A DNA stretch of 64,000 nt from Variovorax paradoxus B4 (GTDB taxonomy: Bacteria; Pseudomonadota; Gammaproteobacteria; Burkholderiales; Burkholderiaceae_C): assembly GCF_000463015.1 (NCBI RefSeq), contig NC_022247.1, positions 2,418,001 through 2,482,000 of the forward strand, read 5' to 3'. The translations under genes and the position numbers were made by a program. Below, one piece after another: positions 1 to 64,000 of the stretch. The notes under the pieces were generated by a model, which made no database searches, was not told the DNA's origin, and saw only the letters and a program-made list of their open reading frames with translations. Position 1 is the stretch's first letter. Each line of letters begins with the position of its first letter.

Positions 1-141
1 CTCCGTGCACACCATTGGCCTTCATCGCACGCCAATTGGTGACCTGTTCAGACCTTCCCTAAGGGGCGCCAAAGCCCCACTCGTTGCCGGCCGACCCGCT
101 GGGTTGGCTGCCAGCGGTACTGGCTCCAATCCGGGCTCCCG

Positions 142-1095
142 TCAATCACGGGCGTTCACACCGGACTTGAACAACTCGAAAAAGGTATTGCGCAGCCAGA
201 TGCTCGCGGCATCCCCGTGGTGCCGCTGGTGCCACGTCATGGTGACGTCGAATCCGGGAAACTGCACAGGAGGGTCCAGAACCTGCAGCGGTATATGGCC
301 GGCAACTACCGTGGCCAGATTACTTGGAATCACGCCGATCAGGTCGGTTGCAGCAACGACGGGTGCGATGCAAAGGAAGCTGTGCACACGCAATGCCACA
401 CGAGCCCGTACCCTCGGGCCTGCGAGCACTTTCTGCACGGCTGCAGCATGCTCCATCCCTTCCGGGCCCCCTACGACGTGGCCGATCTCGCGGAGCTGCT
501 CCCGAGGCAGGTGCCCGTCGAGCGAAGGGTGGTTGCTCCTTGCCACGTACACGAAGCGCTCGCGAAAAAGGCGGCGCTGGTGCAGTTGCTTGCTGAGCGG
601 CCCGAAGAAGCCGACCGCCAGATCGATGTGGCCCGAACCCAGCCCGTCCTGCAACTGCACCTGACTCGTGATCGCGTCGATCGAGACGTGCGGCGCTTCC
701 CGCGCGACGTGTTGCATGAGGCGAGGCAGGAACAGCCGCTCCCCAATGTCGCTCATCGCGACGCGAAAGACCCGGTCCTCCTGGGTTGGGTCGAACCCCG
801 GCCGGCTGAACGTGGCGCGCAGCGCTTCCAGCGCGGCCGCCATGGGCGCGGCGAGTGCTTCGGCCAATGGCGTCGGAGCGACGCCACGGGGCTGTCGGAT
901 GAACAGTTGATCGCCGTACATCGTCCGCAGGCGGCCCAAGGCACGGCTCACCGTCGGTTGAGACATTCCCAGCTGTGCCCCGGCGGCCGACAAGTTTCGC
1001 GTACGACCGATGCAGTCGAACAGTTCCAACAGCGTGACGTCGAGGTTGCGCGGCAAGGGACGTTGCCCGCCGCCGTGTTCATTCACTTTATGCAT
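142..1095 (-). CDS. LysR-family transcriptional regulator
   Basis: A 317-aa protein of normal LysR length. Residues about 17-76 form the N-terminal winged helix-turn-helix (LSAAGAQLGMSQPTVSRAL) and the rest fits the two-lobed effector-binding domain. It is transcribed divergently from the ring-cleavage operon that starts 88 bp away, the classical arrangement for a LysR activator that senses an aromatic compound or pathway intermediate. That it controls the operon is inferred from position only; the ligand is unknown. The intergenic stretch is short and AT-richer than its surroundings, so both promoters and the operator must lie there. Confidence 0.9.
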   Translation of the reverse strand: MHKVNEHGGGQRPLPRNLDVTLLELFDCIGRTRNLSAAGAQLGMSQPTVSRALGRLRTMYGDQLFIRQPRGVAPTPLAEALAAPMAAALEALRATFSRPGFDPTQEDRVFRVAMSDIGERLFLPRLMQHVAREAPHVSIDAITSQVQLQDGLGSGHIDLAVGFFGPLSKQLHQRRLFRERFVYVARSNHPSLDGHLPREQLREIGHVVGGPEGMEHAAAVQKVLAGPRVRARVALRVHSFLCIAPVVAATDLIGVIPSNLATVVAGHIPLQVLDPPVQFPGFDVTMTWHQRHHGDAASIWLRNTFFELFKSGVNARD

Positions 1096-1183
1096 ATCAC
1101 TGTTCCGATCAATTCATTTCTCATCTTTCCGCCGGCATCCTACATTTCGTTCGTTCATTGACGGGACTCAAGGAGACAGCAAG

Positions 1184-2155
1184 ATGATCGCTCGGCGTGA
1201 GATTCTCATCGGTGGCGTGGTTGCGCTCGCCGGACTTCCGGTGCGGGCCCAGCCGCTCATGACCAGACCCGTCCGTGTGGTTACACCTTTTCCGGCGGGC
1301 AGCGGCCCCGACGCGGCGCTGCGCGTTGTGGGCGAAGCGCTGGCGCGCAAGTGGGGTCAGCCGGTGGTGGTGGACAACCGCCCCGGCGGCAACGGCTTCA
1401 TCGCGATCGCCGCATTCAAAAACGCGCCGCCGGACCACCATACGCTCCTGCTCATCGACAGCAACCAGGCGACAACGCACCCTCACACGTTCGCACGCCT
1501 GCCGTACGACGTCGAGAAAGATCTGCAGCCGGTCGGCATGATCCTGCGAACGCCATTCTTCGTGGCCGTTGCGCCAGACAGTCCCTTGCGCGGTGTCGAG
1601 GACATCGTCGCGGCCGCAAAGGCGAGGCCCAATGCAGTGACCTATGGTTCCTGGTTCATGGGGAGTCCAGGACACATTGGGGCCCTCCAGTTGCAGGTCT
1701 TGCGTGGGATCAGCATGACGCATGTGCCTTATCGCGACTTTGGCCAGCTGTACGCCGCTGTTGCGACCAAAGAAGTCGACTGGGCCCTCGGCAGCATCGC
1801 GAGCGCCGGGGCGCTGGAGCGCGCCGGAAAGTTGCGATTCATTGCCTTGGCGGCGTCAAGGCGCGACTCGCTCTATCCCAACGTGCCTGCCACGGCAGAA
1901 CTTCCCAAACTGCGCGAGTTCGACGTCAGTGCCTGGGCCGGCCTCTTTGCCGCACGTTCGACGCCGACGCCTGTTGCGGAGCAACTCGCTGCAGACCTCC
2001 GCGATGCACTGGACCGGCCGGAAGTGGCCGAACGCTACCGCACGTTCGGCTACGAAGCCCCAAGACTTGCGCCTGACGCCTATTCGCAGCTGATCAGGAA
2101 GGAAACCGCCGCTTGGGGGCAGGTCATCCGCAGCGCGAATCTCAAGCTCGACTGA
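1184..2155 (+). CDS. TctC/Bug-family periplasmic solute receptor
   Basis: A 323-aa tripartite tricarboxylate receptor-type binding protein. The ATG at 1184 is chosen because AGGAGA precedes it and a signal peptide follows at residues 1-22, ending VRA|QP; the RREILIGG start resembles a Tat signal. The mature protein opens with RPVRVVTPFPAGSGPDAALR, the hallmark of the family, and has the DNRPGGNG motif. It is the first gene of the aromatic operon. No TctA/TctB membrane partners are nearby, as is usual for the many orphan Bug proteins of Burkholderiales. It probably binds the aromatic acid substrate, but the ligand cannot be read from sequence. Confidence 0.9.
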   Translation: MIARREILIGGVVALAGLPVRAQPLMTRPVRVVTPFPAGSGPDAALRVVGEALARKWGQPVVVDNRPGGNGFIAIAAFKNAPPDHHTLLLIDSNQATTHPHTFARLPYDVEKDLQPVGMILRTPFFVAVAPDSPLRGVEDIVAAAKARPNAVTYGSWFMGSPGHIGALQLQVLRGISMTHVPYRDFGQLYAAVATKEVDWALGSIASAGALERAGKLRFIALAASRRDSLYPNVPATAELPKLREFDVSAWAGLFAARSTPTPVAEQLAADLRDALDRPEVAERYRTFGYEAPRLAPDAYSQLIRKETAAWGQVIRSANLKLD

Positions 2156-2162
2156 AATTGCC

Positions 2163-3050
2163 ATGATCAACCTTCTCGACATCCGCTATGTGCGCCTGGG
2201 GACCCGCGACTCTGGCCAGGCAAACCGCTTCGCTCGCGAAGTGCTTGGACTGGAACAGGTACGCCGGGAAGCAGGCGCCAGCTACTTTCGCAGCGACAGT
2301 CGCGACCACACCCTGGTGTACTTCGAAGGCGATCCATCGGACCACACTGTAGGTTTCGAACTTCGCACGACCGATGAACTGGATCACGCAGCAGCCGAGC
2401 TCAGCAACAGCGGTGTCGAAGTTCGCGCAGGTACACCATACGAATGCGAGCAGCGTCACGTCAAAGCATTCGTGCATTTCAAGGACCCCACGGGCAACAA
2501 GATCGACCTGGTTGTGAATCCGCACCACAGCGGCCGGCGGTACTTCCCATCACGCGACGCAGGTATCACCGGCTTCAGCCACGTGGGACTGTGCACCACG
2601 GATGCGGCGCGCGACGAGCGCTTCTGGACGCAAATGCTTGGTGCGCGGGTGAGCGACCGCATCGGGGATGCAGCGCTGCTTCGCATCGATGACGTGCATC
2701 ACAAGGTGGCGCTGTTTCCTACCACGCGAGCAGGCGTACAGCACGTCAACCACCAGGTCGAAGGCCTCGACGACATCATGCGGTCCTGGTACATGCTGCA
2801 GAAGGCCGGCGTGCCGATTGCCTTCGGACCCGGACGGCACCCTACCTCGGGCGCGATGTTCCTGTACTTCAGGGGCCCGGACGACATGATCTTCGAGTAC
2901 TCATCGGGCGTGCGCCTCATTGGCGCAGAGGAGGAAGCGTCCTACCAGCCCCGCCAGTTTCCGCGGGCCCCGGAGTCGTTCTGCATGTGGGGTTCCGTCC
3001 CGGACATTGCCGAGTTTCGACGGCCTCCGGGCGATGGAGCGCAGACATGA
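2163..3050 (+). CDS. Type I extradiol ring-cleavage dioxygenase (VOC fold)
   Basis: A 295-aa two-domain VOC protein. The C-terminal domain carries the 2-His-1-Glu iron site expected of type I extradiol dioxygenases: H140 (FSHVGL), H197 (HVNHQV) and E245 (MIFEYS). It would open a catecholic ring beside the hydroxyls to give a 2-hydroxymuconic semialdehyde-type product. It lies 7 bp after the receptor gene and overlaps the next gene by ATGA. Which catechol it uses is not readable. The gene order, with a putative decarboxylase before the semialdehyde dehydrogenase, hints at a carboxylated catechol such as protocatechuate, by inference only. Confidence 0.88.
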   Translation: MINLLDIRYVRLGTRDSGQANRFAREVLGLEQVRREAGASYFRSDSRDHTLVYFEGDPSDHTVGFELRTTDELDHAAAELSNSGVEVRAGTPYECEQRHVKAFVHFKDPTGNKIDLVVNPHHSGRRYFPSRDAGITGFSHVGLCTTDAARDERFWTQMLGARVSDRIGDAALLRIDDVHHKVALFPTTRAGVQHVNHQVEGLDDIMRSWYMLQKAGVPIAFGPGRHPTSGAMFLYFRGPDDMIFEYSSGVRLIGAEEEASYQPRQFPRAPESFCMWGSVPDIAEFRRPPGDGAQT

Positions 3051-3727
3051 AGGCTGCAGAGCATGTCGAGCGCCAGCTTCGCATCGCGGCGCGCTCCCTG
3101 GGACGGCGTGGCCTTGCGCATGCGTATGGCCACTGCAGCGTCAGGCTCGATGAACAGCATTTCCTGGTTTGTGCCCCGCGGCCGATGGCCCTGATCGCGC
3201 CGGGAGAGTCCGGACAAGTGGTGCGGATCGACGGCCCCCTGCCGGAGGGTGTTCTCGGGGAAGTGCGCCTGCACCAACAGCTCTATCGCCGGCGCCCTCA
3301 TGTGCAGGCAGTGGCACGCACGATGCCGCCCTCGCTCATGGCGCTCGGGACCGCCCGGCGAACTCCGAAGGCGCGGCACGGCATGGGGGCGTACTTCGGC
3401 GCCGGTGCCGCGCTCTGGGATGACCCCCAACTCGTTCGCGATGACGCCCTTGCTGCTGCGGTGATCGATGCGATGGGCGACTCGAACGCCGTCGTGATGC
3501 GGGGAAACGGAGTGGTGGTTGCCGCTGACTCGCTGCCCCAGGTGGTTTCACTCACCTGGTTCCTGGAGGACGCCGCGCGCCTGGAACTGGCCGTACTTTC
3601 CGCCGGTCTCGAGGCGGAATCCGCGGTGCTGGCCGCCGGGGAGCGTGAGCGTCGTGCCACCGCTTCAGGGGGAATCTTCGAACGCATGTGGGAATACCTC
3701 TGCGACGGCGATCCTGAAATTCAATAA
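3047..3727 (+). CDS. Class II aldolase/adducin-like protein lacking the zinc histidines
   Basis: A 226-aa protein starting at an ATG that overlaps the dioxygenase stop. The fold signature is present: GHCSVRL near the start and the Glu-bearing segment with E72. However, the zinc-binding HxH normally found in a VVHTHPP motif reads ARTMPP (R91, M93), and the third histidine (usually HG) is N154 in RGNGVVV. It is therefore unlikely to be an ordinary zinc aldolase. Relatives of this fold include decarboxylases of aromatic pathways (e.g. 3,4-dihydroxyphthalate decarboxylase, from memory), so a decarboxylation or other non-aldol step between ring cleavage and the dehydrogenase is a reasonable guess. 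Confidence 0.75.
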   Translation: MKAAEHVERQLRIAARSLGRRGLAHAYGHCSVRLDEQHFLVCAPRPMALIAPGESGQVVRIDGPLPEGVLGEVRLHQQLYRRRPHVQAVARTMPPSLMALGTARRTPKARHGMGAYFGAGAALWDDPQLVRDDALAAAVIDAMGDSNAVVMRGNGVVVAADSLPQVVSLTWFLEDAARLELAVLSAGLEAESAVLAAGERERRATASGGIFERMWEYLCDGDPEIQ

Positions 3728-3740
3728 ATGGAACCATCTC

Positions 3741-5210
3741 ATGATCCTCAACTTCATTGACGGCGAATACCGGGAAGGGCGCGGGGGCCGCGTCTTCGAT
3801 GACATCAACCCTGCCGACGGCTCGCTCATCGCCAAGGTCAGCGAGGCTTCGCGCGAAGACGTGGACGCTGCCGTGCGCGCCGCGCGCAATGCGCTGGACG
3901 GCCCGTGGGGGGCGCTCAAGCTGGCGCAGCGCTGCGACCTGCTGTACGCGGTGGCCGCTGAGATCGATCGGCGCGCCGAAGATTTCATCGCCGCCGAGGT
4001 GGCAGACACGGGCAAGCCGCGATCGCTGGCATCGCACCTGGATATTCCACGAGGCGCGGCCAACTTTCGGGTGTTTGCGGACGTGGTGCGGAACGTGCCG
4101 ACGGAAACATTCACCGGCCATGCACCGGACGGGAAGCCCGCGCTGAACTACGCGCTGAGGCGTCCCAAAGGGGTGGTGGCCGTGATCTGCCCTTGGAATC
4201 TGCCGCTGCTGCTCATGACCTGGAAGGTGGGTCCCGCGCTGGCGTGCGGCAACACGGTCGTTGTGAAGCCGTCCGAGGAAACACCTGCCACTGCAGCACT
4301 GCTCGGAGAGGTGATGAACAAGGTCGGCGTCCCGAAGGGGGTCTACAACGTCGTCCATGGATTCGGCCCTGACTCGGCCGGTGAATTCCTCACCACCCAT
4401 GCCGGGGTGAACGCGATCACTTTCACGGGTGAAACCCGGACGGGCGCTGCCATCATCCGAGCATCGGCAGGCGGCATCAAGCCGGTCTCCATGGAGCTTG
4501 GCGGCAAGAATCCCGCCGTGGTGTTCGAGGATGCAGATCTTGAGGTGGTGGTCGCCGGCCTGACGCGCTCCGTTTTCGAGAACACCGGACAGGTCTGCCT
4601 GGGCACCGAACGTGTCTACGTGCAACGTCCGATCTTCGACGCCGTGGTTCAGCGGCTGGCCGAAGCAGCGCGGCGGCTGAAACCCGGCCGCCCAGACGAC
4701 GCCACCGCGAACTTCGGACCTCTCATTTCAGCAGAGCACCAGCGCAAGGTCATGGATTACTACGCACTGGCCAGGACAGAGGGTGCAACGGTTGTCTGCG
4801 GCGGGGAGGTGCCCGAAATGTCGCGCGAATTGAAAGCGGGTGCCTGGATCGAGCCCACCGTGTGGACCGGCCTTGCGCACGATTCCCGCGTCGCGCGCGA
4901 AGAGATCTTCGGGCCCTGCTGTGCGGTGATCCCCTTCGATACCGAAGCGGAGGCGCTTCGCCTGGCGAATGACACGCCCTACGGACTGGCAGCATCGGTA
5001 TACACCCGCGATATCGATCGCGCGCACCGATTCGCCGGCGCACTCAAGGTCGGCATTGCCTGGGTCAATACCTGGTTCCTGCGGGACCTGCGCACACCGT
5101 TTGGCGGCTCGGGAGCATCGGGCATCGGGCGAGAAGGCGGCGTCCACTCCCTGGAGTTCTATACCGAGCTCTCCAACGTGTGCATCAAATTCAATGGAGC
5201 GCCTCAATGA
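3741..5210 (+). CDS. dmpC: 2-hydroxymuconic semialdehyde dehydrogenase
   Basis: A 489-aa aldehyde dehydrogenase of full length. Catalytic residues are visible: general base E252 in SMELGGKN and nucleophile C286 in [18 protein letters not shown] is the cofactor-binding signature typical of the DmpC/XylG group. It oxidises 2-hydroxymuconic semialdehyde to 4-oxalocrotonate (enol form) with NAD+, opening the oxidative branch of the meta pathway. The ATG at 3741 is preferred over the longer in-frame reading because family members begin with this FIDGEY segment. An aminomuconate semialdehyde dehydrogenase is the main alternative, but the 4-oxalocrotonate genes downstream favour the hydroxy substrate. 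Confidence 0.9.
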
Positions 5211-6001
5211 ACAAACGTGAGATCGAACTGGCGGCCAACATGCTCTGGAATGCGGCCGAAGTGGGCGAGGCCGTTGCGCCGCTTCGCGAGTCGTTCCCTG
5301 GCCTGACCGGCGAGGACGCCTATGCCGTCCAGGAATTCAACACCGATCGGCGCCTCGCGGCAGGCGCTCGCCTGGTTGGCCGCAAGATCGGCCTGACAGC
5401 CCGATCCGTGCAGCAGCAACTGGGAGTGGACCAACCCGATTACGGCATGCTGTTCGCCGACATGGCCGTCGGCGACGGCGAACCCGTTCGCTGGTCGCGG
5501 CTCATGCAACCGAAGGTCGAAGCGGAGGTCGCGCTGGTGATGGAGCAAGACCTTCCGGAGCCCGGGATCACCTCTGCACAACTGTTGCGCGCTGTCGCGT
5601 TTGTGCTGCCGGCGATCGAGATCGTGGGGAGTCGCATCGCGGATTGGAACATCCGCTTTGTCGACACGGTGGCGGACAACGCCTCCAGCAGTGCCTTCGT
5701 GCTCGGCAACACACCAGTGAGCTTGACAGGGCTTGACCTGCGGCTTGCAGGCATGGTGATGGAGCGCGCGGGCGAGCAGGTGTCTCTGGGGGCAGGCGCG
5801 GCATGCCTCAATCACCCTCTGAACGCTGCGCTTTGGCTCGCCAACAAGATGGCTTCGGTGGGCCGCGGCCTCAAGGCGGGTGACGTCGTGTTGACCGGCG
5901 CGCTGGGCCCAATGGTGACCGTACGGCCAGGCGATGTGTTCGAGGCGCGCATCGAGGGATTGGGCTCCGTCCGAGCCGTATTCGAGGAGGAACGCAAGTG
6001 A
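5207..6001 (+). CDS. dmpE: 2-oxopent-4-enoate (2-keto-4-pentenoate) hydratase
   Basis: A 264-aa member of the fumarylacetoacetase-like hydratase/decarboxylase family. The active-site region [13 protein letters not shown] and the [11 protein letters not shown] motif are typical of MhpD/DmpE. It hydrates 2-hydroxypenta-2,4-dienoate to 4-hydroxy-2-oxovalerate. Its ATG overlaps the dehydrogenase stop (ATGA) and its stop overlaps the GTG of the next gene, the related decarboxylase; in known meta pathways these two form a complex, which fits the coupled translation. It could be swapped in assignment with its neighbour, but the order and motifs support this reading. Confidence 0.88.
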
Positions 6002-6771
6002 ACCAGGAACGCATTGCCGCGCTCGCCGAGCGCGTCGACACAGCCGCCCATCGGGCGCAGGCCATCCCGCAGTTCGCGGATACCGAAATGATCGACGAAC
6101 AAGCGGCCTACGCGATTCAGGCCGCGTCGATCGATCGCCGCGTGCAGCGAGGCGAACGCCGAACTGGCGTGAAGATGGGCTTTACCAGCCGCGCCAAGAT
6201 GGTTCAGATGGGCGTGCACGACATGATCTGGGGGCGCTTGACGGACGCGATGGCCGAGGCGGACGGGGCTCCTGTGTCCCTGGGCCGCTTTGTGCATGCG
6301 CGTGTCGAGCCCGAGCTCGCTTTCCTGCTGGCCAAGCCGCTGCCGGCCAATGCGAGCCTGCCGGAAGCCCTCGAGGCGGTCGCCTGCATTGCGCCGGCAC
6401 TGGAGATCATCGATTCGCGCTTCGACAACTTCAAGTTCACGTTGGGAGACGTGGTTGCAGACAACGCATCGTCCTCCGGTTACGTCATCGGACCTTGGCG
6501 CGATCCGCGCCAGGACTTTTCAAACCTGGGTCTGGTGATGTCGATCGACGGCGTCGCACGCCAGGTCGGCAGTACAGCGGGCATTCTCGGCAATCCACTG
6601 AGATCGCTCGTGGCAGCGGCCCGCCTCAGCGCCGCGGCCGGCGAGCCTTTGCAAGCTGGCTGGATCGTGATGGCAGGCGGAGCTACGGCCGCCGAGCCAC
6701 TCAAGCCTGGCCAGCACATCCTGCTGGAAATGCAGGGGCTGGGCCGCGTCGAGTTCAACACCACCAATTGA
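5998..6771 (+). CDS. dmpH: 4-oxalocrotonate decarboxylase
   Basis: A 257-aa paralogue of the preceding hydratase, starting at a GTG that overlaps its stop codon. It has the [17 protein letters not shown] and VEPELAFLL segments and the [11 protein letters not shown] motif characteristic of DmpH/XylI. It decarboxylates 2-oxo-3-hexenedioate to 2-hydroxypenta-2,4-dienoate, feeding the hydratase. The two enzymes act as a complex in characterised systems. GTG is the only sensible start given the overlap and the length of the family. Confidence 0.88.
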
Positions 6772-6778
6772 GGTTGCC

Positions 6779-6985
6779 ATGCCACTGATCCAGGTCACCA
6801 TGATCGAAGGCCGCAGCGCGGACACCAAGACAGCGCTCATCCGCGGCCTCACCGATGCCGCGGTGGATGCGACGGCCGCTCCGCGCGAATCCATCCGCGT
6901 CATCCTGCAGGAAGTCCCGGGCGCCCATTGGGGCGTTGGAGGCGTTCCCAAATCACCACCCAGCAAGGAGTCCAGCGATGGCTGA
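6779..6985 (+). CDS. dmpI: 4-oxalocrotonate tautomerase
   Basis: A 68-aa protein that begins [13 protein letters not shown]. Removal of the initiator Met exposes the catalytic Pro-1, the hallmark of the tautomerase superfamily; the arginine of EGRS and the second arginine near residue 40 match the substrate-binding arginines, and W50 stands where 4-OT has Phe. It isomerises 2-hydroxymuconate to 2-oxo-3-hexenedioate. The C-terminal tail ([14 protein letters not shown]) is slightly longer than usual and overlaps the next gene by 8 nt. Confidence 0.88.
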
Positions 6986-7919
6986 ACGTAAACTCAAAGC
7001 CGCCATCCTGGGCAGCGGGAACATCGGCACGGACTTGATGATCAAGATTCTGCGCCACGGCCGGCACGTCGAGATGGGTGCGATGGTGGGGATCGACGCC
7101 ACTTCCGATGGTCTCGCCCGCGCAGCGCGAATGGGTGTCGCCACCACGCACGAAGGTGTCGACGGGCTTGCGCGGCTTCCGGTATTCGAAGAAGTCGACA
7201 TCGTGTTCGATGCCACATCCGCCTCGGCCCATGCCATGCACGACGCATTCCTGCGCAAGCACAAGCCGAACATTCGCTGTGTCGACCTGACGCCGGCCGC
7301 CATCGGGCCTTACTGCATTCCCGTCGTGAACGGCACGGAACACCTGGATGCGATAAACGTCAACATGGTGACCTGCGGCGGCCAGGCAACGATCCCGATC
7401 GTCGCCGCGGTCAGCAGGGTTGCCAAGGTCCACTATGCGGAGATCGTCGCCTCGATCTCCAGCAAGAGTGCGGGCCCAGGCACGCGCGCCAACATCGACG
7501 AGTTCACTGAAACCACGGCCAAGGCCATTGAAGTGGTCGGCGGCGCTCGCAAGGGCAAGGCGATCATCGTCCTCAATCCTGCCGACCCGCCGCTGATCAT
7601 GCGCGATACGGTCTACACGCTGAGCGAAGCCGCGGACGAGCGCCAGATTGCCGCGAGCGTGGAAGAAACCGTGGCTGCGGTGAATCGCTACGTGCCGGGG
7701 TATCGCCTGAAGCAACAAGTGCAGTTCGATCGCGTGGAGAACCTCAAGGTGCCCGGCGTTGGTTGCATCTCCGGCCTGAAGACCACTATTTTTCTCGAGG
7801 TCGAGGGTGCCGCCCACTACCTCCCCGCCTATGCGGGCAACCTGGACATCATGACCAGCGCCGCGCTTGCCACGGCGGAGCGCATGGCCGAACGCATCCT
7901 GGAAGGGGCGACAGCATGA
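6978..7919 (+). CDS. dmpF: Acetaldehyde dehydrogenase (acylating)
   Basis: A 313-aa enzyme with an N-terminal NAD-binding glycine motif ([12 protein letters not shown]) and catalytic C133 in VTCGGQAT, matching DmpF/MhpF. It converts acetaldehyde plus CoA and NAD+ to acetyl-CoA. In the family it forms a channelling complex with the aldolase encoded next, and the ATGA overlap of the two genes agrees with stoichiometric synthesis. The ATG at 6978 lies inside the end of the tautomerase gene and gives the normal N-terminus. Confidence 0.93.
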
Positions 7920-8971
7920 AGAAGATCTACATCTCGGACGTGACGCTGCGCGACGGCAGCCATGCCGTGCGCCATCAGTACAGCGTCGAGCAGGCGCGCC
8001 AGATCGCACAGGCGCTGGACGAGGCCGGCGTGGACTCGATCGAGGTCGCGCACGGTGATGGGCTGCAGGGCGGCAGTTTCAACTACGGCTTCGGCGCCCA
8101 CACCGATGTCGAGTGGATCGAAGCGGTCGCCAGCGTCGTGAAACGGGCAAAGGTTGCGACCCTGCTGCTGCCAGGCATTGGCACCGTCCATGATCTCAAG
8201 GCTGCCTACGATGCTGGCGCCAGAGTTGTGCGTATCGCGACGCACTGCACCGAGGCCGACGTCAGCCGGCAACACATCGAGTGTGCGCGAAAGCTGGGCA
8301 TGGACACGGTCGGCTTTCTCATGATGAGCCACATGACCGCACCCGCGCAGTTTGCGCAGCAAGCCAAGCTCATGGAAGGCTACGGCGCAACCTGCGTCTA
8401 TGTTGTCGATTCCGGCGGCGCTTTGAACATGAACGACGTTCGCGACCGCTTCCGTGCACTCAAAGACGTCTTGGACTCTGCAACACTCACCGGAATCCAC
8501 GCACACCACAACCTGAGCCTCGGCGTGGCCAACTCCATCGTCGCGGTGGAAGAGGGGTGCGACCGCGTGGACGCCAGTCTGGCGGGCATGGGCGCAGGGG
8601 CGGGCAATGCCCCGCTCGAAGTGTTCATCGCTGCAGCAAGTCGCATGGGCTGGCTCCATGGCGCCGACCTGTACAAGTTGATGGACGCCGCTGACGACAT
8701 CGTTCGGCCCCTGCAGGACCGGCCCGTCCGGGTCGACCGTGAGACCCTCGCCCTGGGCTATGCCGGTGTGTATTCGAGTTTCCTGCGCCACGCCGAAGCG
8801 GCGGCCCGAAAGTACGGATTGAAAACAGTCGACATCCTCGTGGAACTTGGGCATCGCCGGATGGTGGGCGGTCAGGAGGACATGATTGTTGATGTTGCCC
8901 TCGATCTCTTGCGCAAGCGTGGTGAAAGTTCTCCGGTCGCCGAGAGTTCCGCTGCATTCGCTAGTTCGTGA
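7916..8971 (+). CDS. dmpG: 4-hydroxy-2-oxovalerate aldolase
   Basis: A 351-aa DmpG/MhpE aldolase. The N-terminal [14 protein letters not shown] contains R12, metal ligand D13 and base H16; the second metal motif HAHHNLSLG supplies H195 and H197; [10 protein letters not shown] is also conserved. It cleaves 4-hydroxy-2-oxovalerate to pyruvate and acetaldehyde, the latter passed to the acylating dehydrogenase. It is the last recognisable gene of the operon. With its partner it completes the route from ring-cleavage product to central metabolism. Confidence 0.94.
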
Positions 8972-9320
8972 GGCGTGCACTGATGATCTAAGTCGCTTGA
9001 CGTTGCCATGGGGGCAAGTTTCTCTCTCATATCTCTGGAAACGCAGTCGCGCGAGCGCTTGCCCGGTCGGCAACCCACGAGAACGCTGGTCTGCGGCTCG
9101 TCTGCGCGGCGCGTTGATAGGGAAGAGTTGGGTACGTATTCAAGGAGCGAACGACACCGGTCTATTGCAGTGCAGTCCCCTCGATATCTGAACTTATCGT
9201 GCGCGTCGCGGAATCTGGTGCGAAGGCGAATTGCAGAAGGTGAGCTTTCCGCAAAGCCGCTTCCGGCCGCTTACGTGGCAGTCGTCTTGCCGGCGATCTT
9301 CACACTCTGCTGAGCATTTC
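8972..9320. other. Intergenic stretch with no recognisable gene
   Basis: About 350 bp between the aldolase gene and the convergent SnoaL-like gene. No open reading frame here resembles a known protein, no T-tailed hairpin was seen, and base composition is lower in GC than in the flanking genes. It may be a decayed remnant, but nothing identifies it. Confidence 0.5.
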
Positions 9321-9710
9321 TCAGGTTCCCCAGAATGCATCTTCAAGCGCCTGATCACTTGAGAATAGGCGGACCTCGACGATTCGGCCGTTCTCGATGC
9401 GCAGGAGATCTACTCCCGCTTGTTCAAGTTCCGCACCACCGCGCTTGGCCTTGAACTCAATGTTGATAGCGACCCAATCGGCGTTCTCCATGAAGTGGTC
9501 AGCACGGGAAATGGTGAAAGTTCCGCCCGATACCTCCATCATGCCGCCGAGCATGGCTCCGACGGCGGGCATCCCGCGATGTGTACCGGAAAACCGGTTC
9601 TTGCCAGGTTGGTGCCAGACAACATCAGGAGAGATGAGGCTGGCGAGGAGGGCTTGGTCACCCGATTGCGCCGCGCGAATGTAGTTTTTTGCGATATCGA
9701 TTTGAGACAT
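9321..9710 (-). CDS. SnoaL-like/NTF2-fold protein
   Basis: A 129-aa protein starting MSQIDIAKNYIRAA. That ATG at 9710 is chosen over longer in-frame starts because AAAGGAAAG lies just upstream and the polyketide cyclase-like fold starts there. SPDVVWHQPGKNRFSGTHRG is typical of the NTF2-like SnoaL/ketosteroid isomerase-related group: a small cone-shaped pocket domain. Function is unknown; many act as isomerases, dehydratases or binding proteins. It faces the aromatic operon and is not part of it. Confidence 0.75.
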   Translation of the reverse strand: MSQIDIAKNYIRAAQSGDQALLASLISPDVVWHQPGKNRFSGTHRGMPAVGAMLGGMMEVSGGTFTISRADHFMENADWVAINIEFKAKRGGAELEQAGVDLLRIENGRIVEVRLFSSDQALEDAFWGT

Positions 9711-9983
9711 GGCTTTCTTTCCTTTCGATGTGTCGTTGCCGATGATTGTCGAAGCGTGGGCGAGCCGAGTCACGGTAACTCTCGGAGAAGAAGTAATCAT
9801 TTTTGGACATGCCTTGGTACTGTCGAACCGCAGATGCACGGCAGACCCGACCGCTTGGACTCATTGATCTCCGCAATGATGTGTATTCGCGAAGTTCTAT
9901 TGAGCAATGGTTCCCAAGCTCGGATCATTCGCATGTGAAGAGGCCGATCGGCCAGTTGCAGAACTATCAACAGGAGACATCGC

Positions 9984-10355
9984 ATGACAGGACAAGAGCC
10001 TAATCCCCACGAACCGCCGTTACGCCGATTCCGCGATCCGAACTACGTTCCGCTGGCCGACTGCCTGGCGCAGGTACGTGAGCGCATCGATGCGATTGAC
10101 GCGCAAATCGTCGCGCTGCTCGCGCAGCGTGGCCGCTACGTGAAGGATGCAGCTCGCTTCAAGCGCGATAGCTTCCAGGTCTCGGCGCCGCAACGGCAGC
10201 AGGAGGTGATCGACAAGGTCAAGCGGCTCGCCGACGAAACGGGTGCTTATCCCGAGGTTGTCGAAGCTTGCTACCGCGCCCTGATCGCGGGCTTCATCGC
10301 ACGCGAGCAGCGGCACCACCAAGACATGATCGAGATCGATGGGGGGCAACCATGA
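9984..10355 (+). CDS. AroQ-type chorismate mutase domain protein
   Basis: A 123-aa all-helical protein. The signature of the AroQ fold is clear: LAQVRERIDAIDAQIVALLAQRGRYVKDAARFK, then an Arg/Gln-rich region (APQRQQEVIDKV) and a C-terminal helix. It could be a chorismate mutase or an isochorismate-pyruvate lyase-like enzyme; the two are hard to separate by eye. AGGAG precedes the ATG. The stop overlaps the start of a Bug receptor gene, so the two are co-translated. That pairing is unusual for an aromatic amino-acid biosynthetic enzyme and suggests a specialised, possibly catabolic or scavenging, role. Confidence 0.8.
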   Translation: MTGQEPNPHEPPLRRFRDPNYVPLADCLAQVRERIDAIDAQIVALLAQRGRYVKDAARFKRDSFQVSAPQRQQEVIDKVKRLADETGAYPEVVEACYRALIAGFIAREQRHHQDMIEIDGGQP

Positions 10356-11320
10356 ACGGAGTCCTGTGCTGGTCCGTCACCGCGCTCGCGTTGATGGGCA
10401 CCCACGCCGCTGCACAGGACTGGCCGCAGCGACCGGTTCGCATCGTCGTTCCCTTCGCCGCCGGCTCGTCACCCGACATCCTCGCACGCATCGTCAACGA
10501 GAAGCTCGCGAGTCGAATCGGGCAACCCTTGATCGTGGACAACAAGCCGGGGGCAGGCGGCAACAGCGGCACCGACCTGGTGGCGAAGTCCGCACCCGAC
10601 GGCTACACCTTCCTGCTGTCAGTCAATGCACCGCTGGTCTACAACACGGTGCTCTTCAAGAACCTGCCTTATGACCCCTTCCGTGACCTTGTGCCGGTCT
10701 CGCTCGCGGCGACCACTCCCAACGTCTGCGTCGTGTCGAACGAGATGGGCGTAGATTCGGTCAAGGGCTGGCTGGCTGCCATGCAGCGCAATCCTGGCAA
10801 GTACAACTTCGCGTCCACGGGCAGCGGCTCGATCTCGCATCTGGGCGTTGAGTTGATCAAGCTCAAGACGAAGTCCTTTGCAGTGCACATCCCCTACGCA
10901 TCATCGGGCCAGGCGACCACCGCGGTCATTCAGGGTGACGTCCACTACGCCTGCTTGCCGCCGGTGGCCGTGATGCCGCAAGCCAAGGCCGGACGCCTCA
11001 AGGCGCTGGCAGTGACTTCGGCCGAGCGCTCGGCGCTGCTGCCCGAACTGCCGACACTGCGCGAATCGGGCGTGCCAGACATCCAGGCCGTGCCATGGTT
11101 CGCCTACATGGCGCCCAAGGCCACGCCGCCCGCGCTGGTTCAGCGCATGAGCAGCGAGATCGCCGCCGTGCTCAAGGATCCCGACACGAAGCGCCGTTTG
11201 CAGACCGCATACTTCGACGCCGTGGGCAGTTCGCCGCAGGAACTTGCGGCCTTCATGAATGAAGAACTCCGCCGCTGGAAGCCGGTGATCGAACACGCAG
11301 GCCTAAAACCCGACAACTGA
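10352..11320 (+). CDS. TctC/Bug-family periplasmic solute receptor
   Basis: A 322-aa receptor with signal peptide at residues 1-21 (cleavage after AAAQ or AAA), followed by WPQRPVRIVVPFAAGSSPD and DNKPGAGGNSGTD, the standard Bug-family motifs. The ATG overlaps the stop of the chorismate mutase-like gene. There are no transporter membrane subunits nearby. The ligand is unknown; the coupling to an AroQ-fold enzyme suggests a compound related to chorismate, salicylate or another aromatic acid, by inference only. Confidence 0.9.
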   Translation: MNGVLCWSVTALALMGTHAAAQDWPQRPVRIVVPFAAGSSPDILARIVNEKLASRIGQPLIVDNKPGAGGNSGTDLVAKSAPDGYTFLLSVNAPLVYNTVLFKNLPYDPFRDLVPVSLAATTPNVCVVSNEMGVDSVKGWLAAMQRNPGKYNFASTGSGSISHLGVELIKLKTKSFAVHIPYASSGQATTAVIQGDVHYACLPPVAVMPQAKAGRLKALAVTSAERSALLPELPTLRESGVPDIQAVPWFAYMAPKATPPALVQRMSSEIAAVLKDPDTKRRLQTAYFDAVGSSPQELAAFMNEELRRWKPVIEHAGLKPDN

Positions 11321-11337
11321 ACTATCTGCGCAATTCC

Positions 11338-12159
11338 TCAGCGATGCTGATCTCCAGCAAATGTAAGCCTCTCGCTCTCAATGTAGCTTTGAACTCTGAG
11401 CCCTGTTTGCCGACGCTGGGCATCGCGCGCGAGCAACTCGGCCGGAGACATGCGATGCGACGGATCACGCACGATCACGGTACGAGCCTTGGCATCGATG
11501 TCCTCCCATCGGATGTGGCAGATCTCGTCCTGGCGCATCGCGGTGGCGACGGCGAACCGCATGATTCGGCCCAAGGGGATGATCTGCCGTGAATTGCTGG
11601 TGAAGTAGTCGGCAAGCGCCTGCAGTTCGTCCAGGGTAGGGCGGCGGTCCCGTTCCCGCCCTTTGCCGACCAGGCCCAGGCGCTTGAGCGCGATGCGGGC
11701 CAGATCGATGGGCTCGACCTGAACGCGAACCCCGTGGACGGCCGCCGCGTGAGAAACTACCAGCTTGATGTAGCCGATGTCCATGCTGATGGTGACGGGA
11801 CCGGCGCCTTCCTTGGCGCGGTCCTTGCCGAACTGGATGAGCCGCTCGCGCGTGAGGTCCTACAGCTTCAGCTTGCCCAGCTTCGTCTTGAGCGCATCGA
11901 GGGTGAAGGCCTTGGAGCGCCGGGGCGCCCGCAGCACCTCCTTCATGTCGGTGGCATGCAGATCGACCAGGTCGTCAAGTGTGGTCGGGTCCTTGGTCTT
12001 TGAACGGCTGGCGGGCTCGCCCAGATCGATGCGGCGCTCGGTCGCGAGAGCCCATTCCTGGGCTTCCTTGTGCCGCCGAAAGGTCTCGCTCGCGTAGACA
12101 CCCTTGCGGCGGACTTGCGCGCGCCAGTTGCCGGACGGAAGCTGCTTGAAGGTGGGCAT
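11338..12159 (-). pseudogene. Decayed tyrosine-recombinase integrase (dusA-associated)
   Basis: The N-terminal part (from 12159, MPTFKQLPSGNWRAQVRRKG) is a phage-type AP2-like/arm-binding start, and the C-terminal part contains RFAVATAMRQDEICHIRWED, the box I Arg of tyrosine recombinases. An in-frame TAG at 11860-11862 splits the gene: reading through it continues without frame change into DLTRERLIQFGKDRAKEGAG. The catalytic core then ends soon after RTVIVRD, so the later HxxR and Tyr are absent. Thus it is broken twice, by a nonsense codon and by a 3' truncation. It lies 97 bp from dusA, a known integration target for such elements. Confidence 0.85.
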
Positions 12160-12160
12160 T

Positions 12161-12240
12161 TCGTGTGCGCTATGTGTGCACCGACAGGGCGAAATGGGGC
12201 GTATTCGGGCGTTCTGGAGTGCACACGAGCGTGCACACGA
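12161..12240. repeat. Repeated GTGCACACGA decamers between integrase remnant and dusA
   Basis: Two exact direct copies of GTGCACACGA at 12219-12228 and 12231-12240 (12-bp period) and two inverted near-copies at 12161-12170 and 12172-12181. The layout resembles arm-type integrase binding sites or an excisionase/repressor operator. Confidence 0.6.
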
Positions 12241-12255
12241 AGGGGTTCTAAGTGT

Positions 12256-13257
12256 ATGAATGATATCGCTAAGTCGTTGAATTTAAAAGAGAAAATCATC
12301 TCCGTCGCTCCGATGATGGATTGGACGGACCGCCATTGCCGTTACTTCCATCGCCTGATGTCGCGCCATGCGCTGCTCTATACGGAGATGGTCACGACCG
12401 GCGCGCTGGTGCATGGCGACGTCCCCCGGCACCTGCGCTTCAACGTGGAAGAACATCCCGTGGCCTTGCAGCTGGGCGGCAGCGAGCCGGCCGACCTGGC
12501 GCATTGCGCCAGGCTCGGCGAGGAGTGGGGCTACGACGAGATCAACCTCAACTGCGGCTGTCCCAGCGAGCGCGTGCAGCGCGGCGCCTTCGGCGCCTGC
12601 CTGATGGCCGAGCCGGCGCTGGTGGCCGATTGCGTGAAGGCCATGGTCGACGCCACCCGCCTGCCGGTCACGGTCAAGCACCGCATCGGCATCGACAAGA
12701 TCGAGAGCTACGAGTTCGTGCGCGACTTTGTCGGTGCGGTGAGCGAGGCCGGCTGCAAGACCTTCATCGTGCACGCGCGCAATGCCTGGTTGCAGGGCCT
12801 GAGCCCGAAGCAGAACCGCGAGATTCCGCCGCTGCGCTACGAACTCGTGCACCGCTTGAAGCACGAGTTCCCGGAGCTGAATTTCTCGATCAATGGCGCA
12901 ATCTCGGCCAACGCGCAGGTGCATGAGCATCTGCGGCTGCTCGACGGCGTGATGGTTGGCCGCGAGGCGTACCACAACCCCTGGTGGCTGGCCGAGTGGG
13001 ACGCCGAGTTCTACGGCGCCGCGCCGCAGCCGCTGACGCGCGAGGACGTGGAATCGCTGATGTGCGACTACATGGTTCGCGAGGCGGCCGAACACGGCAC
13101 GCAATGGTCGTCGATCGCGCGGCACATGCTGGGCTTGCGCAACGGCCTGCCCGGCGCGCGGCGCTGGCGCCAGGTCTGGAGCGACCATCGGCTCAAGACG
13201 CGCCCGCCGCACGAGGTGATGGCGCTGGCGCACGAACCCGTGGCGCTGGCCGCCTGA
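12256..13257 (+). CDS. dusA: tRNA-dihydrouridine(20/20a) synthase
   Basis: A 333-aa FMN enzyme that reduces U20/U20a in the D-loop of tRNAs. APMMDWTDRHCR near the start and NLNCGCPSERV with catalytic C102 are diagnostic, and MVTTGALVHGD is the DusA-type flavin region. The first 15 codons (MNDIAKSLNLKEKII) are AT-rich and rich in Asn/Lys/Ile, unlike the GC-rich remainder. Since elements that integrate in dusA typically rebuild its 5' end, this start was probably supplied by the element whose broken integrase lies upstream. The gene appears intact. Confidence 0.93.
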   Translation: MNDIAKSLNLKEKIISVAPMMDWTDRHCRYFHRLMSRHALLYTEMVTTGALVHGDVPRHLRFNVEEHPVALQLGGSEPADLAHCARLGEEWGYDEINLNCGCPSERVQRGAFGACLMAEPALVADCVKAMVDATRLPVTVKHRIGIDKIESYEFVRDFVGAVSEAGCKTFIVHARNAWLQGLSPKQNREIPPLRYELVHRLKHEFPELNFSINGAISANAQVHEHLRLLDGVMVGREAYHNPWWLAEWDAEFYGAAPQPLTREDVESLMCDYMVREAAEHGTQWSSIARHMLGLRNGLPGARRWRQVWSDHRLKTRPPHEVMALAHEPVALAA

Positions 13258-13274
13258 GACCTGGGCCGCAGTGC

Positions 13275-14153
13275 CTAGGCTGCCATCAGGGTGGCCTCGG
13301 GCACGTCCTTGATGGTGGTGCGGCGCAGCTCGCGGCGCTCGCCGATGTCGTAGCGCCGGCCGCGGTGCAAGGTGCTGCGGTTGTCCCACATCACGAGGTC
13401 GCCCACCTGCCATTCGTGCGTGTGGACGAACTCGCGCCGGGTTGCATGCTCGAGCAGGTCGGAAAGGAACATGCGTCCCTCGGCCACCGGCCAGCCGATG
13501 ATCTCGCGCGCGTGCACGCCCACGAACAGCAGCTTGCGTCCCGAGCCCGGATGCGTCTGCGCCAGGGGCCACACGGCCGGCGGAATGGCTTTCTTCTGGT
13601 CGTCGGTATAGGCCTCGTCGCCCAGCAGGATGCGGGTGTGCAGCGCATAGTGCTCGGCGCGCAGGCCCTCGATGTCCGCCCGGGTCCGTTCGGGCAGCGC
13701 GTCGTAGGCGGCGCGAAGGTCGGTGAACTCGGTGTTGCCGCCCCAGCTCGGCAGCACCAGCGCATGCAGCATCGAATAGGCGGCACGCGGGTTCTGGAAG
13801 GAACTGTCGCTGTGCCAGAGCTGGTTGGCAAAGTTCGACAGGTTCTTGGGCGAATCGCGGCGCGCCACCTTGCCTTCCGCATCGACGTTGGAGATGTCGA
13901 TCAGCCGTTCGTCCTCGAGCCGCTCGGGGCGCCTGAAGACCTTCTTCAGGCCCAGGTCGAGCGGGCCGAACGACTTGGCGAAGTCGATCTGCTGGCGGCC
14001 CGTGAGCGGCTGTCCGCGCCACACCAGCACGGCATATTGGTTCATGGCCGCATTGATCTGCTTCACCTCGGAAGGCGAGAGCGGTTGCGCGATGTCGATG
14101 CCGCGTGCCTCGGCAGCGAAGAACGGGTGCAGGGGAGTGAGTTCGAGGGACAT
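13275..14153 (-). CDS. TfdA/TauD-family 2-oxoglutarate-dependent dioxygenase
   Basis: A 292-aa non-haem Fe(II)/2-oxoglutarate oxygenase. The facial triad is visible: H114 and D116 in LWHSDSSF and H263 in STLHRGRRYD, with a following arginine for 2-oxoglutarate. The TfdA-like layout suggests cleavage of an ether, sulfonate or similar small organic acid. The ATG at 14153 is preferred; an in-frame TTG five codons upstream is possible but has no better ribosome site. It lies downstream of a Bug-receptor remnant on the same strand, so the pair probably once formed a substrate uptake/oxygenase unit. Substrate unknown. Confidence 0.85.
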   Translation of the reverse strand: MSLELTPLHPFFAAEARGIDIAQPLSPSEVKQINAAMNQYAVLVWRGQPLTGRQQIDFAKSFGPLDLGLKKVFRRPERLEDERLIDISNVDAEGKVARRDSPKNLSNFANQLWHSDSSFQNPRAAYSMLHALVLPSWGGNTEFTDLRAAYDALPERTRADIEGLRAEHYALHTRILLGDEAYTDDQKKAIPPAVWPLAQTHPGSGRKLLFVGVHAREIIGWPVAEGRMFLSDLLEHATRREFVHTHEWQVGDLVMWDNRSTLHRGRRYDIGERRELRRTTIKDVPEATLMAA

Positions 14154-14189
14154 GAGCGGTCTTGCCAATGAGGATGGGAGTAGCGATGC

Positions 14190-14374
14190 CTATTCGGCCT
14201 GGATGCCGGCTGCGGCAATCACGCGCGACCAGCGTTTCATCTCGTTCTGGACGAACGCGTTGAATTGCGCGGGCGTGGACGCCCCGACTTCGGGGCCGCA
14301 AACCCGAACAGCGCCAGGCCGCTTCCCGCCAGCAGGAGCAGGCGCCGGTCCTGTGATGGGAGAAGGGGCTTCAC
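14190..14374 (-). pseudogene. Bug/TctC receptor gene collapsed by internal deletion
   Basis: A GTG at 14374 opens MKPLLPSQDRRLLLLAG..ALFGFAA, a good signal peptide. Immediately afterwards, in another frame, comes the C-terminal end of a Bug-family receptor (PAQFNAFVQNEMKRWSRVI, ending AAAGIQAE and stop at 14190-14192). About 250 codons that should lie between are missing, and the remaining ends are out of frame near GCCCCGAAGTCGGGG. It therefore encodes no functional receptor. It stands directly upstream of the TfdA/TauD gene on the same strand. Confidence 0.8.
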
Positions 14375-14409
14375 CCCGCGTGCGTACGGCCTCGTTCTTT
14401 TATGAAAAT

Positions 14410-14430
14410 GGAACATTGTTCCGAAACAAT
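14410..14430. promoter_or_regulatory. Overlapping palindromes upstream of the IclR gene
   Basis: GGAACA-T-TGTTCC at 14410-14422 is a perfect 6-1-6 inverted repeat, and ATTGTT-CCGA-AACAAT at 14415-14430 is a second perfect one overlapping it. They lie in an AT-rich divergent promoter region between the Bug remnant and the IclR gene, so they are the likely IclR operator. Confidence 0.65.
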
Positions 14431-14506
14431 GATTCCCGAGTGCTGGTGCGTCAATCGTTTTTTGCTGAAGAATGAACGAACATCAAAAGAATAAGGGTTT
14501 GGATAC

Positions 14507-15292
14507 ATGAATGACGCGATTGGCGGCAAAGAGGAAGTCAGCGCGCTTGCCAGGGGGTTGGCCTTGCTCAAGGTCATCGGAATGGCAGCCGCACCCATCA
14601 GCAATCGCGACCTCGCCGAAACCACCGGCATCCCCAAGGCCACCGTGTCCCGCCTCACGGCCACGCTGGTGGCCGCGGGCTACTTGAAGCAGTCGCAGGA
14701 CAGCGACCGCTTCAGCCTCGGGCCGGCGCTGCTCGACATGAGCAGCCGCTACCTTCGCCATTTCGATTTGCGGACGGTGGCCCGGCCGCATCTTGCGGAA
14801 CTGTCCGAATTTGCCGGCGCCAGTGTCCATATGGGCGTTCGCGACGAGCTCGACATGCTCATCATCGATTCGCTGCGCCCCCGCTCCGCACTGATCAGTT
14901 CGCGCATCGAGGTCGGCTCGCGCATGACCATTGCCACCTCGGCCGCGGGCCGCGCCTATCTCGGCGCGCTGCCCGCTGCCGAGCGGGCCGAAGTGCTGGA
15001 GCAGATCCGCCTGGAAAGCGGCGAGAACTGGTCCTCGATCGAACCGCGCCTGATGGCCGGGCTCGACGAATACGCACGACTGGGCTATTGCAGCTCGTTC
15101 GGCGAATGGCATCCGCACATCCACGCCCTTGGCTTCGCGCTCAAAGGCCCGCGCGGCGAGCGCTACGGCGTGAGCTGCGGCGGCCCCGCCTACCTGCTGC
15201 CCAAGGACGTGATGCTCGGCCGCGTGGCCCCAAGGCTGCTGGAAACAGCCCAGCGAATCTCCCAGGAAACTGGAACCGTCAGCACCGACTGA
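14507..15292 (+). CDS. IclR-family transcriptional regulator
   Basis: A 261-aa regulator. Residues about 10-70 form the winged HTH (ISNRDLAETTGIPKATVSRLTATL), followed by the IclR effector domain with the SAAGRAYLGALP motif. It is divergent from the Bug remnant/TfdA-TauD unit, which it probably controlled, and the double palindrome in the shared promoter is the natural operator. With the receptor gene now broken, the regulator may be left with only the dioxygenase to regulate. Effector unknown. Confidence 0.9.
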   Translation: MNDAIGGKEEVSALARGLALLKVIGMAAAPISNRDLAETTGIPKATVSRLTATLVAAGYLKQSQDSDRFSLGPALLDMSSRYLRHFDLRTVARPHLAELSEFAGASVHMGVRDELDMLIIDSLRPRSALISSRIEVGSRMTIATSAAGRAYLGALPAAERAEVLEQIRLESGENWSSIEPRLMAGLDEYARLGYCSSFGEWHPHIHALGFALKGPRGERYGVSCGGPAYLLPKDVMLGRVAPRLLETAQRISQETGTVSTD

Positions 15293-15330
15293 CCCGCGGC
15301 GCCGACCCGAATCTGTTCGTGAAACACCGA

Positions 15331-15415
15331 GGATCCGGCTTCGCCGGTCCTCCGGCGTTGCCCTCGGAAGGGGGTGGCGCGCGCGACACGAAGTGCGCGA
15401 AGACTGGGGGAGAGC
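15331..15415. repeat. Intergenic hairpin / possible REP-like element
   Basis: Between the convergent IclR and GntR genes. GGATCCGGC-TTC-GCCGGTCC at 15331-15350 folds into a tight hairpin and is followed by further GC-rich self-complementary sequence (GCGCGCGACACGAAGTGCGCG). There is no T-run, so it may act as a bidirectional factor-dependent terminator or be a dispersed intergenic repeat common in this group (the latter from memory). Confidence 0.4.
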
Positions 15416-16063
15416 CTAATTAGCGGCTTCAAGGCCGTTCTTGAAGTGCTCGCGCATCCGTGCCATCGCGGCCGCGGCATCCTGGGCTTCGATGGCCGCC
15501 ATCACCGACCGGTGCTCGGCCAGCGACTCCGCAATGCGACCCGCCTTCAGCAGCGAGTTGTGCCGGTTGAGCTTCATCACCTTGCGCAGGTCGGCCACCA
15601 TCTGGTCGCGCCATTTGTTGTTCGCAATGGCCAGGAGGCGCATGTGAAAGCGCTCGTTGACCGCGAAGAAATGCTCGCGGTCTTCCTTGCCGGGGGCGCC
15701 TGCCGCTTCCAGCTCGGCGTGCAGCGCCTTCAGCTCGGCGCGTTGTGCATCGCTGGCGCGCTCGGCCACCACGCCGGCCGCATCGCTTTCCAGCAGCGAG
15801 AGCAGGTGGTAGACGTCCGCCAGGTCCTGCTCGGACACCTCGGTGACGTAGGCACCGCGCCGCACCTTCATCGTCACCAGGCCTTCGGCCGCCAGCACCT
15901 TCAGGGCTTCGCGCAGCGGCGTGCGGCTGATGCCGTATTCCTCGGCCAGCTTGAGTTCGTCGATCCAGCTGCCCGGCTCGAGCTCCCGGCGGAAGATCCG
16001 CTGGCGCAGCAGCTCGGCCACCTCTTCATAGAGGGCGCGGGGGGTAAGGGTGACGGCGGACAT
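15416..16063 (-). CDS. GntR-family regulator with FCD domain
   Basis: A 215-aa FadR-subfamily repressor: GntR winged HTH at residues about 8-75 ([25 protein letters not shown]) and an all-helical FCD ligand-binding domain after it, with the metal-ligand type segment [11 protein letters not shown]. It is divergent from methylmalonyl-CoA mutase and its operon, which it likely represses in response to a propionate-derived acid or CoA ester (inference). FCD regulators of this size usually bind carboxylates. Confidence 0.88.
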
Positions 16064-16093
16064 GGGGCGGACTGTACCGCAAAAACGAGTTTG

Positions 16094-16104
16094 AATTAAT
16101 AATT
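16094..16104. promoter_or_regulatory. AT-rich palindrome in the GntR/mutase intergenic region
   Basis: AATTA-A-TAATT is a perfect 5-1-5 inverted repeat in an otherwise GC-rich neighbourhood, 30 bp from the GntR start and 88 bp before the mutase start. It is the best candidate operator for the GntR protein. Confidence 0.5.
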
Positions 16105-16191
16105 ACAGGATCGGTTAGACTCTCGGCCGGCTTGCAAATCCTTGCAGGCGAATTTGCGACTACCCTGCAAGACACTGCGAAACAGCCCCTC

Positions 16192-18354
<2,163 letters not shown>

Positions 18355-18364
18355 GAAGCAGAGC

Positions 18365-18841
18365 GTGGGCGATCTCTTGTCGCGGCTGTCGCTGCAGCCG
18401 GTTGAATCCAGCGATTTCGAGGCCATGCTGGCCCTGCGCGTCGATGCGATGCGCCCCAGCCTGGAGCGCGTGGGGCGCTTCGACCCGGCGCGCTCGCGCG
18501 AGCGGCTGCAGGCCGGATTCGTCGTGCCCTTCATGCACCACATCGTGCTCGACGGCGAGCTGCGCATCGGCTTCGTCACGCTCAAGCCCGAGGACGCGGA
18601 TGCGCTGCGGCTGGACCACCTCTATCTGCGCACCGGCTTCCAGGGCCTGGGCATCGGCGAGTGGGTGCTCGAGTGGGCCAAGTCGCAGGCGCGCGAACAG
18701 CAGGTGGACATCAAGCTCACCGCGCTCGTGCAGAGCGATGCCAACCGCTTCTACCTGCGGCACGGCTTCGTGCTCGAGGGCGAAGAGGGCGTCGACCTGC
18801 ACTACCGCTGGCGCGTGACGTCCCCGGGGGACGCGTGCTGA
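18365..18841 (+). CDS. GNAT-family N-acetyltransferase
   Basis: A 158-aa protein starting at GTG. The acetyl-CoA binding motif A reads [20 protein letters not shown] (Q/R-x-x-G-x-G/A pattern) and the C-terminal [15 protein letters not shown] is the typical GNAT beta-bulge/tyrosine region. It is inserted between the mutase and meaB and overlaps meaB by 7 nt, so it is made with them. The substrate is unknown; its position raises the possibility that it acetylates an enzyme of the operon or a related metabolite, without direct evidence. Confidence 0.83.
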
Positions 18842-19887
18842 ACCCGGCTTCCGCCGCCCTGGAACGCGCGATCGCCGAATCGGACGGCATGGCGCAGCGC
18901 CGGGCGATCGCCAAGGCCATCACGCTGCTCGAATCGACCCGCGCCGACCATCGCGCGCAGGCCGACGAACTGCTCACCGCGCTGCTGCCGCGCACCGGCA
19001 ATTCGTTTCGCCTCGGTATCTCGGGCGTACCGGGCGTCGGCAAGTCGACCTTCATCGAAACACTGGGCCTGCTGCTGATCGACAAGGGGCACCGCGTCGC
19101 GGTGCTCACCATCGACCCGTCCTCCACCGTTTCGGGCGGCTCCATCCTGGGCGACAAGACGCGCATGGAGCGGCTCTCGGTGCACGAGCGCGCCTACATC
19201 CGTCCGAGTCCGTCGAGCGGCACGCTCGGCGGCGTGGCCGAGAAGACACGCGAGGCCATGCTGGTGTGCGAGGCCGCCGGCTACGACATCGTGATCGTCG
19301 AGACCGTGGGCGTGGGCCAGAGCGAGACCGCCGTCGCCGGCATGACCGACATGTTCGTGCTGATGCAGCTGCCCAATGCGGGCGACGACCTGCAGGCGAT
19401 CAAGAAGGGCGTGATGGAGCTGGCCGACCTGGTCGTCATCAACAAGGCCGACATCGACAAGGACGCCGCGACGCGTGCGCAGGCACAGATCACCTCTGCC
19501 CTGCGCCTCTTCGGCCACCAGGGCAACCCGGAGCACGCGCACGCGGTGCACGACGCGCACAGCGGCGCGGAGGTGCGCTTCTGGCTGCCCAGGGTGCTGC
19601 AGCTCAGCGCGCTCGCGGGCACGGGCGTCGATGCCTTCTGGGATGCCGTCATGCAATTCAGGCAACTGCAGACCGCCAACGGCAAGCTCGCCAGGCGCCG
19701 CGAAAAACAGGCCACCGCCTGGATGTGGGAACGCATCGACGCCGGCCTCAAGCAGGCCTTCAGGCAGCACGCGCAGGTGCGCGAACTGCTGCCGCAGCTC
19801 ACCCAGCAGGTGGCGGAGGGCTCGCTGCCCGCATCGACGGCGGCGCGCCAGCTGCTTGCGGCGGCCGCCATCACCGCCAGACCATGA
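18835..19887 (+). CDS. meaB: Methylmalonyl-CoA mutase-associated GTPase MeaB
   Basis: A 350-aa G3E P-loop GTPase. The Walker A motif GVPGVGKST sits at residues 64-72, VGVGQSE is switch-like, and NKAD is the guanine specificity motif. MeaB protects and gates cofactor loading of methylmalonyl-CoA mutase. The GTG at 18835 is taken because the next in-frame reading further upstream lies entirely inside the GNAT gene. It is followed 40 bp later by pccB. Confidence 0.94.
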
Positions 19888-19927
19888 CAACACACGAAAT
19901 TCAGGACCACAGCTTCGGAAGCACACC

Positions 19928-21472
<1,545 letters not shown>

Positions 21473-21492
21473 GCGGCACGGAGAAGAAGAAC

Positions 21493-23541
21493 ATGTTCAA
21501 GAAGATCCTGATCGCCAACCGCGGCGAAATCGCCTGCCGCGTCATCCAGACGGCCAAGAAGATGGGCATCCTCACCGTCGCCGTCTACTCGGAAGCCGAC
21601 AAGGAAGCCCGCCACGTCGAGCTGGCCGACGAGGCCGTGCACATCGGCGCCGCCCCGAGCCGCGAGAGCTACCTGCAGGCCGACCGCATCATCGAAGCCT
21701 GCAAGAAAACCGGCGCCGAGGCCGTGCATCCGGGCTACGGCTTCCTGTCGGAGAACGAAGCCTTCGCGCGCAAGGTCGAGGAAGAGGGCATTGCCTTCAT
21801 CGGGCCGAAGCACTATTCGATCGCGGCCATGGGCGACAAGATCGCCTCCAAGAAGCTTGCGAACGAGGCCCAGGTGAACACCATCCCGGGCTGGAACGAC
21901 GCCATCGAGACGGCCGAGCGCGCCGTCGAGATCGCCAAGGACATCGGCTACCCCGTGATGATCAAGGCCTCGGCCGGCGGTGGCGGCAAGGGCCTGCGCG
22001 TGGCCTACAGCGACAAGGAAGCCTTCGAGGGCTTCACCTCGTGCCGAAACGAGGCGCTGAGCAGTTTCGGCGACGACCGTGTGTTCATCGAGAAGTTCGT
22101 CGAGGAGCCGCGCCACATCGAGATCCAGGTGCTGGGCGATTCGCACGGCAACGTCATCTACCTGAACGAGCGCGAGTGCTCGATCCAGCGCCGGCATCAA
22201 AAGGTGATCGAGGAGGCGCCTTCGCCCTTCATCAGCGATGCCACGCGCCGTGCGATGGGCGAGCAGGCGGTGCAGCTGGCCAAGGCCGTGAAGTACCAGA
22301 GCGCGGGCACGGTGGAGTTCGTGGTCGGCAAGGACCAGAGCTTCTACTTTCTCGAGATGAACACGCGGCTGCAGGTGGAACACCCGGTGACCGAATGCAT
22401 CACGGGGCTCGACCTGGTCGAACTGATGATCCGCGTGGCGGCCGGCGAAGAGCTGCCGCTCACGCAGGCCGAGGTCAAGCGCAACGGCTGGGCCATCGAA
22501 TGCCGCATCAATGCCGAGGACCCGTTCCGCAGCTTCCTGCCTTCGACCGGCCGCCTGGTGAGGTTCCAGCCGCCGGCCGAGACCATGTTCGCGAGCGACA
22601 CCGAGCACCTGAACGGCGTGCGGGTGGACACCGGCGTGTACGACGGCGGCGAGATTCCGATGTACTACGACTCGATGATCGCCAAGCTCATCGTCCACGG
22701 CAAGGATCGGCAGCACGCGATTGCACGCATGCGCGAGGCGCTCAACGGCTTCGTGATCCGCGGCATCAGCAGCAACATCCCGTTCCAGGCCGCGCTGCTC
22801 GCGCATCCGAAGTTCGTGGCGGGTGATTTCAACACCGGCTTCATCGCCGAACACTACGGCAACGGCTTTCATGCGGAAGACGTGCCGCACGCCGATCCTT
22901 CGTTCCTGATCGCGCTCGCGGCGTATGTGCACCGCCGCTACCGCGCGCGGGCCTCGGGCATCAGCGGGCAGCTCGAAGGCCATGGCGTGAAGGTGGGCGA
23001 GCAGTTCGTGGTGGTGGAGCTGGGTCCGGAGGGCAAGCACGTGCATCACCCTGTTTCGGTCACCGACTTCCATGGCAAGACCGGCGCCAGCGCCGTCGCC
23101 GTGGGCGGCAAAAACTACAAGATCGACAGCGGCTTTGCGCTCGGTGCCATTCGCGTGCAGGGCACGGTCAACGACCGGCCCTTCACCGCGCAGGTCGAGC
23201 GCGGGGCCGGCAAGAACCCGCTGGCGCTGCGCGTGTCGCACGACGGCACGCAGGTCGAGGCGATGGTACTGTCGCCCCAAGGCGCGCGCCTGCTCGGGCT
23301 GATGCCCTACAAGGCGCCGCCGGACCTGAGCAAGTTCCTGATGTCGCCGATGCCGGGCCTCTTGGTCGAGGTGTCGGTGCAGCCGGGCCAGCAGGTTCGC
23401 GCCGGCGAGAAACTGGCCGTGATCGAGGCCATGAAGATGGAAAACGTATTGTTCGCCACGCAGGACGGCGTGGTCGGCAAGATCTCGGCAGGCAAGGGCG
23501 AATCGCTCGCGGTCGATCAAATCATTCTGGAGTTCAACTGA
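21493..23541 (+). CDS. pccA: Propionyl-CoA carboxylase alpha (biotin carboxylase/BCCP) subunit
   Basis: A 682-aa protein: biotin carboxylase domain (starts [24 protein letters not shown]-grasp glycine loop [26 protein letters not shown]), a BT linker, and a C-terminal biotinyl domain with K648 in EAMKMEN, 34 residues before the end as usual. It loads CO2 on biotin for PccB. The gene starts 20 bp after pccB and its last base is the first base of bioB. Confidence 0.95.
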
Positions 23542-24569
23542 TGGGTGCCAACGATTTACAACAGACGGTCACGCTGCACCGGCCCACCAAGGCCGCGGCG
23601 CCGCAAGGCCCGTGGACGGTCGAAGCGATACAGGCGCTGCTCGACAAGCCGCTGATGGACCTGCTGTTCGAGGCGCAGACGGTGCACCGCCAGCACTTTC
23701 CCGAAGGCGACATCGAGCTGGCGACGCTGCTCTCGGTCAAGACCGGCGGCTGCCCGGAGAACTGCGGCTACTGCCCGCAGTCGGCCGAGTTCGACACCGG
23801 CGTGAAGGCGCAGAAACTCATGGAGGTCGACGAGGTGGTGCGCGCCGCGCAGGCCGCCAAGGACGCCGGTGCCACGCGCTTCTGCATGGGCGCCGCATGG
23901 CGCGCGCCGAAGGACCGCGACGTCGAGAAGGTGGCGGTGCTGGTCGAGGCCGTGAAAGGCCTGGGCCTGCAGACCTGCGCCACGCTCGGCATGCTGGAGC
24001 CGCACCACGCGCACCAGCTCAAGGCCGCAGGCCTGGACTACTACAACCACAACCTCGACACCGCGCCCGAGTACTACACCGACGTCGTCGACACGCGCAC
24101 CTACCAGGACCGGCTCGACACGCTGGCCCATGTGCGCAGCGCCGGCATCAGCGTGTGCTGCGGCGGCATCGTGGGCATGGGCGAGCAGCCGGTGCACCGC
24201 GCGGGGCTGATCGCGCAGCTGGCCAACCTCGACCCCTATCCGGAGTCGGTGCCGATCAACAGCCTGGTGCGCGTGCCGGGCACGCCGCTGGCCGATTCGG
24301 AGCCGGTCGATCCCTTCGACTTCGTACGCATGATCGCCGTCGCGCGCATCACGATGCCGACGGCGCGCGTGCGGCTCTCGGCGGGGCGCCAGCAGATGGG
24401 TGATGCCGTTCAGGCGCTGTGCTTCATGGCCGGCGCGAACTCGATCTTCTATGGCGACAAGCTGCTCGTCACCGGCAATCCCGACGTCGAAGCCGACACG
24501 GTGCTGCTGCGCAAGCTCGGCCTCAATGCGCGGCAGGTGCAGGAGCAGCCGGAAGGTTGCGCCGCATGA
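23541..24569 (+). CDS. bioB: Biotin synthase
   Basis: A 342-aa radical SAM enzyme. The cluster motif C71-x3-C75-x2-C78 lies in [13 protein letters not shown], and [13 protein letters not shown] and RLSAGRQQM are BioB signatures including the conserved Arg that binds the auxiliary 2Fe-2S cluster. It inserts sulfur in dethiobiotin. A one-base overlap with pccA couples the making of the biotin cofactor to the biotin-dependent carboxylase, an elegant operon arrangement; the rest of the biotin genes are not in this window. Confidence 0.96.
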
Positions 24570-25057
24570 CTACCGCCGCCGCACGCCCCTTCAAGGTGCT
24601 GGGCATCCAGCAGATCGCCATCGGCGGCCCCGACAAGCTGCGGCTGCAGAAGCTCTGGGTCGACATGCTGGGGCTCGAGGTCACGGGCACCTTCAAGAGC
24701 GAGCGCGAGAACGTCGACGAGGACATCTGTTCGATGGGCAGCGGGCCGTTCAAGGTCGAGGTCGACCTGATGCAGCCGCTCGACCCCGAGAAGAAGCCGG
24801 CCGTGCACGCCACGCCGCTCAACCACGTGGGCCTGTGGATCGATGACCTGCCCAGGGCCGTCGAGTGGCTCGCCGCGCAGGGCGTGCGCTTTGCGCCCGG
24901 CGGCATCCGCAAGGGCGCGGCGGGTTTCGACATCTGCTTCCTGCACCCGAAGGCGAACGACGAGTTTCCGATCGCCGGCGAGGGCGTGCTGATCGAGATG
25001 GTGCAGGCGCCGCCGGAGGTGGTGAGCGCCTTCAGCGCGCTGGCGCGCCAGCCCTGA
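24566..25057 (+). CDS. VOC-fold protein, candidate methylmalonyl-CoA epimerase
   Basis: A 163-aa two-module VOC protein overlapping the bioB stop (ATGA). The second module carries NHVGLW (H87) and VLIEMV (E144), the positions of two of the metal ligands in methylmalonyl-CoA epimerase. The first module has IQQIAI where epimerases have a metal-binding His (DHIGI), i.e. Q16. The operon makes methylmalonyl-CoA with PccAB and consumes the other epimer with the mutase, so an epimerase is expected and no other candidate is present. The substituted ligand leaves this open; a lactoylglutathione lyase-like protein is the alternative. Confidence 0.6.
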
Positions 25058-25559
25058 GGTTTCGGCGCGCCGGTTCGCTCCGGTGCAGGAAGACGGCGAA
25101 GGTGTCCCAGGGCAGCTCGGCGCCCGCTGCCGCCAGCAGGCGTCCGGCTTCGCCGCGGTGATAACTGCTGTGCGTCAGCACATGCAGCAGCATCTCTTCA
25201 CGCGACATGCAGCCCGTGTCTCCATCAGTGAAGACGAAGGACAGGGTCTCGGCCAGTGCTTCGGGCGAGACGGCGTCGATGTAGCGTTCGTACCAGGCCA
25301 GGCATGTGTCGTTGCGATCGCGCAGCTCGTGCAGCGCGAGCGTGCCGGTGGCGCTGACCGAAGCAAGGCCGTGCGGCTCGCCGTCCAGATGGGCGGCGAA
25401 GACGCGGTCCACCAGGTGATTGTGGTGAACGAGGTGCAGCGATGCGTCCCTGGTGGCGCCATGCGCTTGCGCGTCCAGGCCTTCCAGGCAGGCCAGAAGC
25501 TCGTTGTCTGCCCAGCGCCGGTAGGCGAAGAGCCGCTGGAGAAGCGAGCGAGACGGCAT
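25032..25559 (-). CDS. DinB-family protein
   Basis: A 175-aa four-helix-bundle protein. AGGAGG lies 9 nt before the ATG at 25559, fixing the start ([21 protein letters not shown]). The three-histidine metal site typical of DinB/YfiT proteins is plausible: HHNHLVDR near residue 45-50 and [12 protein letters not shown] near 130. Roles in the family include bacillithiol or mycothiol-type transferases and stress functions; none can be assigned here. It is divergent from a TetR gene around a palindrome and its end overlaps the end of the convergent VOC gene by 26 bp. Confidence 0.8.
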
Positions 25560-25589
25560 GCAGTGGAACCTCCTGATGCTGCGATTAAA

Positions 25590-25610
25590 ATGCGAGTAAT
25601 CTGCTCGCAT
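25590..25610. promoter_or_regulatory. TetR-type operator palindrome
   Basis: ATGCGAG-(7 nt)-CTCGCAT is a perfect 7-7-7 inverted repeat centred between the divergent dinB-like and TetR genes, 22 bp before the TetR ATG, well placed to block both promoters. A further CTCGCATTG half-site recurs inside the start of the TetR gene. Confidence 0.75.
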
Positions 25611-25631
25611 TGTCGCTTCGCCCCCTGCACC

Positions 25632-26270
25632 ATGTCTACTCGCATTGCCAGACCCACGGCCGCCATGCGCAAAGCGCCGCGCCAGGCGCGCTCGAAGGCC
25701 ACGGTGGATGCCATCGTCGAGGCGGCTGCTCGCATTCTTGCAACCGGCGGCGCGGCCGGCTTCTCGACCAATCAAGTGGCACAAGCCGCGGGCGTGGGCA
25801 TCGGCTCGCTCTACCAATACTTTCCCGACAAGCACGCCATCGTCGAGGCCATCCGAAGGCATCATCTCGACGAAGTGCTGGCGGCCCTCCGCGCCGCCAG
25901 CGCATGCCGGGGTGCGCCCAGGGCGTGCGCCGAGACGCTGGTCGATGGCCTGGTCGCGGTGCACGCGGGCAAGCCGGGCCTGCATCGCGCGCTGCTGGAG
26001 CTTGCGCCTGCGCACACGGGTGAGGCGCAGGCGGCAGACGGCTTCGAGCAGGCGTACGCCGATGCCTATGTGGAAGTCGTGAAGGCGCTGCGAGGGCGGC
26101 AGCCCACAACGCGTGCGCAGGCCATGGCGCTGGTGCTGTCGGGCGCCGTGGAGGGCGCGATTCACGCAGCGGCTCGCGCCGGGCTGGTCGCTTCACCCGC
26201 GTTTCGCCGGCAGCTCGTCGATCTGGTCATGGCCTACCTGGTGCACGAACGGCAACCGTCTACGCGTTGA
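25632..26270 (+). CDS. TetR-family transcriptional regulator
   Basis: A 212-aa repressor. The N-terminal HTH covers residues about 22-65 (ILATGGAAGFSTNQVAQAAG..IGSLYQYFPDK, the last being the classic TetR segment). It is divergent from the DinB-family gene, and the 21-bp palindrome between them is its likely operator. The ATG at 25632 is preferred over the far longer upstream reading, which overlaps the DinB gene. Its end overlaps the end of the convergent Lrp gene by 11 bp. Confidence 0.88.
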   Translation: MSTRIARPTAAMRKAPRQARSKATVDAIVEAAARILATGGAAGFSTNQVAQAAGVGIGSLYQYFPDKHAIVEAIRRHHLDEVLAALRAASACRGAPRACAETLVDGLVAVHAGKPGLHRALLELAPAHTGEAQAADGFEQAYADAYVEVVKALRGRQPTTRAQAMALVLSGAVEGAIHAAARAGLVASPAFRRQLVDLVMAYLVHERQPSTR

Positions 26271-26757
26271 GCACCTTCTTGATCGGCGGCTTCACGTCCG
26301 ATCGCTGAGGCGGCAGCATCGGCTGGTGCTCGCGCGCCGGGTTCAGGATGATCGAGGTGGCCGTCTCGGTGAGGATGCAGAACTTGGTGACCACCGCATC
26401 GAGGTGGCTCACGTCGATGACCGCGATCTCCAGGATCCAGCTGTCGTCGCCTGTCACGTTGTAGGCATTGACGCATTCGGGCGTCTGCTGCACCAGTTCC
26501 ACCACGCGCGCATAGTCGGCGCGGCCCACGCGGATGATCGCGCGGATGCCGTAGCCGAGCTTGCCGAGGTTCACGGTCGCGCGGTAGCCACTGATCACGC
26601 CCGCGGCCTCGAGCTTCTTCACGCGCTCCGTCACGGCCGGCTGGCTCAGGTGCACGCGCCGGCCGAGTTCGGCCATGGTGAGCCGCGCATCGGCCTGCAG
26701 TTCGGCCAGGATGCGGGTGTCGTGGGCATCCAGCGCGGGGTTCAAGGTGAAGTCCAT
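26260..26757 (-). CDS. Lrp/AsnC-family transcriptional regulator
   Basis: A 165-aa protein with an N-terminal HTH (RLTMAELGRRVHLSQPAVTERVKKLEAAGVI) and a C-terminal RAM ligand-binding domain (VTGDDSWILEIAV). It is divergent from an EamA-type exporter. Such pairs commonly use an amino acid or related metabolite to induce efflux; the ligand here is unknown. A 21-bp inverted repeat lies in the shared promoter region. Confidence 0.9.
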   Translation of the reverse strand: MDFTLNPALDAHDTRILAELQADARLTMAELGRRVHLSQPAVTERVKKLEAAGVISGYRATVNLGKLGYGIRAIIRVGRADYARVVELVQQTPECVNAYNVTGDDSWILEIAVIDVSHLDAVVTKFCILTETATSIILNPAREHQPMLPPQRSDVKPPIKKVLNA

Positions 26758-26792
26758 GCAACTCCTTCAAATCGACGGTACGGAACGCAAAG

Positions 26793-26813
26793 AACCATGA
26801 AATGTGCATGGTT
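26793..26813. promoter_or_regulatory. Likely Lrp-type operator
   Basis: AACCATG-(7 nt)-CATGGTT is a perfect 7-7-7 inverted repeat 36 bp upstream of the Lrp gene; a further ACCATGG motif follows about 20 bp later, towards the exporter gene, matching the repeated sites Lrp proteins favour. Confidence 0.7.
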
Positions 26814-26872
26814 GCGAGAAGATTGCTTTCATACCATGGACGGCGTTTCTCTACCAACAAGACAACATCGAC

Positions 26873-27799
26873 ATGCCCACTCTCGCATCCCCCGCCCAAG
26901 CCGCGTCCGGTCCCGCGCGCACCGCGCTGCCACCGCTGCTGTGGCTCTGCCTGGCCGCCACCTGGGTGGTCTGGGGCTCGACCTATCTGGCGATCAAGTA
27001 CGCGCTGATCAGCTTCGCGCCGTTTCTTCAGATGGGCTCGCGCTTCCTGTTCGCGGGCGTGCTGCTCGCTGCCTGGATGCGCTGGCGCGGGGCCGCCTGG
27101 CCCTCGCGCGAGCAGTGGCGCAATGCCCTCGTGGTCGGCGCGTTGATGCTGGGTGGCGGCATGGGCGGCACGGCCCATGCCGAAGTGTCGATCGGCTCCG
27201 GGCTGGTGGTGGCCTTCATCGCGGTGGTGCCGCTGCTGATTGCGCTGCTCAACCTGATCTGGGGCGTGAAGCCGACGCGGCTGGAGGCGGCGGGCATTGC
27301 GCTCGGGCTCATCGGCGTGCTGATGCTGACGCAGGGCAGCGGCTTCCAGTCGTCGCCCGCGGGGCTGGCGGCGATTTCCATTGCCTGCATCTGCTGGTCG
27401 ATGGGCAGCGTGCTGAGCCAGCGCAGCCTGCCGCTCGCGCCCGGTGCGATGGGCTTCGCGAGCGAAATGATCTGCGGCGGCGTGGTGCTGCTGGCGCTCT
27501 CGGCCCTCTCCGGCGAACAGCTGGTGTGGCCGCCGCGGCCCGAGGCCGCCGCGGCCTGGCTCTACCTCGTGGTGTTCGGCTCGCTGATCGCGTTCAATGC
27601 CTACATGGTGCTGCTCGCGAGGGCGCCCGCCGCATTGGCCGCGAGCTACACCTTCGTCAATCCGGTGATCGCAATGCTGCTGGGCGTGTGGATTGCCAAC
27701 GAAACCGTGACGCGCTTCGAGTGGTACGCGGTGGCCGTGGTGCTGGCCGGCGTTCTGCTGCTGCTCTTCAAGCGCCCGCAGAAGGCGAAAGAGAGCTAA
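26873..27799 (+). CDS. EamA/DMT-family exporter (YedA-like)
   Basis: A 308-aa inner membrane protein with about ten hydrophobic segments in two EamA repeats. WVVWGSTYLAIKYAL in the first helix and AASYTFVNPVIAMLLGVWIANE in the second repeat are typical of the YedA/RhaT-type drug/metabolite exporters. The start at 26873 (MPTLASPAQ) gives a short cytoplasmic tail; an earlier in-frame ATG exists but would add 23 residues lying over the operator region. Substrate unknown, likely a small metabolite sensed by the divergent Lrp protein. Confidence 0.87.
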   Translation: MPTLASPAQAASGPARTALPPLLWLCLAATWVVWGSTYLAIKYALISFAPFLQMGSRFLFAGVLLAAWMRWRGAAWPSREQWRNALVVGALMLGGGMGGTAHAEVSIGSGLVVAFIAVVPLLIALLNLIWGVKPTRLEAAGIALGLIGVLMLTQGSGFQSSPAGLAAISIACICWSMGSVLSQRSLPLAPGAMGFASEMICGGVVLLALSALSGEQLVWPPRPEAAAAWLYLVVFGSLIAFNAYMVLLARAPAALAASYTFVNPVIAMLLGVWIANETVTRFEWYAVAVVLAGVLLLLFKRPQKAKES

Positions 27800-27820
27800 G
27801 AGGGCTGAGCCCCGCGCTGT

Positions 27821-28459
27821 TCAGGTACCTGGACGGCGCCAGAAGGCCAGCGTTGCGGCCAGCAGCCACATGCCGGCCGCGCAGCTGCGGTTCAGCATCT
27901 TGAGGCCGCGGCGCGAGAGCCAGCGCACGGCCTGCGTTCCGGCGGCCGCATAGGCCAGCATCACGCAGGTGTCGAGCGCCACGAAGATCGCGCCGAGCAG
28001 CAGGTACTGCGTGCCCTGCGGCTTGGCGATGTCGATGAACTGCGGCAGGAAAGCGGCGAAGAACAGCACCGTCTTGGGGTTCGACAGCGCGACGAGCAGG
28101 CTGCGCATGAGCGCGACGCGGCCATGCGGGCGAACCTCGATGGCGGATTTGGCCAGCGCCGTGCCGAGGTCGGTTGCGTCGCTGCGCCACAGCTTGACGC
28201 CGAGCCAGACCAGGTAGGCGACACCCGCCACGCGGATCGCGTTGAAGAGCAGTTCCGACGCGGCCAGCAGTGAGCCGAGCCCGAGCGCAACCACCGCGAT
28301 CAGCGTGACGCTCCCGAGCGACGCGCCGGCAATGCCCCAGCTTGCGCGGCGCATGCCGCCGTCGATGCCGTTGGACAATGCCAGCAGCATCGTCGGGCCG
28401 GGGATCACGGCCAGTGCGATCGAGGCGACGACGTAGATGAGCAGGGTGTCGAGGGTCAT
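27821..28459 (-). CDS. LysE/RhtB-family translocator
   Basis: A 212-aa membrane protein with about six hydrophobic helices. The N-terminal VIPGPTMLLALSNGIDGGMR is the LysE/RhtB signature (PGP), and ALSNPKTVLFFAAFLPQFI is the second conserved segment. It exports amino acids or derivatives. It is the last gene of a minus-strand operon after phaZ and rsxB, its ATG overlapping the rsxB stop (ATGA). The functional link with its operon partners is not evident. It ends 21 bp from the convergent exporter gene. Confidence 0.9.
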   Translation of the reverse strand: MTLDTLLIYVVASIALAVIPGPTMLLALSNGIDGGMRRASWGIAGASLGSVTLIAVVALGLGSLLAASELLFNAIRVAGVAYLVWLGVKLWRSDATDLGTALAKSAIEVRPHGRVALMRSLLVALSNPKTVLFFAAFLPQFIDIAKPQGTQYLLLGAIFVALDTCVMLAYAAAGTQAVRWLSRRGLKMLNRSCAAGMWLLAATLAFWRRPGT

Positions 28460-29091
28460 GGCTTGGCGGCGGGTGGTCGTTGTTGCGAGGCGGCGCGGGC
28501 ACGCGCCAGCGCGGCTTCGACGATGGATCGCCTGCGCGTGTCGGCAGCCTGCGGTTCGGCGATGGCGGGCGCTTCTTCCGCGCCCTTGCGCTTGTCGGTA
28601 CGACGATGCTCGGCATGCAGCTTGTAGCGCCCCAGCGCGGCCTCCGCCTGTGCCTGCGACCAGGCCTGCCAGCCGCTGCGGCCCGGCGTCTCGACCTCGA
28701 GCGAGATGCAATCGACGGGGCAGGCCGGAATGCAAAGCTCGCAGCCCGTGCAGTGCGCTTCGATCACGGTGTGCATGCGCTTGTTGATGCCCACGATGGC
28801 GTCGGTCGGGCAGGCATCCAGGCAGAGCGTGCAGCCGATGCACCAGGCTTCGTCGATGACCGCCATGGCGCGTGGCCCTTCGGTGCCGAACTGCGGGGCG
28901 ATAGGCTGCGCCTCGCGGCCGGTGAGCCGCGCCAGCCTGGCAACACCTTCCGCGCCGCCGGGCGGGCATTGGTTGATGCCAGCCTGGCCGTCAGCCACGG
29001 CTTGCGCATACCCTGCGCAATCGGGGTAGCCGCAACGTGTGCACTGCGTCTGCGGCAGTGCATCGTGGATGCGTGCGGCCAGCCCGTTCAC
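28456..29091 (-). CDS. rsxB: RnfB/RsxB-type ferredoxin
   Basis: A 211-aa iron-sulfur protein starting at GTG that overlaps the phaZ stop. The N-terminal QTQCTRCGYPDCAGYAQA is the four-cysteine Fes domain of RnfB, followed by two ferredoxin clusters (CIGCTLCLDACP and CTGCELCIPACP). The N-terminal membrane helix of full RnfB is missing, as in the shorter cytoplasmic forms found in betaproteobacteria, and no other rnf genes are nearby. It most likely carries electrons as a stand-alone ferredoxin. The C-terminal tail is charged and Ala-rich. Confidence 0.85.
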   Translation of the reverse strand: MNGLAARIHDALPQTQCTRCGYPDCAGYAQAVADGQAGINQCPPGGAEGVARLARLTGREAQPIAPQFGTEGPRAMAVIDEAWCIGCTLCLDACPTDAIVGINKRMHTVIEAHCTGCELCIPACPVDCISLEVETPGRSGWQAWSQAQAEAALGRYKLHAEHRRTDKRKGAEEAPAIAEPQAADTRRRSIVEAALARARAASQQRPPAAKP

Positions 29092-30503
29092 TTCCTGCGT
29101 GCCGCGGGCTTCTTGACGGCGGCAACCGCCGCCGCTTTCCTGGCTGCGACATTCTTGCTGGCTGCAACGGCAGCCGTGTTCCGCCCCGGCTTGATCCGGT
29201 CTTCGGCCGGCAGGCTTTCGCGCGCACCGGCGCGGCGCTGGGGCTGGTCGTGGGCCGCGATGAACTTCAGCACCTCGGGGTAGACCAGTTCGCGCCAGCG
29301 GCGGCCGCTGAAGATGCCATAGTGGCCCGCGCCCTTGACTTCGTAGTGCTCGCGCTGCGAAGCGGCAACGCCGGTGCACAGGCTGTGCGCGGCCTCGGTC
29401 TGGCCCGAGCCCGAAATGTCGTCGAGTTCGCCCTCGACGGTCAGCAGGGCGGTCGAATGGATGTCCTGCGGGCGCACGCGCTCGATCTGGCCCTTGGGGT
29501 TCCTGACGTCCCAGGTGCCGTTCACGAGTTCGAACTTCTGGAACACGGTGCGGATCGTGTCGAGGTAATAGTCGGCGTCCATGTCGAGCACGGCGTTGTA
29601 CTCGTCGTAGAACTTGCGATGGGCCTCGGCGCTCGCGTCGTCGCCCTTGATGAGGTCCTTGAAGTAGTCGTAGTGGCTGCTGGCGTGGCGGTCGGGGTTC
29701 ATGGCCACGAAGCCCGTGTGCTGCAGGAAGCCCGGGTACACGCGGCGGCCCTCGCCCGGAAAGCCTTGCGGCACGCGGTAGATCACGTTGTTCTCGAACC
29801 ACTCGAAGCTCTTGTTCATCGCCAGGTTGTTGACCGCGGTGGGCGACTTGCGCGCGTCGATGGGGCCACCCATCATCGTCATGGTGAGGGGCAGCTGTTC
29901 GCCGCGGCTGGCCATGAGCGACACGGCCGCCAGCACCGGCACGGTCGGCTGGCACACGCTCACCACGTGGCAGTTGCCGTACTCGGCCTGCAGGCGGCGG
30001 ATGAACTCCTGCACGTAGTTGACGTAGTCGTCGAGGCGGAACTCGCCCTCCGACATGGGCACGAGGCGTGCGTTCTTCCAGTCGGTGATGTAGACCTTGT
30101 GGTCCTGCAGCATGGTGCGCACCGTGTCGCGCAGCAGCGTGGCGTAGTGGCCCGACAGCGGCGCCACGATCAGCACCACGGGCTGGCTCTTGAGCGTCTT
30201 GAGGATGTGCGGTTCGTCGGTGAAGCGCTTGAAGCGGCGCAGCTCGCAAAAAGGCTTGTCGAGCTCGACCGCCTCCTGGATCACCACGTCTTCGCCGTCG
30301 ACTTTGACGGACTTGATGTTGAACTCGGGCTTCTCGTAGTCCTTGCCGAGGCGATAGAGCAGGTCGTAGCCGGCGGCCATGCGCTGGGCCATCGGCAACT
30401 GGCCCCATACGGCGCCCTGGCCGTAGAGCTTGGACGCCGCTTGGGCGAAGTCCGAGAACGGTTCCATCAGGGAACGCTGGGCTTCGTAGAGTTGATAGAG
30501 CAT
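29088..30503 (-). CDS. phaZ: Intracellular poly(3-hydroxyalkanoate) depolymerase
   Basis: A 471-aa alpha/beta-hydrolase-type depolymerase of the R. eutropha PhaZ1 class. It uses a cysteine nucleophile: C184 in VSVCQPTVP, with His in GAGHYGIFSGRRW near residue 405. It mobilises PHB granules. The C-terminal 35-40 residues are an unusual Ala/Lys/Arg tail (AARKAAAVAAVKKPAARRK) resembling histone H1-like or PhaF-like tails. It leads the minus-strand operon phaZ-rsxB-lysE. An inverted repeat TTGC-GGT-GCAA lies just upstream. Confidence 0.92.
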   Translation of the reverse strand: MLYQLYEAQRSLMEPFSDFAQAASKLYGQGAVWGQLPMAQRMAAGYDLLYRLGKDYEKPEFNIKSVKVDGEDVVIQEAVELDKPFCELRRFKRFTDEPHILKTLKSQPVVLIVAPLSGHYATLLRDTVRTMLQDHKVYITDWKNARLVPMSEGEFRLDDYVNYVQEFIRRLQAEYGNCHVVSVCQPTVPVLAAVSLMASRGEQLPLTMTMMGGPIDARKSPTAVNNLAMNKSFEWFENNVIYRVPQGFPGEGRRVYPGFLQHTGFVAMNPDRHASSHYDYFKDLIKGDDASAEAHRKFYDEYNAVLDMDADYYLDTIRTVFQKFELVNGTWDVRNPKGQIERVRPQDIHSTALLTVEGELDDISGSGQTEAAHSLCTGVAASQREHYEVKGAGHYGIFSGRRWRELVYPEVLKFIAAHDQPQRRAGARESLPAEDRIKPGRNTAAVAASKNVAARKAAAVAAVKKPAARRK

Positions 30504-30524
30504 CGCTGGTCTGGGAGTGGAATG

Positions 30525-30535
30525 TTGCGGTGCAA
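30525..30535. promoter_or_regulatory. Inverted repeat upstream of phaZ
   Basis: TTGC-GGT-GCAA, 22 bp before the phaZ start, with a second TGCATTGCA motif about 20 bp further upstream. The placement suits an operator, for instance for a PHA-responsive repressor, but the regulator is not known. Confidence 0.4.
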
Positions 30536-30616
30536 TATATCAGCGCACGCGCTGCATTGCAGGGGGCCTAACCCCTACATCGACCCCGCCGCAAGGGCCG
30601 TTTCGGGACCAAGAAT

Positions 30617-30648
30617 GTGAAGGAATCGTCAAGGAAGGATTCCCTCAC
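30617..30648. terminator. Hairpin after the aminotransferase gene
   Basis: GTGAAGGAATC-(10 nt)-GATTCCCTCAC forms an 11-bp stem with one mismatch, 14 bp after the minus-strand aminotransferase stop. The T-tract after it on the minus strand is weak (ATTCTT), so it is a probable but imperfect terminator or 3' stabiliser. Confidence 0.5.
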
Positions 30649-30661
30649 ACTTTGCTGTCAC

Positions 30662-31858
30662 TCAGATGACCTTGGCAATCGACGCGCAGACGTAGTCGAT
30701 GTTCTTGCTGTTGAGCGCGGCCACGCACATGCGGCCGGTGTCGGTGCCGTACACGCCGAACTCGTTGCGCAGGCGCACCATCTGGTCCTTGCTGAGGCCC
30801 GAGTAGCTGAACATGCCGATCTGCGTGGTGATGAAGCTCATGTCTTCCTTCACGCCGGCGGCCTTCAGGCCGTCGACCAGCTTCTGGCGCATGGCCTTGA
30901 TGCGCACGCGCATTTCGCCGAGTTCCTTTTCCCACAGGGCGCGCAGCTCGGGGTTGCCGAGCACCGCGGCCACCACGGCGCCGCCGTGGATCGGCGGGTT
31001 GCTGTAGTTGGTGCGGATCGCGATCTTGAGCTGCGACAGCACGCGGCCGGCTTCTTCCTTGTTCTCGCACAGCACCGAGAGGGCGCCCACGCGTTCGCCG
31101 TAGAGGCTGAAGCTCTTCGAGAACGAGGTCGAGACGAAGAAGGTCAGGCCCGCATCGACGAACTTGGCCACGGCGGCGCCGTCTTCCTTCAGGCCGTAGC
31201 CGAAGCCCTGGTAGGCCATGTCGAGGAAGGGCACCAGGCCCTTGGCCTTGACCGTGGCGACGACCTGGTCCCACTGCTCGGGCGTGATGTCGTAGCCGGT
31301 CGGGTTGTGGCAGCAGGCGTGCAGCACGACGACGGTGCCGGCGGGCGCCGCGTTGAGCGCGGCCAGCATGCCGTCGAAGTTGATGCCGCGCTTGGCGGCG
31401 TCGTAGTAGGGATAGCTTTCGACCTCGAAGCCCGCGTTGGTGAAGAGGGCGCGGTGGTTTTCCCAGCTCGGGTCGCTGATCAGCACCTTGGCCTGGGGGT
31501 TGAGCTTCTTGAGGAAATCGGCGCCGACCTTGAGGCCGCCGGTGCCGCCGATGGCCTGGATGGTGGCCACGCGGCCCGATTGCACGGGCTCGCTGTCGGC
31601 ACCGAAGACCAGTGCCTTGACCGCGTTGTCGTACGCCACGATGCCGTCGATCGGCAGGTAGCCGCGCGCGGTCGGTGCTTTCATCATGTTCTGTTCGGCG
31701 GCCTGAACGCACTGGAGCAGGGGCAGCTTGCCGTTGTCGTCGTAATAGACGCCGACGCCGAGGTTGACCTTGTTGGGGTTGGTATCGGCTGCAAACTGCT
31801 CGTTGAGGCCGAGGATCGGGTCGCGCGGTGCCATTTCGACCGCGGTGAACATAGACAT
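30662..31858 (-). CDS. Aromatic/aspartate aminotransferase (class I)
   Basis: A 398-aa PLP enzyme of the AspC/TyrB branch: [17 protein letters not shown] at the N-terminus, [11 protein letters not shown], the PLP lysine in [18 protein letters not shown], and the substrate carboxylate arginine in the C-terminal TGRMCVAAL. It exchanges amino groups between aspartate or aromatic amino acids and 2-oxoglutarate. The start at 31858 is supported by AAAGGA upstream. It is divergent from uvrB across an interval that contains a long inverted repeat. Confidence 0.9.
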
Positions 31859-31889
31859 GGAAAGGTCCTTTGGGATGAAAGCTTCGCTG

Positions 31890-31920
31890 CAACCGGAGGA
31901 GGCTTTATCCTTTCCGGTTG
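31890..31920. promoter_or_regulatory. Long inverted repeat between aminotransferase and uvrB
   Basis: CAACCGGA-(15 nt)-TCCGGTTG is a perfect 8-bp inverted repeat whose spacer also has partly pairing GGA/TCC ends. It sits 32 bp upstream of the aminotransferase start and 43 bp before uvrB, placed to influence both. No regulator is known. Confidence 0.55.
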
Positions 31921-31963
31921 CCTTGAATTTTACCGGCGCGAGCGCCACCTGTCGGGAACAGCC

Positions 31964-34081
31964 ATGCCAGAGAACAACGAAGCCATAGCAGACCTGAAGA
32001 AACTGGACCCGATCGGTCCGGCAAAGCAGGGCGAATTCATCCAATATCCCGGTTCGCCTTTCGAACTTTTCCAGCCCTATCCGCCGGCCGGAGACCAGCC
32101 GAAGGCCATCGAAGGGCTGGTCGAGGGCGTGCTCGACGGCGAGGTGTTCCAGACGCTGCTGGGCGTCACGGGCTCCGGCAAGACCTTCACCATGGCCAAC
32201 GTGATCGCGCGGCTGGGCCGCCCGGCCATCGTCTTTGCGCCCAACAAGACCCTGGCGGCCCAGCTCTACAGCGAATTCCGCGAGTTCTTCCCGAAGAACG
32301 CCGTCGAGTACTTCGTGAGCTACTACGACTACTACCAGCCCGAGGCCTACGTGCCCCAGCGCGACCTGTTCATCGAGAAGGATTCCTCGATCAACGAGCA
32401 CATCGAGCAGATGCGGCTGTCGGCCACCAAGAGCGTGCTGGAGCGGCGCGACACGGTCATCGTGGCCACGGTGAGCGCCATCTACGGCATCGGCACGCCC
32501 GAGGACTACACGCAGATGCGTTTCATCATGCGGGTTGGGGACAAGATCGGCCAGCGCGACGTGATCGGCCGGCTGATCCGCATGCAGTACACCCGCAACG
32601 AGCAGGACTTTTCCCGCGGCACCTTCCGCGTGCGCGGCGACACCATCGACGTGTTTCCGGCCGAGCACAGCGAACTGGCCATCCGCATCGAGCTGTTCGA
32701 CGACGAGATCGAGACGCTGCAGCTGTTCGACCCGCTCACGGGCCGCATCCGTCAGAAGATCCCGCGCTTCACGGTGTACCCGTCGAGCCACTACGTGACG
32801 CCGCGCGACAAGGTGCTGAGCGCGGTCGAAACCATCAAGATCGAGCTGGCCGAGCGGCTCAAGGAATTCGTGTCGCAAGGCAAGCTGGTCGAGGCGCAGC
32901 GGCTGGAGCAGCGCACCCGCTTCGACCTCGAGATGCTGGCCGAGATCGGCCACTGCAAGGGCATCGAGAACTACACGCGGCACCTCTCGGGCGCCGCGCC
33001 GGGAGAGCCGCCGGCCACGCTGACCGACTACCTGCCGAAGGACGCGCTGATGTTCCTCGACGAGAGCCACCAGATGATCGGCCAGCTCGGCGGCATGTAC
33101 AACGGCGACCGGGCGCGCAAGACCACGCTGGTCGAGTACGGCTTCAGGCTGCCGAGCGCACTGGACAACCGGCCGCTCAAGCTGGAGGAGTTCGAGACGC
33201 GCATGCGCCAGTGCATCTTCGTTTCGGCCACGCCCGCGCAGTACGAGAAGGACCATGCCGGCAACGTGGTCGAGCAGCTGGTTCGGCCGACCGGCCTGAT
33301 CGATCCCGAGGTGGAGGTGCGCCCCGCGACCCACCAGGTGGACGACGTTCTGGGCGAGATCCGCATCCGCGTCGAGAAGAACGAACGCGTGCTGATCACC
33401 ACCCTGACCAAGCGCATGGCCGAGCAGCTGACCGACTACCTGGGCGACAACGGCGTGAAGGTGCGTTACCTGCACAGCGACGTCGACACGGTCGAGCGGG
33501 TGGAGATCCTGCGCGACCTGCGCCTGGGCAGCTTCGACGTGCTGGTGGGCATCAACCTGCTGCGCGAAGGCCTGGACATTCCCGAGGTGTCGCTGGTCGC
33601 CATCCTCGACGCCGACAAGGAGGGCTTCCTGCGCGCCGAGCGCTCGCTGATCCAGACCATCGGCCGCGCGGCCCGCAACCTGAACGGCAAGGCCATCCTG
33701 TACGCCGACCGGATGACCGAATCGATGAAGAAGGCCATCGGCGAGACCGAGCGCCGGCGCACCCGGCAGATTGCCCACAACGAGGCCCATGGCATCACCC
33801 CGCGCAGCATCGTCAAGCAGGTGCGCGACCTCATCGACGGCGTCTACAGCGAAAAGACGGGCAAGGAAATGGCCAAGCTCGACCTGGAACGCGCCAAGGT
33901 CGAGGACATGAGCGAAAAGGACATCGCCCGCGAGATCAAGCGGCTCGAAAAGCTCATGATGGAGCATGCCCGCAACCTCGAATTCGAGAAGGCGGCGCGG
34001 GTGCGCGACCAGCTGGCGCTGCTGCGGGAGCAGGCTTTTGGCGCCGCCGGCGGGGACAATATCGCGATCCTGCCGTCCTAG
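31964..34081 (+). CDS. uvrB: Excinuclease ABC subunit B
   Basis: A 705-aa helicase-like DNA repair protein. Walker A GVTGSGKT is near residue 60, the damage-probing beta-hairpin region reads [19 protein letters not shown]-like FLDESH follows, and the C-terminal UVR motif ([29 protein letters not shown]) binds UvrC. It verifies damage in nucleotide excision repair. The ATG at 31964 gives the family N-terminus and has a nearby GGAA. No canonical LexA box was found in the short upstream region. Confidence 0.97.
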
Positions 34082-34146
34082 GCCGGGGTTCCGGTTTCTT
34101 CAAGCCGTTTCCGCAGGGGTTTACCCGAGCAGACTCCAGGGCCTTC

Positions 34147-34155
34147 TGCTATACT
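34147..34155 (+). promoter_or_regulatory. Extended -10 promoter of iscR
   Basis: TGCTATACT matches an extended -10 element (TGnTATAAT-like). It lies about 160 bp upstream of iscR and overlaps the start of the IscR box, as expected for an autorepressed promoter. Confidence 0.6.
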
Positions 34156-34175
34156 TGACCGAAATACTCAACAAC
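34151..34175. promoter_or_regulatory. Type 1 IscR binding site
   Basis: ATACTTGACCGAAATACTCA, continuing ACAAC, matches the type 1 IscR motif (ATASYTGACYRWWWTAGTCRASTAT-like, from memory) in its key TTGAC and CTCAA half-sites. Holo-IscR bound here would repress the isc operon when Fe-S clusters are sufficient. Confidence 0.75.
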
Positions 34176-34315
34176 AAGAAAAAAGAACTTCGCGATGAAG
34201 AACCGATCCCACCGGCTGGTTCACCAGCGCCAGGGGTCGGGCAGGGCGGAGACGAAGTCACCGCGGCCTTGGGGCACGGTGTCATTTCAACGGTAAGCAC
34301 TTGAAGGAGCTTGCG

Positions 34316-34852
34316 ATGCGTCTCACTACCAAAGGCCGTTTTGCGGTCACAGCAATGATCGATCTGGCGCTGCGTCAGAACACCGGTCCGGTCACGCTGG
34401 CTGCGATCAGCCAGCGGCAGCAGATTTCATTGTCGTATCTCGAACAGCTGTTCGGCAAGCTGCGCCGCCACGAGCTGGTCGAGTCGACCCGCGGCCCCGG
34501 CGGCGGCTACAGCCTCGGCCGCAAGGCTGCGGATATCACCGTCGCAGACATCATTGTTTCCGTCGATGAGCCCATCGATGCCACGCAATGCGGCGGCAAG
34601 GAAAACTGCCTCGGCGAAGCCGGCCGCTGCATGACGCACGAGCTCTGGGCCTCGCTGAACCAGCGCATGGTCGAGTTCCTGGATTCCGTCACGCTGCAGA
34701 AGCTGGTCGACGACCAGATCGCCAAGGGCGTGCAGATCGAGAACAAGCCGGTCGTCAAGCGCGCCATTTCCGCGCAGCCGGTGGTCAAGCCGATTCGCGT
34801 GAACGCGCCGAATTCGGTGTTTGCCCTCGGCAACGCCTTCGCGAAGTCCTGA
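34316..34852 (+). CDS. iscR: Fe-S cluster-sensing regulator IscR
   Basis: A 178-aa Rrf2-family regulator. The winged HTH fills residues about 1-75 ([39 protein letters not shown]) and the 2Fe-2S ligands lie in [20 protein letters not shown] (three Cys and His). It measures Fe-S supply and represses its own operon. GGAG lies before the ATG at 34316; the in-frame ATG 15 nt upstream has no better site. The leader is unusually long (about 140 nt) and contains a 33-codon open frame. Confidence 0.95.
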
Positions 34853-34928
34853 AGCCGTGGAGCGCCTGCGGGCGCTGCCGCGAGAAGCCCAGATCAAAGA
34901 AACAACCCCACGCCAGCCCGAGCCAGCC

Positions 34929-36149
34929 ATGGACGTCACTCCTCATTTCCCGATCTATCTCGATTACGGCGCCACCACGCCGGTCGACCCGCGTGTGGTC
35001 GATGCCATGATCCCCTGGTTGCGCGAGCACTTCGGCAACCCGGCGTCGCGCAGCCATGCCTGGGGCTGGGAGGCTGAAGAGGCGGTCGAAAAGGCGCGCG
35101 GCCAGGTGGCTGAGCTGATCAATGCGGACCCCCGTGAAATCGTCTGGACGTCGGGTGCGACCGAATCGATCAATCTCGCGCTCAAGGGCGCAGCCCAGTT
35201 CTACAAGGGCAAGGGCAAGCACCTGATCACCCTGAAGACCGAGCACAAGGCCGTGCTCGACACCATGCGCGAACTCGAGCGCCAGGGCTTTGAAGTCACC
35301 TACCTCGACGTCGAGGAAAACGGCCTCGTCGACCTTGAGAAGTTCAAGGCCGCGATCCGCCCCGACACCATCCTGGCCAGCGTGCTGTTCGTGAACAACG
35401 AAATCGGTGTGATCCAGGACGTGGTCGCGATCGGCAATGTCTGCCGCGAAAAGGGCATCATCTTCCACGTCGACTCGGCCCAGGCCACCGGCAAGATCGA
35501 CATCGACATCACGAAGCTGCCCGTCGACCTGATGAGCCTCGCCTCGCACAAGACCTACGGCCCGAAGGGCATCGGCGCGCTGTACGTGCGCCGCAAGCCC
35601 CGCGTGCGGCTCGAGGCGCAGATGCACGGCGGCGGTCACGAGCGCGGCATGCGTTCGGGCACCTTGCCCACGCACCAGATCGTCGGCATGGGCGAGGCCT
35701 ACCGCATCGCCAAGCTCGAAATGAAGGACGACATCGCCCATGCGCGCCGCCTGCAGAAGCGTCTGCTCGACGGCCTGAAGGACGTCGAGCAGGTGTTCAT
35801 CAACGGCGACCTCGAACACCGTGTGCCGCACAACCTGAACATGAGCTTCAACTACGTCGAGGGCGAGTCGCTGATCATGGGCATCAAGGGCCTGGCGGTG
35901 TCGTCGGGCTCGGCCTGCACCTCGGCCAGCCTCGAGCCCAGCTACGTGCTGCGCGCCCTGGGCCGCAGCGACGAGCTGGCCCACAGCAGCCTGCGCATGA
36001 CCATCGGCCGTTTCACGACCGAGGAAGAAATCGACTACGCCATCTCGACCATCAAGCACAACGTCGCGAAGCTGCGCGAGCTGAGCCCGCTGTGGGAGAT
36101 GTTCCAGGACGGCGTCGACATCAGCACGATCCAGTGGTCGGCCCACTGA
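34929..36149 (+). CDS. iscS: Cysteine desulfurase IscS
   Basis: A 406-aa class V PLP aminotransferase-fold enzyme. PLP lysine K208 in [10 protein letters not shown] and catalytic C330 in [17 protein letters not shown] identify the IscS (group I) type. It donates persulfide sulfur to IscU and other acceptors. The start [18 protein letters not shown] is the standard one; a longer in-frame reading from within iscR is rejected. It lies 76 bp after iscR. Confidence 0.97.
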
Positions 36150-36178
36150 CGCATTGAACAAAGTTTGAGAGGTACACC

Positions 36179-36598
36179 ATGGCATATTCATCCAAGGTCA
36201 TCGACCACTACGAAAATCCCCGCAACGTCGGCTCCTTCGAAAAGGGCGACGACTCGGTCGGCACCGGCATGGTCGGCGCGCCGGCCTGCGGCGACGTCAT
36301 GAAGCTGCAGATCAAGGTCAACCCCGAAACCGGCGTGATCGAAGACGCGCGCTTCAAGACCTATGGCTGCGGTTCGGCCATTGCCTCGTCCTCGCTCGTG
36401 ACCGAATGGGTCAAGGGCAAGACGCTCGACGAAGCCGCGGCACTCAAGAACGCGCAGATCGCCGAAGAACTGGCCCTGCCGCCCGTCAAGATCCACTGCT
36501 CGATCCTGGCCGAAGACGCCATCAAGGCCGCCGTGAGCGACTACAAGGCCAAGCACGGCGCCAAGGCGGCAGAAGCCGAGCCCTCGGCAGTCCACTGA
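36179..36598 (+). CDS. iscU: Fe-S scaffold protein IscU
   Basis: A 139-aa scaffold with the three ligand cysteines: C37 (GAPACGDVM), C63 region ([12 protein letters not shown]) and the C-terminal [10 protein letters not shown], where the LPPVK motif is the HscA recognition site. It assembles 2Fe-2S clusters from IscS sulfur. The C-terminal extension ([16 protein letters not shown]) is typical of betaproteobacterial members. Confidence 0.97.
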
Positions 36599-36599
36599 C

Positions 36600-36923
36600 A
36601 TGGCCGTTACGCTGACCGAAGCCGCTGCGCGCCACGTCACCCGCTACCTCGGCAAACGGGGCAAGGGCGTGGGTGTGCGGCTGGGCGTGAAGACCACCGG
36701 CTGCTCCGGCCTGGCCTACAAGCTCGAGTACGTGGACGAATTCGCGCCTGAAGACGTGGTGTTCGAAGACCACGGCGTGAAGGTGCTGGTCGACCCCAAG
36801 AGCCTGGCCTACATCGACGGCACGCAGCTCGACTTCGTGCGCGAAGGCCTGAACGAGGGCTTCAAGTTCATCAATCCGAACGAGCGGGATCGCTGCGGTT
36901 GCGGAGAGAGTTTCCGCATCTGA
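36600..36923 (+). CDS. iscA: Fe-S carrier protein IscA
   Basis: A 107-aa A-type carrier with the three conserved cysteines: TGCSGLAY and the C-terminal CGCGESF. It transfers clusters from the scaffold to targets. It begins one base after the iscU stop. A strong intrinsic terminator follows it before hscB. Confidence 0.96.
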
Positions 36924-36947
36924 TGCGCCGTCGCTGACAGCGACCAC

Positions 36948-36983
36948 AGCCGCCACCATGTCATGTGCTGGCGGCTTTTTTTT
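36948..36983 (+). terminator. Intrinsic terminator between iscA and hscB
   Basis: AGCCGCCA-(13 nt)-TGGCGGCT closes an 8-bp GC-rich stem directly followed by a run of eight T. The hscB ATG begins four bases after the T-run, so the element overlaps the hscB ribosome-binding region. It should split the cluster into iscRSUA and hscBA-fdx, or act as an attenuator. Confidence 0.85.
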
Positions 36984-36986
36984 GCC

Positions 36987-37505
36987 ATGAACCTGAACGA
37001 CACCGACTTTCAACTGTTCGCCGTCCCCGCGACCTTCGCGCAGGACCGCGCCGCGCTCGAAGCGCGGTGGAAGGAACTGCAGCGCGAGGCCCATCCCGAT
37101 CGCTTTGCCGCGCAGGGCGCCGCGGCGCAGCGCGTGGCCATGCAATGGTCGGTGCGCATCAACGAGGCCTACCAGCGGCTCAAGGATCCGATCCGGCGGG
37201 CCAGCTACATCTGCGAACTCAACGGTGCACCGCTGAACGCCGAGAACAACACCGCGATGCCGCCCGATTTCCTGATGCAGCAGATGGAATGGCGCGAGGC
37301 GCTCGACGATGCCGGCGACATCGCCGCGGTCGAGCAGCTGCAGGCCGAAGTCGAGGCCGGCCGTGCCCGCGCGCTCTCCTCGCTCGACTGGCTGATCGAC
37401 GAGAAGGGCGACTATCCGGCCGCCGCGCAGCAGGTGAGAGCCCTCATGTTCATTGAGCGCTTCGGACAGGACGTCGAAGCCAAATTCGATCAGTTGGGAC
37501 AATAG
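36987..37505 (+). CDS. hscB: Fe-S assembly co-chaperone HscB
   Basis: A 172-aa J-domain protein: DFQLFAVPATFAQDRAALEARWKELQREAHPDRF carries the HPD motif in an atypical J-domain, followed by the three-helix IscU-binding domain. It delivers IscU to HscA. The ATG at 36987 gives the normal MNLNDTDFQLF start but lies almost against the terminator T-run and has no clear Shine-Dalgarno; an in-frame ATG at 36963 inside the terminator loop would add MCWRLFFA. Confidence 0.94.
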   Translation: MNLNDTDFQLFAVPATFAQDRAALEARWKELQREAHPDRFAAQGAAAQRVAMQWSVRINEAYQRLKDPIRRASYICELNGAPLNAENNTAMPPDFLMQQMEWREALDDAGDIAAVEQLQAEVEAGRARALSSLDWLIDEKGDYPAAAQQVRALMFIERFGQDVEAKFDQLGQ

Positions 37506-37511
37506 TCCGTT

Positions 37512-39368
37512 ATGGCTCTTCTTCAAATTTCCGAACCCGGCCAGGCGCCCGACCCGCATCAGCGCCGCATTGCCGTGGGCATCGACCTCGGCACCACGCA
37601 TTCGCTGGTGGCCGCGGTGCGAAACGGCGTGGCCGAATGCCTGCCCGACGACCAGGGCCGCGTGATCCTGCCTTCCGCCGTGCGCTATCTCGACCGCGAG
37701 CGGCGCCAGATCGGTTTCGATGCGCTTGCCGCGCGTGCGCAGGACGCCGCGAACACCATCACCTCGGTCAAGCGGCTCATGGGCCGCGGACTGGCCGACA
37801 TCGCCAACCGCGAGTCGATGTCCTACCGCCTGGTGGACGAGGGCGGCATGGTCAAGGTGCAGACGGCCGCGGGCATCAAGTCGCCGGTGGAGATCAGCGC
37901 CGAGATCCTGGCCACCCTGCGCTACCGCGCCGAAGACACCTTCGACGACGAACTCTACGGCGCCGTCATCACCGTGCCGGCCTACTTCGACGAGGGCCAA
38001 CGCCAGGCCACCAAGGACGCCGCGCAGCTCGCCGGCCTCAACGTGCTGCGCCTGATCAGCGAGCCCACGGCCGCGGCCATCGCCTATGGCCTGGACAACG
38101 GGAGCGAAGGCGTCTACGCCGTCTACGACCTGGGCGGCGGCACCTTCGACATCTCGATCCTGCGGCTCACCCAGGGCGTGTTCGAGGTCATTGCCACGGG
38201 CGGCGACTCGGCCCTGGGCGGAGACGACTACGACCACGCGCTCGCCGATTTCGTGCTCGCGCAAACCGGTCTGCAAGTGGGCAGCGACGCCGACAAGGCC
38301 ACCGTGCTGGTGGCCGCCCGTGCGGCCAAGGAGGCGCTGACCGATGCCGACTCCGTGGCGTTCCAAGCCGAGATTGCCGATGGCACTGCCCGATTCGATC
38401 TGACGCGCGCGCATTTCGATGCCGCCACCCAACCGCTCACCGACCGCACGATCGCAGCGGTGCGCAAGGCGCTGCGCGACGCGAAGCTCAAGCCCGAGGA
38501 CCTGCAGGGCATCGTGCTGGTGGGCGGCTCCACCCGCATGCCGCAGATCCGCCGCGCCGTCGCCGAATTCTTCGGCCGCGAGCCGCTCGTCAACCTGAAC
38601 CCCGACGAAGTCGTGGCGCTCGGCGCCGCGATCCAGGCCAACCAGCTGGCCGGCAACAACGGCGCGGGCGATCTGCTGCTGCTCGACGTGATCCCGCTGT
38701 CGCTGGGCATCGAGACCATGGGCGGGCTGGTCGAGCGCATCGTGCCGCGCAACCAGACCATTCCCACCGCGATGGCGCAGGACTTCACGACCTACCAGGA
38801 CGGCCAGACCGCCCTCGCATTGCACGTGGTGCAGGGCGAACGCGACCTCGTGGCCGATTGCCGCAGCCTGGCGCGCTTCACGCTGCGCGGCATCCCGCCC
38901 ATGGCGGCGGGTGCGGCGCGCATCCGCGTGACCTTCACGGTCGATGCCGATGGCTTGCTGAGCGTCGGTGCCAAGGAGCAGGGCAGCGGCGTCGAGGCCA
39001 GCGTGACGGTCAAGCCTTCGTACGGGCTCTCGGACGACCAGATCGCGAGCATGCTGCAGGAGAGTTTTTCCACCGCGCAGCAGGACATGCAGGCGCGTGC
39101 ACTGGTGGAGGCGCGCGTGGATGCCGAGCGCATGCTGCTTGCCACGCAGAGCGCGCTCGATGCCGACGGCGATCTGCTGAGCGAAGAAGAGCGCGCAGTC
39201 ATCGATGCGTCGATGGCGAAGTTGCGCGAAGCCGCGAAAGGCAATGATGCCGCGGCCATCGAAGGCGCCACCAAGGCGCTGGCCAACGACACCGAGGCCT
39301 TCGCCGCCCAGCGCATGAACGCGGGCATTGCGCGCGCACTGTCGGGCCGCAAGCTCGAATCCCTCTGA
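37512..39368 (+). CDS. hscA: Fe-S assembly chaperone HscA
   Basis: A 618-aa Hsp70-class ATPase. The nucleotide-binding domain has [26 protein letters not shown] and [13 protein letters not shown]; the substrate-binding domain that recognises the IscU LPPVK loop follows. ATP hydrolysis drives cluster release from IscU. It starts 7 bp after hscB. Confidence 0.97.
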
Positions 39369-39375
39369 GAATCAC

Positions 39376-39714
39376 ATGCCCACCATCAAGATATTTCCGC
39401 ATCCCGAGTACTGCCCGCAGGGTGCAGAAATCACGGCGCCGGCCGGCACCTCGATCTGCGAGGCGCTGCTGGACAACCACATCAACATCGAGCACGCCTG
39501 CGAGATGAGTTGCGCCTGCACCACCTGCCACGTGATCGTGCGCCAGGGTTTCAATTCGCTGAACGAGGCCGAGGAGGGCGAGGAAGACCTGCTCGATCGC
39601 GCCTGGGGCCTTGAGCCACAATCCCGCCTCAGCTGCCAGGCGATCCTGGCGCAGGAAGATGTGACGATCGAGATTCCCAAGTACTCGATCAACCACGCCA
39701 AAGAGAATCATTGA
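39376..39714 (+). CDS. fdx: 2Fe-2S ferredoxin of the isc cluster
   Basis: A 112-aa adrenodoxin-type ferredoxin with the cluster motif CEMSCACTTCHVIV (three ligand cysteines) and the fourth ligand in RLSCQAIL. It supplies electrons for sulfur reduction in IscU cluster assembly. The ATG at 39376 (MPTIKIFPHPEY) is 8 nt after the hscA stop; an earlier in-frame start lies inside hscA. Confidence 0.96.
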   Translation: MPTIKIFPHPEYCPQGAEITAPAGTSICEALLDNHINIEHACEMSCACTTCHVIVRQGFNSLNEAEEGEEDLLDRAWGLEPQSRLSCQAILAQEDVTIEIPKYSINHAKENH

Positions 39715-39726
39715 AAGAGCCACCGT

Positions 39727-40434
39727 ATGTCGCGCCAGATCGTCCTCGATACCGAAACCACCGGCCTTTCCGCCGAGAACGGCGACCGCATCATCGAGCT
39801 CGGCTGCGTGGAGCTGTTCGCCCGCAAGCTCACCGGCAACGACCTGCACATCTACTTCAATCCCGAGCGCGAGAGCCATGAAGACGCACTCAAGGTGCAC
39901 GGCCTCACGACCGACTTCCTGCGCGACAAGCCGAAGTTCGGCACGCTGGCCAACGATATCGTCGAGTACCTGCGCGGCGCCGAGCTGATCATCCACAACG
40001 CGGCCTTCGACGTCGGCTTCCTCAACAAGGAGTTCGAGCTGGCCGGCCTGCCGCCGCTGCGCAGCTTCGTGGGCGAGGTGACCGACACGCTGGCCATGGC
40101 CAAGCAGGTCTACCCGGGCAAGCGCAATTCGCTCGACGCGCTGTGCGACCGCTTCGGCGTCGATCGCTCGAACCGCACCTTCCACGGCGCCAAGCTCGAC
40201 GCGCAGCTGCTGGCCGACGTGTACATCAACCTCACGCGCGGCCAGGATGCCTTGCTGATCGACGTGAGCTCGAACGAGCCGGCACAGGGCACCACGGTGG
40301 TGGCCATCGACCTGAGCCAGTTCGACCTGCCGGTGATCATGGCGGCCGAGCAGGAGCTTGCGGCGCACGAAGCGCTGTTGTCGCAGCTCGACAAATCCAG
40401 CAACGGACGCACGCTGTTTCGCCAAAACGGCTGA
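39727..40434 (+). CDS. dnaQ: DNA polymerase III epsilon subunit (proofreading exonuclease)
   Basis: A 235-aa DEDDh exonuclease. ExoI reads IVLDTETTGL (D8, E10), ExoII HNAAFDVGFLNKEF, ExoIII epsilon HGAKLDAQLLADVY with the catalytic His and Asp. The C-terminal tail would bind the alpha subunit. It lies 12 bp after fdx and 79 bp before tRNA-Val, and is probably transcribed with the hsc genes or from an internal promoter. Confidence 0.94.
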   Translation: MSRQIVLDTETTGLSAENGDRIIELGCVELFARKLTGNDLHIYFNPERESHEDALKVHGLTTDFLRDKPKFGTLANDIVEYLRGAELIIHNAAFDVGFLNKEFELAGLPPLRSFVGEVTDTLAMAKQVYPGKRNSLDALCDRFGVDRSNRTFHGAKLDAQLLADVYINLTRGQDALLIDVSSNEPAQGTTVVAIDLSQFDLPVIMAAEQELAAHEALLSQLDKSSNGRTLFRQNG

Positions 40435-40513
40435 AATCCTGTGGCATAATCGAAGGCTTCGCGCAACGCGATTAATTCCAAGGCACCGCACAGGTGGTGC
40501 CAAAGAGTTGAAA

Positions 40514-40588
40514 GGGCGGTTAGCTCAGGGGTAGAGCACAGCATTCACACTGCTGGGGTCGGAGGTTCGAAGCCTCCACCGCCCACCA
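40514..40588 (+). tRNA. tRNA-Val (anticodon CAC)
   Basis: Full cloverleaf: acceptor GGGCGGT/ACCGCCC, D-arm TAGCTCAGGGGTAGAGCA, anticodon stem CAGCA/TGCTG around the loop TTCACAC (CAC at positions 34-36), T-arm GGAGGTTCGAAGCCTCC, discriminator A and an encoded CCA. It is followed by a terminator and then a recombination scar, consistent with use of its 3' end as an integration site. Confidence 0.96.
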
Positions 40589-40599
40589 ACAGATCAGAC

Positions 40600-40635
40600 A
40601 AAGGCCGCTAGCTACATACAGCCAGCGGCCTTTTT
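40600..40635 (+). terminator. Intrinsic terminator after tRNA-Val
   Basis: GGCCGCT (40603-40609) pairs with AGCGGCC (40624-40630) and is followed by TTTTT. It ends transcription of dnaQ/tRNA-Val. Confidence 0.85.
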
Positions 40636-41100
40636 CATTGGGAAATCAGCGACTTACGAGACAGGGACGTATAAAGCGCTGCATTGACTGCCAGACCAAC
40701 GCGGGGGTACAACCGCGGGTACAGCAGGCGTTTTCTTTGCTTTTGGGGGTGTCGTACCCCCATTTCTCAGCGGAAGGCCGGCGTTCGTACCCCCACCAGC
40801 GACAAGATTCACGGCGTTAACGGACGTCTTCTGGTTCTTAAGAAGGCCTGTGAGCTTTTGCACGGCCGCAGCTTCGCAGATTTGTCAGAGACCGACCGCA
40901 AGCGGATCGCTGGCACGCGCGGCAGGGTTCGGAGCAAGGAAGGTGAGCTCGACTGGGGCTGGTTCGGCGCCATGGGCGCCAGCCCTTCGTTTGCCACGAC
41001 GGTTGTGGGCAGCGCCAAGGCACTGGCATCGGCCATGGCGGCTATCCCGGCGGAGGGCGGAGTCCAGTACGAGGACTACGAGCGTTTGGGTCAGTTTTCG
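40636..41100 (+). other. Scar after tRNA-Val with a truncated unrecognised coding fragment
   Basis: About 470 bp without an intact gene. From roughly 40800 one frame looks coding (KKACELLHGRSFADLSETDR; then DWGWFGAMGASPSFATTVVG; AIPAEGGVQYEDYE), with normal codon bias, but it has no clear start. Near 41100 it runs into the uppP remnant in the opposite orientation, so its 3' end is lost. I do not recognise the family. A repeated GTACCCCCA motif (three copies near 40755-40795) precedes it. It is most simply the debris of an element that integrated at the tRNA. Confidence 0.55.
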
Positions 41101-41107
41101 GCGGCAA

Positions 41108-41319
41108 TCAACAGGCATGGATCTTCTGCCAGTAGACCAGGATCACCGCGAAGATCGTGCCGGTCTGGATCGCGATGTCGAAGACCTTGGCCTTGTCGTC
41201 GTCGAAGTCGAGCAGCGAGCCCGCCAGAATCAGGTGGCCGGTCGACGAGATCGGCGAACTCGGTCAGGCCCTCGACGATACCCATGACGGCGGCCTTTCG
41301 CCAGCAAAACAATATCCAC
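41108..41319 (-). pseudogene. uppP: uppP (undecaprenyl-diphosphatase) N-terminal remnant
   Basis: From a GTG at 41319 with AGGAG upstream, the pieces [33 protein letters not shown] and [20 protein letters not shown] are the conserved N-terminus of UppP/BacA, but in three frames: one extra base after the AAA codon (near 41297) and two bases missing before PISSTGH (near 41256). The match ends after QKI, and a stop follows at 41108. Only about 65 of some 275 residues remain. UppP recycles the lipid carrier of cell-wall synthesis, so an intact copy must exist elsewhere. Confidence 0.85.
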
Positions 41320-41516
41320 GCGGGCTCCTGAAAAAAGGCCCCGATTGTCGCGAGCGCGCCGTTCAGGCGGCGCTCGGCACGATCTGCGTGCGCAGCACGC
41401 CGTACCGCCGTCATTGCGTGAACTATTTCACAAGTCATACGGCCATTGGATCGGTTGTGAGGCACCGGGGAGCCGCGTAAGCTCGCGCCGCATTGACCAC
41501 CCCGGAAGAAAAGAAG

Positions 41517-41717
41517 ATGTACACGCTCATCCGAAACGCCGGCGTCAAGTGCGCACTGGTGGACGAGGCCGTCCCTCTTCTGCTGTCTTTCGGCGTCGCC
41601 GAGGTCTTCTACAAATTCCACAGTTTCATGCTGGAAACGGGGGCCTTCCTGTTGACCTGGCTCGTCGTGAGCTGGCTCGGCAGCGCGATCCGGTCGCGCT
41701 GGCAGCGCCACGGCTGA
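41517..41717 (+). CDS. Small hypothetical membrane protein
   Basis: A 66-aa protein starting MYTLIRNAGVKCALVDEA, with one clear hydrophobic segment (ETGAFLLTWLVVSWLGSAI) and a basic end (RSRWQRHG). A purine-rich GGAAGAAAAGAAG lies upstream. A TTG 24 nt upstream is an alternative start. It lies in the gap between the uppP remnant and the giant operon, 59 bp before the latter, and its function is unknown. It may be a leftover of the former neighbourhood of uppP or the first gene of the operon. Confidence 0.5.
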   Translation: MYTLIRNAGVKCALVDEAVPLLLSFGVAEVFYKFHSFMLETGAFLLTWLVVSWLGSAIRSRWQRHG

Positions 41718-41776
41718 GCCGCTACCGCCGCGAGCGGTGAACTCTCGCGAACCACTTGCCTGAAGGGTCCCGAACC

Positions 41777-42412
41777 ATGACGGATGGAGTCGCGCCAGAG
41801 TATTCACGCTTCGTCGCGGCCGAGCGCCGCGCCCAACGGCTACCGGCGGCGGCGACCCGGCCGATGGCCGAGGGCGAGGTCTTCAAGCCGGTGTCGCTCG
41901 AAGCCAAGCAGGCCACCGAGTTCTTCCGCATCGCCGCGCGGCGCGCGAGCGGCCTCTACCGCCCGAGCCGGCGCAACGAGGTGGTCTGGGTCGAGGGCGA
42001 GAACGAACTCGCCGTGAGCCTGACCGGGCTGCAGGTGCAACTGGCCGACGGCCTGATCCGCGTCACGCTGCCGGTGCGCTGCGACCAGACCGGCAGCGCC
42101 GTGGTCGAAGTGGTGTTCGCGGTCGGCACCGACCCGCAGCCCGCCGGCCTCTATGCGGCGACCTACCGCCGCCCGAACGGCCCGGCGCTGATCGTCGACA
42201 CCTGGGGCGAGGCGCTGGTGGCCTTTGCCTGGCAGGGCGTGCTGGGCATGGTCAGCGGTATCGCCGGCGCGCTCGGCAAGGATGCGCGCGGCAACGTGCT
42301 GGTGCCGGTGGAGCTGACCGCCTCGAAGCGCGGCCTGCAGATCGTGCCGATGGCGCGGCACCGCTTTGCCGGCTCGAGCGGGCTCAGGGCCGTCAAGGGA
42401 GCCACACCATGA
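41777..42412 (+). CDS. Hypothetical protein, first gene of the giant operon
   Basis: A 211-aa protein I do not recognise. It has no signal peptide or membrane helix. Mixed alpha/beta composition with an N-terminal Arg/Ala-rich region (RFVAAERRAQRLPAAATRP), a beta-rich centre (ELAVSLTGLQVQLADGLIRV) and a Gly-rich helix-like stretch (AWQGVLGMVSGIAGALG). It ends 58 bp before the 3308-codon gene on the same strand, with a hairpin between. The codon bias is like that of the following giant genes. A TTG 21 nt upstream is another possible start. Confidence 0.7.
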   Translation: MTDGVAPEYSRFVAAERRAQRLPAAATRPMAEGEVFKPVSLEAKQATEFFRIAARRASGLYRPSRRNEVVWVEGENELAVSLTGLQVQLADGLIRVTLPVRCDQTGSAVVEVVFAVGTDPQPAGLYAATYRRPNGPALIVDTWGEALVAFAWQGVLGMVSGIAGALGKDARGNVLVPVELTASKRGLQIVPMARHRFAGSSGLRAVKGATP

Positions 42413-42439
42413 GCCCCGCCAGGCCGCCCGAAGGGGCTC
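42411..42439 (+). repeat. Hairpin between the first gene and the giant gene
   Basis: GAGCCCC-(15 nt)-GGGGCTC, starting at the stop codon of the 211-aa gene, 31 nt before the giant gene start; GCACCGCAGTGCG follows as a second small palindrome. No T-run. It may tune downstream expression or be a dispersed intergenic repeat. Confidence 0.5.
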
Positions 42440-42470
42440 GCACCGCAGTGCGAAGCATGGAGGTTTCCCA

Positions 42471-45400
42471 ATGAGTTTCGCCACTGACGACCTGGGCGTG
42501 CTCGGCAACCTGGCCGAAGCACTGGGCATCTTCGAGGACGGTGAGCCGAACCCGGCATGGTTCGGCCAGCCGGAGGCCTCGCTCAAGAAGATGCTCTCCA
42601 ACCCCGACCAGCGCCAGGCGCTGATCGCCTTCGTCGACGAGGCCATGGGCGGCGCCGACCGCAGCACCGATCCGCGCGGCGTGGTGTGGCTGCCCATCGT
42701 GCACATCGACGACCCCGACCTCACGGTGTCGGTCACGGTCGACGAGCAGGCGGCCGACAACACCCTGCACATCGGCGTCGCCTTGTCGGTCCGCACCAGC
42801 GGCGCGGTGGAGTCCAACAGCTCGCTGGCCGTGCCCCTGTTCCGGGCGAAGAAGGATGGTGGCCCTTCGGTCTCCAACCCGCTGCTGCTGGGTTCCAACG
42901 GCGGGCGCATCCGCCTGGCGACCGAGATCGTCATCGACGGCGGGCCGCCGGTGCCGGGCCAGGCGCGGCTGGGCGCCATCGGCATCGAGGTCGACCTGCC
43001 CACGCGCCCCGGCGACCCGAAGGACCCGGTGTTCGGCCTCAGCCTCACCGGCTTTCAGCTGCCGGGCGCGACCAGTCCGCGCGACATCCGCGTGGCGGCC
43101 GACGGCGTGGACGAACTGGACGATGCACTGCTCGACCTGGTGCTCGCGCTCGTCAAGTCGCAGGCCGATTCGCAGCCCGCCAACTCGGTGATCGCAGCCA
43201 TCGGCGGCCTCTTGGGCCTGAAGAGCGGCGACGCGATTCCCGACTTCCCGATCACCCTGCTGCCCACGCAAGGCGTGCAGGCCATCACCCAATGGCTGCA
43301 CGGCCTGATCACCAACGCCGCCAGCCGCAACCAGTGGCTGGGCTACCTGGCGCGCCTGTTCGGCGTGGCGCCGCCCGCGCCGGGCCAGCCGGTGAGCTTC
43401 GCCCTGGGCGGCGGCGCGGCGCTCCAGGTCAACCTGCGCGTGGACACCGGCCCCACCGGCAACGCGCGGCTCACGCCCACGCTGGGCCTCGTGTTGGGCG
43501 ATGCGAGCAAGCGCGTCGAGGCACGCGCCGACCTGTTCGACGTCGATCTGGTCACCGGCGCCGCGCGCGCGCTGCCGCAGTTCGGCGTGTGGGCCGCCGC
43601 CGGCAACGCGGGTGCGCGCGTGCTCGACCTGGCCGGTCCGCCGGTCGCGCGCGCCGACACGCTGCGCGTCGGCTTCGCGCTGGATGCGCAGCGGCGCCTG
43701 ACCTTCGTGCTGGCCGCCGACGGCGTGGTGCTCGGCTCGCACAGCTATCCGACGCTGGACCTCACCTCGCCCGACGCAGTGATGGACGCGGTGGGCAACA
43801 CGGTGAGCGACGTGGCCGCGCAACTGCTGGGCAACCTCGGCGGCGCGCTGCCGGCGGTGCGGCTGCTGATCGGCCTAGATGCGCCCGCCGGCGTGACGGC
43901 CATCACGCTGCCCGCGCTGATGACCAACCCGGTCGAGGCCATCGGCGGCTACTGGCAGCAGCTGTTCGCCGCCGCGGGTTCGGCCGCCACGCAGGTGCTG
44001 GCCGAGCTGCGCAACCTCATCGCCGATGCGGGCTCGGCTGCCTCGGCCATCCTGGGATCGGGCAGCGCGCTCGACCCTTGGCGCGTGCCACTCATCGGAC
44101 CCCTGGCGCTGGAGTTCAGCGCCGACGGGCCGGTCGTCTCCATCGGCCTGGCCGTGGGCACCAGCGTCGACCAACTGGGCCAGCGCTGCACCGTCATCGA
44201 AACGCGCATCGCCGCCACGCTCGCCACGCTGAACCTGCAAACGAAGACCGCGAGCCTGCTGCCCGGCGTGGAAGGCGTCCTCTCGGCGCGCGAGCGCGGC
44301 GTCAGCCCGCCGCGCGTCACGCTGCCGCTGGGCGACGGCACCGCGCTCACCGCACGTGGCGTGGGCCTGCGCCTGGGCTGGACGCCGGCTGGCGGCATGT
44401 CGGCCAGCGTGGCCGCGCCCGATCTGCAACTGGCGCTGGGCGACCTCGGCGTGCCCATCGCCATGCCGGTCATCGGCGCGGACGGCAACGTCACGCTGCC
44501 GCCTGTCGCGTGGGACGGCGTGGAGGCCCTGGTCGGCTACCTGGGCCGGCTGCTGGGCGGCGTGTTCGGCGACACGGTCAAGGCGCTGGGCTGGAGCACC
44601 GACGCGCCCAGCACCGCCGGCGTGGCCGACGCCGATGCGCGGCTGCGCCTGGCCGAGCTGGTGGCCGACCCGGCGCAGGCGCTGGCGGCCTGGCTGCCGC
44701 AGCTGGCGCTCAGCGAAGCCGGCCCCGAGGTGCTGTCGCTGCTGTGCGACCTGTTTGTCGGCAGCGGCGCCAATCAGGGCATCGTCGTCGGCACCGGCCA
44801 TCCGGACGACCCGTACCGCCTGGCGATCGGCGACGGCCTGCCGAACATTGCCGTGTGGCTGCCGCCGGCGGGCCTGGCGCCGCGCATCGTGGCCGCGCCC
44901 GAGTCCATCCGCCGCTGGCGGCCGGGTGGCGAGGGTCTGCCGCCCGAGGCACTGGCGGCCGGCCTGGAAGCCGAAGCGCGCGTGGCCACCGACGTGCGCG
45001 AACTGGTCCAGGACCGCGACGTGGCCGGTGGCCTCACCGCGCTGGCGCTGCGCTGGCTGGGTGGCGACGGGCGCATCGCGCCGCCGGCCGCCGCACCCGC
45101 GGGCGTGAACGTCGACCACGCCGGCTTCGCGGCCGGCCAACTGCTGGATCAGCTCGACCTGCAGGACCTGACCGGCCGCGTGCCGACCACCACCGTGTAC
45201 ATCGCGCTCGGCGCCAACGCGTGGCCGCTGGCGCCGGCCGGCCGCCGCGTGAACCTCGGCACGCCGCACCTGGACGCATCCATGTTCGCCGCGCCCGTCG
45301 CGGCCACCGGCGACTGGTTCGTCGTGCTCGGCAGTCGCGCCGACTGCCGCGCCGCCGCGAGCAGCACCGACGGCACGCCCGAGCAGGCCGCGCGCCTGGC

Positions 45401-48400
45401 CCGCGTGCTGGATGCGCTGGCCGGTGTCAGCAACGACATCGCCGTGGTGGCGCTGGCCGGCGCCGGGCATGCGGCGCGGCTCGCGGCCCAGGCGCAGCCA
45501 AAGGTGACCGACCTGGTCACGCTGGGCACGCCGCTGTCGCCCATCGCGCTCACCGCCATCTCCACCCAGCCGACGGCGGATGCGCTGCGCCTGTTGAACC
45601 GCCTGCTGCCGTCGCCGCCGACAGGGCCGGACGACGAACCCGAAGACGCTGATCTGTCGCTGGGCCGCGCGCTCGTCGATTCGATGATGGAACTGTCGGA
45701 CCGCATCGACCCCGGCGACGACCTGCGCGTGCCCAACGACCTGCCGCCCGCGCCTCGCGCCGGGCTGGCCGTCAACGCCGTGTTCGGCGTGGTGACCCAA
45801 AGCCAGGTGGCGCGCGCCATCACCGCCATCGTGGCCGCCGGCCTGGCCGAGCGCGCCCGCATCCGCGCCCAGACCGCGCTGCCCCGGCCCACCGGCGTGC
45901 AGGCCGGCCTGCGCCTGCTGGTGGCGCCCACCTCCACCGGCAGCCTGTCGATCAGCGGCAGCGCGCTGCTGCGCCTGTTCAAGTTCGACTTGGCGGGCGG
46001 CATCGACACCGGCCGCCACCTGCGCGTGCAGCTGCGCGTGGGCGACCGCACCGGCTGGCTGTGCGCCAACCCCGGCCTGGAATTGCGCGCCGTCAGCGCC
46101 GACATCGAGCTGCCGCTGGACGGCGCCGCCACCGGCACCGCCACCGTCACGCTGCACGATGCGCGCGTGTTCGGCCAGTCGTGGGAACGGCTGGTGCTGG
46201 GCACCGGCGAAGGCGCGGTGCCGCTGCTGCCCGAGGCGCGCGTGCTGCTGGCCGCGGCCGTGCAGCGCATCAGTGTCGATGCGGGCGACATCAGCTCCAG
46301 CGCCTCGCTCGCGCTCGATGCATTGCTGGGGGCGCTGGGCCTGGGCGACCCGGCTGGCGGCCTGGCGGGCGATGCGCTCGACCAGCTGCTGCACGACCCC
46401 GGCGGCCTGCTGCGCCAGCGCATGGCGGCGGCCGGCGCTGACATATCGGACGCCGTTTCGGTGCTGCTCGGCCCGCTGTCGGCCAGCGTGGACCTGCTGT
46501 CCCGCACGGTGCACGTGAGCGGCGGCAGCGACGGCAGCGGCCGCTTCGGCTGGCATGCGGACGTGATCGCCTCGCCGGCCGGCCTGGGCGGCGAACTGCG
46601 CTTCGGCATGGACGCGCCGGTGTCCACCGGCAAGCTGCAGCTGGTGCTGGCGCTCGATCCGCTGCACATCCTCCTGCGCTGGCACCAGGCCGGCGGCAAC
46701 GTCGACGACATCTCGCTGTGGCCCAACCCCGAGCCGCAGGCCATCGCCCGCGCGCTGGCGCGCAGCGCCCCGAGCCTGGGAGGCCATGCGGCGCTGGAGA
46801 TGATGCGGCGCGCCGACGCCAGCGTGAAGCCCGTCATCGACGCGGCGCTCGATGCCTTCGGCCTGCTCACCGGCGCGGCGGGGGACGCACAGCGCCGCAT
46901 CCGCCCGCTGGCCGGGCTGCTGGCCGACCCGGCCGGCTACCTGCGCAGTGCGGCCTCGGTGGGCGCCAACCCGGCGCGCATCCAGTCGCTGTTCGATGCC
47001 CTGCGGCCGCTGCTGGGGGTGGGCGGCGCGAACGGCTCGCCGCTGGCCATCGGCAGCGGCATCAGCTTCAGCGTGGCACCGGCCGGTGCCGGCGCGAGGC
47101 TGGCACTGGACGTGGACGCGAGCGCCTGGACCGCACCCGGCGGCGGGGCCGGGCGCCTTGCGGCGGGCGCGGGCGCCAGCCTCACCATCCACCCCGGCGG
47201 CGCACCCGCGCTGGGGATGGAAATGTTCCTGGGCCTGACCGGTGCGTCGTCTTCCGGCAAGCAAGCGGTACATGCGCGGCTGGGTGCGGGCGGCATCGAG
47301 GTGTTCCTGCGTCCGGCCAGCGGTGCCGACATCTCCATCGTGCCTTTCGCGGGCCTGGGTTCACTGGCGGCCGCGGTCGAAGCGGCGCTGCCCTTCCTGT
47401 TCGACAAGCTGGCCGAATCGCCCGCGCCGGTCGGGCCGCTGGTCGCCAAGGTGGGCGATGCGCTGGCCATGCGCAGCGGCGCGCCCGCGAAGTTCGACGG
47501 CGCGCTGCTGCATGACTGGGGCGTGCACCCGGCCGAGAAGCTGGTCGGCGCGCTGCCTTCCATCGGCGCGACCTTGATCACCGAACTGGCACCGCTGCTC
47601 GACAGCTTCCTGCCGGCGGCCGTCAGCGCCAGTTCCGCGCCCGGCCTGCTCATGGTGGCCATCGGCGGCTTCGAGCTGGAACTCGACCTGACGCAAGGCG
47701 TGGTCGCGCTCGAGGGCCACGACATCGCCGTGCCGGGCATCGACCGCATGAGCTTCCGGCTCGCGCTGTCGGACACCGGCATCGACGAGGTCAGCGTCAC
47801 CGCCGGCCCCGCCACGATCGATGCCGGCGGCGTGGAACTGCGCCCCTTCGTCACCGTGGCGGCCGGCAGCGCGCCGCTGCTCGACCGGCGCGTGGTCATC
47901 GGCATGGCGGTGGACGACACGCACCGCTTCGCGCTGCAGTGGCTGCTGGACACGCACCAGGTGAGCCTGGTGGCCATCGACGGCGCCAACGTGGCCGGCC
48001 CCGGCGACGACGACCCGGGCAAGGTCGCGCTGCGTGTGGTGGAAGCCGTGTGCGACCTGGTCGCCAGCGTGGCGATGGCGCAGCCCGCGGTCACGCAGCT
48101 GCTGAACACCGCCGTCGGCGCGACCACGGTGCGCAACATGATGCGCGGCGTGGTGCTGCGCGACCAGGCCAACCCGACGCAGCTGATCGACGGGATGTTC
48201 GACCCGGCCACCTTGCTGCTGCGCGTGCAGAAGCTGTTCGGCAACATCGCCGCGGCCGGCATCTCGATCGACCTGGGCGACTTCATCCTCTCGTTCACCA
48301 AGGACAGCAACAACATCATCGGACTGCAACTGGGCATCGACGGGCGCTTCCCGCTGCTCACGGGCGACGTGATGCTCTGGCTGGAGAACGACGATTCATG

Positions 48401-51400
48401 GATCGAGGGCAACCCGCCGGGCGACGGCGGCATCTTCGTCGGCTTTTTGCCCACCACCGGCCAGATCCGCTTCACGCCCAGCCTGGCGGTGAACGGCGTG
48501 GGCCTGCGCGTGGGCAAGAGCTCGGGGCCGCTGCTGGACTTGGGGCTCACGCTGGAGACGATCGCGCTGCATGTGTTCGCGCGCATCGCCTTTGGCGCTT
48601 CGCCGGCCGAGCAATTGAGCGGCGGCGTGCAGCTGCAGTTCTCCAACCTGGCGGTGTCGGCGGGCGGCGCGCAGGGCGACAACGGCATCGCGCAGGGCGT
48701 GATGAAGGACACCGGCCCGACGCCGCCAAAGCCGGCCTTCTCGCCGGCGCTGGCCATCCAGAAACACGGCAGCCAGCCGGTGCATGTCGGCTTGCGTGCC
48801 GGCGATGGCGACGGCCCCTGGTGGATCGCCATCCAGAAGGGCTTCGGCCCGCTGTACCTGGAGCAGGTGGGCTTTGGCGCGACCATGCCCGGCGGCAAGG
48901 TGAGCAGCGTCTCGCTGCTGATGGACGGCTCGGTCTCGATGTTCGGCCTGAGCTGCGCGGTGGACGACCTGCAGATCACCTACCTGGCCAGCCGCGGCGA
49001 CTTCTTCAACCCGGTCAACTGGCACGTCGACCTGGCGGGCCTGGCGGTGTCGGCCAACATGGCCGGCCTCACGATCGCGGGTGGCCTGCTCAAGCAGCAG
49101 ACGCCCGCCGGCATCGAGTACCTGGGCATGCTGCTCGGGCGCTTCGCGGTGTACGGCATCACGCTGTATGGCGGCTATGGCGAAGGCAAGGTGGCGGGCA
49201 GCGAAGAGAAGTTCACCGCCTTCTTCGCGGTGGGCGCGGTCAACGGCCCCATCGGCGGGCCGCCGGCCTTCTTCCTCACCGGCATCGGCGGCGGCTTTGG
49301 CATCAACCGCGAGCTGATCGTGCCGACGGATCTTTCGAGGTTCGGCGACTACCCGCTGATCCAGGCGCTGGACATCGCCGCGCAGCCGCAGAACCCGATG
49401 GACCAGCTGCGCAAGCTGGGCGCCTACTTCCCGATGCAGAAGGGCAGCTTCTGGTTCGCGGCCGGCCTCTCGTTCAACAGCTTCGCGCTGGTCGACGGCA
49501 TTGCCGTGGTGGCGGTGGAAGTGGGCGATGGGCTGGACATCAACCTGCTCGGCCTGGCGCGCATGGCGCTGCCCAGGCCTCAGGTGGCGCTGGTGTCGAT
49601 CGAGCTGGCGCTGCTGGTGCGCTTCTCCAGCAGCGAGGGCGTGCTGTGGGTGCAGGGCCAGCTCACCGACAACTCCTGGCTGCTGTACCAGGACGTCAAG
49701 CTTACCGGCGGCTTTGCCTACGTGATCTGGTTCAAGGGCGAGAAGAAGGGCGAGTTCGTCCTCACGCTGGGCGGCTACCACCCCGACTTCCACCGCGACG
49801 GCTACCCGGTGGTGCCGCGCCTGGGCCTGCGCTGGAGCGTGTCCGACAACATCGTCATCAAGGCAGAGAGCTACTTCGCGCTGACCTCCGAGGCGCTGAT
49901 GGCCGGCGGTGCCTTCGAGGCCTCTGCACATTTCGGGCCGGCCTGGGCCGAGGTGAAGTTCGGCTGCAACGGCATCGTCTTCTTCGACCCCTTCCATTAC
50001 CACGTCGATGCCTATGCGCGCATCGCGGCGGGCGTGACCATCGACACCTGGATCTTCGGCGAGGTCACCATCTCGATCAGCCTGGGCGCCAGCATCGACG
50101 TGGCGGGGCCGGACTTTCACGGCACCGCCACGTTCGAGATCGGGCCGATCGAGCTCACGGTGTCCTTCGGCGAATCCGACAAGGCACAGAAGCAGCCGCT
50201 GCCGGGCCCGGCCTTCATCACCAAGTACCTGGAGGCGGCCGACAACGGCGCCGCGCGGCCGCATGCGCTCATCACCGGCCTGGGCGCGCTGCCGGCCAAG
50301 GGCGAGCAGTCCACGCCCGACGGCTCGTCCGCGCGGCCCTTCGTGGTGGTGGCCGAGTTCACGCTCACCTTCACCAGCACGGTGCCGGCCACCAGCGTGA
50401 CGCGGGTGCAGCCGCCGGCCGGCATGACGTCCACCTCGCAGCACGCGGCCAGCCGCGCCATTGGCGTGGCGCCCATGGACAAGGCCAACCTGCAGCCGGG
50501 CATCCAGCTCACCTGGAAGCGCAACGGCACACAGACCTTCCCGTTCACGGCCACGGCGCGGCCCTTCGGCAGCTTCCCGGTCGGCGTGTGGGGGCCGGCG
50601 CAGGACGCGAACAACCGCAAGGTGCCCAAGGCCGAGATGATCGAGGCGCTCAACGAGCTCGACCTGGTCTCGGTGGGCAAGGAATCGGTGCCCGGGCCGG
50701 AGATTCCGTACTACCAGGTGGTGCCCGGCGTGCGCAAGCCGCTGCCCTTCTCGCGCCGCACGGTGGACGTGAACCTGATCAAGTCGCAGGCGCAGGCGGT
50801 GGCCGGGCTCGTCACCGCGCCGGCCACGGTGTCGGCGGCCTTCCAGCAGGCCGGCAAGTACCTCACGGCCACGCCCACTGCCAAGGCATCGCTGCGCGGC
50901 GAGCGCCAGTCGCCGCCGCGGATGGGCACGCTGGCCGAGGGGCTGCAGGGCGATCCGGGCACGGTCATTCCGGTGGTGGCGCCGGGCCGCGAAGGCAAGG
51001 TGTACGACCACTTCGTCGATGCACCGGTCGCGGTCGGCTTCCTGCCCGGCGCCACGGTGGACCTGCGCGTGGTCGCGCCCACGCGCACCACGGTCAAGGG
51101 CTCGGCCAAGGGCTGGCGCAAGACGCCGCCCACGCTGGCTTCGGTGGAAGCCGAGCGCAGCAAGTCGATCGCGGCGCGCCTCGTGCTGGCCGAGCCGCAG
51201 GCGGCCCGCGCGGCCACGGGGCGGCAGCAGACCGTGATCGGCATGGTCGAAGTGCCGCTCACCGCGGTGGGCCATGCGGCGCCCGCGATGGTGTCGCGCA
51301 CCGGCGCGGAAGCGTCGATGCTGGGCGGCTTCAGCAGCGCGCTGGTCGCGGGCCAGACGGCGCCCCCGGTGCCCAAGTCGGCGCGCGCTGCCAAGGCGGC

Positions 51401-52397
51401 GGCGGCCGCCGCCGGCCCCGGCGCCACGCTGCTGCCGGGCCAGACCGTCATCCTGAAGATGCCCAACGCACTGGCCGATGCCGCCATGGAAGGCGAGCGT
51501 CCGCGTCTGCGCGTGGGCAGCGCGCCGTCGCGTGTTGTGCTGCTGGGCCTGGGCGGCAACCTGCTGGCCGACCGGCTCGTGGGGCCGGATGCGGCGGGCC
51601 TGCCGGGGGCGATCGAGATCGTGGCGGGCACCGAGCGCATCGTGGCCATCGGCCAGAGCACACAGGCTGCCGCCGCGCGCGATGCCGGGCTGGCCGGCTG
51701 GCATGCCGGCATGCAGATGCCTTACGCCGGCTGGTCCAGCGCGGTGGCGCCCGGCTGCGTGGTGAAGTCGAACGGCGAGCCGCTGAAGCTGCACCGCGAA
51801 CGGCTCGACGCCGGTTGGGTCGGCGGCGCGGAACTGGCGCGCGGCGTCAGCACCGTGACCACCACCTTCGCCGAAGCCCTGCGCACCGTGCTTATCGTGC
51901 TGGACGACCCGAGCGCCTTCGGCGACCCGGCCGACGGCCGCCAGCTGGTGATGGGCCTGGACGGCGCCGAGCGCGCACAGGACGCCGCCGGCAACGAGCG
52001 CCCGCCCGTGCTGCTGGCCATGGAGAACCGCAGCGTGCTGGCCTATGACGTCGTTGCGGATGGAAGCAAGCCGGTAACGGTGAGCATCGCCACTCAGGAC
52101 GGCTGGTCGCTGGTGGGCGTGATGGGCTCGGCCCAGCTCGATGCCACGGGCGCGGTGGCGCTGGTGTCGGCGCGCGGCCTGAACGCGGCCATCCGGCCGA
52201 TGGCCGCCGCGGCCGAAGGCGCGCCGCCCAGCCAGCTCGCATGGCAGGGACCGGTGCGCGCACCGACCGAACGGCGCGCAGCCAAGGTGCTGGCCAGCAC
52301 CCGGCTGCCCATGAAGCCCATCGAACGTTCCACGCGCCCACCCGCCCGGCCCGCGACACGCGGCGGCAAGGGCCGCCGCAAGGGAGTCCACGCATGA
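42471..52397 (+). CDS. Giant 3308-aa protein with DUF6603-like region
   Basis: A 3308-aa protein, one of the longest bacterial proteins outside NRPS/PKS and adhesins. GGAGG precedes the ATG at 42471. There is no signal peptide or transmembrane helix. Residues 1-900 are beta-rich with many LALG/RLTL repeats; residues about 900-1025 look like a degenerate alpha/beta-hydrolase (VALAGAGHAARLA then LVTLGTPLSP, no nucleophile Ser); 1030-1930 is more repetitive beta-rich sequence; 1935-2575 (WIAIQKGFGPLYLEQVGFGA, GIGGGFGINRELIVPTDL) recalls DUF6603; the Ala/Pro-rich end closes with a basic tail (RPATRGGKGRRKGVHA). The stop overlaps the next start. Function unknown; a scaffold or shell-like role is possible. 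Confidence 0.8.
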   Translation: MSFATDDLGVLGNLAEALGIFEDGEPNPAWFGQPEASLKKMLSNPDQRQALIAFVDEAMGGADRSTDPRGVVWLPIVHIDDPDLTVSVTVDEQAADNTLHIGVALSVRTSGAVESNSSLAVPLFRAKKDGGPSVSNPLLLGSNGGRIRLATEIVIDGGPPVPGQARLGAIGIEVDLPTRPGDPKDPVFGLSLTGFQLPGATSPRDIRVAADGVDELDDALLDLVLALVKSQADSQPANSVIAAIGGLLGLKSGDAIPDFPITLLPTQGVQAITQWLHGLITNAASRNQWLGYLARLFGVAPPAPGQPVSFALGGGAALQVNLRVDTGPTGNARLTPTLGLVLGDASKRVEARADLFDVDLVTGAARALPQFGVWAAAGNAGARVLDLAGPPVARADTLRVGFALDAQRRLTFVLAADGVVLGSHSYPTLDLTSPDAVMDAVGNTVSDVAAQLLGNLGGALPAVRLLIGLDAPAGVTAITLPALMTNPVEAIGGYWQQLFAAAGSAATQVLAELRNLIADAGSAASAILGSGSALDPWRVPLIGPLALEFSADGPVVSIGLAVGTSVDQLGQRCTVIETRIAATLATLNLQTKTASLLPGVEGVLSARERGVSPPRVTLPLGDGTALTARGVGLRLGWTPAGGMSASVAAPDLQLALGDLGVPIAMPVIGADGNVTLPPVAWDGVEALVGYLGRLLGGVFGDTVKALGWSTDAPSTAGVADADARLRLAELVADPAQALAAWLPQLALSEAGPEVLSLLCDLFVGSGANQGIVVGTGHPDDPYRLAIGDGLPNIAVWLPPAGLAPRIVAAPESIRRWRPGGEGLPPEALAAGLEAEARVATDVRELVQDRDVAGGLTALALRWLGGDGRIAPPAAAPAGVNVDHAGFAAGQLLDQLDLQDLTGRVPTTTVYIALGANAWPLAPAGRRVNLGTPHLDASMFAAPVAATGDWFVVLGSRADCRAAASSTDGTPEQAARLARVLDALAGVSNDIAVVALAGAGHAARLAAQAQPKVTDLVTLGTPLSPIALTAISTQPTADALRLLNRLLPSPPTGPDDEPEDADLSLGRALVDSMMELSDRIDPGDDLRVPNDLPPAPRAGLAVNAVFGVVTQSQVARAITAIVAAGLAERARIRAQTALPRPTGVQAGLRLLVAPTSTGSLSISGSALLRLFKFDLAGGIDTGRHLRVQLRVGDRTGWLCANPGLELRAVSADIELPLDGAATGTATVTLHDARVFGQSWERLVLGTGEGAVPLLPEARVLLAAAVQRISVDAGDISSSASLALDALLGALGLGDPAGGLAGDALDQLLHDPGGLLRQRMAAAGADISDAVSVLLGPLSASVDLLSRTVHVSGGSDGSGRFGWHADVIASPAGLGGELRFGMDAPVSTGKLQLVLALDPLHILLRWHQAGGNVDDISLWPNPEPQAIARALARSAPSLGGHAALEMMRRADASVKPVIDAALDAFGLLTGAAGDAQRRIRPLAGLLADPAGYLRSAASVGANPARIQSLFDALRPLLGVGGANGSPLAIGSGISFSVAPAGAGARLALDVDASAWTAPGGGAGRLAAGAGASLTIHPGGAPALGMEMFLGLTGASSSGKQAVHARLGAGGIEVFLRPASGADISIVPFAGLGSLAAAVEAALPFLFDKLAESPAPVGPLVAKVGDALAMRSGAPAKFDGALLHDWGVHPAEKLVGALPSIGATLITELAPLLDSFLPAAVSASSAPGLLMVAIGGFELELDLTQGVVALEGHDIAVPGIDRMSFRLALSDTGIDEVSVTAGPATIDAGGVELRPFVTVAAGSAPLLDRRVVIGMAVDDTHRFALQWLLDTHQVSLVAIDGANVAGPGDDDPGKVALRVVEAVCDLVASVAMAQPAVTQLLNTAVGATTVRNMMRGVVLRDQANPTQLIDGMFDPATLLLRVQKLFGNIAAAGISIDLGDFILSFTKDSNNIIGLQLGIDGRFPLLTGDVMLWLENDDSWIEGNPPGDGGIFVGFLPTTGQIRFTPSLAVNGVGLRVGKSSGPLLDLGLTLETIALHVFARIAFGASPAEQLSGGVQLQFSNLAVSAGGAQGDNGIAQGVMKDTGPTPPKPAFSPALAIQKHGSQPVHVGLRAGDGDGPWWIAIQKGFGPLYLEQVGFGATMPGGKVSSVSLLMDGSVSMFGLSCAVDDLQITYLASRGDFFNPVNWHVDLAGLAVSANMAGLTIAGGLLKQQTPAGIEYLGMLLGRFAVYGITLYGGYGEGKVAGSEEKFTAFFAVGAVNGPIGGPPAFFLTGIGGGFGINRELIVPTDLSRFGDYPLIQALDIAAQPQNPMDQLRKLGAYFPMQKGSFWFAAGLSFNSFALVDGIAVVAVEVGDGLDINLLGLARMALPRPQVALVSIELALLVRFSSSEGVLWVQGQLTDNSWLLYQDVKLTGGFAYVIWFKGEKKGEFVLTLGGYHPDFHRDGYPVVPRLGLRWSVSDNIVIKAESYFALTSEALMAGGAFEASAHFGPAWAEVKFGCNGIVFFDPFHYHVDAYARIAAGVTIDTWIFGEVTISISLGASIDVAGPDFHGTATFEIGPIELTVSFGESDKAQKQPLPGPAFITKYLEAADNGAARPHALITGLGALPAKGEQSTPDGSSARPFVVVAEFTLTFTSTVPATSVTRVQPPAGMTSTSQHAASRAIGVAPMDKANLQPGIQLTWKRNGTQTFPFTATARPFGSFPVGVWGPAQDANNRKVPKAEMIEALNELDLVSVGKESVPGPEIPYYQVVPGVRKPLPFSRRTVDVNLIKSQAQAVAGLVTAPATVSAAFQQAGKYLTATPTAKASLRGERQSPPRMGTLAEGLQGDPGTVIPVVAPGREGKVYDHFVDAPVAVGFLPGATVDLRVVAPTRTTVKGSAKGWRKTPPTLASVEAERSKSIAARLVLAEPQAARAATGRQQTVIGMVEVPLTAVGHAAPAMVSRTGAEASMLGGFSSALVAGQTAPPVPKSARAAKAAAAAAGPGATLLPGQTVILKMPNALADAAMEGERPRLRVGSAPSRVVLLGLGGNLLADRLVGPDAAGLPGAIEIVAGTERIVAIGQSTQAAAARDAGLAGWHAGMQMPYAGWSSAVAPGCVVKSNGEPLKLHRERLDAGWVGGAELARGVSTVTTTFAEALRTVLIVLDDPSAFGDPADGRQLVMGLDGAERAQDAAGNERPPVLLAMENRSVLAYDVVADGSKPVTVSIATQDGWSLVGVMGSAQLDATGAVALVSARGLNAAIRPMAAAAEGAPPSQLAWQGPVRAPTERRAAKVLASTRLPMKPIERSTRPPARPATRGGKGRRKGVHA

Positions 52398-54463
52398 CCA
52401 CGCCCAAGATCGGCCACTTCATCCTGCACTCGAACGTGCTGCCGCAGGTCACGGCCGGCAAGTACCAGCTCGTCTCCGAGCACACCGGCCTGCCTTTCGA
52501 CGCGGTGGCCGAGACCACGCACGTGACGGTCTCCGCGCCGCGCTACACCATGCCGACGGACCAGATCCTGTCGACCTTCCCGCCGGCCAATGCCGAGGGC
52601 GCCTTTGCCGACCGGCTGCCGCAGATCGTGCTGAAGCGCCGCACGCTGCCGTGGGAGCGCAATCCGGCCGGCCAGATCCAGCCTTCGGCCACGCCCTGGC
52701 TCGCGCTGGTGGTGGTGGCCGAGGGCGAGGCGGCGCTCTCCACCGCCACCGCGGTCGCCAGTTGCGTGACGCCCGGCACCACGCTGCTCGACCCGTCGGA
52801 CCAGGACGTGCAGGAGGGCCTGTACCTGGCGGTGACCGAGTCGGTGGTGAAGAAGATCTTTCCCTGCCAGCAGGACCTGGAGTTGCTCACGCACGTGCGG
52901 CACGTGGACGTGAGCGACACCGAGCTGGCGATCGGCGACGACGACGGCTGGCTGGCCGTGGTGCTGGCCAACCGGCTGCCGGTGTTCGACCAGGCCAACA
53001 ACAAGGCGGTGCGCTACATGGCCTGCCTGATCAACATCGAGGGCCAGCTCGGCGCGCTGCCGCCGCCCGAGCCCTTCAACGAAAGCTTCGAGTGGGCGCT
53101 GGCGCAGGACTGGTCGGCACTGGCGCAGATCGATCCCGATGTCGGCCCCGACCCGCGGGTGATGGGCAACGTCGACCTGGGCGGGATCGCGCTGCCGGTG
53201 GCGGCCAACGTGCAGCATGCGGCCGCGCGCGCGGCTTCCGCTCCCGCGCGCGCGCTGCAGGCTGCCGCTGCGCAAGGCCAGCAGGCCGCGGCCAAGGTGG
53301 GCAGCACGCTCGACGGCTCGAAGTCGATGGCGCAGGCCTCGGTCTCGCAGCAGTGGGGCGGCATGCAGGCCGGCCAGGCGGTGCAGATGGCCGCGCGCGA
53401 TCCCGACGCCAAGATGCTGGTGCGCGACGCCATGGGCATCGGCTTCAGGCTGCCGATCCAGGCCTTTGCGATGGAGAAGGTGCTGCGCTTTCCGGTGCTG
53501 GCGCATTGGTCCTTCACCATCAACGAGGGCGCGACCTTCGAAAGCCTGATGGAAGACCTGGACGTCGGCCTGCTGGGCACCGTGCCGGAGGTGCCGCCGC
53601 AGGCGCCGCCCAAGCCCGGCCTGGGGCCGGAGGTGGTGCAGACCGGCCACATCGGCCTGGACCACCGCACGCGGCGCGGCGACCCGGTGCGCGCCTGGTA
53701 CCGCGGCCCCTGCGTGCCGCTGCCGACCCAGCGCGACCCGGGGCAGGGCATGGCGCCGCTGGCGCATTCGGCCGACCAGCTGCGGCGCGTGGTGCCGGAC
53801 GGGCGCGAAGACCTGTCGCTGGCCTCGGCCTTCGAGATCGGGCGGCTGCTGGCCTTGTCGCAACTGTCGGTGGTGTCGGCCTCGATGCGCTTTCGCAGCG
53901 AACAGTTCGGTGCGGGCCGTGTACGCGAGATCCTGGCGCGGGCCTTGCCTTACCAGTTGCCCGTGCTCACGGCCGGCTACGTGGACCTGGGGCGCTACGT
54001 GGCGATCCAGGCCATCGGAGAGATGGCCAGGCACCCCGACGAGATCCTCGGCCCGCGCCGGCCCGTGGCCGACCCCGGCCGCGCCATCAAGATGGAAGGC
54101 GACCTCGACGCGGTGGTCGCTGCCGGGCTCGGCCTGGACCTGGCCGTGCTGAAGAAGACCGGGGAGCAGATCGGCATGGTGGCGGCCCTGGCCCGGAGCG
54201 CCGTGCCGATTGCCAGCAAGGGCGGCGTGATGAAGATCGACGACAAGGCCGTGACCATCTTGCGCGGTGCCCTGCAGACTGAACTGGGCCACGCGCTGTC
54301 GGTGGCGATGCCGGCGGCGGCCAAGGTGGTGTCGCCCCCGCAGCCGCGCGCACAGCGCGGTGCCGGCGCCGCGCCGCCCCCGCAGCGCGATGCGCTGGAC
54401 GAACTCATCGAAAGCGCCGAGACGCAGGCCGACGGCGACGAGCAAGAGGAGCGCGAGCAATGA
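52394..54463 (+). CDS. Hypothetical protein of the giant operon (689 aa)
   Basis: I do not recognise the family. The ATG overlaps the stop of the giant gene (ATGA). No signal peptide. The N-terminal 270 residues are globular (KIGHFILHSNVLPQVTAGKY; LPQIVLKRRTLPWERNPAG), followed by an Ala/Gln-rich linker at about 275-310 (ARALQAAAAQGQQAAAKVG), then another globular part with VRAWYRGPCVPLPTQRDP and FEIGRLLALSQLSVVSASMR, and a very acidic C-terminus (ELIESAETQADGDEQEEREQ). The contrast between this acidic tail and the basic tail of the giant protein suggests contact, by inference. Confidence 0.75.
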   Translation: MTTPKIGHFILHSNVLPQVTAGKYQLVSEHTGLPFDAVAETTHVTVSAPRYTMPTDQILSTFPPANAEGAFADRLPQIVLKRRTLPWERNPAGQIQPSATPWLALVVVAEGEAALSTATAVASCVTPGTTLLDPSDQDVQEGLYLAVTESVVKKIFPCQQDLELLTHVRHVDVSDTELAIGDDDGWLAVVLANRLPVFDQANNKAVRYMACLINIEGQLGALPPPEPFNESFEWALAQDWSALAQIDPDVGPDPRVMGNVDLGGIALPVAANVQHAAARAASAPARALQAAAAQGQQAAAKVGSTLDGSKSMAQASVSQQWGGMQAGQAVQMAARDPDAKMLVRDAMGIGFRLPIQAFAMEKVLRFPVLAHWSFTINEGATFESLMEDLDVGLLGTVPEVPPQAPPKPGLGPEVVQTGHIGLDHRTRRGDPVRAWYRGPCVPLPTQRDPGQGMAPLAHSADQLRRVVPDGREDLSLASAFEIGRLLALSQLSVVSASMRFRSEQFGAGRVREILARALPYQLPVLTAGYVDLGRYVAIQAIGEMARHPDEILGPRRPVADPGRAIKMEGDLDAVVAAGLGLDLAVLKKTGEQIGMVAALARSAVPIASKGGVMKIDDKAVTILRGALQTELGHALSVAMPAAAKVVSPPQPRAQRGAGAAPPPQRDALDELIESAETQADGDEQEEREQ

Positions 54464-55479
54464 AGAACTTCATGGACGCCGCCATGGCGATCGACGCGGC
54501 GCAGGCCGCCGCGCTGAACTACGCCGCCTACGTCACCGACCACGATCCCGACGACGGCGACAACGTGGTGCCGCGCGAGCTGCGCCGCTTCATGGCACGC
54601 CTGCGGCTGTTGCACGGCGTGCCCTTCAACTACCTGGTGCCCGATGCGCAGTTGCTGCCGATCGAGACCATCCGCTTCTTCTACATCGACCGCGCCTGGA
54701 CCGACGCGCTGGTGCAGGGCGCCTTGAGCATCGGCACCATCTCCAGCGCCGACCGGGCGCAGCTGGAGGCCGTCTACCCGCACATCCGCGACGAGGTCGA
54801 CACGGCCGAGCGCTACGTGCGCGAGCCGCGCGCCGAGAAGAAGCTGGCCGGCGATGGCGGCACGATCACCGGCTTCGTCATGCGCTCGCGGCTGGTGTCG
54901 GGCTGGCCCAACCTGCATGTGCGCGCCTACTCGCGCGACCTGCTGCCCGACGATGCGCTGACCACCGCGGCCGAGTCCGACCCCAGCCGCCTCAAGGTGC
55001 TGCGGCTGGAGCGGCTGGCGCCGGCCGTGCTGCTGGTGCTGTTCGACGGCGTGCCGGCCGTGGTGCACATCGAGGAGCCGCGCCAGGGCATCCAGTTCGG
55101 CGTGCGGCTGGCCGACGGCGCGCAGCCGGGCCAGCATGTGGCCAAGGTGCAGCTGCGCGACTGCAACAACGGCAACCCGGTGCCGCCCTCGGCGCCGCTC
55201 GGCGCCAACAACTCGGTCAACGTGCCGTTCCGCCGCAATGCGCCGGGCGTGATCAACCTGGCCGAGCTGCGCAAGCGCCAGGCGGACAAGGCGCCCAATT
55301 CGGGCGGTACGCTGGAGCCCAACGAGTACGCGCTGCAGATGCTGCGCTTTCCCTTCCGCCAAGTGTTCGGCGACCCGAAGGACCTGGAGGGCAAGAAGTT
55401 CTACGGGCTCGACCAGTTCAAGGTCACGCTGCCCTTGAGCGAGTGGAAGAACACGCTGACTGCGAAGGTGAATTCGTAA
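54460..55479 (+). CDS. Hypothetical protein of the giant operon (339 aa)
   Basis: Unrecognised, with no signal or membrane segment. The ATG overlaps the previous stop (ATGA), and its own last base is the first base of the next start. A highly structured motif near residues 60-92 (YLVPDAQLLPIETIRFFYID then WTDALVQGALSIG) looks like a family signature. A later part has LERLAPAVLLVLFDGVPAVVHIEEP and, near the end, ALQMLRFPFRQVFGD. The smallest of the coupled proteins, it may be an adaptor between the larger ones. Confidence 0.75.
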   Translation: MKNFMDAAMAIDAAQAAALNYAAYVTDHDPDDGDNVVPRELRRFMARLRLLHGVPFNYLVPDAQLLPIETIRFFYIDRAWTDALVQGALSIGTISSADRAQLEAVYPHIRDEVDTAERYVREPRAEKKLAGDGGTITGFVMRSRLVSGWPNLHVRAYSRDLLPDDALTTAAESDPSRLKVLRLERLAPAVLLVLFDGVPAVVHIEEPRQGIQFGVRLADGAQPGQHVAKVQLRDCNNGNPVPPSAPLGANNSVNVPFRRNAPGVINLAELRKRQADKAPNSGGTLEPNEYALQMLRFPFRQVFGDPKDLEGKKFYGLDQFKVTLPLSEWKNTLTAKVNS

Positions 55480-58400
55480 TGGCCACGCAACTCAAGCTTG
55501 CTGCCGAGGACGTGCGTCAGCTAACGTACGGCAAGCGCTTCCTCGCCGCCGACCGCGCGCAGTTGGACGTGCGTGAGATCTCCACCTGGGACAAGTACCT
55601 GCTGCGCGAGCACCGCCTGCTGGTGCCGATGAACGTGCAGGCGCTCTATGTGCAGCCCGGCAGCGCCGAGCCGATGGTGCGGCTGCCCATGCTGGTGGCC
55701 GGCCCCACCGGCAAGGGCGTGGAAGACCCCGAGGACGGCATGCCCGACCCCTTCGCCGCCGGCACGCCGCGCCCGGCCGGCGTGCACCTGCACTGGGCCA
55801 TGCCCGACGCGCTGCTGCGCGGCACACTCGCCACGCGCGCCGACGGCGCCGCCAACCGCCTTGCGCTGCCGGTGCTGCCCGACCGCTGGGTGGTGCTGCG
55901 CATCCTATTGCCGCGCGGCAGCAAGAATGCGGTGACCACGGGCTGGGTGCTCGAGGCCGACCGCGCCATCGCCGTGCCGCTAGGCTCGTGGACGGAAGGC
56001 GGAAGCAAGAGCGCCGTGCCCGCCGGCGAAACGATCGAGCGCGGCCGGCTCACCGGCACCGTGGGCGGCTCGATCAGCTGGTCGGGCGTGTACGACGCGG
56101 TGCTCAACCGCTTCGCCTTCCACGACACGCTGGCCGACGTGGCGGCGCTCGCGCCCCAGGGCGTGGATGAGGACTGCGCCGCCTACGTGGTGGCCGGCTG
56201 GTGGAGCGACCCGGCGCTGGACCCGCTGGACAAGGCGCGCAGCAGCAACAGCCTGGACGAGCTGCTGGCCAGGCTGCGCTGGGGCCTGCTGTACGAGTGG
56301 GGCGACGAGAAGTGGACGCAGGAGCAGGACCGCGCGCAGTTCGAGCTGCGCAAGGCGCTGGGCCTGACCACCGAGGAGCGCTGGTCGAGCAAGCGGCCGC
56401 TGGACATTCCGGCGCCTGTCAAGCGCACCGGCGTGGCGGCTGCGGCGGCGGCCGTCGCCGCGCCTGCGCCGGCCTACACGCCCATCGACAAGACCTTCGT
56501 CGAAGTGCAGATGCTCACCGCCGCGTCGACCTTCTCGGCCGACGCCGGCCGCCGCTTCGTCGCGCCGCCGTGGCATCTGCGCTCGTCGCTGCTGCATGGC
56601 GCGATCTATGGCGTGCCGGTGGCGGGCACGGCGCCGGTGGACCGTCGGCCATCGGCCGGCACGCTGCGCGTGGCCATTGGCCAGCACGAGGACGAGATGC
56701 TGGCCGCGCTGTCGGCCGCGCCGCAGGCCACGCCGGAACAGCGGCGCGCTTCGGAGCGGCTGCTCACCGCCTTCACCGCGCAGAAGATCAACCGCCTGGG
56801 CTCGCCCGACGGCCTGGTGGAACTGGAAGAGCACGAGCACGCAGCCGCCTTCACCTCGGTGCCCGGCGGCATCGACGGCGACGACCGCTATATGCAGCGC
56901 GTGCAGACCGGCGGCGCCGGCGGCATGGCGGTGGGCAAGTACCGTGGGCAACGCGCGACGGCGAATGTGGAAGCGGTGAAGAAGGGCCTGGGCGAGGGTG
57001 CGCCGCGCGCGGCGCAGGCCGTGGGCGGCACCACGGTGTATTCCAGCAAGTCCAAGCCCACGCTCATCAACGCCAGCGCGGCGCGGGTGAACGACATTGC
57101 CCGCTCGCGCGTGGGCGAGGTGCTGGCGCCGACTGAATCACGCATCGTCAAGCGCCCCGCTGCGCGCTTCGCTTTTCCCGACGAGCCGATGGTGGCCATC
57201 CGCGGCGCCTCACGCAGCCTGCGCCACGGCAACGACGGGCGGGGCTCGGCGGCCGGCACGCTCACCTGCCGCTGGCCCACGCACGTGATCCAGGAGATCA
57301 GCGGCGTGATCGCCAAGGACCGCTTCGTGCGTTCGCTCGGCAACGGCTCGGTGCCGAGCGAGGCGCTCACGCTGGCGCGTGAGGCGGTGCTGCACGACCC
57401 CTACCACGACGACTGGATCGCCGATGCCGTCGCGCCGTCGGCGGCTGGGCGCACCGGCATCTTCAACCGGCTCAAGGCCGAGTCGGTGCTGCGCTTCGGC
57501 GTGGACGGCACCTATGACGGCGCCACCGCCTTCCTGGGCAGCGCAGCCGCGCCCAAGACGGCCCGCGCCGCGCGGGCCGGCGCTGCTGCGGCGGCGCAAC
57601 GGCCCATCGAACCCGGCGTGCAGCAGCACCAGCGCATGGTCGCGGACGAGACGCGCAAGCTCTCGCTCTACAAGGGCGCGGACCCCGACCTGGTGGGCGT
57701 GACCACCTGGGCGCAGCCGTGGATCCCGATGTGGCTGGAGTGGGAGCTGCAGGTGGAAGGCATCGACCCGCCCACGCTGGAGGCCTGGCATCTCGGCGCC
57801 GTTGACCTCGAAACCCAAGGCACCGCGGGCCAGGGCGCCGGCACCGTGTTGCGCGGACGCGCCCTGCTCACCACCGGCGCGGCCCATACCCTGCACCGCG
57901 CGATCTCCGATTGGCTCACGGCCGAGGACAAGCTCGACGCCATCCACGCGGGCCAGGTCGACGAGGCCACCGAGGCGGCGTACCAGACGCTCGATGCCGC
58001 GGTCGACAAGCTCGACGTGGTGACGGCTGCATTGGACGGCATGCGCACCCAGCTGCTGGGCCTGGCCGTGACCGATGGCCTGCGCCGCCCGGCCAGCGGA
58101 GGCGGCATTGCCAACCCGGCGCCCATCGCCCCGCCGCACATGCTGCTGGCCGGCGCGCTCACGCTGACGCGTGCGCGCCTGCTCGATGCCTTCGGCCGTA
58201 CGCTGGACGTGCCGGTGGGCCAGGTGGCCGTGCCCATGCGCAGCGCCCTGCCGGCGCGGCCCAATGCGCTGGCCGTCGCGCCGCGGCTGATGCGCCCCGC
58301 GCGCTGGCAGTTCAAGCTGGTCGACGCCAAAACCGAGGTCGGCACCGTGGGCGTGGATGCGCGGGTCGACCAGATCGACACCACACTGCAGGTGAACCCG

Positions 58401-59513
58401 GTGGCCGGTTTCGTGATGCCCGACCACCTCGACGAAAGCCTGGAACTGTTCAGCGTCGACGGCTCGCCCATCGGCGAGCTGCTGCACGAGCCGGTGAGCG
58501 GCGGCGTGATGTGGGAGATTGCCGCCGGCCGTGAAGGCCCGGCCGACTCCGGCCCGCTGTACGGCCTGGCGCCAGCGCAGCAGGCGCTCGGCCGCTTCGC
58601 CAGCGGCCTGGTGGCCGCCGATGCCGCCGCGCGCGCCGGCGCGCCGCTGGCGCCCGACAGCGGGCAGGAGACGGCGCTGTCGGCCCTGCTGCGCGCCATC
58701 GACACCACGCTGTGGACGGTCGACAGCTTTGCCGCGCTCGGCAGCGAGCACGTGGCCGGGCTGGTGGGCCGGCCCATTGCGGTGGTGCGCGCGCAACTCA
58801 AGCTGGAGCTGCGGCCGCCGGACGACATCGACCTGAGCGACGCGCAGCGCGCCGAGGAATGGGTCGACGCCGAGCGCGAGGCCGCGCGCCACGCCTTCCC
58901 GGTGCGCATCGGCGAGGTCACGCGCAGCGACGACGGCGTGCTGGGCTTCTTCGTGGACGATGACTATGCGCACTTCCGCCTGGTCGACAAGGCCATTGCC
59001 GGCACCGCCGCCGAGGCCGGCCGCAGCCGCGGGCAGCTGGGCCTGTACGCCAGCGTGACCGGCATGCCGCCCAGGACCTCGATCACGCACCCCTACATCG
59101 CCGGCACCGACGACGCCGACACGCTGATGCTGCACATCGGCCAGAGCGTGACGCTGACGATCTTCATGCATCCGGCCGGCAAGGCCACGCTCACATCGGG
59201 CGTGCTGCCGCGCAAGGCGCTGCAGCTGGCGCGCGACTGGGTCGGGCCGGGGCTCGCGACCATCGCGCCCTCGCTGCGCACCGGGCCGGTGATGGTGGAA
59301 ACCGACCTCGACAAGGAAGGGCAGGTGCGCCTGCCCAAGGTGTCGGTGTTCGGCAAGGACCAGAACTTCCTGTGGCGCGACACGCCCGCCACCTGGCGCA
59401 CCGACGCGATCCTGGCCGCGACGCAGACCGCGCTGCTGCCCGACACGCCGGCCGAACTGCGCGAAGGATGGATCCGCGTGGCGCCGGATGCGCCGAAGGA
59501 GGGGCAGCCATGA
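55479..59513 (+). CDS. Large hypothetical protein of the giant operon (1344 aa)
   Basis: A 1344-aa unrecognised protein, starting one base inside the previous stop. No signal peptide. Near residue 100 the segment PAGVHLHWAMPDALLRGT looks like a conserved motif. Alanine-rich linkers near residues 315-330 and 690-710 (AARAARAGAAAAAQRPIEPG) divide it in at least three globular parts. The C-terminal third contains DDIDLSDAQRAEEWVDAERE and ends with FGKDQNFLWRDTPATWRTDA, followed by ELREGWIRV. Its place between the 339-aa and propeller genes and the ATGA link to the latter argue for a complex. Function unknown. Confidence 0.78.
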   Translation: MATQLKLAAEDVRQLTYGKRFLAADRAQLDVREISTWDKYLLREHRLLVPMNVQALYVQPGSAEPMVRLPMLVAGPTGKGVEDPEDGMPDPFAAGTPRPAGVHLHWAMPDALLRGTLATRADGAANRLALPVLPDRWVVLRILLPRGSKNAVTTGWVLEADRAIAVPLGSWTEGGSKSAVPAGETIERGRLTGTVGGSISWSGVYDAVLNRFAFHDTLADVAALAPQGVDEDCAAYVVAGWWSDPALDPLDKARSSNSLDELLARLRWGLLYEWGDEKWTQEQDRAQFELRKALGLTTEERWSSKRPLDIPAPVKRTGVAAAAAAVAAPAPAYTPIDKTFVEVQMLTAASTFSADAGRRFVAPPWHLRSSLLHGAIYGVPVAGTAPVDRRPSAGTLRVAIGQHEDEMLAALSAAPQATPEQRRASERLLTAFTAQKINRLGSPDGLVELEEHEHAAAFTSVPGGIDGDDRYMQRVQTGGAGGMAVGKYRGQRATANVEAVKKGLGEGAPRAAQAVGGTTVYSSKSKPTLINASAARVNDIARSRVGEVLAPTESRIVKRPAARFAFPDEPMVAIRGASRSLRHGNDGRGSAAGTLTCRWPTHVIQEISGVIAKDRFVRSLGNGSVPSEALTLAREAVLHDPYHDDWIADAVAPSAAGRTGIFNRLKAESVLRFGVDGTYDGATAFLGSAAAPKTARAARAGAAAAAQRPIEPGVQQHQRMVADETRKLSLYKGADPDLVGVTTWAQPWIPMWLEWELQVEGIDPPTLEAWHLGAVDLETQGTAGQGAGTVLRGRALLTTGAAHTLHRAISDWLTAEDKLDAIHAGQVDEATEAAYQTLDAAVDKLDVVTAALDGMRTQLLGLAVTDGLRRPASGGGIANPAPIAPPHMLLAGALTLTRARLLDAFGRTLDVPVGQVAVPMRSALPARPNALAVAPRLMRPARWQFKLVDAKTEVGTVGVDARVDQIDTTLQVNPVAGFVMPDHLDESLELFSVDGSPIGELLHEPVSGGVMWEIAAGREGPADSGPLYGLAPAQQALGRFASGLVAADAAARAGAPLAPDSGQETALSALLRAIDTTLWTVDSFAALGSEHVAGLVGRPIAVVRAQLKLELRPPDDIDLSDAQRAEEWVDAEREAARHAFPVRIGEVTRSDDGVLGFFVDDDYAHFRLVDKAIAGTAAEAGRSRGQLGLYASVTGMPPRTSITHPYIAGTDDADTLMLHIGQSVTLTIFMHPAGKATLTSGVLPRKALQLARDWVGPGLATIAPSLRTGPVMVETDLDKEGQVRLPKVSVFGKDQNFLWRDTPATWRTDAILAATQTALLPDTPAELREGWIRVAPDAPKEGQP

Positions 59514-62500
59514 GCCGGTACGAATGGCCGATTGCGCCCGCGCACGCCGACGAGGGCGACGGCGACGACCCGGCGGCGCGCAGCCGCTACAACTCGCGCC
59601 GGCGCAGCGCGCTCGATCTGGGGAAAGCACTGCGCGCCAGCCGCACGCCGCAGCAGTTGCCTCCTGCGGCGCGACGCGGGCGCGCACCCGGACCCTTCGC
59701 CCCAATCATGGGCGACCAGTTCGTGTGGCAGCACCTGGGCCCGGCCACCGTGCTGGGCGGCCAGGCCGAAGGCAACCCGCGCGTGGCCGGCCGCATCAAT
59801 GCGCTGTGCGTGCACGAGCTCGGCCAGCGCATCTATGCGGCGTCGGCCAACGGCGGTGTCTGGTACTCGAAGAACGGTGGCGACAGCTGGGTCTCGGTGG
59901 GCGGGCTGGCGCCGACCAACACGGCGGGCATCAACCGGCCCGCGCAGCGCAACGCCTGCGGTGCGCTCGAAGTGATCTTCGGCACCAACGAAGGCGACGA
60001 CACCGTGTTCCTGGGCACCGGCGAAGTGAACAGCGACCCCGAGGGCCACGTCGGCGATTCGGAAGGCGGCGTGGGCATCCTGGTGGGCGACAAGCCGGCC
60101 AAGCCCGGCGCCGCGGCCGACCCGTGGAAGCCCGAGGCCCACCACCTGGTCAACAACGGCATCTACCGCTTCGCGCGCGACCCCGAGAGCGCCACCATCC
60201 TGGTGGCCACGCTCACCGGCCTGTACCAGCGCCCGGCGGCGCACGCCGGCGAGGTCGACTGGGGCCGGCCCACCGCCACGCCCTTCGCCACGCTGGACAA
60301 GCCCTGCACCGACATCCTCTGGACGGCGGCCAACGGCACGTCGCCCGCGCGCTGCTGGGTGTGGGTGAAGGATGGCCCCGACTTCGGCCTCTGGGTGCGC
60401 GCCAACGGCACCGCCAATTTCAAGAAGGTGACGGTCGATGCGACAGCGGGCCTGGCCTACGTCGCGCGGCGGGGCGCGCTGGCGGCCTCCAACCCGCCGA
60501 CGCAGGTGTGGCTGCTCAACGACTACGGCGGCGGCGCCGGCACCGCGGGCCTGTTCCGCGTGACCAACCCGGCCAGCGGCACCGACCCGGTGGCGCACGG
60601 CGTGGTCGGCGTGCCCGACGTGCTGCGCAACCAGGGCTTCTACGACATCGCCATCGCAGTCGACCCCAACAACGCCAACCGCGTGGTGCTGGGCGGCTGC
60701 TTCATGGAAGACGTGCAGCTGGACGGCAAGCAAGTCCAATACAACGCTGCGATCACCGTGGCCGACGTCGCGGCCAATCCCGCCAACGCCGGCATCCTGA
60801 CCTATGGGCAGCCCAACCGCTACACGCTCATCGGCCTGGGCGCGCATGCCGACGTGCACGCGCTGGCCTTCAGCAACGCCGGCACCTCGCTGTGGACGGG
60901 CTGCGACGGCGGCGTGTTCCGCAGCGACCGGCCCGACCGCCCGGCCGGCTTCTATCCGCGCAACCACGGTCTGAGCATCAGCGAGAGCAACTACGTGGCC
61001 TGCCATCCCATGGCCGAGGGGCACCTCCTCAGCGGCCTGCAGGACAACGGCACGGTGCAGCGCATGTCCAGCGGCGTGTGGAAGATGAAGTACATGGGCG
61101 ACGGCGGCGGCATCGTCCTGAACGCGGCCAACCCGAGCGAGTCCTTCGCGCAGTACGTGCAGGGCAACTGGAACCGCGACCCCACCGGCGGCACCGGCCC
61201 GCTGACCCGCGGCAACCTGGTGCTGCCTTCCGAACGCGACGGCGCCGCCTTCTATTCGATGCCGGCCAACATCGCCAACACGCGCAGCGCGCCGGCGGCG
61301 GGCGTGCCGGCCAGCTTCAGCCAGACCTTGATCGGCACCTGGCGGCTCTGGTACTCGGACGACTTCGGCAAAAGCTGGGTCACGCTGCCCACCGCGACCG
61401 ACCCGCTGGCCGGCATGACCGCCACGCCGCCGGTCATCAACGCCGGGCAGGACAGCCTCGGCAACGTGATCACCGCCTGCCGCTGGCAGGGCCCCGACGT
61501 GGCCTGGGTGCTGTGCGACCAGCGCATCCGGCGCTATTCGCGCGCCGCCGGCGCGCCCAACGGCGGCGGCCCGGGCGTGTGGGTGGACCAGAACGTGGTG
61601 CCGACCGGCTACACCCCGCCGCCCACCCCGCCCGGCATCCCGCCCAGCCCCGAGCCCGGGGGCAAGGCCAAGAAGCGGCCGCCCCCGCCGCCACCCGCGC
61701 CTGCCCCCGCGCCCCTGCCGATCTCGCTGCTCGACTCGGAGGTATGGACCGACATGGCACCCAACCTCGACGCGCCGCCGGCGCCCGGCCAGCCGCCCGC
61801 GCAGCACGGCACGCTGGGCGCGCTGTACGTGGGCACCATCGGCCACAAGACGATGCCCAACACCGACACGCTGTTCTGGTTCGACGGCACCGACAAGTGG
61901 TATCCCACCGGTCTTCATGCCATCGTGCCGGCGCCGGTGCTGGCCATCGCCTGCCGGCCGGAGCTTCCGCTGGAGGTGTGGGCCGGCACCGCGGTGGGCG
62001 TGTGGCAGGGCGTGCGCACCGACCACGGCGCCGATGCGCCGACCTGGGCCTGGACGCAGCGCGTCAACGGCCTGCCCGAGGCGGCGGTGGAAGACCTGGC
62101 CTTCCACAGCTTCAACGGCGTGACCCTGCTGCGCGCGGGCGTCGCAGCGCGCGGCGTGTGGGAGCTGCGGCTGGATGATCCGACCGCGGCTGACCGGACC
62201 TACCTGCGCATCCACGAGGACGATTTGCGCTACGCCGTGCCGCCTCTGGTGACGCCGCCCAACGGCAACCTGCGCGTGCTGAAGAAGCGCGACCTGGTCA
62301 CCGACCGCTCCTGGCACAGCAGCCCCGACATCCGCCCGCGCAAGGCGCCAGCCGCCATGCCCGCACCGTCCACGCTGCCCTGGCGGCGCGACCCCTTCCG
62401 CGGCACGAAGGAGCAGTTGCGCCGCTTCCAGGCCGCGCTGCGCTCCAGCACCAGCGACCCGCGTATCGTCGCCAACGGCATCTGGGACGTGTACTTCAGC

Positions 62501-63217
62501 GAGGTGCTGCGCGACCATGGCGCGCCGGTGCTGGCGGTGCCGGCCACGGTGCCGCCCGCGCCGCCGATGCCGGCGCTGAGCGTGGCGCGCATCAACGCGG
62601 CCTTCTGGAACACGCACATGACCGGCGCCCATGCCACGCGCGAGCCCTGGGGCACCGGCAAGCCGACCGAAGCCGACCTGTACGAGCTCACACCCGACAT
62701 CCCCGAGGGCGACCTGGGCCGCACCTCGTATGCGCTGAAGCGCGGCGCCCTCAAGGTCGACATCGTGGTGCAGCACCGCGGACTCGGCGCGCGCGACGGC
62801 GCCGACGTGCGCGTGACGCTGTTGCAGTGGATCGACCCCAAGCCGCACCACCGCGCCAAGTGGAACGACACCGCGACCTGGTTCACCGACCCGGTGCCGT
62901 GGACCGGCGCGGTCAACGAGGTGCTGAACTCCGCCGCCGGCACCACCGCGCTGGCTTTCGGCGCCGGCTGGAGCTTCGTCGGCAGCACCGACGCCACGCG
63001 GCGCCAGACGCTGGCCGGCCAGACGCTGGACGCCACGCACGCCGGCATCGCGACCTTCGACCTGGCTACCGGCACGCTGGCCAACAACCGCGTGATCCTG
63101 CTGGTGGCCGTGATCCGGGCCGGCGCCGACATCGCGCTCGCACCCGCCACCCTGCAGGAGCTGGCGCTGACTCGTCCCGAAGTCGCCGTGCGTTCGCTGC
63201 ACGTCACCACCACTTGA
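59510..63217 (+). CDS. Asp-box beta-propeller protein (1235 aa)
   Basis: A 1235-aa protein overlapping the previous stop (ATGA). Repeated blades with at least two Asp-box motifs: SKNGGDSW at residues 120-127 and SDDFGKSW at 616-623, of the kind found in sialidase/Vps10/GH74-like propellers; many ILVATLTGLYQR and LWTGCDGGVFRSD strands also fit. Residues about 703-740 are a Pro-rich hinge (PPPTPPGIPPSPEPGGK, then KKRPPPPPPAPAPAP). Blade-like sequence continues to about residue 890, and the C-terminal 340 residues form another domain. No signal peptide and no glycosidase catalytic residues that I can recognise, so a binding role is more likely than hydrolysis. Confidence 0.78.
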   Translation: MSRYEWPIAPAHADEGDGDDPAARSRYNSRRRSALDLGKALRASRTPQQLPPAARRGRAPGPFAPIMGDQFVWQHLGPATVLGGQAEGNPRVAGRINALCVHELGQRIYAASANGGVWYSKNGGDSWVSVGGLAPTNTAGINRPAQRNACGALEVIFGTNEGDDTVFLGTGEVNSDPEGHVGDSEGGVGILVGDKPAKPGAAADPWKPEAHHLVNNGIYRFARDPESATILVATLTGLYQRPAAHAGEVDWGRPTATPFATLDKPCTDILWTAANGTSPARCWVWVKDGPDFGLWVRANGTANFKKVTVDATAGLAYVARRGALAASNPPTQVWLLNDYGGGAGTAGLFRVTNPASGTDPVAHGVVGVPDVLRNQGFYDIAIAVDPNNANRVVLGGCFMEDVQLDGKQVQYNAAITVADVAANPANAGILTYGQPNRYTLIGLGAHADVHALAFSNAGTSLWTGCDGGVFRSDRPDRPAGFYPRNHGLSISESNYVACHPMAEGHLLSGLQDNGTVQRMSSGVWKMKYMGDGGGIVLNAANPSESFAQYVQGNWNRDPTGGTGPLTRGNLVLPSERDGAAFYSMPANIANTRSAPAAGVPASFSQTLIGTWRLWYSDDFGKSWVTLPTATDPLAGMTATPPVINAGQDSLGNVITACRWQGPDVAWVLCDQRIRRYSRAAGAPNGGGPGVWVDQNVVPTGYTPPPTPPGIPPSPEPGGKAKKRPPPPPPAPAPAPLPISLLDSEVWTDMAPNLDAPPAPGQPPAQHGTLGALYVGTIGHKTMPNTDTLFWFDGTDKWYPTGLHAIVPAPVLAIACRPELPLEVWAGTAVGVWQGVRTDHGADAPTWAWTQRVNGLPEAAVEDLAFHSFNGVTLLRAGVAARGVWELRLDDPTAADRTYLRIHEDDLRYAVPPLVTPPNGNLRVLKKRDLVTDRSWHSSPDIRPRKAPAAMPAPSTLPWRRDPFRGTKEQLRRFQAALRSSTSDPRIVANGIWDVYFSEVLRDHGAPVLAVPATVPPAPPMPALSVARINAAFWNTHMTGAHATREPWGTGKPTEADLYELTPDIPEGDLGRTSYALKRGALKVDIVVQHRGLGARDGADVRVTLLQWIDPKPHHRAKWNDTATWFTDPVPWTGAVNEVLNSAAGTTALAFGAGWSFVGSTDATRRQTLAGQTLDATHAGIATFDLATGTLANNRVILLVAVIRAGADIALAPATLQELALTRPEVAVRSLHVTTT

Positions 63218-63237
63218 GGAAGAACAGGAGCCCCGCC

Positions 63238-64000
63238 ATGACCATCGTCCGGAAGATCTGCTCGCCCTACCTGCCCGTCCACAGCGGCCGCCCCGCCACG
63301 ACTGCGCGAGCGAGCGAACAGGCCGCCACCGACGAACGCGTCGACAACATCCGCATCCGGCCGCTGGGCGCGCCCGCCGCGGGCCGCGCGCGTGCCGCGG
63401 TGGAACGCATGAAACTCTGGGACAACGGCCGCACGCTGCGCGTGAAGTTCCTCGACGGCGTGCCCGAGGTGCAGGCCAGGGTCGAGGCGATCGCGCACGA
63501 GTGGGAAGCCATCGCCAACCTCACGCTGAAGTTCGTGGCAGCCGGCGCCAGCGAGATCCGCATCAGCTTCGCCGAAAAGGGCTTCTCGTGGTCGACCGTC
63601 GGCACCGACGCGCTCACCGTCGCCGCCACGAAGGCGACCATGAACTACGGCTGGCTGGAGCCGAGCACCGCGCTGCGCGAATACCAGCGCGTGGTGCGCC
63701 ACGAGTTCGGCCATGCGCTCGGCATGATCCACGAGCACCAGAACCCGGCCGCCCAGGGCCAGATCCCGTGGGACAAGGAGAAGGTCTACGCCTACTACGC
63801 GCAGCAGAACTGGACGCGCGACGACGTCGACTTCAACCTGTTCCAGCTCTACAGCGAGGACAGCACCAACCACACCGCGTTCGACCCGACCTCGATCATG
63901 GAATACGCGATCCCCGATTCGCTGACGGTCGGCTCGTATTCGGTCGGCTGGAACACCGAGTTCTCGGCCACCGACATCGAGTTCATGCGCCGCCAGTACC
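63238..64000 (+). CDS. Astacin-like zinc metalloprotease (partial, runs off the window)
   Basis: The first 254 residues are visible. HEFGHALGMIH at 155-165 is the HExxHxxGxxH metzincin zinc motif (H155, E156, H159, H165), and SIMEY at 219-223 is the Met-turn with M221 and Y223, both as in astacins (M12A). A globular N-terminal part precedes it (WDNGRTLRVKFLDGVP). There is no N-terminal signal peptide, unusual for an astacin. It starts 20 bp after the propeller gene with AGGAG upstream, so it belongs to the operon. The C-terminus is outside the window. Confidence 0.85.
   Translation, partial: MTIVRKICSPYLPVHSGRPATTARASEQAATDERVDNIRIRPLGAPAAGRARAAVERMKLWDNGRTLRVKFLDGVPEVQARVEAIAHEWEAIANLTLKFVAAGASEIRISFAEKGFSWSTVGTDALTVAATKATMNYGWLEPSTALREYQRVVRHEFGHALGMIHEHQNPAAQGQIPWDKEKVYAYYAQQNWTRDDVDFNLFQLYSEDSTNHTAFDPTSIMEYAIPDSLTVGSYSVGWNTEFSATDIEFMRRQY

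Follow-up and report, generated by a model that had tools for sequence, protein, structure and literature searches.

A seven-gene operon of Variovorax paradoxus B4 contains four genes, B to E, that recur in one fixed order in six bacterial phyla and SAR324 and that are followed here by a variable pair, F and G. The operon was analyzed in a window of 64,000 nucleotides (the whole stretch of DNA under study). Conserved order, tight coupling, fusion of C with D, variable module genes, and an intact protease motif are established at the sequence level. We tentatively favor the reading that the four proteins make up a chassis fitted with exchangeable modules for binding or proteolysis, most likely acting outside the producing cell.

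Operon layout

Genes A to G occupy 41777-64332 on the forward strand (Table 1). Neighboring genes overlap by 4 nt at B/C, C/D, and E/F and by 1 nt at D/E, and are separated by 58 bp at A/B and 20 bp at F/G; recomputed starts and ends agree with the preliminary description, which had listed seven genes on one strand with their lengths, overlaps, and gaps. Gene G, followed there to the edge of the window, has its stop at 64332, which completes the operon 332 bp beyond the window edge; in the host genome (7.15 Mb, two contigs), the ORF picked after it (64316-64585) runs on the opposite strand.

Table 1. Features of the operon, by position in the window
Feature	Position	Strand	Description
Gene A	41777..42412	+	211 aa, small protein, no known family
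Gene B	42471..52397	+	3308 aa, chassis protein, contains DUF6603
DUF6603 domain (PF20248) of B	48831..50285	+	Residues 2121-2605
Gene C	52394..54463	+	689 aa, chassis protein
Gene D	54460..55479	+	339 aa, chassis protein
Gene E	55479..59513	+	1344 aa, chassis protein
Gene F	59510..63217	+	1235 aa, propeller-like (weak Asp-box match), variable-module gene
Gene G	63238..64332 (window ends 64000)	+	364 aa, M12A astacin-type zinc protease

Base composition was of the coding type in six of the seven frames (GC3, 0.82-0.93; GC2, 0.50-0.57; ORFs scored from the first possible start, with D left out as a separate ORF). Together with the recurrence elsewhere of the gene content, order, and tight junctions, this argues against a chance arrangement. 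None of the seven proteins has an evident signal peptide, the best 10-residue mean near the N terminus being 1.21 or less; the preliminary description had also called them signal-less, and the agreement is that of a simple hydropathy scan, not SignalP. No sheath, tube, Rhs, or secretion ATPase gene had been recognized there, and the searches agree: Pfam and NCBIfam returned no such family, PHROGs gave two weak matches of unknown function, and membership in a known secretion or phage tail system was found in none of the three collections.

Gene A had no Pfam or NCBIfam match and one PHROG match (E value, 0.28; function unknown), and also precedes B in the three relatives with sufficient flank (G091, G193, and G074). 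Directly 5′ of A lies a 66-aa ORF with hydrophobic stretches (41517-41717), which has a relative in the same place in G091 and is possibly part of the unit. A tRNA-Val (cac) lies just 5′ of the operon (40514-40588), with an ORF on its other side that we take to be DnaQ-like; the tRNA is a possible insertion site.

Genes B to E and DUF6603

Profiles of the seven proteins, run on the ORFs of 82 loci, found B, C, D, and E on the same strand and in the same order in 75; the seven partial loci (L021, L032, L051, L052, L054, L069, and L095) hold their remaining genes in that order too, giving no order violation. The loci comprise 77 from species-representative genomes (drawn from the best 80 of 108 confirmed E stretches), the window, G091, and three plasmid records; all were fetched through E, whose presence is therefore given, and some are near relatives, from one species or from one genome with two loci, and not independent. 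Because the loci had been found via E, the association was also tested from the other side, by a scan for DUF6603: this domain occurred in 9 of 299 genomes of the phylum (window included), every one of which has C, D, and E adjacent, and in none of 14 control genomes. Conservation of gene order had been proposed as a check in the preliminary description, where single, scattered homologues were to count against an assembly; the homologues proved to be ordered and clustered.

The relatives are numerous (at E values of ≤1e-3, 678 for E among 7,994 scored candidates and 1,745 for fused C-D among about 8,000). C, D, and E have no Pfam or NCBIfam match above threshold; C matches a PHROG of unknown function (E value, 0.0018).

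Coupling recurs along with order. With starts chosen by a simple rule and the window and G091 not counted, an overlap or a gap of ≤20 bp was seen at the B-C junction in 57/72 loci and at the D-E junction in 59/75, and C and D overlapped in 29 of the 35 loci that have them separate. Of 29 E-F junctions, 24 overlap, 18 of them by 4 nt and 6 by 1 nt. C and D form one ORF in 39 of the 76 loci holding both, and this fusion is the best sequence evidence that chassis proteins touch. The earlier proposal that such coupling reflects a stoichiometric assembly is thereby well supported, by inference from the conserved order, overlapping junctions, and fusion, and B to E quite probably form one complex. 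They would be an obligately associated chassis, translated sequentially, with no Sec signal evident here, and assembled into one particle. Among relatives, rule-chosen starts gave an N-terminal hydrophobic stretch scoring >2.0 in 19/78 E ORFs and 1/31 fused C-D ORFs by the hydropathy scan; those inspected read like strands in alignments but could be signals.

Gene B matches DUF6603 (PF20248; E value, 6e-114; 381.8 bits against a cut-off of 27 in Pfam), a feature that the preliminary description did not mention; residues ~1280-1800 hold divergent internal repeats (hhalign probability up to 89%). A structure model of the domain, made for one short Streptomyces relative (pTM, 0.46), consists of about 20 amphipathic strands in a long antiparallel meander. 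It loosely resembles long amphipathic sheets such as those of ApoB100 and porins (rmsd, 8.8-10 Å), with Foldseek TM scores by query of 0.09-0.19 in the top ten and no match at an E value of ≤1e-3; the modeled likeness would amount to a shared long sheet. DUF6603 had no PDB sequence match at an E value of ≤5, and a literature search found no paper naming it. Fold searches, which had been suggested for every protein, covered C-D and DUF6603, and this loose likeness was their sole outcome. The long sheet may contact lipid.

Variable module and astacin-type protease

Beside the chassis, usually 3′ of E, stands a module that differs between two classes of loci: propeller and/or astacin in one, fibre-like or adhesive proteins in the other. 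In the class with separate C and D (37 loci), F is present in 29, G in 12, and the fibre-like family c0 (defined by blastp clustering) in none; in the fused class (39 loci), c0 is present in 30, and F and G are in none. Some loci end before the module position. G occurs without F in three loci (L026, L028, and L029). The c0 genes are mostly 3′ of E; those of L057 are 5′ of B, and one of the L076 members is a reverse-strand ORF. The first class-II module protein scanned had no family match; among 37 class-II module and similar proteins, the scan found F5/8 C in three, hemopexin in two, a lactonase-type propeller in two, and PLAT in one, and bactofilin matched weakly in two.

The Asp-box propeller of the preliminary description came out weaker than stated: F matches BNR_6 with 15.1 bits (E value, 0.025), below the Pfam cut-off of 27, and its relatives in L034 and L053 reach 16.9 and 17.0 bits. 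In L024, a Piscinibacter MAG, the F relative (13984-19248) has a complete astacin domain inserted between F-like parts (Pfam E value, 2e-44); the domain is of another sequence type than G, and its zinc motif is shared by the F relative of L033 (13978-19176). The F relatives of L024, L025, and L034 also have weak C-terminal Beta-lactamase2 matches, below the cut-off. The class-linked modules and the astacin inserted in F point to an exchange site for binding or catalytic domains beside the fixed genes B to E.

Gene G is an M12A astacin-type protease, in agreement with the preliminary description, which had listed an astacin-like metzincin protease in the operon: Pfam Astacin scored 30.3 bits for the part in the window and 29.2 for the whole gene (cut-off, 22.5), and G has both the zinc motif HExxHxxGxxHE and the Met-turn SxMxY of astacins. 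All 12 G proteins share HEFGHALGMIHE, the Met-turn SIM[EQ]Y, and a Cys in an ICSP motif near the N terminus; in several relatives another Cys lies three residues N-terminal to it, and the window copy has a single Cys, near its N terminus. The closest solved relative is myroilysin (PDB 5gwd; residues 48-256; E value, 1e-58). The C-terminal part of G is PPC-like, below the cut-off, and its N terminus has no hydrophobic stretch (10-residue maximum, 0.74; simple hydropathy scan, not SignalP). G, a protease-type protein, also matches NCBIfam NF050131 (beta-glucuronidase AbsR1) with 132 bits against a cut-off of 650; the name of that family may be doubtful. The aligned Cys predicts that G is perhaps a cysteine-switch zymogen like myroilysin, and its invariance suggests that G may be a second lineage with myroilysin-type latency.

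In the mechanism that we propose, the swappable module (F and G here) would give the chassis its binding or catalytic function: F may dock on the chassis and bind a surface, and G may be carried in latent zymogen form, restrained by its N-terminal Cys until it is released and becomes active. The site of action would most likely be outside the producing cell, with other cells or surfaces as the target, and would be reached through lysis or nonclassical export; this location is suggested by the domain types of the swappable modules, which could also work inside. Among the options raised in the preliminary description (a surface or cytosolic particle, an exported carrier, or a lysis-released complex), the module favors a carrier or adhesive particle and decides none. 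A more specific form of the proposal, which we regard as doubtful, makes DUF6603-C-D-E a new noncontractile, signal-less delivery or attack particle found across phyla, with a chassis of membrane-meeting amphipathic beta-sheet and with interchangeable receptor-binding and latent metalloprotease modules.

Distribution, alternative readings, and known systems

By locus titles, the operon occurs in Pseudomonadota, Actinomycetota, Acidobacteriota, Gemmatimonadota, Bacteroidota, Bacillota (through a Paenibacillus plasmid), and SAR324; the Acidobacteriota, Gemmatimonadota, and SAR324 loci are MAGs, whose bins may be wrong. Names on the listed C-D relatives add Chlorobiaceae, Myxococcota, and Herpetosiphonaceae. 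Distribution is patchy: E is present in 4 of 200 family genomes, its own included, and absent from the one genome of the same genus sampled. A quick tree of E (77 rows) splits deeply into two groups corresponding to the two C/D classes, with Fulvivirga (C and D separate, on a very long branch) on the fused-class side; the window E adjoins Variovorax soli and two proteobacterial MAGs. A mostly betaproteobacterial group of Pseudomonadota includes, with strong support, Arthrobacter sp. Bi26 and a Holophagaceae MAG, which suggests transfer (misbinning might explain the Holophagaceae placement; the Arthrobacter record carries no MAG label), and horizontal spread of the operon is probable on this sequence evidence.

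No secretion, lysis, or immunity family is recurrent beside the loci: 107 of the 177 listed neighbors were scanned, and no family occurred in more than three. The Streptomyces loci L062 (1552-3717) and L070 have a common gene 5′ of B, the L062 copy of which weakly matches Peptidase_M91, an effector-type zinc protease family (24.4 bits; cut-off, 25). The linear chromosome of Streptomyces olivoreticuli carries two different copies of the operon near its two ends (L062 and L091), and the start of the L062 operon recurs at the far end of L091, perhaps as a terminal inverted repeat. ORFs beside the operon in L075 (15462-22598; 2,378 aa) and L059 (13017-20225; 2,402 aa) form one blastp cluster, and the Fulvivirga member of this pair has polyketide synthase domains.

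Four other readings were weighed. B to E could be an intracellular, lipid- or envelope-associated complex, a cytosolic lipid-handling body in which DUF6603 is an apolipoprotein-like belt or lipid transfer sheet and F and G are regulators or processing enzymes. We consider this unlikely, because the strand alternation of the DUF6603 sheet is also expected of a closed barrel or an ordinary soluble sheet and its only control is the C-D strands, which alternate less (+1.58/+0.08), and because adhesive and protease modules better fit an external role.

A cell surface coat or appendage that leaves the cell through an unlinked system, such as the T6SS in this host, or by a nonclassical route is also rather improbable. 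The host genome does have two TssC/VipB-type (T6SS) matches (G000:C2:237600 and 691474), and class-II module genes include adhesin-type domains; however, homologous loci in Streptomyces, Paenibacillus, and Bacteroidota make one shared exporter unlikely, and Pfam shows no T9SS tail domain in the core proteins of two loci, one from Fulvivirga and one from Cytophagales.

We judge it very unlikely that the operon is a divergent Tc toxin complex or contractile injection system. The giant signal-less proteins and the propeller-like part would suit such a system, as would two sets of neighbors: TcB-like (SpvB, TcdB mid) and RHS genes adjoin the SAR324 locus on the opposite strand (L058, 16273-23569), and baseplate-V-type genes lie about 9 kb 5′ of the operon on the Paenibacillus plasmid. 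Each set was seen once among the loci examined, however, and the window's seven proteins matched no SpvB, TcdB, RHS, sheath, or tail family at an E value of ≤1 in Pfam; the host's own genome has no SpvB and no phage sheath (PF04984, 0/1), and E has no relatives in phage or viral-contig collections.

A loose genomic island of coupled, functionally unrelated genes traveling beside the tRNA fits the tRNA-Val just 5′ and the patchy spread (3/199 other family genomes) but is largely refuted for B to E by strict order and fusion across deep divergence, leaving it highly improbable.

The chassis with exchangeable modules is the favored reading. A four-protein unit kept in one order across such a range, and annotated as hypothetical proteins and a single DUF, points to a substantial function that has yet to be described. 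A chassis delivering proteases to other cells would represent a novel type of bacterial weapon or tool, equipped with a natural cargo port; lipid binding would make it a bacterial analogue of apolipoprotein belts. In either case, the fixed chassis and its swappable ends lend themselves to direct tests.

Among the known systems tested, none matches the gene set. Extracellular contractile injection systems are encoded by a large operon that ends in exchangeable fibre- or receptor-type genes; the operon is alike in size and in its exchangeable end genes but has no sheath, tube, or baseplate family. Tc toxin complexes combine giant signal-less proteins, a propeller-like part, and a modular business end, all of which have a likeness here, whereas the window proteins have no Tc, RHS, or SpvB domain and the gene set is different. 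The Pfam entry DUF6603, itself a domain without known function, is contained in B, whereas Pfam has no entry for such a system that is matched by its partners C, D, and E or by the module genes. With the ApoB100 beta belt and outer membrane barrels, the modeled DUF6603 may share a long antiparallel amphipathic meander, differing in that its fold matches are loose and that its sequence finds no PDB match at the threshold given above. Finally, G differs from myroilysin in sitting in this operon, in having no evident signal peptide, and in its PPC-like C-terminal part (below the cut-off), and has in common with that M12A astacin the zinc motif and an N-terminal Cys, single in the window copy.
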